Positions 1 through 26,737 of a stretch of 26,737 bases of DNA are shown piece after piece. Under the pieces are notes generated by a model, which saw only the letters and a program-made list of their open reading frames with translations, ran no database searches and was not told the origin of the DNA. Source of the stretch: a virus. The stretch spans positions 1 through 26,737 of IMG/VR virus record IMGVR_UViG_3300042352_000489; one strand, given 5' to 3'. The translations under genes and the position numbers were made by a program. Position 1 is the stretch's first letter. Every line of letters begins with the position of its first letter.

Positions 1-106
1 TGTCTTCGTTAGTGACGATTTGCCATGTGATCTTAGTTGCATCACCGCCAGTTAGTTCAGTCCATACACCAACTGGTACATGCACTGCTGCTTGATTTCT
101 TGCCAT
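1..106 (-). CDS. Partial protein, probably virion-associated (N-terminal 35 aa only)
   Basis: The reading frame starts at an ATG (complement of 104-106) behind a good AAGGAC Shine-Dalgarno and runs off the left edge. The visible part begins MARNQAAVHVPVG and continues with a small, polar, threonine-rich stretch without charged clusters or membrane segments. That style suits a small head or tail accessory protein, but I recognise no family. It lies downstream of phoH on the same strand, 84 bases away, so it is probably the first visible gene of a leftward structural module. The role is inference from style and position only. Confidence 0.6.
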   Translation of the reverse strand, partial: MARNQAAVHVPVGVWTELTGGDATKITWQIVTNED

Positions 107-190
107 ATTTGTTGTCCTTTATTTTTAGAGTTTCAGGGTCGATTCTTTTAGTAAAGTTTTTGGCCTGAAAACAATGGGCGTTAGTGTGTG

Positions 191-868
191 TTAGTTTTTC
201 TCATATTTTACATAGGCTTTCACAAGCTGAGCAACTAGATCAGAACGAACGATATCGTCTAGATCAAACTCAACAACAGGAATCTCTAAGTTAAATTGAT
301 TAATAATCTTTTTAAAGGTTGTTAGACCAGAGTCACGTGTATCTCTTTGCATTGGATCACCCATAAGAATCATTTTAGAGTTCTCACCGATTCTTGTAGT
401 AATTGCCTTCACTTCTTCATAAGTTAAGTTCTGAGATTCGTCAACAAGAATAATTGTGTCCTCAAAGCTAGCACCACGAATAGTTTCTAGCGGATGAAAC
501 TCGATTTGACCTGAATGACGCTTAGCATCGTAGTCATTTGCACCAAGTCTCTTTTTAATCTCACTAGTCATGGGAGCTAACCAAGGACCAAGCTTATCGT
601 AAATGTCACCGGGGAAAGAACCAAGAGTTTTTCCTGTAGGAATATTAGCACGAACTAGTACCAGTTTCTTTACACGACCTTGCACAAGCAAGTTTACAGC
701 TGCGTTAACAGCACAATAAGTTTTACCAACACCTGCTGGACCAATTGTAACTACTAACTGGTTTTGCTCGATAGCTCTGATTAGCCGATCTTGGTTTTGA
801 GTCTTTGGCTGAATGTGGACAGCCTTTTCAACTAGAGGTCGTGGGCGAGTACGAATTCTTTTGGTCAT
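191..868 (-). CDS. phoH: PhoH-like P-loop ATPase
   Basis: This 225 aa protein is a PhoH-family NTPase, common as an auxiliary gene in phages. The Walker A motif GPAGVGKT is at residues 43-50 and the Walker B strand IILVDESQN at about 139-147, with D143 and E144 as the metal/water residues. A later GDPMQRDTRDSGL segment carries the sensor-like arginines typical of PhoH. The protein consists of little more than the ATPase core. The start is ATG behind an AAGGAATAAA spacer. The cellular role of phage PhoH is unsettled; RNA or phosphate-linked functions have been proposed. Family assignment is firm, function is not. Confidence 0.95.
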   Translation of the reverse strand: MTKRIRTRPRPLVEKAVHIQPKTQNQDRLIRAIEQNQLVVTIGPAGVGKTYCAVNAAVNLLVQGRVKKLVLVRANIPTGKTLGSFPGDIYDKLGPWLAPMTSEIKKRLGANDYDAKRHSGQIEFHPLETIRGASFEDTIILVDESQNLTYEEVKAITTRIGENSKMILMGDPMQRDTRDSGLTTFKKIINQFNLEIPVVEFDLDDIVRSDLVAQLVKAYVKYEKN

Positions 869-970
869 TTTATTCCTTTTGGTATGCTAAAAAAGTGAGG
901 AAAAGTGTGTATCTATAATGAGATAATCTCAAGACGAGAAATCTCTTAACCCCCAACGATGGAGGCTCTT
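869..970. promoter_or_regulatory. Divergent control region between phoH and the rightward small-gene block
   Basis: This gap separates leftward phoH from the rightward gene at 971. The plus strand carries a perfect sigma-70-type -10 box, TATAAT, at about 911-916, without a convincing -35. It is followed directly by the inverted repeat TGAGA-TAA-TCTCA and, a few bases on, a second small one, GAGA-AA-TCTC. The minus strand over the same bases reads CTCATTATAG, which resembles the -8 to +1 of a T7-class promoter. At about 940-957 the bases CTCTTAAC match the left half of the phage promoter family seen elsewhere in the window, but TAAAG is missing. Some divergent promoter is likely; its class is not clear. 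Confidence 0.45.
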
Positions 971-1159
971 ATGAGAGCAATGCCGTACTTTGTTAAACTG
1001 GCTTTCACCACTGACGATGGTGAAAACGGTTTTATGACAAGCGATTACTTCATGGCAGGTAACAAAGAAGAAGCTTTGAAAAAAGCCCTTGAGTTGCATG
1101 AGGACGTAACTAAGACTCTTGCAGGTGTTGCGGTGTACGAACTGGTAATGACTCTGTAG
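971..1159 (+). CDS. Hypothetical small protein, 62 aa
   Basis: I choose the ATG at 971 because GGAGG lies five bases before it; the in-frame ATG at 959 would put that ribosome site inside the gene. The product starts MRAMPYFVKLAF, with alternating hydrophobic strands, then an alpha-helical KEEALKKALELHEDV stretch. It is soluble, with no membrane segment or cysteine cluster. It is the first gene of the rightward accessory block. The AGNKEEALKKALELHE helix recalls generic phage proteins with a beta-beta-alpha fold, but I recognise no family. Confidence 0.7.
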   Translation: MRAMPYFVKLAFTTDDGENGFMTSDYFMAGNKEEALKKALELHEDVTKTLAGVAVYELVMTL

Positions 1160-1217
1160 AGTCTTGGCCTGAGCAAGCGACTAACTGCTCGACTACAACC
1201 CTCTTAAGGAGAGAAAC

Positions 1218-1442
1218 ATGAGATACTACGCACAACTAGACTCAGGAAAGTTACTCGAAGTTTCTTGGGTGACCTACGAGTTACTCGTAACCGAACATGG
1301 TTGGAAGCATCGGCTGAAAGAAGCTGAACTTGCTATCGTGTTTAGAATGAAAGGGAACAAAAAGAAATGGAACTCACAACTGAAGAGCTTAGAACGCTCT
1401 GGAACACTTGGATTGGCGATTCAAGTCTTCGGTCGTCTTTGA
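1218..1442 (+). CDS. Hypothetical protein, 74 aa
   Basis: The ATG start has a strong AAGGAGAG ribosome site at about 1206-1213. The product opens with a beta-like MRYYAQLDSGKLLEVSW segment and becomes very basic (RMKGNKKKWNSQLK). Its last 25 codons overlap the next gene in another frame, so the tail may be constrained by that overlap. No known domain, no membrane segment. Confidence 0.6.
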   Translation: MRYYAQLDSGKLLEVSWVTYELLVTEHGWKHRLKEAELAIVFRMKGNKKKWNSQLKSLERSGTLGLAIQVFGRL

Positions 1443-1585
1443 GATTTGGACAGTTCGTCTGTAACAGAAAGCTTCAGCCCGGATTCGTTTGGGCTGAGGT
1501 ATACTACGCTTCAACCGAAGTAGCTTGGCAAAGACTATACGAGCTAGCTTCAGATCAAAAACCCTTCACTGGACGGAGAGTGTGA
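1367..1585 (+). CDS. Hypothetical protein, 72 aa
   Basis: This frame starts inside the preceding gene (76-base overlap) at an ATG with only a weak upstream purine run. The product MELTTEELRTLWNTWIGD... has a sensible acidic helical start, a central aromatic-rich part (FVWAEVYYASTEVAWQRLYELA) and a basic end. Its stop overlaps the spacer of the next gene almost exactly, which supports its being real. Function unknown. An alternative is that the two overlapping frames are one gene split by a frameshift, but both halves look self-contained. Confidence 0.55.
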   Translation: MELTTEELRTLWNTWIGDSSLRSSLRFGQFVCNRKLQPGFVWAEVYYASTEVAWQRLYELASDQKPFTGRRV

Positions 1586-1586
1586 A

Positions 1587-1832
1587 ATGTGGACTGCAAC
1601 CTTTGTGGCATTGTTTTTCATCGGTATTGTTGTTGGTGTTCATGAGTATCTTGAGCATCGTAAACAGAAAGAAGCATATAAGAAACTAGAGCTTCGTTAC
1701 TTCTATAAGTTACTTGCTGACTACGATAAAGGTAATAACCAAGACGTTGAGATTTTTCAACGTTTACTAAACAAGTCTGCAAAGCGTATTGCAGTTTACT
1801 ACCCCGGCTTTACTGCCCCTACTCTTGTGTAA
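1587..1832 (+). CDS. Small membrane-anchored protein, 81 aa
   Basis: A hydrophobic N-terminal segment (about residues 2-20, TATFVALFFIGIVVGVHEY) looks like a single membrane anchor or uncleaved signal. It is followed by a charged, helical, coiled-coil-like cytoplasmic or periplasmic part (HRKQKEAYKKLELRYFYKLL). The start sits just after the upstream stop, with GGAG in the spacer. In phages such a topology fits a lysis accessory or superinfection protein, but nothing in the sequence decides this. Confidence 0.65.
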   Translation: MWTATFVALFFIGIVVGVHEYLEHRKQKEAYKKLELRYFYKLLADYDKGNNQDVEIFQRLLNKSAKRIAVYYPGFTAPTLV

Positions 1833-1843
1833 GGTAAAAATAG

Positions 1844-2029
1844 ATGATTATCATAGGTAGCATCATACTGTTTGTAATCATAGTTTCTTCTCTGAAACTA
1901 CCAAGACTTCGACTAGGTCCTTCTGCTTTGCTTGCTGCATTGCTGTTTGGTATCTTTGTAGGAGTTTCTTCCGAAAACTATCAAGCAGGAATAGGTGCTT
2001 TCCTAGTAACTGCTGTGTTGTTTTGGTAA
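1844..2029 (+). CDS. Small two-helix membrane protein, 61 aa
   Basis: The product is almost entirely hydrophobic. A first membrane helix spans about residues 1-16, a short basic loop (LKLPRLRLG) follows, and the second half (about 27-61) can make one or two more helices. The ribosome site AAGGT precedes the ATG, and a terminator follows at 2033. A holin-like role is conceivable by size and topology, but the lysin is 4.5 kb away and the assignment would be guesswork. Confidence 0.6.
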   Translation: MIIIGSIILFVIIVSSLKLPRLRLGPSALLAALLFGIFVGVSSENYQAGIGAFLVTAVLFW

Positions 2030-2032
2030 GAT

Positions 2033-2058
2033 AAGGCTCCCGCTTCGGCGGGGGCTTT
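2033..2058 (+). terminator. Intrinsic terminator
   Basis: An 11-pair stem (AAGGCTCCCGC paired with GCGGGGGCTTT, with G-U pairs) closed by a TTCG tetraloop begins four bases after the stop of the membrane protein. The 3' tail is only CTTTCT, then a T7 run appears about 12 bases later. The very stable UUCG-type hairpin makes it a good terminator for the 971-2029 block. Confidence 0.75.
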
Positions 2059-2098
2059 CTAAACTTCATTATTTTTTTCATGGCTAACTGAGGTCAAA

Positions 2099-2239
2099 AT
2101 GATCCAACAAGTACTACGCGCTTACTCAGAATCTAAGCTACTATCTGATGTAGCAAAGCTAACTCGTCTAGGCTGGTCAACAACAGGAGCAACCTATAAA
2201 GAGGGTTTGTTCTGGTATCAGGCGGTATCAAAGCAATGA
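2099..2239 (+). CDS. Hypothetical 46 aa protein
   Basis: This short gene starts at ATG 2099 after TGAGGTCAAA and ends in an ATGA overlap with the next gene, the coupling seen throughout this cluster. The product is MIQQVLRAYSESK..., helical at first, then TRLGWSTTGATYKEGLFWYQAV. It is a small soluble protein of unknown function. The coupling and ribosome site are the main support. Confidence 0.6.
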   Translation: MIQQVLRAYSESKLLSDVAKLTRLGWSTTGATYKEGLFWYQAVSKQ

Positions 2240-2460
2240 CCTTCACAGTAGAGCATGTGTTCGCGGAGTCGATTATAACAGTACTAGACGACAGTGGACG
2301 ACTAGAAGACGTTGAATGGCTACTCGACGAGCAGGGAGTCTTTGTTCGTCAGTGGAATGAAGAGTATGAGCGTTATGAAGTCGTAGAAATGACAAACCAA
2401 CAGCTAAGAGAAGCGTTAACCGCTCTTGGGCTACCAGAAGGGACCTATACCGCAACATGA
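2236..2460 (+). CDS. Hypothetical acidic protein, 74 aa
   Basis: The start overlaps the upstream stop (ATGA), and its own stop overlaps the next start in the same way. The protein is strongly acidic, with beta-like segments in the first half and a C-terminal helix (TNQQLREALTALGLPEGTY). No cysteine cluster, no membrane segment, no recognised family. Confidence 0.65.
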   Translation: MTFTVEHVFAESIITVLDDSGRLEDVEWLLDEQGVFVRQWNEEYERYEVVEMTNQQLREALTALGLPEGTYTAT

Positions 2461-2945
2461 CTTGGAAGTATGGAGATGAAATCGTTTATAGTGTTTGCCG
2501 TGGAGACTGTGTTGAGACTCAACATGGTGAACGTTATCAACTGAAACAAGACGCTAACGGCTACCTTACTATTGAAACTAGTACAGGTGTTCGTCGGTTA
2601 GGAAACCTTAAGTACACACTATTCAGGAAACTTAAAATGACAGTAAACTGGAAAGAACCGCTACAAATCGAAGGTTTAGGTCAAGCTCCTCTGACTTGTA
2701 CTCTCTTAGTCTCTTCAACTAAAAAAGGAGACAAGGTAGTAGTAGAGACTGCAGATGGAACAGTCTACGCTGCTTACAAAGATACAGGACTTGTACAAGG
2801 TCAACTAGGATTTGTTCGAGTAACTAACCCACCACAAGAGTGGAAACAAGCTTTTGAGCTCTGGAAAGGTCAACCAGCTGAAAAAGAATACTCAGTTGAA
2901 CAAACCTTCAAAGATGCTTTTGAGCTAGGTAGGAGCTGGAAATAA
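2457..2945 (+). CDS. Hypothetical protein, 162 aa; paralogue of the next gene
   Basis: The protein has two parts. Residues 1-60 (MTWKYGDEIVYSVCRGDCVE...) look like a small beta-barrel. Residues 61-162 begin MTVNWKEPLQIEGLGQAP and end with DAFELGRSWK. The second part resembles the gene at 2945-3301 in arrangement: opening strand, an ETADGTVYAAY / ENAGGSIHRV strand and an identical FELGRSWK ending. An internal ATG at 2638 could give a shorter second product, though its ribosome site is poor. Translation is coupled to both neighbours. Function unknown. Confidence 0.7.
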   Translation: MTWKYGDEIVYSVCRGDCVETQHGERYQLKQDANGYLTIETSTGVRRLGNLKYTLFRKLKMTVNWKEPLQIEGLGQAPLTCTLLVSSTKKGDKVVVETADGTVYAAYKDTGLVQGQLGFVRVTNPPQEWKQAFELWKGQPAEKEYSVEQTFKDAFELGRSWK

Positions 2946-3301
2946 TGTGTCTATCTGGAAGTTGTTCTATCTGTCAACGAGACTATCCACCTGCAAAGGA
3001 AACTAAAATGCCTACAGTAGATTTATCTAAACCTCTCACAGTTAAAGGTTGGGGTGACTTTCATTACATCGGTAAAAATCGACAAGGAGAGCTAATTGTA
3101 GAGAATGCAGGAGGATCTATACATCGTGTCTCTGCTATTACTTTCCGATTCTTAACTACAACAAATGCAGTAAGTTACTATTTAGAAAACAAGCTAGAAC
3201 CTTGGGAGAAAGCTTGGGAAGAAGCTAAAGATAAGTCTTCTTATCTACTAGAAAAAGAATACTTTAGGTACGTGTTTGAGCTAGGTCGATCGTGGAAGTA
3301 A
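2945..3301 (+). CDS. Hypothetical protein, 118 aa; paralogue of the preceding gene
   Basis: The N-terminal segment holds three cysteines in C-x4-C-x2-C spacing (CLSGSCSICQRDYPP), a possible metal site. The rest, from about residue 22, parallels the C-terminal part of the preceding protein and ends with the same FELGRSWK. Start and stop are shared by overlap with the neighbours. This looks like a local duplication followed by divergence. No function recognised. Confidence 0.7.
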   Translation: MCLSGSCSICQRDYPPAKETKMPTVDLSKPLTVKGWGDFHYIGKNRQGELIVENAGGSIHRVSAITFRFLTTTNAVSYYLENKLEPWEKAWEEAKDKSSYLLEKEYFRYVFELGRSWK

Positions 3302-3675
3302 ATCACGCTAGTTATATAATCGAACTGGCAAGGAAAACAGAACCAGTGTTCCGCTCTAAACATGCAGCGGGACTCTACTACCGAGGCCGGTTGTTGGCCA
3401 CAGGAGTCAACCGCTACAAAACGCATCCTATGATGCTACGTTACAATAAACACCCTGACTGTGTAAACTTGCATGCAGAAATAGACTGCATAATCAGGGC
3501 AGTGAATCTTTATGGAACCGAAATACTAAAGGAGTGCACTCTTTATGTTGCTAGAACTTGTAAAGATGGAAGTACAGCGTCAAGTTGCCCTTGCGATGGA
3601 TGCTCACGTGCAATTGAAGCATTCGGAATCAAAAGAACCTACTACACCACAAAAGAAGGGTGGAGGTCCCTTTAG
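3292..3675 (+). CDS. Cytidine/deoxycytidylate-type zinc deaminase
   Basis: This 127 aa protein carries the zinc deaminase signature: H61-A-E63 (LHAEIDC), where His binds zinc and Glu shuttles protons, and P100-C101-x2-C104 (SSCPCDGC) supplying the other two ligands. The strand order around them fits the cytidine deaminase superfamily, and its length matches free-standing deaminases. The likely start is GTG at 3292, ten bases inside the upstream gene, after CTAGG. Substrate (dC, dCMP or a modified base) cannot be read from the sequence. A second deaminase lies at 5924-6340. Confidence 0.88.
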   Translation: MEVNHASYIIELARKTEPVFRSKHAAGLYYRGRLLATGVNRYKTHPMMLRYNKHPDCVNLHAEIDCIIRAVNLYGTEILKECTLYVARTCKDGSTASSCPCDGCSRAIEAFGIKRTYYTTKEGWRSL

Positions 3676-3817
3676 CAAAGGAGAGTTAGTTCGAATTTCA
3701 AATACTGGACATGAAGCTAGAATTGAAGCTTTTCTTGGGGATGGTATGGTGTTGTTAAAAACTAAACCTTACTATCGACCCTTTAAGAAACATTACAAAC
3801 AACTGGAGGCAGTATGA
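3545..3817 (+). CDS. Hypothetical protein with KOW/SH3-like C-terminal half
   Basis: The frame begins inside the deaminase gene. ATG 3545 has an AAAGGAG site about nine bases upstream, giving 90 aa and a 131-base overlap; later in-frame ATGs at 3566 and 3596 have weaker sites. The second half (PFSKGELVRISNTGHEARI, then FLGDGMVLL) reads like a small beta-barrel of KOW/SH3 type, known in RNA- or ribosome-associated proteins. The first half may owe its composition to the overlapped deaminase frame. The stop overlaps the next ATG. Confidence 0.6.
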   Translation: MLLELVKMEVQRQVALAMDAHVQLKHSESKEPTTPQKKGGGPFSKGELVRISNTGHEARIEAFLGDGMVLLKTKPYYRPFKKHYKQLEAV

Positions 3818-4113
3818 CTCGTCGTAAGTTTAACCTAGTCGAAGAAGTAATAAACTGGGGATATGAAACTCCTGCAAGCACAATAGAAGCAGAAACTAAA
3901 GCAGCACAAGAAAGAGCTAAGTCTCTATTTGGCTGTGATGGTGTTTACTTCGAATATTGTACAGACTATGAAGGTTCAGTAGAACTACGTTGGATCTTCT
4001 ATCGTGGAGAGACAGAAGAAGAGTACAATAAAAGAGTAGTATTAGAAGCTACTCGACAGCAAGCTTACAAACGCTCACAATATGAACAGCTAAAGAAGGA
4101 ACTAGGACTATGA
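3814..4113 (+). CDS. Hypothetical protein, 99 aa
   Basis: The gene is coupled by ATGA overlaps to both neighbours. The product is charged, with a helix (EAETKAAQERAKSLFG), a beta hairpin of aromatic residues (GVYFEYCTDYEGSVELRWIFYRG) and a long basic/acidic C-terminal helix. The helix-hairpin-helix order is compact and consistent with one small domain. No family recognised. Confidence 0.7.
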   Translation: MTRRKFNLVEEVINWGYETPASTIEAETKAAQERAKSLFGCDGVYFEYCTDYEGSVELRWIFYRGETEEEYNKRVVLEATRQQAYKRSQYEQLKKELGL

Positions 4114-4361
4114 GCAAGGACACCGCTGTAACTACCGTCAACAACCGTGGCTACTACTGTGCACAGGGTTGGTATCACCATCCTGTACGTAACAAGTGGG
4201 CACGTATCACTGTAGACAAGGTAAAGATTATGTGGGCTGACCTTGACTACGAGTACAGTTACAAACAGGGAGACTATGTGTTTAGTCTCGCTAAAGAACA
4301 CTGGACAAAGGTACGTCATAATGAAGTACCGTTGGCTGTTCACAACCGTCTGGAGGCGTAA
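4110..4361 (+). CDS. Hypothetical protein, 83 aa
   Basis: The product is rich in Tyr, Trp and His (RGYYCAQGWYHHPVRNKWARI) and predominantly beta-like, with no membrane segment. It starts in the stop of the gene before it. Aromatic small beta proteins of this kind are common in phage accessory blocks. Function unknown. Confidence 0.65.
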   Translation: MSKDTAVTTVNNRGYYCAQGWYHHPVRNKWARITVDKVKIMWADLDYEYSYKQGDYVFSLAKEHWTKVRHNEVPLAVHNRLEA

Positions 4362-4362
4362 C

Positions 4363-4638
4363 ATGAAAACACGTATTGTCGTGGTCACTAAAGGCTATGT
4401 TCCTCAGGTTTGGAAATCAACAGGAAGAACAACAGGTATGCTCTGGTGGTCTAAACCAGTGTATGAGTGGTCTGGTGTATGTTCAGAGTTGACTACTTTT
4501 CGCTTTCCAGATTTACAGCTATTTTATTGTGTGGTTAAAACACAAGAAGAAGCACAGTTGATACTAGATCAGTATAAGAAGAAAGAAGAAGAAAAGAAGT
4601 TAGATGTGACTGATTTATTTCTTCTCTCTTCTAACTAA
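4363..4638 (+). CDS. Hypothetical protein, 91 aa
   Basis: The start is ATG 4363, one base after the upstream stop and behind a strong TGGAGG site. A longer frame extending back to 4243 has no such support. The protein opens with a basic strand (MKTRIVVVTKGYVPQVW), has a Trp-rich middle and ends in a helical KKKEEEKKLDVTDLF tail. Its last codons lie in the first copy of the direct repeat at 4628. Function unknown. Confidence 0.65.
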   Translation: MKTRIVVVTKGYVPQVWKSTGRTTGMLWWSKPVYEWSGVCSELTTFRFPDLQLFYCVVKTQEEAQLILDQYKKKEEEKKLDVTDLFLLSSN

Positions 4639-4737
4639 CCACTATGATGGCCCCCTACCCCCTATAGCTGACGCTAGTCACCGGAAAGTAGGAAAAACAT
4701 CATAGTTCTTCTAACTGAACCACTGATGACGACCCCC
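4628..4737. repeat. Imperfect direct repeat (about 30 bp, period 80) with an inverted repeat between
   Basis: Copy 1 (4628-4656) and copy 2 (4708-4737) share CTTCTAACT, AACCACT, GATG and a run of five Cs, with small insertions and deletions. Between them the bases ACTATGATG (4641-4649) and CATCATAGT (4698-4706) form a perfect 9-bp inverted repeat enclosing CCCCCTACCCCC and TATAG. The region lies between two rightward genes and next to a leftward promoter-like site, so it may be regulatory or an origin element. Confidence 0.6.
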
Positions 4738-4749
4738 AAAGAACTCTCA

Positions 4750-4772
4750 TTCTTCTTTATAGCTAAGAGGTG
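4750..4772 (-). promoter_or_regulatory. Candidate phage RNA polymerase promoter, leftward
   Basis: Read on the minus strand the site is CACCTCTTAGCTATAAAG followed by AAGAA. It differs at only one of 23 positions from the site in front of the TerS cluster (14705-14727) and shares CACCTCTT and TAAAG with the sites at 8204 and 19350. The predicted +1 is the G opposite 4755. Oddly it points leftward, antisense to the genes from 4638 down; the nearest leftward genes are phoH and beyond. Confidence 0.6.
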
Positions 4773-4799
4773 GGAGGTTAACAAACTAAGGAGAGAACC

Positions 4800-4865
4800 A
4801 TGTGCCCACCCTGTAACAACAACTGTAATCAAGGTAGAGATTGCCCGGCGAGGAGGACGAAATGA
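4800..4865 (+). CDS. Tiny cysteine-rich protein, 21 aa
   Basis: The peptide MCPPCNNNCNQGRDCPARRT has four cysteines (C2, C5, C9, C15) and a basic tail. It starts 7 bases after AAGGAG and ends in an ATGA overlap with the next gene. Small proteins with a C-N-Q-G-R-x-C-P-x-R core recur in phage and bacterial genomes. They may bind zinc, but their role is unknown. The ribosome site, coupling and recurring motif together make this a real gene rather than chance. Confidence 0.7.
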   Translation: MCPPCNNNCNQGRDCPARRTK

Positions 4866-5191
4866 CCAACTACAACGACGGAAAAATCCACGGCTGGAAC
4901 GGTGGCGACTGTCCTGTGCATCCTGAGACTGAGGTTAGAGCGTGGCGGAGAAACTTGGGTTTGCCTATTTTATGGCAGGCTAAACTTATTTCATGGCGGC
5001 ATGACTATGGTGACGCAGATATCATCGCCTTCCAAGTGGTCAAACAGCATGTCGAGCCGAAGGTGATCTGGGTGAATGAGACGAAAGGAGGCGGCTTGGT
5101 GACCTTCACATCAAAAGAAGCCGCCCTTCGCTATGTCAGCCCTCACGATGTCCGCATCGCCGTGAAGTATGTAGAGGCAAGAGATGACTGA
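4862..5191 (+). CDS. Hypothetical protein, 109 aa, in GC-richer segment
   Basis: I start at ATG 4862, behind GAGGAGG and overlapping the preceding stop; the frame is open further upstream but without a ribosome site. The protein begins MTNYNDGKIHGWNGGDCPVHP and continues as a mixed alpha/beta sequence ending VKYVEARDD. Codon use here (GCG, CGG, CGC, GTC) is clearly GC-richer than in the neighbouring genes, which suggests recent transfer. Its first nine codons resemble those of the next gene. Function unknown. Confidence 0.7.
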   Translation: MTNYNDGKIHGWNGGDCPVHPETEVRAWRRNLGLPILWQAKLISWRHDYGDADIIAFQVVKQHVEPKVIWVNETKGGGLVTFTSKEAALRYVSPHDVRIAVKYVEARDD

Positions 5192-5351
5192 CTACAACAA
5201 CGGGCAAATCTGGGAAATGATTTGGAGACTCCTGCACTGGATTGGTCTGCATAAAAACAAGGTTAGCCGAGTCCATGTCACTGATCGCGGTCACATCGTA
5301 TTTGAAACGCGCTGCATGATTTGCGGAAGACTGGGGTGTCATTATGACTGA
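5184..5351 (+). CDS. Hypothetical protein, 55 aa, with C-terminal cysteine cluster
   Basis: The start overlaps the upstream stop and follows GAGG. The product MTDYNNGQIWEMIWRLLHWI has an amphipathic Trp-rich helix and ends in RCMICGRLGCHYD, with three cysteines and a His that could bind a metal. The opening MTDYNNGQI echoes MTNYNDGKI of the previous gene. Composition is GC-rich like its neighbours. No family recognised. Confidence 0.6.
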   Translation: MTDYNNGQIWEMIWRLLHWIGLHKNKVSRVHVTDRGHIVFETRCMICGRLGCHYD

Positions 5352-5754
5352 CGCACCAGAACGGATTTGGATTGCTCCTTGGCGCGAAGGCGATTGGAGC
5401 GAGGGCGATTGGGACGACAACGAGGGCAAGACGCTGAACGATAAGCCTTGCATCGAATACGTCCGCGCCGATCGCATCGAAGCCCTTGAAGCCAAGCTAG
5501 GTTACTACAACTTACTTTGGCAAGCCTACGAAGGAGAACGCCCAGTAGATCACCTTGAAGAAGCAATAAAGACTCACTCTGCTGTTTCTGATCGACTAGC
5601 TGAAAAACTACACAAAAAGGAGCTACTTCTCGAGAAGACTCTAGAGTTATTAAAATCAGTATTAGGTTACAATAGCTCTATGCACAGTGGTGCTGGAGTT
5701 TACAATAAACGTATCAAAGACCTCATAGCAGAAATCAAAGGAGAAAACAAATGA
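5344..5754 (+). CDS. Hypothetical coiled-coil protein, 136 aa, chimeric composition
   Basis: The N-terminal half (MTDAPERIWIAPWREGDW, then YVRADRIEALEAKL) is of a type I associate with alphaproteobacterial phages and prophages, and its DNA is GC-rich. From about 5500 the DNA becomes AT-rich like the rest of the window, and the protein turns into a long helical region (DRLAEKLHKKELLLEKTLELL). The switch falls inside the gene, pointing to a recombination joint. It starts 8 bases inside the upstream gene. Function unknown. Confidence 0.7.
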   Translation: MTDAPERIWIAPWREGDWSEGDWDDNEGKTLNDKPCIEYVRADRIEALEAKLGYYNLLWQAYEGERPVDHLEEAIKTHSAVSDRLAEKLHKKELLLEKTLELLKSVLGYNSSMHSGAGVYNKRIKDLIAEIKGENK

Positions 5755-5927
5755 GACTGAACGAGTACATCAACCAAGTCTACAAGGCTATCCTGTTTAT
5801 GTTTGGTCTTTCTTTGCTGCTTGACCCTACTTCGCTAGGAGAATGGAAAGCTAAGATGGACATTGGTTACGACTCTATCTGGTCTGAGTACGTATACGAC
5901 TGTGACTGTACAGAGGAACTGGAATGA
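5751..5927 (+). CDS. Small membrane-associated protein, 58 aa
   Basis: An AAGGAG site precedes the ATG, and the 3' end overlaps the deaminase start (ATGA). A short hydrophobic segment (KAILFMFGLSLLLDPTS, about residues 12-28) could insert in the membrane. The rest is acidic and ends with a DCDCTEELE motif. Function unknown. Confidence 0.6.
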   Translation: MRLNEYINQVYKAILFMFGLSLLLDPTSLGEWKAKMDIGYDSIWSEYVYDCDCTEELE

Positions 5928-6340
5928 ATGATCAGGATCAGTTCTACTTTGGACTAGCGCAAGAACAAGCTTCTTGGTCTCTAGATCCTAACAAAAAAGT
6001 AGGTTGCGTAGTTGCAAGAAACGGTAGAGTCCTTACTAGAGGCTTTAACCAGTTTCCTAAAGGTATCGCTAACACCGATGCTCGTTGGGCTGACAAAGAG
6101 TATAAGAACCTAATTGTAGTGCATGCAGAGACTTATGCTCTTCTCTCCTCTAACGACTGCCACGGAGCCACTCTTTACTGTACCAGCTTTCTCTGCAGTA
6201 CTTGTGCAGGGTTAGCTATACAGCGAGGAATCAGTAGAGTAGTAGCACCTGCACCTGAACCTTGGTCTTCTTGGTATCGTAACTTCACAGTAGCACGATC
6301 AATGCTACAAGAAGCAGGAGTGACAATAAACTATGTGTAA
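5924..6340 (+). CDS. dCMP deaminase-like zinc enzyme
   Basis: This 138 aa protein carries H67-A-E69 (VVHAETYA) and C91-x2-C94 (FLCSTCAG), the zinc ligands and catalytic Glu of the dCMP/cytidine deaminase superfamily. The usual Pro before the first Cys is Leu here. The N-terminal SWSLDPNKKVGCVVARNGRVL strand pair is typical of the dCMP deaminase branch (compare ComEB-like and T4 Cd), which converts dCMP to dUMP for dTTP synthesis. It is distinct from the deaminase at 3292. Translation is coupled to both neighbours. Confidence 0.88.
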   Translation: MNDQDQFYFGLAQEQASWSLDPNKKVGCVVARNGRVLTRGFNQFPKGIANTDARWADKEYKNLIVVHAETYALLSSNDCHGATLYCTSFLCSTCAGLAIQRGISRVVAPAPEPWSSWYRNFTVARSMLQEAGVTINYV

Positions 6341-6533
6341 CGACTGCCGCATAGATCCTTTGAACTCTTACACAGAGTTCGACGGAACCGTTTGGTACTA
6401 TCGATGTCGAGACTGGAGACACATCGAGCGTTCCTTAGACAACTCAACTTGGAAAGAGATAACTGATGAAGACCTAGCAGAGATGAGTGAAAATCACATG
6501 CAGTACGTGGAGTCTCTACTGATTCCTTTCTAA
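6333..6533 (+). CDS. Hypothetical protein, 66 aa
   Basis: The start overlaps the deaminase end. The N-terminus has C2-x2-C5 and a later C25 (MCNDCRIDPL..., WYYRCRDWRH), a possible metal site, and an acidic helical C-terminus. No family recognised. Confidence 0.6.
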   Translation: MCNDCRIDPLNSYTEFDGTVWYYRCRDWRHIERSLDNSTWKEITDEDLAEMSENHMQYVESLLIPF

Positions 6534-6547
6534 ACAAAGGAGGTAGC

Positions 6548-6904
6548 ATGCTAGAAAGCGTACTATGCTTAGCCCTAGCTCTCTACCACGAAGCTCGTTC
6601 AGAAACTATCGAAGCCCAGTTACTTGTAGCTGAGGTTATCATGAACAGAGTTAAACACGAAGACTTCCCAGCAACTATTTGTGAGGTAGTCTACCAGCCT
6701 AAACAATTCGCTTGGTCTGACAAAGACCTGCCTATTACTGAAGCTGTCTTCTTAGACTCAGTAACCATGGCAGGAGAAGTATACTGGGGTCACACAGAGT
6801 TACCTGGTACTGAAGCTTTGTTTTTCCACAGTGGATCTCGTAAAGGTTTCTTTAACACTAGAAAAAGGATCGGACGCTATGGCGAACATACGTTCTATGA
6901 GTAA
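6548..6904 (+). CDS. SleB-type cell wall hydrolase (endolysin)
   Basis: This 118 aa protein matches the Hydrolase_2/SleB family, which cuts peptidoglycan. The signature LALALYHEARSET (catalytic Glu at residue 15) is followed by a helix and VAEVIMNRV, FPATICEVVYQPKQFAWS and a C-terminal FFHSG strand. It is a bare catalytic domain with no wall-binding domain. A hydrophobic start could act weakly as an export signal. The ribosome site is AAAGGAGG. No holin is recognisable next to it. It is the only clear lysis enzyme in the window. Confidence 0.9.
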   Translation: MLESVLCLALALYHEARSETIEAQLLVAEVIMNRVKHEDFPATICEVVYQPKQFAWSDKDLPITEAVFLDSVTMAGEVYWGHTELPGTEALFFHSGSRKGFFNTRKRIGRYGEHTFYE

Positions 6905-7058
6905 AGCAGAGTTTAACCTGATAAAGGAGCACAAGGCTTGGAACGAAGACGACTGGGACCATCATGAACACATGAGCTATTCAGAGGCTCCATCAGCAAT
7001 CACTAATCCCTTTTACGTTGTATTTGGGAAAGACACCTTGGGGGTAAAATGGCAGTAG
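6879..7058 (+). CDS. Hypothetical protein, 59 aa
   Basis: I choose ATG 6879, behind AAAGGATC, inside the lysin's 3' end; ATG 6897 is an alternative without a good site. The product is a helical start (MSKAEFNLIKEHKAWNEDDW) and a His/Asp-rich centre (DDWDHHEHMSY) that might bind a metal. Its end overlaps the next start by ten bases. Function unknown. Confidence 0.55.
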   Translation: MANIRSMSKAEFNLIKEHKAWNEDDWDHHEHMSYSEAPSAITNPFYVVFGKDTLGVKWQ

Positions 7059-7648
7059 TACTAAAGTATCTAAAAGAAGGTGATGTTCTAAAGCATCGAC
7101 GTAACAAGGTGCCTCTTGAAGTCTACAAGATTCATCTTAGAAATGACAGAGCAGACACAGCAAGTTGCCGTCCCTTAGAACGTTGGGAAGGTCAAGACTA
7201 CAATACTAAAGGTTTAAACGATTGTACCTTGTATGATGGTGATAACTACAGCCTAAGCAACTACACAGTAATCGGCAACACAAAAGAGGAAAAGAAAACC
7301 ATGTCTAAGCTATTCAAAGTTATCGGTGAAGAAGTGTATGGTATCCACATCGGTACCAATACTGCTGGTGAGCTAGTACTTGAGATTCGCGGTGACGCTA
7401 ACAACGCTATCAAGGCATTTAAGAAAGATGCTCTTGAGGAAGTGAAACCTTATACTGTTAAACTTGTACCGTTGGCTGGAACAGGTAATCCTCGTCATGC
7501 TACTGTTGAAAAGGATAAGCTGAAACAGAATGATGTTATTGTGTATGGCGCTACAATTTGGACTGTAGCGGAGCTAGATACTAAGCAAGATAACTGTTCT
7601 GAGTTGTCGGCTAAAAACTGCAAGCGTCTTGTCGTAGGAGAACTGTGA
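7049..7648 (+). CDS. Hypothetical two-part protein, 199 aa, with possible internal start at 7301
   Basis: The first 80 residues (MAVVLKYLKEGDVLKHRRNK...) look like a small beta-barrel. The rest starts MSKLFKVIGEEVYGIHIG at an internal ATG (7301) with its own AAGAGGAAAAG ribosome site, and contains a second beta-rich domain (VEKDKLKQNDVIVYGATIWTVAEL). The internal start suggests two products from one frame or a recent fusion of two genes. No known family. The stop overlaps the next gene. Confidence 0.65.
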   Translation: MAVVLKYLKEGDVLKHRRNKVPLEVYKIHLRNDRADTASCRPLERWEGQDYNTKGLNDCTLYDGDNYSLSNYTVIGNTKEEKKTMSKLFKVIGEEVYGIHIGTNTAGELVLEIRGDANNAIKAFKKDALEEVKPYTVKLVPLAGTGNPRHATVEKDKLKQNDVIVYGATIWTVAELDTKQDNCSELSAKNCKRLVVGEL

Positions 7649-7977
7649 TGAAAGTAGATAACGTAGCCTCGTGCTGTACTGCTGTGGTCCTGTCTAGCTT
7701 TCGCTTTGATGGTGATGGAGTTCCTGCTCAAGGAGCTGATTATAACTATCCAGGCATGAAAGTTGAAGAAACTAAAGAAGCTTTGCTAAATGAAATGCTA
7801 AAGCTTAAAAACGAAGGAAAGGCTATGGTTACAGCCTTTACCAACGACAAACAAGTAAAAGCTAATGCCTTCTTGAAAGACATTGGTTTTAAATCCACTA
7901 AGTGGGCAACTAAAACATCACATGCAAACACCCGGTTGAAACTGTGGTGGTTTGCTCTTGACAAACTGGAGACATAA
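7648..7977 (+). CDS. Hypothetical protein, 109 aa
   Basis: ATG 7648 is preferred to GTG 7645 because GTAGGAGAA is better placed. The protein has an N-terminal strand with two cysteines (VASCCTAVVLSSF), two helices (VEETKEALLNEMLKLKNEG) and an AFLKDIGFKSTKW stretch slightly reminiscent of an acetyltransferase end, too short to assign. Function unknown. Confidence 0.65.
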   Translation: MKVDNVASCCTAVVLSSFRFDGDGVPAQGADYNYPGMKVEETKEALLNEMLKLKNEGKAMVTAFTNDKQVKANAFLKDIGFKSTKWATKTSHANTRLKLWWFALDKLET

Positions 7978-8160
7978 ATGGCTAAGAAACCTGTAACTAA
8001 AAAAGTAGAAACTTTTGATGTTGAAATCGTTAGTAACGGCTTTGTCCTAAACTACTCAGGCAAAGATGAAGACGATGAGTGGACTTCAACGAAAGAAATT
8101 GTGACTACACTTGAAGGACTGCATCAACGTATCGACAAGATCGTAGAGACTATGCAGTAA
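7978..8160 (+). CDS. Hypothetical protein, 60 aa
   Basis: The start touches the upstream stop (TAAATG). The protein has a basic opening (MAKKPVTKKVETFDVEIV), a beta hairpin and a C-terminal helix (LEGLHQRIDKIVETM). It is the last gene before the hairpin and promoter at 8168-8228, so it ends the rightward accessory operon. Function unknown. Confidence 0.65.
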   Translation: MAKKPVTKKVETFDVEIVSNGFVLNYSGKDEDDEWTSTKEIVTTLEGLHQRIDKIVETMQ

Positions 8161-8167
8161 TAAACTT

Positions 8168-8204
8168 GAGAAGGCTGGCTGTGTGACTAATGGCTGGCCT
8201 TCTC
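8168..8204 (+). terminator. Strong hairpin, probable transcription end or processing signal
   Basis: GAGAAGGCTGGC (8168-8179) pairs with GCTGGCCTTCTC (8193-8204) in a 12-pair stem with two G-U pairs and a 13-base loop. No T-run follows, so it is not a textbook intrinsic terminator. It closes the upstream operon exactly where the phage-type promoter at 8204 starts. It could instead be a processing or stability element. Confidence 0.5.
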
Positions 8205-8228
8205 ACCTCTTAACGCTAAAGCAGAAAG
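8204..8228 (+). promoter_or_regulatory. Candidate phage RNA polymerase promoter, rightward
   Basis: The 25 bases read CACCTCTTAACGCTAAAG then CAGAAAG and match the site at 19350 at 24 of 25 positions. The spacing of 17 bases from the first C to the G after TAAA is that of T7-class promoters, and CGCTAAAG resembles the CACTAAAG of the phage T3 promoter. The predicted +1 is G8221, giving a 12-base leader before tRNA-Arg. Confidence 0.72.
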
Positions 8229-8232
8229 GTAT

Positions 8233-8308
8233 GGCTCCGTAGCTCAGCAGACAGAGCAAGAATCTTCTAAATTCTAGGTCGGGTGTGCAATTCACCCCGG
8301 AGCTGCCA
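8233..8308 (+). tRNA. tRNA-Arg (anticodon UCU)
   Basis: The acceptor GGCTCCG (8233-8239) pairs with CGGAGCT (8298-8304), starting with a G-U pair, then discriminator G and an encoded CCA. The D stem is GCTC/GAGC and the anticodon stem AGAAT/ATTCT, with loop CTTCTAA and anticodon TCT. The T stem is GGGTG/CACCC. The T loop TGCAATT has G where nearly all tRNAs have U55. It reads AGA/AGG, which this AT-rich phage uses often. It lies directly behind a promoter-like site and in front of a homing endonuclease. Confidence 0.93.
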
Positions 8309-8325
8309 TTAAAAAGGAAACTAAT

Positions 8326-8892
8326 ATGGGATGGGAACATTTACATAAAAATAATGAAATTAAAAAACAAAAAGCAGAACAGTTAAAAAATGAATTTCTT
8401 AATAAACCTCTTAATGAAATTTTTGAGTATAAAAATGGAGAAATTTACTGGAAAATTGTTCATCCTATGTGTAATAATAAAAAAGTAGGAGATCTTGCTG
8501 GAAATAAGAGCAGTAAAGTCTATTTCGAAGTAACAATTGCAGGTAGTCCTTTTAGAGTTCATAGGATAATCTGGCAAATGTTTAATGGTCCTATACCTGA
8601 AGGATACTATATTGATCATATAGATGGGAATCCTTCTAACAATAAACTAGAGAATTTAAGGTTAGCTAATCAAAAAGAAAATTCTAGAAATTCTAAAAAA
8701 CCTAAAAATAATACTTCTGGGTATAAAGGTGTTCATTGGAATAAAGAAAAAGAAAAATGGCAAGCTAGAGTAATGATAAATACGATAACTAAACATATTG
8801 GTTATTTTGAAGACCTAATAGAAGCTGCAAAAGCTTATAACGAAGCAGCTTTAAAATACCATGGTGAATTTGCTAAACTAAATGAGATATAG
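8326..8892 (+). CDS. HNH homing endonuclease with AP2 DNA-binding domain
   Basis: This 188 aa protein combines an HNH_3-type nuclease core (about residues 84-122: FRVHRIIWQMFNG, then IDHIDGNPSNNKLENLR, where DH and N are the His-Asn-type catalytic elements) with a C-terminal AP2-like DNA-binding domain (GYKGVHWNKEKEKWQARV, IGYFEDLIEAAKAYNEAA). It is markedly more AT-rich than its neighbours, typical of a mobile free-standing homing gene. It has its own AAAAAGGAA ribosome site and sits just behind the tRNA-Arg, a common insertion context. It probably cuts the allelic site in related phages lacking it. Confidence 0.93.
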   Translation: MGWEHLHKNNEIKKQKAEQLKNEFLNKPLNEIFEYKNGEIYWKIVHPMCNNKKVGDLAGNKSSKVYFEVTIAGSPFRVHRIIWQMFNGPIPEGYYIDHIDGNPSNNKLENLRLANQKENSRNSKKPKNNTSGYKGVHWNKEKEKWQARVMINTITKHIGYFEDLIEAAKAYNEAALKYHGEFAKLNEI

Positions 8893-8905
8893 CTAAGAGG
8901 CTAAC

Positions 8906-9082
8906 ATGGATTCAGGAAATCACGAAAAAGCTAACTGTGACGTTCGTCTTGGTGTTCGCCCTCACTGTCGCTGTTGTGCAGGTGGTGATCTTCGTAAAGG
9001 GCGCAAACATACTCGTGCAACTAGCACATACCAAACTCAAAAGCATAAACGTGCTAAACCAAAGTCAAAGGATCATCGTTAA
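8906..9082 (+). CDS. Small basic Cys/His protein, 58 aa
   Basis: The ATG follows AAGAGG by five bases. The N-terminal part has cysteines and histidines spaced for metal binding (C11, then H20-C21-x-C23-C24), and the remainder is very basic (KGRKHTRATSTYQTQKHKR...). It may bind nucleic acid. A longer frame overlapping this one is a shadow. A similar basic composition occurs in the 11784 gene, without clear homology. Function unknown. Confidence 0.65.
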   Translation: MDSGNHEKANCDVRLGVRPHCRCCAGGDLRKGRKHTRATSTYQTQKHKRAKPKSKDHR

Positions 9083-9087
9083 AGTAT

Positions 9088-9179
9088 GGAAGTGGGCGTT
9101 GGGACGCAGGAGGGCCTTATAATCCCTTTAGCAGTAGATGACTGTTCTGGACCGAGATCGAAACTCGGCACTTCTACCA
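9088..9179 (+). tRNA. Degenerate class II tRNA or tRNA-like element
   Basis: The acceptor GGAAGTG (9088-9094) pairs fully with CACTTCT (9169-9175, one G-U), followed by A and an encoded CCA. The T arm is CCGAG-ATCGAAA-CTCGG, and a long variable arm is formed by AGCAGT/ACTGTT. The anticodon arm AGGGC-CTTATAA-TCCCT has a C-U mismatch at its top and presents UAU in the anticodon position, odd for a long-arm tRNA (Leu, Ser or Tyr). The D arm is abnormally short (GCGT-TGGG-ACGC). It may be a decayed tRNA, an atypical tRNA or a tRNA mimic. Confidence 0.6.
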
Positions 9180-9198
9180 ATTCAACAAAGGAAAACCC

Positions 9199-9468
9199 AT
9201 GTTTAGTTTTTTCTCTCGGAAAGAAACAAACACAGAAAAGTACGACAAGATCATTGCAGGGCCAATTGACTTTTTAATTGACAACTCAAGTTACCCTATA
9301 ACAGACGAATTAGAAGCTATGCTAGAAAAGTATAGAAAGGCTAAACAAGAAGTAAGAGCTAACTTTACTAGAGAAGTAGAAAAAATAAAAAATAAAAAGC
9401 AAGCAGAGCTCGAAAAACTTAGTAACGAGCTAGAAACTTACCTCATGTCTAAAAAAGCTAACCTGTGA
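9199..9468 (+). CDS. Hypothetical coiled-coil protein, 89 aa
   Basis: AAAGGAAAA precedes the ATG. After a short hydrophobic start (MFSFFSRKE) the protein has a strand-like middle and a long charged helix from about residue 36 to the end (YRKAKQEVRANFTREVEKI...), probably a coiled coil. No family recognised. Confidence 0.65.
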   Translation: MFSFFSRKETNTEKYDKIIAGPIDFLIDNSSYPITDELEAMLEKYRKAKQEVRANFTREVEKIKNKKQAELEKLSNELETYLMSKKANL

Positions 9469-9486
9469 AATACAAGGAGCAAAACA

Positions 9487-9669
9487 ATGCATCTGATTGA
9501 GTTGTCATATTACATTCGCAAAATGATGTCTATTGAAAGAAAAGTTCTTAATAAGAAAAAACTACTATGGAATATCGAGTGGACGACTTATCAACGAAAA
9601 GCTGCAAAGCTTTGTAGTCTACCCGAAGCATCAGACGATCAAAAACGTTTGGTGTTTCGACACGTATAA
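9487..9669 (+). CDS. Hypothetical basic protein, 60 aa
   Basis: The start has a strong AAGGAG site. The product is helical and basic (SIERKVLNKKKLLWNIEWTT, then YQRKAAKLCSLPEAS) without a membrane segment. It is the last gene before the terminator at 9677. Function unknown. Confidence 0.6.
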   Translation: MHLIELSYYIRKMMSIERKVLNKKKLLWNIEWTTYQRKAAKLCSLPEASDDQKRLVFRHV

Positions 9670-9676
9670 ATAAAAC

Positions 9677-9695
9677 GGGGGGCTTCGCGCCCCCC
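9677..9695. terminator. Bidirectional intrinsic terminator
   Basis: GGGGGGC (9677-9683) pairs with GCCCCCC (9689-9695) around a small TTCGC loop, 8 bases after a stop codon. On plus it is followed by ATCTTATT and a T6 run further on; on minus by GTTTTATTTAT. It ends the 8906-9669 block and would also catch leftward transcripts from terL. Confidence 0.8.
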
Positions 9696-9736
9696 ATCTT
9701 ATTACTTCACTTTTTTCTTCAACCTGGGAGAGACCT

Positions 9737-9952
9737 ATGACTATCATATTTGACTACCATGCAGGAGAAGTTTACGTTGAAAATCCCGATCCTCGTGCAG
9801 AGGGAACTCAACATGCTAAAATCTACTACTTCCAATCTGGAAGGATTCCTTTAGAACAATCTAAAGTAGTAGTCTCGGCTTTGCGTGATATGTACAACCT
9901 TGGTAAACAACACCAACAAAAAGAGATCCGAAAAGTACTTGGTGTTAATTAG
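9737..9952 (+). CDS. Hypothetical protein, 71 aa
   Basis: TGGGAGAGA precedes the ATG. The protein is beta-like at first (MTIIFDYHAGEVYVENPDP) and ends in a helix with the phrase ALRDMYNLGKQ. That ending resembles AYTLGK in the protein at 24029-24373 and FELGRSWK in the 2457 and 2945 proteins, possibly a shared helical tail. Its last four bases overlap the end of terL tail to tail. Function unknown. Confidence 0.6.
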   Translation: MTIIFDYHAGEVYVENPDPRAEGTQHAKIYYFQSGRIPLEQSKVVVSALRDMYNLGKQHQQKEIRKVLGVN

Positions 9953-11304
9953 AACATTGAGCTAACAACAATACTAGGTCTTGAATGAACAATCGGCCAG
10001 AGATAGTCTACAAAATAACGAACTCCGTCAGTGTAGTGCTCTACACCTTGAGTCTTGTCAATTGTAGCTGTTTCTGGTCGGTTTTCAAGCCAGCTAGTAC
10101 GCTCAAAAGAACTGATTAACCCAGTACAACGAGGATGAATCAGCATGTCTACATCACCATCAGCATTAAGGAGTTTCCGATTAACAGCAGCCACACTATC
10201 AACAATAGCGGGAGCTTTGTCTTTCGCCAGTACGGTAAATCCCGCCTCGCGGAGTATGCTGAAGTCTGTCACGCCCACAGCTGCAGACGTCTTCCGGGCC
10301 TTCCCAGCAGGGTCTGGATAGCAGACGATCTTATTTTTAGGGAATTTGGAACGAATGAGACGGGCAAGTTCCTCAGTGTTAGCCGTGCCTTTTGACTCGT
10401 CAAGAGTATGCACTTGTCCACCTCGAATAGCGTGGAAGCTTGTAGCGTTAAGCATGATGTTAAAGTCGATAGCACAGTGTACTGTTTCATCTTCCTCAAA
10501 GTAAGGTAAATCAGGATCAACATGGAGTTTACGAGAAAATGTATGGAACAGCGTTAGACCAGACTCTTCGAAGCTTGCTTCATATTCACGAGCAAACTTT
10601 AGAGGATCGCTATGCTTCTTAGCCTTCTCAATTTCTTCTTCAGACAACAGTGGGCTGTCTTTGTAGGAGTAAGAAAAAGTCTTCCAACGATCGTCGATAT
10701 GCTCACGTTGAGCAAGATCATAAAAGTAGTCTTTACCAAGAGGCGTACTTGGAAGAAGTGCACGTCCAGGGCTAGGAGCGCCTACTGCAGCTGCCTGCTT
10801 TGGACTCCAACGAGTAATAACACAAGGCTCGATAACAGACTCCCACGCATCCTTGATTGATCCACCGGGGACTTTCCAAGAAGGTAGTTCGTCTGAAATT
10901 ACTAAGTACTGACCTGAACCACGAAGTCGTTCATAAGCGTCTGCTGACCAACAACGGATTTCTGTACCATTTGCAAAGATAAATTTACCGAGACTGCGTG
11001 AATGCTTCCAACAACGACTCTCAAGTCCAAACTGGTAAGCTAGCATAGGCCAGTAAATGTCGGTTACCTGTGTATGGCTACCGCATAGAAGAGCAATGTT
11101 TTTGTTGGGAACAGATTCGTTAAGCGTTTCTAGTTCACCTACTGCAAGAGTAACAGCAGCACCAGAAACATAAGACTTGCCAAAACCACGAGAACCAACA
11201 ACTACAGCAAAGCGCATCTTCCAATCTTCTGTGTTAGGCTCCACTGGTTTAAACAAATGGTGAATCACCTCAGATTGGGCGCGATGTAATTTAATAACTG
11301 ACAT
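9949..11304 (-). CDS. terL: Terminase large subunit (TerL)
   Basis: This 451 aa protein is the packaging motor ATPase and nuclease. Walker A is G37-S-R-G-F-G-K-S44 and Walker B YLVISDE (D138, E139). The coupling motif STPLG is at about 186-190. The RNase H-like nuclease acids are D280 (CAIDFN), D331 (YPDPAG) and D426 (EHYTDGVRY). The start has AGGATATCCC upstream. It is on the strand opposite to its neighbours and is split from TerS (13984) by a 2-kb rightward block. The start faces the HU-like gene's start with only 11 bases between. Confidence 0.96.
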   Translation of the reverse strand: MSVIKLHRAQSEVIHHLFKPVEPNTEDWKMRFAVVVGSRGFGKSYVSGAAVTLAVGELETLNESVPNKNIALLCGSHTQVTDIYWPMLAYQFGLESRCWKHSRSLGKFIFANGTEIRCWSADAYERLRGSGQYLVISDELPSWKVPGGSIKDAWESVIEPCVITRWSPKQAAAVGAPSPGRALLPSTPLGKDYFYDLAQREHIDDRWKTFSYSYKDSPLLSEEEIEKAKKHSDPLKFAREYEASFEESGLTLFHTFSRKLHVDPDLPYFEEDETVHCAIDFNIMLNATSFHAIRGGQVHTLDESKGTANTEELARLIRSKFPKNKIVCYPDPAGKARKTSAAVGVTDFSILREAGFTVLAKDKAPAIVDSVAAVNRKLLNADGDVDMLIHPRCTGLISSFERTSWLENRPETATIDKTQGVEHYTDGVRYFVDYLWPIVHSRPSIVVSSMF

Positions 11305-11315
11305 GGGATATCCTA

Positions 11316-11606
11316 TTGACGAAAACAGATTTATATTTAAAATTAAGAAAAGACTTTCCTCACTTGAAAGCAGAAACCATAAAAGGAGCTATCGATGTAA
11401 TCTTCGAAACAATTACTGAGGGTCTAGTTGAAAGGAATAACACAGTACTAAGAGGTATCGGTTCTTTCGTTACGTTTGAAAGAAAAATGCCTCAGTCTAA
11501 CTTTAAAACCTTTAAGCTAGAACCTAAAGAAGAAAAAGAAACTTTTGTTTGTGTTAGATGGCTACCCTCACGGGGGCTAAAGAAAAGGCTATGGAATAAT
11601 GTTTGA
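11316..11606 (+). CDS. HU/IHF-like DNA-binding protein
   Basis: This 96 aa protein begins at TTG 11316, the only start open before an upstream stop. It has the HU/IHF layout: two helices (TKTDLYLKLRKDFPHLKAETIKGAIDVIF cut into LRKDF and IKGAIDVIFETITEGL), then the G-I-G-S-F-V-T-F-E-R strand pair diagnostic of the family, and a basic tail. The central arm is shorter than in host HU. Phage members shape or bend DNA during packaging or replication. The start region is shared with terL's divergent start. Confidence 0.85.
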   Translation: MTKTDLYLKLRKDFPHLKAETIKGAIDVIFETITEGLVERNNTVLRGIGSFVTFERKMPQSNFKTFKLEPKEEKETFVCVRWLPSRGLKKRLWNNV

Positions 11607-11787
11607 TTATCTACCCGCACTAATCGTGTTAAATGTTCTTGTTACTGTATTCTACTCTAGTTACAGCTTACCTCAGTCACCTATCCACAAAGATGGGCTG
11701 AAGTCTATCCTAGGTACTACATTGGTAGCCTTTGTAGGATTGCCTCTAGTACTAATTCACATCTTCAAGAAGGATAAAGCACAATGA
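11599..11787 (+). CDS. Small two-helix membrane protein, 62 aa
   Basis: The start overlaps the HU-like stop. Two membrane helices are visible (about residues 6-20 and 38-55), with a polar linker (SLPQSPIHKDGLK) and a lysine-rich end (IFKKDKAQ). Holin-like in topology, but far from the lysin. Role not assignable. Confidence 0.65.
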   Translation: MFDYLPALIVLNVLVTVFYSSYSLPQSPIHKDGLKSILGTTLVAFVGLPLVLIHIFKKDKAQ

Positions 11788-11927
11788 GCAAAAAAGGTGG
11801 TCTAAGCCGAGTTGAACCCAAGTATAAGCATACTTCTCAGGCAACTCACCAAGGAGCTATGAAAACAAGCTCAATGAACAAAGCTAAACGTCGAGCAACA
11901 AAAGCTTATCGAGGGCAAGGTCGATGA
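11784..11927 (+). CDS. Small very basic protein, 47 aa
   Basis: The gene is coupled by ATGA overlap at both ends. The product MSKKGGLSRVEPKYKHTSQA... ends NKAKRRATKAYRGQGR. It is rich in Lys, Arg, Ser and Thr with no hydrophobic core, so probably unstructured and nucleic-acid binding, or a virion component. I recall similar short basic proteins from other phages but know no function. Confidence 0.65.
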   Translation: MSKKGGLSRVEPKYKHTSQATHQGAMKTSSMNKAKRRATKAYRGQGR

Positions 11928-12157
11928 AAGTTCATTCCGGAGACATTGTAGTTATTAAAAGTTCTCAGGAAGCTTTCCGTGAACCTACTACTATGAATGG
12001 AGTCTTACTAGACAGTTGGGATGAGCACTACTTTCTTGTTGACGAAGTCTTTGAGGATCTTGTAACTGGCCACTCTCTTACAGGAAGCTTGATAGGTGTC
12101 TATGGCGAACCCGATCTAACTCTAATCAAAAAGGTGTATCATGAAGTTACTAACTGA
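11924..12157 (+). CDS. Hypothetical protein, 77 aa
   Basis: The start overlaps the preceding stop. The sequence MKVHSGDIVVIKSSQEAF..., then HYFLVDEVFEDLVTG and SLIGVYGEPDLTLIKKV, reads like a small acidic beta-barrel. Several other proteins in this window have a comparable barrel-like opening. Function unknown. Confidence 0.65.
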   Translation: MKVHSGDIVVIKSSQEAFREPTTMNGVLLDSWDEHYFLVDEVFEDLVTGHSLTGSLIGVYGEPDLTLIKKVYHEVTN

Positions 12158-12335
12158 GAATGTGTTTGTTCGTTACTGGCGTTACATGGTAACTTGGCGT
12201 AAACATCGAGAGACAATTAAGACGCTAAACTCTTTGAGTGATGCAGCTCTACTCGATATGGGTATCAATCGTTGGCAGATCGATGAGTTGATCTTTAAAG
12301 AAGAAGACCGTATGAAGCGAGGAGCAAAACAGTAA
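12141..12335 (+). CDS. DUF1127 family protein
   Basis: This 64 aa protein has the DUF1127 (YjiS-like) layout: an aromatic/basic N-terminal helix (FVRYWRYMVTWRKHRETIK), then the family core TLNSLSDAALLDMGINRWQID. In bacteria these small arginine-rich proteins affect RNA and phosphate or carbon regulation in alphaproteobacteria and have been linked to stress and virulence in enterics. A phage copy could modulate host regulation. It overlaps the upstream gene by 17 bases and ends one base before the next ATG. Confidence 0.85.
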   Translation: MKLLTENVFVRYWRYMVTWRKHRETIKTLNSLSDAALLDMGINRWQIDELIFKEEDRMKRGAKQ

Positions 12336-12502
12336 TGGCACTTTGCTACAAAGATATGACTTTTTGCAAGTCAGACTGTGCAAACACGACTTGTCGTCGT
12401 TTTATGTACAAAGGTCTAGCAAAGGAAGCTCATGACTTTGGGCTACCTATCGCTCAATCCGACTTTAGTGTTGGATGTCCCGGCTATATCAAAAAGGAAT
12501 AA
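12335..12502 (+). CDS. Small cysteine-rich protein, probable zinc-binding, 55 aa
   Basis: The ATG overlaps the preceding TAA by one base, behind AGCGAGGAG. Cysteines at residues 4, 11, 15, 20 and 48 sit in FCKSDCANTTCRRF and FSVGCPGY. The spacing C-x3-C-x4-C ... C-P-G-Y with a GLPIAQSDFS phrase recurs in small phage proteins and suggests one zinc knuckle. Function unknown. Confidence 0.75.
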   Translation: MALCYKDMTFCKSDCANTTCRRFMYKGLAKEAHDFGLPIAQSDFSVGCPGYIKKE

Positions 12503-12504
12503 CC

Positions 12505-12813
12505 ATGGCTTACTGGATGTATGCTCTAAACCCAGATGGGTCTTATAATGAGTACAAGGGAGATAGCGGACCTATGTCTGCTGCTCACGAAGTTGGAGAA
12601 GACGGGAAGAGTCTTGTAGGGGTAAAATACAATGCAGAACCAAAAGTAGGCTGCTGTATGCAAGTAGGTACACCTTATGCTCGTAGTTTTTCTTCTCGAG
12701 ACTGGTGGATGACTACTGCTGTTACTGAGATTGTGTCTCGTGAAGAGGAAGAAGACGGTACAGTAATTGTAGTCTTCAAAACTAAAAACTCAACCTACAA
12801 ATGGAGTAACTAA
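12505..12813 (+). CDS. Hypothetical protein, 102 aa
   Basis: ATG 12505 with AAAAAGGAA is preferred over the open frame extending back to 12475. The product MAYWMYALNPDGSYNEYKGD... contains GCCMQVGTPYARSFSSRDWWMTTAVTEIV, which resembles the 'display or range-restricted' small beta proteins of phages but fits no family I know. It ends with VIVVFKTKNSTYKW, a hairpin-like tail. Confidence 0.68.
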   Translation: MAYWMYALNPDGSYNEYKGDSGPMSAAHEVGEDGKSLVGVKYNAEPKVGCCMQVGTPYARSFSSRDWWMTTAVTEIVSREEEEDGTVIVVFKTKNSTYKWSN

Positions 12814-13019
12814 TGGCTAAGTGGGGTGTACCTTCAGAGCAAGCTCAACTCGATGAACTTCAAGAGAAGTATGATCAACTCTTGAAAGAACATGAGGAGC
12901 TAAAGAAGAATGTTACCTGTGACTATTATGAAGCTTATCTTTTGGAAAAAGCCAAAAGAGAAAAGTTAGAAAAAGACTACAACGCAACCGTCCCAGGATA
13001 TGAGTACTATCATGCTTGA
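12813..13019 (+). CDS. Hypothetical coiled-coil protein, 68 aa
   Basis: The start shares a base with the upstream stop. Heptad-like runs (QLDELQEKYDQLLKEHEELKK, cut here as LDELQEKYDQLLKEHEELK; later LLEKAKREKLEKDY) indicate a coiled coil. The end overlaps the next gene by 20 bases. Function unknown. Confidence 0.65.
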   Translation: MAKWGVPSEQAQLDELQEKYDQLLKEHEELKKNVTCDYYEAYLLEKAKREKLEKDYNATVPGYEYYHA

Positions 13020-13341
13020 ACAAGCCTACCCAGAGCTAGACTACGAGTTTAAACAATCACGCGAGTTGATGGAGAAAGCGTCTCATTATGAATATGCTCA
13101 AAAACTCTATGCAGCTCTCTGCAACAACTACTGGAAAAAGGAAGGCTATGCTTACAATGATCAAAAGCCTTGGGCAGTCAGTTGGCGAACCGCTGGCGGT
13201 GTTACCTCTGAACTTCATCACGGTACTAGCCGGATAAGCGACTATATGGAGTTTTACTGCTCAGGTAGTGAGGGGCATGTAGATGCTGAGATTGAAAAAG
13301 ATCTCTATGACTTAGGTTGGACCTACGAGCCTATGGAGTAA
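13000..13341 (+). CDS. Hypothetical protein, 113 aa
   Basis: ATG 13000 follows AGGAT closely; ATG 13012 in the same frame is an alternative. The product has a helical first half (QSRELMEKASHYEYAQKLYA) and a more beta-like second half (WAVSWRTAGGVTSELHHG, DYMEFYCSGSEGHVDAEIEK). It is the last gene of the rightward 11316-13341 block and is followed by the terminator. Function unknown. Confidence 0.68.
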   Translation: MSTIMLEQAYPELDYEFKQSRELMEKASHYEYAQKLYAALCNNYWKKEGYAYNDQKPWAVSWRTAGGVTSELHHGTSRISDYMEFYCSGSEGHVDAEIEKDLYDLGWTYEPME

Positions 13342-13349
13342 ATAAAAAA

Positions 13350-13369
13350 GGGGGGCTTCGCGGCCCCCC
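13350..13369. terminator. Bidirectional intrinsic terminator between convergent blocks
   Basis: GGGGGGC (13350-13356) pairs with GCCCCCC (13363-13369). On the minus strand the stem is followed by TTTTTTATT, a textbook terminator for the TerS block. On plus the U-run is poor, but A6 precedes the stem. It lies exactly between the convergent ends of the plus (13341) and minus (13377) operons. Its core is nearly the same as the terminator at 9677. Confidence 0.85.
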
Positions 13370-13376
13370 GATTTAC

Positions 13377-13514
13377 TTAAAGTTCTAAGAATTTTTTAAT
13401 TCTAGCAACCATAATGTCGCCTTGTGGTTTTTTAAGAAGTTCTTTATATAGAGCTTCAAAGGGATCCTTTGGTTCTAGCTTAAGCACTTCTTTTTGTGTT
13501 TCTTTATTTAGCAT
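13377..13514 (-). CDS. Hypothetical 45 aa protein
   Basis: The frame starts at ATG 13514 behind a strong AGGAG, overlapping the end of the upstream gene by 11 bases, and stops 8 bases before the terminator. The product MLNKETQKEVLKLEPKDPF... is a charged helical protein ending VARIKKFLEL. Last gene of the TerS operon. Function unknown. Confidence 0.65.
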   Translation of the reverse strand: MLNKETQKEVLKLEPKDPFEALYKELLKKPQGDIMVARIKKFLEL

Positions 13515-13767
13515 TTTTAACTCCTGACACAATAATTGGAACAACATAAGTATTAGCAGAACGTCTTACTCCGCTAACAATGTAAGAGATTTTTTCTCCC
13601 TCATGTTGTTCAATAAAAGACTTTAATTCTGACCAGTCTTGATAGTTGAAAATTCGACCAAGAAGACTGTTTGTCTGTTCATGAGTTAAATCACGTGCAA
13701 ACACCATTTCTTGACGTTTAGTTTTTGGCGATAACCAAGTTAATTGGATTTCATAATAAGCAATCAA
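13504..13767 (-). CDS. Hypothetical protein, 87 aa
   Basis: I start it at TTG 13767, which overlaps the upstream TGA (TTGA) and has AAAGG in front; the longer open frame lacks a ribosome site. The product starts MIAYYEIQLTWLSPKTKRQ and contains WSELKSFIEQHEGEKISYIV and a VSGVRRSANTYVVP strand, a small alpha/beta fold. The gene style fits a small virion or packaging accessory, but this is position only. Confidence 0.7.
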   Translation of the reverse strand: MIAYYEIQLTWLSPKTKRQEMVFARDLTHEQTNSLLGRIFNYQDWSELKSFIEQHEGEKISYIVSGVRRSANTYVVPIIVSGVKNAK

Positions 13768-14015
13768 TGCAGTACCTTTAGTTCTAAGTCGTAAGCATCT
13801 ATAGGTTCTTCTTCTGGTTGACCATAAGCTACTCCCTCTATTATAAACCCTTCTGGAAAAAATCCAAAACAAAGTTTAGCAATAGAAGGTGTAATCTTGT
13901 CATTTAGAAGCAGTTTAATAGACTCAATACAAACCTCTTCAGAATGTCTAGTGCCTACAAGAATAGCCTCAGACAACTCTTGATCAGGTTTTCGGATAAT
14001 TAGTTGTAAAATCAT
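13764..14015 (-). CDS. Hypothetical protein, 83 aa
   Basis: The gene starts 32 bases inside the end of TerS and is coupled to the next by TTGA. The product is MILQLIIRKPDQELSEAILVG... followed by CIESIKLLLNDK and a FFPEGFIIEGVAYG strand. Mixed alpha/beta, soluble. Function unknown; co-transcription with TerS suggests a packaging or morphogenesis role. Confidence 0.68.
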   Translation of the reverse strand: MILQLIIRKPDQELSEAILVGTRHSEEVCIESIKLLLNDKITPSIAKLCFGFFPEGFIIEGVAYGQPEEEPIDAYDLELKVLH

Positions 14016-14475
14016 GTTCTAATACAATCTTAATAGGTTCTCGAATATCTGCCGACTCTACTGTAAGTGTAGGTGCTTTACCATACCGGTAAGGCAGCAG
14101 GCTCTCAAGAATTCTCATTTTACAGTTAATAAGATTGTTAATAACCATGATTCTTGGGTTTGTCATTCCTTGCTCTTTAGCTAGGAGTTCTTCAATATCA
14201 TCTAGTTGTTTAACTAACTCTTCGAGAGGATCAAAATCTAGATCTCTTAGTTTGTCGGTAGCCGCTCTGTGAGCCTTTGCTCCTGAGCCTTTTCTAAAGC
14301 CACCGCCTTCTTCGTAGTCTTTTAGCATTGCGATAGCCCTTTCGTTGACTTTGTATGCTTTAAAAGGTTCTCTAAACTCGCCTGTTTTAGGCTCATAACC
14401 TTTCCTATAACCAGCAAAGTTAGAACCTGGCTTGTAATGACCAGGTCTTGCCTTATTGTACTTTTTCTTGGCCAT
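13984..14475 (-). CDS. Probable terminase small subunit (TerS)
   Basis: This 163 aa protein has a very basic N-terminus (MAKKKYNKARPGHYKPGSNF), a helical centre and the phrase LINCKMRILESLLPYRYGKAPTLTV, which is typical of small terminase subunits. TerS recognises the packaging site and stimulates TerL. No clear helix-turn-helix can be seen, so the DNA-binding part may be the basic N-terminus. It lies on the same strand as TerL but 2.7 kb upstream, separated by oppositely oriented genes. Assignment rests on composition and the LLPYRYGK motif. Confidence 0.7.
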   Translation of the reverse strand: MAKKKYNKARPGHYKPGSNFAGYRKGYEPKTGEFREPFKAYKVNERAIAMLKDYEEGGGFRKGSGAKAHRAATDKLRDLDFDPLEELVKQLDDIEELLAKEQGMTNPRIMVINNLINCKMRILESLLPYRYGKAPTLTVESADIREPIKIVLEHDFTTNYPKT

Positions 14476-14692
14476 AGTCCATAACTTTTACAGTGACAAT
14501 CTTATCTGTTAGAGTTACAGAATAAGGATCGAGTGAGTCAATAACTGACCAAACTTCCTTCATTGAGTCTAGTAACATAGTCTCAGAAATGAAGTCAAGC
14601 TGAGTAGCAGCCTTTGTTTTTACGATGATAAGGTTTAACTTGTTAGAAAGGGCAGCAGCTACTTTATTTTCGAAATAGTCGGAATAGTTCAT
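14453..14692 (-). CDS. Hypothetical protein, 79 aa; first gene of the TerS operon
   Basis: The start is ATG 14692 behind AAAAGGAGAAC; a longer open frame runs into the promoter and is rejected. The product MNYSDYFENKVAAALSNKL... is alpha/beta with an acidic centre (SVIDSLDPYSVTLTDKIV). It is transcribed from the leftward promoter-like site at 14705-14727, with a 5' leader of about 18 bases. Function unknown. Confidence 0.7.
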   Translation of the reverse strand: MNYSDYFENKVAAALSNKLNLIIVKTKAATQLDFISETMLLDSMKEVWSVIDSLDPYSVTLTDKIVTVKVMDYGQEKVQ

Positions 14693-14704
14693 ATGGTTCT
14701 CCTT

Positions 14705-14727
14705 TTCTTCTTTATAGCAAAGAGGTG
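14705..14727 (-). promoter_or_regulatory. Candidate phage RNA polymerase promoter, leftward
   Basis: On minus the site reads CACCTCTTTGCTATAAAG then AAGAA, one base different from the 4750 site. The predicted +1 is opposite 14710, leaving room for the AAGGAG site and ATG at 14692. This placement directly in front of the TerS operon, between divergent genes, is the best support for promoter function. The right end also contains the GAGGTG ribosome site of the plus-strand gene at 14733. Confidence 0.75.
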
Positions 14728-14732
14728 AAAAC

Positions 14733-15308
14733 TTGCTAAAATCTAACGCTCTTGGACTACCTAGCCTGCTTGAAGCAGACAACAAAACACATAATGCTGA
14801 AGAGGTGTTGCAATCTTTTTTCAAGCTAACTAATACAAACTCGTTAATGATTAAGAACTACAAAGATCTTAAAGAGCTTAAAGAACTGAGAGAGTTTTAT
14901 AATAATTTCTCGCTGAAGGTTGTTGAAAGTAAAAAAGTAGCTTTCTTTACTAAACATTTACCTTACTTTACTTCTTGGGGAGCTGACACTGATGTTAAAC
15001 GTAAGCTACCTATCGAAGCTAAAGTGGCCAACCTAGACAATAACCTTTTAATTGTAAACGTGATATCAAAAACCAATCGTTATAGAAAAGGTATTTCTAA
15101 AGAACAATTTAAAAAAGAAATTTACACTAAAGATTATGAGTATGTAAGTTTTGTAGATGGAGGCTATTCTACAAGATCTTTTTGTATACCGCACTTAGTT
15201 AACATGGGTTTCAAACTTGTAACTGGTTTTCAAGTTAACAAACTATCCTCTACTATTCGTAACAATTGGGATCTTAAAGAAAACATCTTAGTTCTTGCAA
15301 AGGAGTAA
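14733..15308 (+). CDS. Hypothetical protein, 191 aa
   Basis: Starts at TTG 14733 behind GAGGTG. The product is a mixed protein: helical at residues 10-55 (DLKELKELREFYNNFSLK), then LPYFTSWGADTDVKRKLPIE, VANLDNNLLIVNVISKTN and a KEQFKKEIYTKDYEYVSFVDGG stretch. No cysteine cluster or membrane segment. As first gene of the early plus-strand operon ending at RNA polymerase it may be an early host-takeover protein, but that is position only. A host promoter is expected upstream and I cannot identify it. Confidence 0.7.
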   Translation: MLKSNALGLPSLLEADNKTHNAEEVLQSFFKLTNTNSLMIKNYKDLKELKELREFYNNFSLKVVESKKVAFFTKHLPYFTSWGADTDVKRKLPIEAKVANLDNNLLIVNVISKTNRYRKGISKEQFKKEIYTKDYEYVSFVDGGYSTRSFCIPHLVNMGFKLVTGFQVNKLSSTIRNNWDLKENILVLAKE

Positions 15309-15311
15309 GCT

Positions 15312-15632
15312 ATGAGTTACGAGCTAAACAAGACTTACTACTGGCAGCATAGACCTGTAGTGCTGAAATCTATCTGGATGGAAGAGGGGAAACTGTATGG
15401 AGCTGTAAGTTATACAGGCCCGTTTGGACACGGTGCTGGGTATCAAGTAGTACGACTAGAAAACCTACAATTAGTTCTAAAAGTAAGAAAGAAAGTAAAC
15501 CTAACACTTAAATTGTTAGAAACCAATGAGTTGCAAGTTGAGTTTGTAAACTATCAAGTACCAGAAGCTGAAAAAGAACTATACTATCAAGTCACTTTCG
15601 AAGTAGAGGTGGAAAACAATGCCCAAGTATAA
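15312..15632 (+). CDS. Hypothetical protein, 106 aa
   Basis: Starts three bases after the upstream stop with AAGGAG in front. The product is beta-rich (YYWQHRPVVLKSIWMEEGK, GAVSYTGPFGHGAGYQVV, VNLTLKLLETNELQVEFV). It overlaps the next gene by 14 bases. Compact beta-barrel style; function unknown. Confidence 0.68.
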   Translation: MSYELNKTYYWQHRPVVLKSIWMEEGKLYGAVSYTGPFGHGAGYQVVRLENLQLVLKVRKKVNLTLKLLETNELQVEFVNYQVPEAEKELYYQVTFEVEVENNAQV

Positions 15633-15948
15633 GTTTAAAGTAGGCCAAGAAGTGTACCCTGTTGGGTTGAAACGAGTGTTTGTAGAAGGTGGTAAACATC
15701 ATCAAAAGTGGACAGGTAAGATTGTATCTAGACATTACTGTGATGTTCGAGAGACTAACGTTTACCTTGTCAAAACTACACTAGGTATGCTAATGGCGCA
15801 TGAACGAAGCTTAACAGCTCAGAAAGAAAAGCAACTGTGCTATCTGTTGATTCGTGATATCAACGATTACGTGAAGTATGATGAAAAACCAGAAGTAATT
15901 CCAGAAGGCTCAAAGCTAATCTCACTAAGGATGATACCTCATGACTAA
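15619..15948 (+). CDS. Hypothetical protein, 109 aa
   Basis: The sequence MPKYKFKVGQEVYPVG..., with WTGKIVSRHYCD and VYLVKTTLGMLMAHERSL, resembles small SH3-like barrels used for nucleic-acid or protein contacts, then becomes helical. It overlaps the GGCT-like gene by 8 bases. Function unknown. Confidence 0.68.
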   Translation: MPKYKFKVGQEVYPVGLKRVFVEGGKHHQKWTGKIVSRHYCDVRETNVYLVKTTLGMLMAHERSLTAQKEKQLCYLLIRDINDYVKYDEKPEVIPEGSKLISLRMIPHD

Positions 15949-16330
15949 CCTGTTCTTTGTGTATGGTACTTTGAAGAAAAATCAAGGTAACCATATTCTT
16001 CTAAAAGACTGTAAGTATTTAGGTAAAGGGTTAACTCTAAGTAACTACACTGTTTATCACATGGGTTTTCCACAGGCTATGCCTTACAATGATGGATTAC
16101 CCTTACTAGGAGAGTTATATGACGTTTCTTCTGATGAAGTCGTGAGAGCTTTAGATCGTCTTGAGAGCAACGGTCACTTCTATACTCGTGTGATCAGAGA
16201 CGTAAAGATCCTTGATTTCTTTGAGGAAAAAGTAAAGGCTTGGATTTATGAGGTGCCTGACGGTCGTTATGGTGGAGGTGCTCCTTGTCCAGTAAACGAA
16301 GAACATCAAGCTTATGAGTGGAAACGATGA
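15941..16330 (+). CDS. Gamma-glutamylcyclotransferase-like protein (GGCT/AIG2 fold)
   Basis: This 129 aa protein has the hallmark FFVYGTLKKNQGNH near its start (Y-G-T-L, the substrate loop) and the LGELYDVSSDEVVRALDRLE segment, whose Glu corresponds to the family's catalytic acid. The YxVP and WIYEV strands also fit. These enzymes cyclise gamma-glutamyl amines; phage copies may act on other gamma-glutamyl conjugates or antagonise a host factor. It starts inside the preceding gene and its TGA overlaps the next ATG. Confidence 0.85.
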   Translation: MTNLFFVYGTLKKNQGNHILLKDCKYLGKGLTLSNYTVYHMGFPQAMPYNDGLPLLGELYDVSSDEVVRALDRLESNGHFYTRVIRDVKILDFFEEKVKAWIYEVPDGRYGGGAPCPVNEEHQAYEWKR

Positions 16331-16833
16331 ATATCTTTGCTACACATTCTAGTCCAAGGCTCTGCGCTCTTTGGCTAGACGACTTACGAGCTAACAAGAT
16401 GATTCTTGAATCTTGTCAGCTGTTGTCTACTACTATCAACACTGTGCATCCTGATCATGGGTTAAAGACCTACAAAAACTTCAATCCTAATCATCCTTGT
16501 GGGTTGTGGACTCAAGCTAGTAGGCAAAACTTTGCTTGGCTACTAGAGCATACTCGTTGGTTGCTAGAGTTGCGAGGTAAAAAAGATCACAAGTGCTACA
16601 CTAACTACAACTTGTGTAAAGAGTGGTTAACTACAAACTTTTGGAGGTTGCCTAACAACGATGTAATGACCTTTCAAAATTGTGCTGCAAATGAAGGAGC
16701 AGGAATCAACTACAAGAATGTAAAAGACGTACATCTAGCTTATCGTCTTTATCTAAACCATCGTTGGAAAGAAGACAAGAAACCACCTACTTGGTCAACA
16801 GGTGAAAAGCCAAACTGGTGTGACCTACCATAA
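16327..16833 (+). CDS. Conserved phage protein of unknown function, 168 aa
   Basis: The start is ATG 16327, in ATGA overlap with the GGCT-like gene. The layout MNIFATHSSPRLCALWLDDL, KMILESCQLLSTT, HPCGLWTQASRQNFAWLLEH and a C-terminal YRLYLNHRW ... TWSTGEKPNW matches a family I recognise from many phages (start NIF-x5-P-x2-CA-x2-LDD, K-M-x-E-x2-Q-L-L-S-T). I know no function for it. The pattern of conserved His, Lys and Trp residues suggests an enzyme. It lies in the RNA polymerase operon. Confidence 0.75.
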   Translation: MNIFATHSSPRLCALWLDDLRANKMILESCQLLSTTINTVHPDHGLKTYKNFNPNHPCGLWTQASRQNFAWLLEHTRWLLELRGKKDHKCYTNYNLCKEWLTTNFWRLPNNDVMTFQNCAANEGAGINYKNVKDVHLAYRLYLNHRWKEDKKPPTWSTGEKPNWCDLP

Positions 16834-16844
16834 GAGGAAATAAT

Positions 16845-16910
16845 TTGGATCTACTTGCAGCTATTCTTTTGCTTTGTCTTGTACAATTCATTGCAAAGAA
16901 ACAACAGTAA
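16845..16910 (+). CDS. Tiny membrane peptide, 21 aa
   Basis: The TTG at 16845 follows AGAGGAAATAAT. The peptide MDLLAAILLLCLVQFIAKKQ is a single hydrophobic helix with a basic end, a credible phage micro-membrane protein. It stops 66 bases before the next gene. Weak because of its length and non-ATG start. Confidence 0.45.
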   Translation: MDLLAAILLLCLVQFIAKKQQ

Positions 16911-16976
16911 GTCAGATCTAATTATGATTACCTAAAACAGGCACGGAAGTGAATACCTAAGAAGGGGTAATATTAG

Positions 16977-17147
16977 ATGACTAAGAAACTCGAAGATGCT
17001 ACCTTCTCTAAACTAGTCCAAGATATCGACAAAAAGTGGGGACATACCTATGAAAGCGTGAAAGAGGAAGATCTAGTGTTAGAAGCAGCCGAAAAGGCTG
17101 GTTGGGATGGTGGACTACTTATCCTAGAAGAAACACCTAAAAAATAA
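16977..17147 (+). CDS. Hypothetical protein, 56 aa
   Basis: The ATG follows GAAGGGGTAATATTAG. The protein is MTKKLEDATFSKLVQDIDKK..., then YESVKEEDLVLEAAEKAGWDGG, a helical acidic product ending ETPKK. It ends 20 bases before RNA polymerase, so co-transcription is likely. Function unknown. Confidence 0.65.
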   Translation: MTKKLEDATFSKLVQDIDKKWGHTYESVKEEDLVLEAAEKAGWDGGLLILEETPKK

Positions 17148-17167
17148 TAAAACAAAGAGGAAAACTC

Positions 17168-19348
17168 TTGTCAGAAAACTCTATTTTAAAAGCACTTATT
17201 GACGATTTTAATTTTCGTAAAGCTACTCTTAGGGCTGACAGAAACCAATACACCCACTTTCTTAAAGATGAAGACGCACGTAGAATTATTTTGTTCTCGT
17301 TTGGTCACATCATTAAGGGTGTTGAGCGGAAAGCTACGTTGGTTGATCTGGCAGTTACCCTAGGCCGTAGAGTACGACAAAAACTAAGGTTGTCTCGTAA
17401 CAGTACTGCAGCTTGCCATGTTGGCTTCTTTGTGCTAGTCTCATTCTTTGAGATTGGCCTTTTAGAGTACAAACTAGTTAAGACAGATAAGAAGGGTCGT
17501 CGTTCTAAGTACCTTACTTATACTGTTAGCGTTAAAAACAAGAAAGCCTTGTTCGAGCTTTGGGAGGAGTTAAACACTGAAGAAGAGATTGATCTTTTCC
17601 CAGTCAATACTCCTCCTGAACCTTGGACAGGACCTATGCATCCTCTTGGCTACTCTATCATCAAGAAGTCTAGCCCTGAGATTACTAGTAAGATCAACAA
17701 AGAAGAGCATCAGATGTTATTTGATGTTCTAAACAAACTCGGGTCAACTCCTTGGATAATCAACAAGCCTCTTCTGGATGTTATTGAGTATTACATGGAA
17801 GCACCTGAGGAAGGAAACCCTCTAAAATACAAACAAGAAAAGGACTTCGAGAAAAAAGAGAGTCTTTACATCGAGTTGAGTTCTATTCAGCGATTAGCTA
17901 AAAAGAATATCGACAAGGTGTTCTACCATCTTTACAATACAGATTTTCGAGGCCGACTGTATCCTAACACTGCTTTCCTTCATGAGCAGTCTAGTGATAA
18001 CGCTAAGTCTCTTTTACTCTTTGCTAATGGGCAACCTATTGGTGAGGAGGGTCTGTATTGGATGCTGATTCATGGTTCTAATACTTGGGGTAATGACAAG
18101 TGCTCTCTTGATGACCGAGCAGAGTTTTGCCTTCAGAACTATGACTTGTTTCTGTCTTATGCTAGTGATCCTACTCAGAACACTGGCTGGATGAAAGCAG
18201 ATAAGCCCTTCAGTTTCTTAGCTTTCTGCATGGAACTGAAGTTGCTACAAACTTGGTGTGAAGCAGGTAACGAACAAGAGTTGTTTGTTTCTCACTTACC
18301 TCTGTTTATTGACGGTTCAAACAATGGTTCTCAGCATCTTACAGCAATGTCAAAAGATGAAGAGCTAGCCCCTTATGTGAACCTAGTACCTAGTGAAGTT
18401 CCAGGAGATCTGTATGCTCTTGTAGCTGAGAAAGTTTGGAAACGACTTGAAGAACTAGAAATGCGTATCCCTAGCGTGATTTATAATCAACTAGACTACG
18501 TTCTTGAAGAAGCAGAGCGTCTGCAAAAGGAGTATGATGAAGCACCAGCTGGATCCGAACGGAAAGCATTGGCCTATACTTCAGTTCAAACCTGGAGAAA
18601 CAATAATCGTAAACTACGAGAAGCTCTTTATCCCGTCTATTGGAATCGTATCAAAGACTTAAAAGTTCGACGAAAGATTACCAAACGTCCTACAATGACT
18701 TCAGCCTATGGAGCTGTACCTTATGGTATGGGTCAACAAGTCTGGGATGATACTCGCACTATCAATGAGTATCTTGGTCGTCAAGAAAAACTCTGGGCGT
18801 CTATGCTAGGTCGTGAGTTACATGCTGCTTGTTATGAAGACTTAAAAGGTCCCGGTGGGCTTCTAAAGTTGTTCGAGCAAGTTGCTGACCAGTATAATGA
18901 AAAACATGAGTACATGGCTTGGAAGTCACCTGTGACTAACTTCCCTGTAGTTCAAAACTATCGTCAACCAACAAGTAACCGTACTTGGTTATCTTATGGT
19001 GATGCTCGTTTTCATGTTGTAGTTGAAAACTGGGAAGAGTCTACTCTAGACAAAGACTCCCAGAAACTCGGTGCCTCTCCAAACATTGTTCACAGTCTTG
19101 ATGCTGTGCACATGTCTATGGTAGTGCATGCTGCTAGCTTTGATGTAGCTGCTATCCACGACTCTTGGGGTACTACTGCTGGCTCTATGGGAAAACTTTT
19201 TACTTTAGTTCGTGAAAAGTTTGTAGAGCTATACGAAGCTGATCCACTAAAGCACGTTCTAACTCAGTTAGGTTGTGCTTCAATGTTACCTAAACGGGGA
19301 AATCTTGATATCAAGAAAGTTCTTGAGTCTGATTTTTGCTTCTGTTAA
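17168..19348 (+). CDS. T7-like single-subunit RNA polymerase
   Basis: This 726 aa protein starts at TTG 17168 behind AGAGGAAAA. Active-site elements in order: YNTDFRGRLYP (about 256-266); palm FIDGSNNGSQH with catalytic D382; fingers ITKRPTMTSAYG with K506 and Y514, the counterparts of T7 K631 and Y639; a specificity-loop region about 585-625; PNIVHSLDAVH (639-648); AIHDSWGT with D665 (T7 D812); and a foot ending ESDFCFC, like T7's DFAFA. It is about 150 residues shorter than T7's 883, mostly in the N-terminal domain. It lies directly upstream of a promoter-like site that may be its own target. Confidence 0.97.
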   Translation: MSENSILKALIDDFNFRKATLRADRNQYTHFLKDEDARRIILFSFGHIIKGVERKATLVDLAVTLGRRVRQKLRLSRNSTAACHVGFFVLVSFFEIGLLEYKLVKTDKKGRRSKYLTYTVSVKNKKALFELWEELNTEEEIDLFPVNTPPEPWTGPMHPLGYSIIKKSSPEITSKINKEEHQMLFDVLNKLGSTPWIINKPLLDVIEYYMEAPEEGNPLKYKQEKDFEKKESLYIELSSIQRLAKKNIDKVFYHLYNTDFRGRLYPNTAFLHEQSSDNAKSLLLFANGQPIGEEGLYWMLIHGSNTWGNDKCSLDDRAEFCLQNYDLFLSYASDPTQNTGWMKADKPFSFLAFCMELKLLQTWCEAGNEQELFVSHLPLFIDGSNNGSQHLTAMSKDEELAPYVNLVPSEVPGDLYALVAEKVWKRLEELEMRIPSVIYNQLDYVLEEAERLQKEYDEAPAGSERKALAYTSVQTWRNNNRKLREALYPVYWNRIKDLKVRRKITKRPTMTSAYGAVPYGMGQQVWDDTRTINEYLGRQEKLWASMLGRELHAACYEDLKGPGGLLKLFEQVADQYNEKHEYMAWKSPVTNFPVVQNYRQPTSNRTWLSYGDARFHVVVENWEESTLDKDSQKLGASPNIVHSLDAVHMSMVVHAASFDVAAIHDSWGTTAGSMGKLFTLVREKFVELYEADPLKHVLTQLGCASMLPKRGNLDIKKVLESDFCFC

Positions 19349-19349
19349 C

Positions 19350-19374
19350 CACCTCTTAACGTTAAAGCAGAAAG
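19350..19374 (+). promoter_or_regulatory. Candidate phage RNA polymerase promoter, rightward
   Basis: The site reads CACCTCTTAACGTTAAAG then CAGAAAG, with 24 of 25 bases equal to the 8204 site. The centre TTAACGTTAA is a perfect palindrome. The predicted +1 is G19367. It lies two bases after the RNA polymerase stop and in front of the SSB/replication genes, so it probably drives them. Confidence 0.75.
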
Positions 19375-19392
19375 CTGAAAAACCGCTTTTTG
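19368..19392 (+). terminator. Stem-loop with T-run at the +1 of the SSB transcript
   Basis: CAGAAAGC (19368-19375) pairs with GCTTTTTG (19385-19392) around a nine-base loop, followed by TTTGTC. It can act as the terminator of the RNA polymerase gene for transcripts arriving from upstream, and as a 5' protective hairpin for transcripts starting at 19367. The stem is AT-rich, so strength is moderate. Confidence 0.5.
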
Positions 19393-19434
19393 TTTGTCTA
19401 ACTATGTATAAAAATAAGAAAAAGGAAATGTCTA

Positions 19435-19932
19435 ATGGCTATTATTAACAACGTTGAAATTCACTGGGTAAAGTGTGATCCTGCAAAACCTGAGCGTTAT
19501 CAAGGCAAAGGTCCAGCTAAGTTCTCGATTCAACTTCGTGTACGTGACAAGAAGGTAAAAGAGGCTTATGAAAAGGATTATGGTTTCAAGTTTTCTCCTA
19601 TGGAAGTAGATGATAAAGTTATCTACAAAACCAGTATCTCTCGCTATGCTTATGGTTCTGGTCCAGACGGTAATGAAGATCTAACAAAACCAAACAAACC
19701 AGTCAACGTTATTCTTGCTGATGGTACTCAGCTAGATCCAAACACTGTTGGCAATGGCTCAATTGCTAACGTTAGCTTCTTTACGAAAGAAGATAAGTCT
19801 GGTCGTACACTAAAAGGTATCCAAGTTACTAAGCTAATCAAGTTCGAAGCTCGTGGAGACGACGATGAATTTGAGCTAACAGATAACTTCGAAGTTATCG
19901 ATCCAAACAACTCAGAGAATGACCCTTACTAA
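19435..19932 (+). CDS. Probable ssDNA-binding protein (gp2.5-like)
   Basis: This 165 aa protein has an all-beta OB-like body (MAIINNVEIHWVKCDPAKPE, FSIQLRVRDKKVKEAYEKDY, VNVILADGTQLD, ANVSFFTKEDKSGRTLKGIQ) and an acidic tail (DDDEFELTDNFEVIDPN...) ending in an aromatic residue. That is the arrangement used by gp2.5-type SSBs to contact polymerase and primase. It is the first gene behind the 19350 promoter and opens the replication operon. Length and tail fit; the family itself is inferred. Confidence 0.75.
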   Translation: MAIINNVEIHWVKCDPAKPERYQGKGPAKFSIQLRVRDKKVKEAYEKDYGFKFSPMEVDDKVIYKTSISRYAYGSGPDGNEDLTKPNKPVNVILADGTQLDPNTVGNGSIANVSFFTKEDKSGRTLKGIQVTKLIKFEARGDDDEFELTDNFEVIDPNNSENDPY

Positions 19933-19942
19933 GGAGCACTAA

Positions 19943-20353
19943 ATGACCGTCTATTTGGCTGGGCCAATTGAAGGCGTATCTCTAGAGGAAGCAACAAAGT
20001 GGCGGGAGACTGCCACTAACTTCTTTTTTAAGCATAAAATTCCTACACTAGACCCTACTCGACGTAAAAAGTTTCATGATCAACCTTACTCCAGAAATCT
20101 AGCAAACAAAATTGTTAGAATGGATCTTAACGATATTTGTGAATCAAATGTTATTCTTATGAATCTTAAAGATCGAGGAGCAGGTAAAGCTTGGGGTACT
20201 ATTTGTGAGTTGATTCTTGCTTATAACGAGGGTAAAACAATTGTTGTTGTGCTAGAAGAAGGATTTAAACATCCTTTTGTCGATGTTTTTGCAACAGAGT
20301 TACACCACACACTTGAAGACGCACTGGAAGCAACTTTAGCTTATTACAGGTAA
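19943..20353 (+). CDS. Nucleoside 2-deoxyribosyltransferase-like protein
   Basis: The 136 aa protein starts with VYLAGPIEGVSLEEATKWRE, the nucleotide-binding opening of the deoxyribosyltransferase/RCL fold, has RMDLNDICESNVILMNL in the middle, and GTICELILAYNEGK, whose Glu is the usual catalytic nucleophile. These enzymes exchange or hydrolyse the base of deoxynucleosides or dNMPs. With two deaminases in the window it suggests nucleotide-pool control or unusual nucleotides. AAGGAG precedes the start, ten bases after SSB. Confidence 0.85.
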   Translation: MTVYLAGPIEGVSLEEATKWRETATNFFFKHKIPTLDPTRRKKFHDQPYSRNLANKIVRMDLNDICESNVILMNLKDRGAGKAWGTICELILAYNEGKTIVVVLEEGFKHPFVDVFATELHHTLEDALEATLAYYR

Positions 20354-20355
20354 TC

Positions 20356-20619
20356 ATGTCTCTCAAAAGAAGAAACTCAAACTGGGAATTCTCAATTCAT
20401 GTTAATCCTGACAAGGGTCCTAATCGTGTATGCTTTGATCCGACAGAGGCTCAAAGATTTTTTCGTAAAACGTTAAAGAGTAATCGACTTAAAACAGAAC
20501 CGTTAGTTAAGGTTAAACACTTAGCCACAGGGCTAGTTTGGGAAACTGAAGACTATGAAGAACTAAACGAATTTATCTGTGTCTTAGTAGACAGAGTAGG
20601 AGTAAGACAACATGGCTGA
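20356..20619 (+). CDS. Hypothetical protein, 87 aa
   Basis: Starts two bases after the upstream stop; its own ribosome site (CAGGTAATC) is weak, so coupling is likely. The product is basic (MSLKRRNSNWEFSIHVNPDK, FRKTLKSNRLKTEPLVKVKH) with a C-terminal acidic stretch. Overlaps the DUF3310 gene by 8 bases. Function unknown. Confidence 0.65.
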   Translation: MSLKRRNSNWEFSIHVNPDKGPNRVCFDPTEAQRFFRKTLKSNRLKTEPLVKVKHLATGLVWETEDYEELNEFICVLVDRVGVRQHG

Positions 20620-20890
20620 CGCAATTAACCCTAAACACTATCAGGGTGTGTTAGTAATTCCTAAGGATCGAGTAACCTATCATACTGATATCGATGGCAA
20701 CATCACTCTTCAATACATTGAAGTTATGGAGTATATCATGACTCAGGAAGAGTTCCAAGGTCACCTTAAAGGTCAAGCGTGGAAGTACATGCTTCGACTT
20801 GGAGGAAAAGATGATGAAGTTCAAGAGTTAGGTAAGTCTGCGTGGTACATCGAATATCTTCGTAGTGTCTATAAACGGATGAAACAATGA
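20612..20890 (+). CDS. DUF3310 family protein
   Basis: This 92 aa protein has the DUF3310 layout: INPKHYQG near the start, YIEVMEYIM, then HLKGQAWKYMLRLGGKDDEV and a final SAWYIEYL helix. From memory, the T7 gp1.7 nucleotide kinase belongs to or matches this family; I have not verified that. Context among nucleotide and DNA genes is consistent. The start overlaps the upstream gene and the stop overlaps the next. Confidence 0.88.
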   Translation: MADAINPKHYQGVLVIPKDRVTYHTDIDGNITLQYIEVMEYIMTQEEFQGHLKGQAWKYMLRLGGKDDEVQELGKSAWYIEYLRSVYKRMKQ

Positions 20891-21768
20891 GCTTTCTAAG
20901 AACAGTCAATAATCTCTGTGAAGCTAAACTTAAAGAACTTAACTTCGGAGGTAAGTTTTTTAGTTCTCACATACTGTGTAACTCTTTTATTGCAGGGGGA
21001 GCAATTATCTCTGTTTCTAAAGAAGAAAAGATTAAAGATTATGACTTGTTTGTAACTAAAGGAACTTCTGCAGTAACACTATTTAACTCTCTAGTGCAAA
21101 GAGTTCCAGGAGGTAGTAACTTTCAATTGGAAGTAACTAAAGACGAAAAGAATCCTAACTTAGAAAGAGGGACTCTTAAGTCAGCTGTAGTTCAATGGCC
21201 TCAAGAGAATGTAAAGAGTTTAGAGGATATGATTGACGAGTTTAACCAAAACTGTAAAAGTTTCAAAACTTCAGGTCGATCTCACAAGGTTGTTCCTGCT
21301 TACTTGTCTAAGAATGCTCTAACGCTAAACAACGGAATTCAGCTGATTTTCCGGTTTATCGGAGAACCAAAAGAAGTCTTCACTACCTTTGACTATGAGC
21401 ATTGCAAAGTATACTGGCGTCCTAATCCGCTAGGTCTGTTACTTGGTACTGTAACCTATGAAGGTCGTAGTCAAGAGTCTATCGCTAAGAACGAGTTGAT
21501 CTACACTGGAAACACTCGTTTCGTGTTGTCGGCAGTTAGTCGGTTGAATAAGTTTATTAAGAGAGGTTGGGGTATTAGCCCTTCTTCTTTGTTGTCTTTA
21601 GCTGTGTCTTCTAGTAAAGTAGACTGGGCTAACCGACAAGCTCTTGAAGAGGAGCTGCTCGGTATCTATGGTATTGAAAACAAAACATTAAAACAAATCC
21701 TTGAGATGTGTTCTACAGAAGATAAAGTAGATCTAGACAAGGTTGTCCAAGTACTCGGAGAAGTATAA
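20887..21768 (+). CDS. Phage NTase-fold protein (nucleotidyltransferase superfamily)
   Basis: The 293 aa protein contains FIAGGAIISVSKEEKIKDYD followed by LFV, the GG-x(9-13)-D-x-D signature of the polymerase-beta-type nucleotidyltransferase fold, at about residues 34-56. Further on FTTFDYEHCKVYW has another Asp that could be the third metal ligand. No tRNA- or poly(A)-binding domain is recognisable. Phage members of this kind have no agreed function as far as I know. Located between DUF3310 and DNA polymerase, so co-expressed with replication genes. Substrate and acceptor unknown. Confidence 0.75.
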   Translation: MSFLRTVNNLCEAKLKELNFGGKFFSSHILCNSFIAGGAIISVSKEEKIKDYDLFVTKGTSAVTLFNSLVQRVPGGSNFQLEVTKDEKNPNLERGTLKSAVVQWPQENVKSLEDMIDEFNQNCKSFKTSGRSHKVVPAYLSKNALTLNNGIQLIFRFIGEPKEVFTTFDYEHCKVYWRPNPLGLLLGTVTYEGRSQESIAKNELIYTGNTRFVLSAVSRLNKFIKRGWGISPSSLLSLAVSSSKVDWANRQALEEELLGIYGIENKTLKQILEMCSTEDKVDLDKVVQVLGEV

Positions 21769-21770
21769 TA

Positions 21771-21962
21771 ATGCTAGAAAAATTTGTCGTTGTTCGTGAT
21801 CGTGATAGCTATAAGGGTGGTACAGGTTATAGTGGTCCTCTCCTACGTCAGCTAGGGTTTCCAGAGGGTCCTTATATCCACGGTACCGCTAAAATTCTTG
21901 TGAACCAACTACGTTCAATCAGCTCAGAAAAGTTTAAGATTGTAGACTATGTTACCAACTAA
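21771..21962 (+). CDS. Hypothetical protein, 63 aa
   Basis: Starts two bases after the upstream stop behind GGAGAAGTATAAT. The product MLEKFVVVRDRDSYKGGTGY has a glycine-rich loop, then GPLLRQLGFPEGPYIHGTAK and a C-terminal strand. It overlaps the first codons of DNA polymerase by 14 bases. Function unknown; tight coupling suggests a replication accessory. Confidence 0.65.
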   Translation: MLEKFVVVRDRDSYKGGTGYSGPLLRQLGFPEGPYIHGTAKILVNQLRSISSEKFKIVDYVTN

Positions 21963-23820
21963 ACAAGTAGTATTTGACCTCGAGACCAATGGTCTGTTAC
22001 ATGAGGCAGAAACTATTTGGATTTTTGTAGCTGAAGACTTAGTTACTGGTGAGCAGACAGTTTTCTCGGACGAAGACAAAGACGCTAAACCACTTAAAGA
22101 ACTCCCTGCTTTTCTAGATTCCTGTAGGATGCTAGCAGGTCACCATATCCTTATGTATGATGTGTTGATCTTAGAAAAACTGTTAGGCTGGAAACCCAAA
22201 CAGAATCAGAAACTAGTAGATACTATGGTCATGTCCCAAGTCCTTAACTATAAACGTTTTGGATTTGGTCATAGTCTAGAGAAGTGGGGTGAGTTTTTTG
22301 GTTATCCAAAGAAGGAGCATGAAGACTGGTCACAATACAGTCCTGAAATGCGTGAACGGTGTGTAACAGACGTAAAGTTAAACGTGATGGTTTATAACTA
22401 TCTCGTTAAAGAGTTGAACTCTAGAAAGAACAAAGAAAAGTTAAAACTAGGGTTAAAAGCAGAACATGGTACTTCCCGCTTTGTGGGGCGTTCTATTCTT
22501 CATGGTTGGCCTTTTGATATTGAAAAAGCAAAAGAAGTCAAAGCAAAACTTGAAGAAGAAATGGGTAAGATTGAAGACTACATCAATCCTAAACTAAAAC
22601 TAAAGTTAGCTCAAATGGACAGAGATCCTGAGTTCAAGTCACCTGCTTGGGTTAAGACAGGAAACTATGCAGCAAGAACAGCTGGATGGTTTGAGTTTGA
22701 TCCAGTTAGAGGACAAGAAGACGATCGTCCTGTGTGGGGAGACTACTGCAGAGTAGAGGCTGTTCACCCTGATATCGGGTCTATGGAGTCTGTTAAGGCG
22801 TTGCTGTATGAGCAAGGTTGGGAGCCTGACGAGTGGAACTACGTTAAAGATGCTAAGGGTAACTTGGTCAAGTCTAGCCCAAAGTTAACCACTGCTTCAC
22901 TAGAGCCACTAGGTGAGCTAGGGTTGATGGTTGACCAATACTATACTCTTCGTTCTAGGCATTCTATCTTGAAGACTTGGATGGAAGAGAACTTAACTGA
23001 GTATAACCGAATTCATGGTGATTGCTTTGTTATCGGTACACCTACTGCACGTTCTAGGCATGGTATCATTGCTAACATTCCGTCAGCAGATGCTACTTTT
23101 GGTCCTGAGATTCGTAGTTTGTTCTCTAGTCCACCGGGCTATGTCATTGTTGGTGCAGACTCTAAGGGTAACCAAAACCGTGCTCTAGCCCACTATCTAA
23201 ACAATGCTGCCTATACAGAAGCTATTTGTACAGGTGACATTCATGACTTCAACCGAAAGATTCTTGAGTCTATTGTTGGACCTATGGGACCAGACGGACG
23301 TAAGCGAGCTAAGGCTTTCTTCTACGCTCTGATCTTCGCAGGTGGTGCAGGCAAACTAGCGTTGATCGTTACAGGTCGTCGTGATGCCTCTGTTGGGCAA
23401 AAGATTAAAGATGAATTCCTCAGAAAAATCCCAGGCTTAAACGAGTTAGTTACTAAACTAGAGAAGATGTTTGACGCTACTAACTCTAAAACTGGTAAAG
23501 GTTACATCATGGCACTAGATGGTAGACCGATCTACATGGAAGGTAAGCGACTTGCTTTGAACTACCTACTACAGTCTTTTGAAAAAATCACTGTAGCTTC
23601 TGCTATTGATCAACTACAAACGAGGCTTGATGAAGGAGGGTTTGACTGGCAACCTCTAATTGTTTATCATGATGAGTGTCAGTTTCTTGTTCGAGAAGAC
23701 CAAGCTGAAGCAGCTAAAGAACTAGCTCTTGAAGCTTTTAGAGAAGCACCAAAACAACTAGGAGCAATGATTATGGATGGCTCTGCAGCTATCGGTAAAA
23801 ACTGGTATGAGACACACTAA
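21949..23820 (+). CDS. DNA polymerase, family A (T7 gp5-like)
   Basis: This 623 aa protein has an N-terminal 3'-5' exonuclease: motif I D10-L-E12, motif II near D71 (HHILMYDVL), motif III with D141 (ERCVTDVKLN), where the usual Tyr of YxxxD is Arg. Polymerase motif A is VGADSKGNQNRALAH with D404, Q409 and R411; motif B is RKRAKAFFYALIF with K455 and Y459; motif C is YHDECQ with D575. T7 has Glu at the position of Q409 (steric gate). Y459 matches T7 Y526. The start overlaps the preceding gene. Confidence 0.97.
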   Translation: MLPTKQVVFDLETNGLLHEAETIWIFVAEDLVTGEQTVFSDEDKDAKPLKELPAFLDSCRMLAGHHILMYDVLILEKLLGWKPKQNQKLVDTMVMSQVLNYKRFGFGHSLEKWGEFFGYPKKEHEDWSQYSPEMRERCVTDVKLNVMVYNYLVKELNSRKNKEKLKLGLKAEHGTSRFVGRSILHGWPFDIEKAKEVKAKLEEEMGKIEDYINPKLKLKLAQMDRDPEFKSPAWVKTGNYAARTAGWFEFDPVRGQEDDRPVWGDYCRVEAVHPDIGSMESVKALLYEQGWEPDEWNYVKDAKGNLVKSSPKLTTASLEPLGELGLMVDQYYTLRSRHSILKTWMEENLTEYNRIHGDCFVIGTPTARSRHGIIANIPSADATFGPEIRSLFSSPPGYVIVGADSKGNQNRALAHYLNNAAYTEAICTGDIHDFNRKILESIVGPMGPDGRKRAKAFFYALIFAGGAGKLALIVTGRRDASVGQKIKDEFLRKIPGLNELVTKLEKMFDATNSKTGKGYIMALDGRPIYMEGKRLALNYLLQSFEKITVASAIDQLQTRLDEGGFDWQPLIVYHDECQFLVREDQAEAAKELALEAFREAPKQLGAMIMDGSAAIGKNWYETH

Positions 23821-24029
23821 TGTCTAAGTATGGAATGACTCGAGAAGAGTATGAGTTATTTAAAGGTAAAGCACAGGTAGATCCACCTGAAACTTGGATC
23901 TCCTATGGCTGGAATAACAGCTTCAATGATGAAGTTGAAATTAAACACTTCCCTAACGATCTAGTTGCAAGAGCCTACTTTGCAGCTATGCAAGAAAACA
24001 ACTATTATAAATTAGAAGGAATCAACTAA
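23820..24029 (+). CDS. Hypothetical protein, 69 aa
   Basis: Starts at the last base of the polymerase stop. The product MSKYGMTREEYELFKGKAQV..., then ETWISYGWNNSFNDEVEIKH and RAYFAAMQENNYYKL, is soluble alpha/beta. Its stop shares a base with the next start. Function unknown; possibly a polymerase accessory by position. Confidence 0.65.
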   Translation: MSKYGMTREEYELFKGKAQVDPPETWISYGWNNSFNDEVEIKHFPNDLVARAYFAAMQENNYYKLEGIN

Positions 24030-24373
24030 TGGCTAACGTAATCCGCGCACAATTTCGAAATCAAGATGGTCGTCTAAACATCGACAAAGGTGTTCTAACC
24101 TTTTACGGTGGTGACAAGCCTGTAAAGTGGGATATCACTAAGCGTGAAACTACTGAGTTACTCCGTGAGTTTCTAAGCACTGCTTATACACTAGGTAAGC
24201 TGCCTTCACGTGGTATTGTACACAAAACACCTAAAAATTCCTTTGGTTGGAATGTAACGACTCCTTTTGTAGAACGTTATGATCTGCAAAATGAAAAACA
24301 TTACACTCTGCTTCCAGGCACTAAACACACTAAAGACATCCTCTCAGCTATGGTCCGTGCAAATGTCAAGTAA
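24029..24373 (+). CDS. Hypothetical protein, 114 aa
   Basis: Directly coupled to the gene before it. Sequence MANVIRAQFRNQDGRLNIDK..., a KRETTELLREFLSTAYTLGK helix and a Trp/Phe-rich second half. AYTLGK resembles MYNLGK of the 9737 gene. Function unknown. Confidence 0.65.
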   Translation: MANVIRAQFRNQDGRLNIDKGVLTFYGGDKPVKWDITKRETTELLREFLSTAYTLGKLPSRGIVHKTPKNSFGWNVTTPFVERYDLQNEKHYTLLPGTKHTKDILSAMVRANVK

Positions 24374-24770
24374 AGCTATCTATCCTGAGTACTACACTAA
24401 AGAAGAGTACGAAAAGGAACTAGATAAAACTCTAAAACTGGGGTGCGTTGAACACGCACTCCTTTTTTACCATTTCTGTCAATATTGTGCTCTTCGTAAT
24501 GAAGACTTTATTTCGACAGAAAAATATTACGACCTTTGTGATTTTCTCACAGATAACTTGTTATCTATTCACAAGAATTTACAAGAGTTCGTTGTCTATA
24601 ACGATATCTTGGTTTATACTTGTAAGTTAGAGCCTGTAAAGCAAGGTGAGACTTTTACTAAAGGAAAACACTTAATCGAAGGTATTGAAAACCTTATTGG
24701 TCAACTCGATGAGCGAATCGATATTGACTACAAGTTAGAGGTAGTGGAAGAATTTGATAGCGTTAATTGA
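24363..24770 (+). CDS. Hypothetical protein, 135 aa, with an embedded terminator
   Basis: Starts at ATG 24363, overlapping the previous stop. The product is helical (TKEEYEKELDKTLKLGCVEH, YYDLCDFLTDNLLSIHKNLQ) and Tyr/Cys-rich, ending acidic. Codons 26-36 lie on a strong terminator-like hairpin at 24440-24468. It overlaps the exonuclease start. A longer open frame upstream has no ribosome site. Function unknown. Confidence 0.65.
   Translation: MSSKAIYPEYYTKEEYEKELDKTLKLGCVEHALLFYHFCQYCALRNEDFISTEKYYDLCDFLTDNLLSIHKNLQEFVVYNDILVYTCKLEPVKQGETFTKGKHLIEGIENLIGQLDERIDIDYKLEVVEEFDSVN
24440..24468 (+). terminator. Terminator-like hairpin inside a gene
   Basis: GGGGTGCGT (24440-24448) pairs with ACGCACTCC (24454-24462), nine pairs with one G-U, around TGAAC, followed directly by T6. 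This is as good an intrinsic terminator as the two intergenic ones, yet it lies within the reading frame of the 135 aa protein and upstream of the exonuclease gene. It may attenuate transcription into the distal replication genes or be a relic. Confidence 0.6.
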
Positions 24771-25497
24771 TGGTGATGTTCTACTTCACGCAACACTCTG
24801 GGAGACTAGTAACTATGAAGATGCCTTGTCTAAACTACTATACAACATTGAAGATTACACTGATGGGGCCTTCTGCAATGAATGCGTCATTGCTGTTGGT
24901 CCGTTAAACGGTAAGAACTACCGAGACGACTTGTACCCTGACTACAAACAAACTCCTATGCGAGTAAAAGGTCGTGGTGAACGTCCTGAACACTTTGCTA
25001 AGGTAAAAGAGTACTTGTACTCACTAGAGAATGTTGTAGTTGGAGACAACATAGAAGCAGATGACCTGCTAGGTATTCTTAGTAGACAGCTAGGTGAAGA
25101 CTGTGTCATTGTTACTGTTGACAAAGACATGGATCAGTTGTCTGGTAAGCACTACAATCCTAAGTATAATCGAGAGCGTTACTATATTCTCGATCAAGAA
25201 CAAGCAGATCGGTTCTTCCTAAAGCAGTTGCTTATGGGAGACGCAATGGATAAGATTCCAGGCTTACCTAAGTATGGACCTATCAAGGCAGAAAAGATCA
25301 TCGACTCGTATGACACTGTGAAAGAGGCAGCTAGTGCTGTTCTTGATCATTACTTTCTTACCTATGATAAAGACTGGGAGAGCTACTTCTTATCTAACGG
25401 AAAGCTACTTTGGTTACAACGTAAAGATTATGATTGGTTTACTCTAGACACCTTCAAGGAGAGTTTCCTAAATGATCGTACTGGAATTCCGGCTTAA
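24754..25497 (+). CDS. 5'-3' exonuclease (FEN/PIN type, T7 gp6-like role)
   Basis: This 247 aa protein starts at TTG 24754 (GGAAG upstream) with MIALIDGDVLLH, the first acidic site of the FEN/PIN nuclease. It continues with YKQTPMRVKGRGERPEHF, EADDLLG (the second acidic site), VTVDKDMDQL (the third), then GDAMDKIPGLPKYGPIKAEK, the helix-3-turn-helix DNA-binding motif. Such enzymes remove RNA primers and degrade host DNA. It is about the usual length for phage versions. Located in the replication operon behind DNA polymerase. Confidence 0.93.
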   Translation: MIALIDGDVLLHATLWETSNYEDALSKLLYNIEDYTDGAFCNECVIAVGPLNGKNYRDDLYPDYKQTPMRVKGRGERPEHFAKVKEYLYSLENVVVGDNIEADDLLGILSRQLGEDCVIVTVDKDMDQLSGKHYNPKYNRERYYILDQEQADRFFLKQLLMGDAMDKIPGLPKYGPIKAEKIIDSYDTVKEAASAVLDHYFLTYDKDWESYFLSNGKLLWLQRKDYDWFTLDTFKESFLNDRTGIPA

Positions 25498-25666
25498 AGA
25501 CCTAGGTTACGCTTGTGTTACACGTCAAGAAAAGACAGAAAAACGACCAGTTACCTATAAAGTAGAACTGTGGGATAAAAATAAATTTTACCACTCTAAA
25601 ACTTTTTACAACTTTGAGCAAGCAGAGTTGCACTACTGGGAACAATTGAAAAAGGAATTTTTATGA
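25472..25666 (+). CDS. Hypothetical protein, 64 aa
   Basis: Starts 26 bases inside the exonuclease end behind AAGGAGAG. The product is MIVLEFRLKDLGYACVTRQE..., with TYKVELWDKNKFYHSK and a helical C-terminus. Its TGA overlaps an ATG (25663) that begins a nine-codon dead frame in front of the SegE-like gene. Function unknown. Confidence 0.65.
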   Translation: MIVLEFRLKDLGYACVTRQEKTEKRPVTYKVELWDKNKFYHSKTFYNFEQAELHYWEQLKKEFL

Positions 25667-25681
25667 ACTTAGCGAGGTTGC

Positions 25682-26119
25682 ATTACTAAACAAGGCCATT
25701 GGGATTGCACAGGTTTAAAACTAGATCCTGCTGGTGCAATCGGCTTTGTTTACATGATAGTTTATACCGAAACTAACCAAAAGTATATCGGTAAAAAGAA
25801 CTACAAAGGTAGGGGCAAGTTGAATAAAGGTCAGGCTTCCAACTGGAAGACTTACACAAGTTCTAGCTCCTACCTTAACGACTTAATAAAAGAGAAAGGT
25901 AAAGACAAGTTTGAGTTTATCATACTTGAGGAGTATCATACTGTTGGAGGTTTAAGCTTTGCAGAGACTTGGAGTCAGGTTTTTGTAGAAACACCAAGTA
26001 ACAACGATGAATTCATGAATCGTTTCATTGATAAAGTAACTTGGAAAGTAACAGAACCTGTAACAGCTCGTCATAAGCGGAGGTTAAAACACTACATGAA
26101 GAAGTACAAGTATGTTTGA
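25682..26119 (+). CDS. SegE-like GIY-YIG endonuclease, start uncertain (non-AUG or frameshift)
   Basis: The nuclease core is GFVYMIVY ... QKYIGKKNYKGRG, i.e. the GIY ... YIG pair of the family in the F-V-Y / Y-I-G form known from T4 SegE-like proteins. It is followed by WKTYTSSSSYLNDLIKEKGK (with the helical Arg/Lys/Glu contributors) and FEFIILEEY. The homologous-looking sequence begins well before ATG 25754 (TKQGHWDCTGLKLDPAGAIG). The only candidate starts in that frame are non-AUG (ATT 25682, behind GAGG). A normal ATG at 25663 lies one frame off and hits a stop after 8 residues. Confidence 0.8.
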   Translation: MTKQGHWDCTGLKLDPAGAIGFVYMIVYTETNQKYIGKKNYKGRGKLNKGQASNWKTYTSSSSYLNDLIKEKGKDKFEFIILEEYHTVGGLSFAETWSQVFVETPSNNDEFMNRFIDKVTWKVTEPVTARHKRRLKHYMKKYKYV

Positions 26120-26318
26120 ATATGTGGTTTATCTACCAGTGATTTGGTTTTTTATCTGCTACGTGCAAACTCACCGTCAAAGGGCAATTGTATACAAAGA
26201 GCTAGAGTACAACCCTGTAGTTTTCTTTAACTATAAAGAGGTTACCTTTGATAAGCATTTAACTAGACTGTTGACCTTTAACTGGAATTGGAGGCGTTGG
26301 TACTATGAAAGCAAGTAA
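26112..26318 (+). CDS. Small membrane-anchored protein, 68 aa
   Basis: Starts 8 bases inside the endonuclease end. The hydrophobic segment YVVYLPVIWFFICYVQT (about residues 4-20) is a single membrane anchor, followed by a basic and aromatic soluble part (RLLTFNWNWRRWYYESK). It overlaps the next gene by 14 bases. Function unknown. Confidence 0.6.
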   Translation: MFEYVVYLPVIWFFICYVQTHRQRAIVYKELEYNPVVFFNYKEVTFDKHLTRLLTFNWNWRRWYYESK

Positions 26319-26490
26319 AGAACTAGTTGATTGGTTAACAAAACAAACCTATGACCATGAAGGTTTCCCTCGTACAAATGAGGAACTTTTAGGTATTAGT
26401 GTAGGGACACTTCGAACTCTAATTGCTATTGTAACCTTTAAAGAAAAAGAATTTAATCGGGAACCTGATGGGAAAAGTATTACATCGTAA
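26305..26490 (+). CDS. Hypothetical protein, 61 aa
   Basis: Starts in the preceding gene behind TGGAGG. The product MKASKELVDWLTKQTYDHEG, then NEELLGISVGTLRTLIAIVT, reads like a small helix-turn-helix-like domain (E-E-L-L-G-I-S-V-G-T-L-R), which is suggestive but short of proof. Overlaps the primase start by 23 bases. Confidence 0.6.
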   Translation: MKASKELVDWLTKQTYDHEGFPRTNEELLGISVGTLRTLIAIVTFKEKEFNREPDGKSITS

Positions 26491-26737
26491 CCAACCTTGC
26501 CTTCGTTGTGCTTCTAGTGATGCTGCTCAAATTTATGAGGAAGGTCCAGCTCACTGCTTCTCTTGTAAAGCCTCTTATGACTACAACAAAGAGTATGCAA
26601 AGAAACACGGTAAAGGAGAGATCGTCTATAAAACAGACAACTACCGAAGAAGTCACTACAAAAAAGAGATTGCCCTTGAAGATGTGATGGTGTTACCTTC
26701 TAGGGGATTTTCTGAGAGACTTATTACTAAAGCAGTA
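26468..26737 (+). CDS. Primase (T7 gp4-type) N-terminal part, cut by window edge
   Basis: The 90 visible residues start MGKVLHRNQPCLRCASSDAA and hold a four-cysteine zinc ribbon, C11-x2-C14 ... C30-x2-C33 (AHCFSCKAS), the DNA-template recognition module of T7 gp4-type primase-helicases. The frame remains open to the edge, so RNA polymerase and helicase domains would follow. Start chosen at ATG 26468 (GGGA upstream). A free primase cannot be excluded. Confidence 0.88.
   Translation, partial: MGKVLHRNQPCLRCASSDAAQIYEEGPAHCFSCKASYDYNKEYAKKHGKGEIVYKTDNYRRSHYKKEIALEDVMVLPSRGFSERLITKAV

Follow-up and report, generated by a model that had tools for sequence, protein, structure and literature searches.

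The promoters of phages T7, T3 and SP6 are used by single-subunit RNA polymerases (RNAPs) with a specificity hairpin and occupy 23 bp from -17 to +6, with an AT-rich element at -17 to -13 and the bases C-7, T-4, A-3, A-1 and G+1 in common; T3 has a TAAAG core. A diverged single-subunit polymerase with very few promoters is also known from Klebsiella phage KP34, which has four promoters in two unrelated classes (PMC6834552). For KpnP, Ro45Iw and CD23823 (PMC12272871) and for EM1 (PMC9596486), promoters were predicted from genomic repeats and then confirmed in vitro; these have a CACTATA-type T7 core, or another type in CD23823, and none has CACCTCTT.

The window, here the whole 26,737-nt stretch of virus record IMGVR_UViG_3300042352_000489, likewise encodes a single-subunit RNAP and carries four sites of the form CACCTCTT-N5-TAAAG, which in our reading are very probably T7-class promoters with a new specificity. 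The sites and the polymerase are as follows.

4750-4772, minus strand: putative promoter 4, CACCTCTTAGCTATAAAGAAGAA, proposed +1 at 4755
8204-8226, plus strand: putative promoter 1, CACCTCTTAACGCTAAAGCAGAA, proposed +1 at 8221, for tRNA-Arg(TCT) and an HNH endonuclease
14705-14727, minus strand: putative promoter 3, CACCTCTTTGCTATAAAGAAGAA, proposed +1 at 14710
17168-19348, plus strand: T7-like single-subunit RNA polymerase, 726 aa (PHROG 414, E=1e-132; PF00940, E=5e-76)
18962-19048, plus strand: RNAP specificity hairpin (residues 599-627), from alignment with T7 RNAP (model strands 599-610 and 613-627)
19350-19372, plus strand: putative promoter 2, CACCTCTTAACGTTAAAGCAGAA, proposed +1 at 19367, for replication genes

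A sequence-only reading of this DNA had proposed these four sites as a promoter family, and a pattern scan re-found each of them where it had placed them, with the agreement it had reported within the plus pair (24 of 25 bases) and the minus pair (22 of 23). The motif itself has four occurrences and no more in the window: 4755-4772(-), 8204-8221(+), 14710-14727(-) and 19350-19367(+). When the G of TAAAG is numbered +1, the motif's first C falls at -17, and the T7-class spacing that had been claimed on this basis bears out in all four sites. All four also have the T7-class layout (~23 bp, C-7, T-4, A-3, A-1, G+1) and the TAAAG core seen in T3. In contrast to the AT-rich element of T7, T3 and SP6, the window's clade has CACCT at -17 to -13, with CACCTCTT spanning -17 to -10, and the T7-type A-6 is replaced by G or T.

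Under a stricter pattern, the window gave 4 matches and G001, a same-species contig of 73,778 bp that also has a single-subunit RNAP, gave 5, whereas 30 Markov simulations of each sequence gave none. By the same reading's own test, a lack of further intergenic copies beyond the window would have spoken against the family; G001 has one extra site, at 28735(-), where the ribonucleotide reductase (RNR) genes begin, so that test does not refute it. Unlike T7, T3 and SP6, the phage has only about five strong sites (five in the ~74 kb of G001), on both strands, and a single class was found, compared with the two of KP34. Most structural genes have no strong site nearby, and none precedes the RNAP gene of the window. 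Copies with 1-3 mismatches were at chance level in the window (18 sites in all versus a mean of 14.3 in shuffles), so the window has no tail of degenerate copies, and the pattern read backwards had zero matches in the window and eight related records. A fifth match, at 25545-25567 (GACCAGTTACCTATAAAGTAGAA), was rejected; it lies within a conserved coding stretch (V-S/T-Y-K-V-E-L-W), in G007 the codons are kept and the upstream half is lost, and a chance or coding repeat is its best explanation. A short-pattern scan of IMG/VR returned at least 117 stretches, many in contigs without known tie to the group, and was not used since chance matches are expected at such scale.

The polymerase matched T7 RNAP in the PDB (E=2e-58) and is shorter (726 aa versus 883). 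Its predicted structure (pLDDT 92) had T7 RNAP as its best structural matches (1cez, TMq 0.76), and the model is folded like T7 RNAP and includes a specificity beta-hairpin. D382, K506, Y514 and D665 align with the catalytic residues D537, K631, Y639 and D812 of T7 and are invariant among 26 sequences. Within the hairpin, R605 aligns with T7 R746 and W607 with T7 N748.

Three of the four sites sit just 5' of correctly oriented genes, as had been claimed (+1 at 8221, 19367 and 14710). The features downstream of these three are listed below.

8233-8308, plus strand: tRNA-Arg(TCT), proposed first product of promoter 1, 12 nt past the +1 at 8221
8326-8892, plus strand: HNH endonuclease, 3' of the tRNA (PHROG 99, E=1e-65)
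19435-19932, plus strand: first gene past promoter 2, with DSS3_VP1 gene 46619-47248 as a homologue, function not assigned
21949-23820: DNA polymerase, after promoter 2
24754-25497: exonuclease, after promoter 2
14692-14453, 14475-13984 and 13872-13504, minus strand: three small genes 3' of promoter 3, function not assigned
13350-13369, strand not given: strong terminator-like hairpin, GGGGGGCCGCGAAGCCCCCC-TTTTTT

The relative G002 also has a promoter candidate 40 nt 5' of tRNA-Arg. Promoter 2 starts 2 nt past the RNAP stop codon, with 68 nt between the +1 at 19367 and the ATG at 19435, and most related lineages have a positional orthologue of it 3' of their RNAP gene. The leader of promoter 3 contains AAGGAG followed by the ATG at 14692, 18 nt past the +1 at 14710; the site is identical in G002 and G006, in which its upstream flank has diverged. 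The hairpin at 13350-13369 would terminate the promoter-3 transcript.

Sites at orthologous positions were 83-100% identical, compared with 23-62% for most upstream flanks. Unbiased repeat finding in loci of 10-20 kb was too noisy; the search that worked anchored on T[AT][AT]AG over whole contigs and then used position 3' of the RNAP gene. Every related polymerase lineage in which sites were found had its own multi-copy family with C-7, T-4, A-3, A-1 and G+1, and no cognate family was found for a group with 40-45% RNAP identity (G034, G035, G036 and G038). The consensus had been described as unlike T7, T3 or SP6 upstream of -8; this holds for the window's clade but does not extend to several sister clades, which have TAATA at -17 to -13, as in T7. 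As the G026/G029 clade has TACCA at these positions, the missing AT-rich element lowers the likeness to T7 itself and not the case for promoters.

In T7 RNAP, N748 contacts -10/-11 (PMC5937735). Across the relatives, base -11 goes with the residue aligned with T7 Asn748: T where that residue is Trp or Leu, C where it is Glu, and G where it is Lys or Arg. This pairing (Glu-C, Trp-T, Lys-G, Leu-T) was observed in 24/24 polymerase clusters with a site just past the RNAP gene, in part inherited by descent, with few independent switches behind the 24 clusters. One such switch, from Glu to Leu and from C to T, is found in L050, which is nested in the Glu clade; Lys or Arg with G-11 occurs additionally in DSS3_VP1 and G022. 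An apparent Glu-C site in L190 was a C-run artefact and is not among the clusters counted. The same general idea appears, by its title and citation, in Zhu et al. 2025 on decoding T7-like RNAP promoter specificity (doi 10.1093/nar/gkaf140, cited in PMC12272871), which is said to relate polymerases to promoters via phage genomes.

RNAP and blastp comparisons indicate that the window's phage resembles the Naomviridae roseophages, isolates DSS3_VP1 and DSS3_PM1. Core genes common to DSS3_VP1 are those for capsid, portal, terminase, tape measure, PhoH, RNR, and DNA and RNA polymerase. Megablast of the window against phages gave zero matches, with relatives there at the protein level only. The RNAPs of the two isolates are 43-44% identical to that of the window, and the isolates have a number of structural and replication genes in common with its phage. 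Like the window's phage, the isolates have their own promoter-like family (TAATAGGGTGCGTTAAAG), but with 12-13 sites, of which almost every one is on a single strand, and with Lys at the 748 position and G-11 where the window's phage has Trp and T-11. Their genes, unlike those of the window, are almost all on one strand. Promoters are not annotated in the records of either isolate. A second, sigma-like repeat class was seen in DSS3_VP1 and was not found when looked for in G001 and G002.

We consider it very probable that the phage's own RNAP (17168-19348) uses the four sites as T7-class promoters (-17 to ~+6), an assignment already made in the sequence-only reading and now supported by the T7-type enzyme, the T7 spacing and core, the sister families and the way base -11 follows the residue aligned with T7 Asn748. 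Weighing against it are the small number of strong sites and their scarcity around structural genes, the shared descent behind part of the covariation, the several polymerases of 40-45% identity for which no family was found, and the missing sense gene beside 4755. In the mechanism that we infer, the specificity hairpin would read -11 to -7, with W607 at T-11 and R605 at C-7, and the polymerase would melt TAAA at -4 to -1 and initiate at the G of TAAAG, giving a GMAGAA start. About five strong sites per genome would be used, serving tRNA-Arg/HNH, the replication genes past the RNAP gene and, on G001, ribonucleotide reductase; the leftward sites would serve a unit of the three genes of unassigned function and, from the antisense site, a transcript crossing ~3.9 kb of early genes in the direction of the structural module.

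A sharp multi-copy motif on both strands, one copy of which (4750-4772) has no adjoining sense gene, might instead be bound by another phage DNA-binding protein, as operators or as replication or packaging sites. We regard this as very unlikely: the motif has the spacing and core of T7 promoters, it runs into a conserved purine-rich start, it has a direction, with three sites preceding correctly oriented genes, and its base -11 follows the polymerase residue. An even slimmer chance is that the host's RNA polymerase uses the sites as promoters, possibly aided by a phage factor: TATAAA resembles a -10 element in 2/4 sites (TATAAAG), but the remaining two read CGTTAAAG or CGCTAAAG, the distance from CACCTCTT to TATAAA is too short for a -35 element, host-type matches are at background (28 versus 33.7 expected), and this reading offers no explanation for the covariation with the phage polymerase. 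Functionless chance, coding or recombination repeats, the best fit only for the weaker 25545-25567 match, have nothing in their favour for the four strong sites, and zero matches in controls, together with the retention of orthologous sites by genomes that have diverged and differ in their flanks, refute them there, leaving them next to no probability.

Within the reading as promoters, site 4750-4772 has no sense gene near its +1 at 4755. It faces PhoH and the structural module, antisense to ~3.9 kb of opposing early genes, and PhoH, behind those genes, is its nearest sense gene. The site is followed by a conserved leader.

4595-4755, minus strand: conserved leader 3' of promoter 4, kept in seven contigs

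The leader has a 5' hairpin (GAAGAAU-GAGA-GUUCUUU) and then a duplicated GGGGG...GGTTNAGTTAGAAG element; an Rfam search of the window, leader included, gave zero matches. The site probably serves either the structural genes or an antisense or leader RNA. That it yields a short antisense or regulatory RNA and not structural-gene mRNA we place somewhat below an even chance. The conserved hairpin and duplicated element and the ~3.9 kb to PhoH past opposing genes argue for a short RNA, whereas a folding z-score of only -1.3, the lack of a strong terminator found between the site and PhoH, and its position as the sole strong site aimed at the structural module in G001 argue against it.

The DNA of DSS3_VP1 contains dU (PMC12697855). 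In a promoter, dU inhibits T7 RNAP, and among the single promoter positions tested, the template T of A-6 was the one most sensitive to dU (PMC6486633). One enzyme of the window is a deaminase homologue.

5924-6340: deaminase homologue

A counterpart of VP1's dTMP phosphatase was searched for among the enzymes of the window's phage and none was identified. We suggest, as a speculative and rather doubtful possibility, that this clade rewired both halves of the system, exchanging the AT-rich -17 to -13 element for CACCT and the Asn748 equivalent for an aromatic residue with T-11, to give a natural, probably orthogonal pair, perhaps in a U-for-T genome. If U does replace T, the shift away from A-6 could be adaptive.

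These results offer a putative promoter map and cognate polymerase for a marine phage group for which we found no description of transcription. The group includes two cultured isolates, so the promoter predictions are directly testable. The several co-changes of polymerase residue and promoter base form a natural series useful for studying specificity switching in single-subunit polymerases and for orthogonal pairs. Given the dU in DSS3_VP1 DNA and the inhibition of T7 RNAP by dU, how such a polymerase might cope with dU templates also becomes testable.

The window holds exactly four copies of the pattern CACCTCTT-N5-TAAAG. All four lie where the sequence-only reading had placed its candidate promoters, and the identities it had given within the plus-strand and minus-strand pairs were correct on recount. 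Allowing up to three mismatches gave 18 matches against a mean of 14.3 in shuffled sequence; because mismatched copies stay at the shuffle level, the four sites form a sharp family rather than the strongest members of a graded series. Neither the window nor any of eight related records contained the reversed pattern, and Markov simulations yielded 0 sites compared to four in the window and five in the same-species contig G001.

Promoter candidates and associated features (window coordinates unless stated; +1 is the G of TAAAG)
4750-4772, minus strand: candidate without a sense gene near; points at the structural module ~3.9 kb off, across opposing early genes
8204-8226, plus strand: candidate with +1 12 nt upstream of tRNA-Arg
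9677-9695 and 13350-13369: two strong hairpins, nearly identical in sequence and rich in G+C, each with a T-rich end and set between convergent genes
14705-14727, minus strand: candidate followed by a leader with AAGGAG; ATG 18 nt past +1
17168-19348, plus strand: T7-like RNA polymerase gene
19350-19372, plus strand: candidate starting 2 nt past the RNA polymerase stop codon; replication genes downstream
G001: extra site at the start of the ribonucleotide reductase genes

All window stretches sampled were present identically in the 73,778-bp G001, on the opposite strand, and the window is a fragment of the phage also represented by that contig. Capsid, portal, terminase, PhoH, tail, ribonucleotide reductase, primase, DNA polymerase and RNA polymerase genes are common to G001 and the roseophage isolate DSS3_VP1 (Naomviridae). 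Most window genes lie on the plus strand, while the structural genes occupy the other strand, starting with PhoH (868-191) and continuing with portal past the window's left end. The two hairpins are probable bidirectional terminators, and that at 13350-13369 would stop the transcript from site 14705 after three genes. The window terminase (9949-11304) is one ORF, unlike DSS3_VP1 (4390-6410, locus L181), where the large terminase is annotated in two pieces with another ORF between, possibly an insertion in that phage. Loci L195 (18580-19091, minus strand) and L196 (9896-10407, minus strand) carry a repeat array with ~69 bp spacing containing CTTACCGTTTA(G/A)GTACC.

At orthologous positions the 23-mer was 83-100% identical between relatives, and the upstream 60-nt flanks were 23-62% identical in most comparisons. 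The exception was the site after the RNA polymerase gene, whose upstream flank consists largely of coding 3′ end.

Site 4750 is the only strong site aimed at the structural module. Downstream of it (4595-4755, minus strand) lies a conserved leader in which a G-rich element is duplicated. The leader is present in seven contigs, and three sequence types keep the first ~45 transcribed bases and the second copy of the element. The leader opens with an invariant GAGA-loop hairpin, its overall folding was unremarkable, and an Rfam search of the window returned no match. The transcript could be a free-standing antisense RNA or the leader of a structural-gene mRNA; we lean tentatively towards the mRNA leader.

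The 726-aa polymerase matches PHROG 414, PF00940 and T7 RNA polymerase. All four catalytic residues of the T7 enzyme have aligned counterparts in the protein, and these do not vary across a 26-sequence alignment. Its structure model (mean pLDDT 92) had T7 RNA polymerase as best structural matches, the highest query TM-score among the T7 entries listed (0.76) being to the promoter complex 1cez. The predicted specificity hairpin comprises strands 599-610 and 613-627 and contains R605 and W607, aligned with T7 R746 and N748. In loci L056-L062 and L261, the polymerase match spans ~2.7-3.0 kb versus 2.2 kb, which suggests that the gene carries an insertion, such as an intron or intein. Promoter-like sites lie directly upstream of the polymerase gene in the related contigs G002 (29829, minus strand) and G006 (6913, minus strand), which would make polymerase expression self-reinforcing; the window phage has no such site there.

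Related polymerases were accompanied by separate families of repeated sites that share the layout of the window sites. DSS3_VP1 and a second Naomviridae isolate, DSS3_PM1, each carry 12-13 copies of TAATAGGGTGCGTTAAAG and close variants, several in gaps between annotated genes; another clade has TAATACCTGACGTTAAAG, contig G022 has AAATAGGTGACGTTAAAG and the G026/G029/G033 clade has TACCAGGGGACGCTAAAG. T7 promoters read TAATAC at -17 to -12 and SP6 promoters AGGTGAC at -13 to -7; these stretches in the sister families fix the register of the window sites independently of the argument in the sequence-only reading, whose promoter interpretation is well supported by sequence. At locus L070, which encodes a distant polymerase (28-31% identity) with Lys at the position of T7 R746, three copies of TTATGAGAGGGAGTATAG, identical from -17 to +1 (+1 at 6219 and 7243, minus strand, and 9224, plus strand), represent a candidate cognate family, with G at -7 versus C with Arg746 polymerases. 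Whilst T7, T3 and SP6 promoters have A at -6, most families here have G, C or T, so that the template strand there usually carries a base other than T; A-6 is present at some sites, e.g. in G039. A second repeat class, AAAAGTGAGAAAACTAAGGCATCTATAATGA, ending in a -10-like TATAAT, lies within or next to gaps that separate structural genes (DSS3_VP1 35795 and 36242, equivalent to L118:13355 and 13802), with similar repeats in L017, L031, L040 and L062; it was not found in G001 or G002.

T7 N748 is reported to contact -10/-11 (PMC5937735), and the -11/748 pair was chosen beforehand from knowledge of T7, not from a scan of all position pairs. Most related lineages have a site directly downstream of the polymerase gene, which was read without conditioning on -11. 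Pairs of 748-equivalent residue and base -11 were Glu-C (38 loci), Trp-T (12), Lys-G (12) and Leu-T (2), with no exceptions. The 38 include L190, whose site was rejected as a spurious C-run; with it removed, the pairing spans 24 clusters at 90% identity. Genome-wide families agreed, with Lys and G-11 in DSS3_VP1 and DSS3_PM1 and Arg and G-11 in G022. Much of this repetition is explained by descent, and independent switches are few. L050 is one such switch, as it is nested in the Glu clade of the tree yet has Leu and T-11 at both its sites. The L183 polymerase, 82% identical to that of the window, has Leu and keeps T-11.

No description of Naomviridae promoters was found in the literature searched, and the deposited feature tables consulted for DSS3_VP1 and DSS3_PM1 list none. 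Genome-based decoding of T7-like promoter specificity was published by Zhu et al. 2025, as cited in PMC12272871. The four sites appear to be a new specificity variant of the T7-class system. Of most interest are the apparent alteration of both recognition elements within a single clade, the antisense-oriented site with its conserved leader, and the way in which such polymerases would handle a dU-containing template: DSS3_VP1 has dU-DNA (PMC12697855), and dU inhibits T7 RNA polymerase, notably at template -6, T at that position being more dU-sensitive than any other single promoter position tested (PMC6486633).
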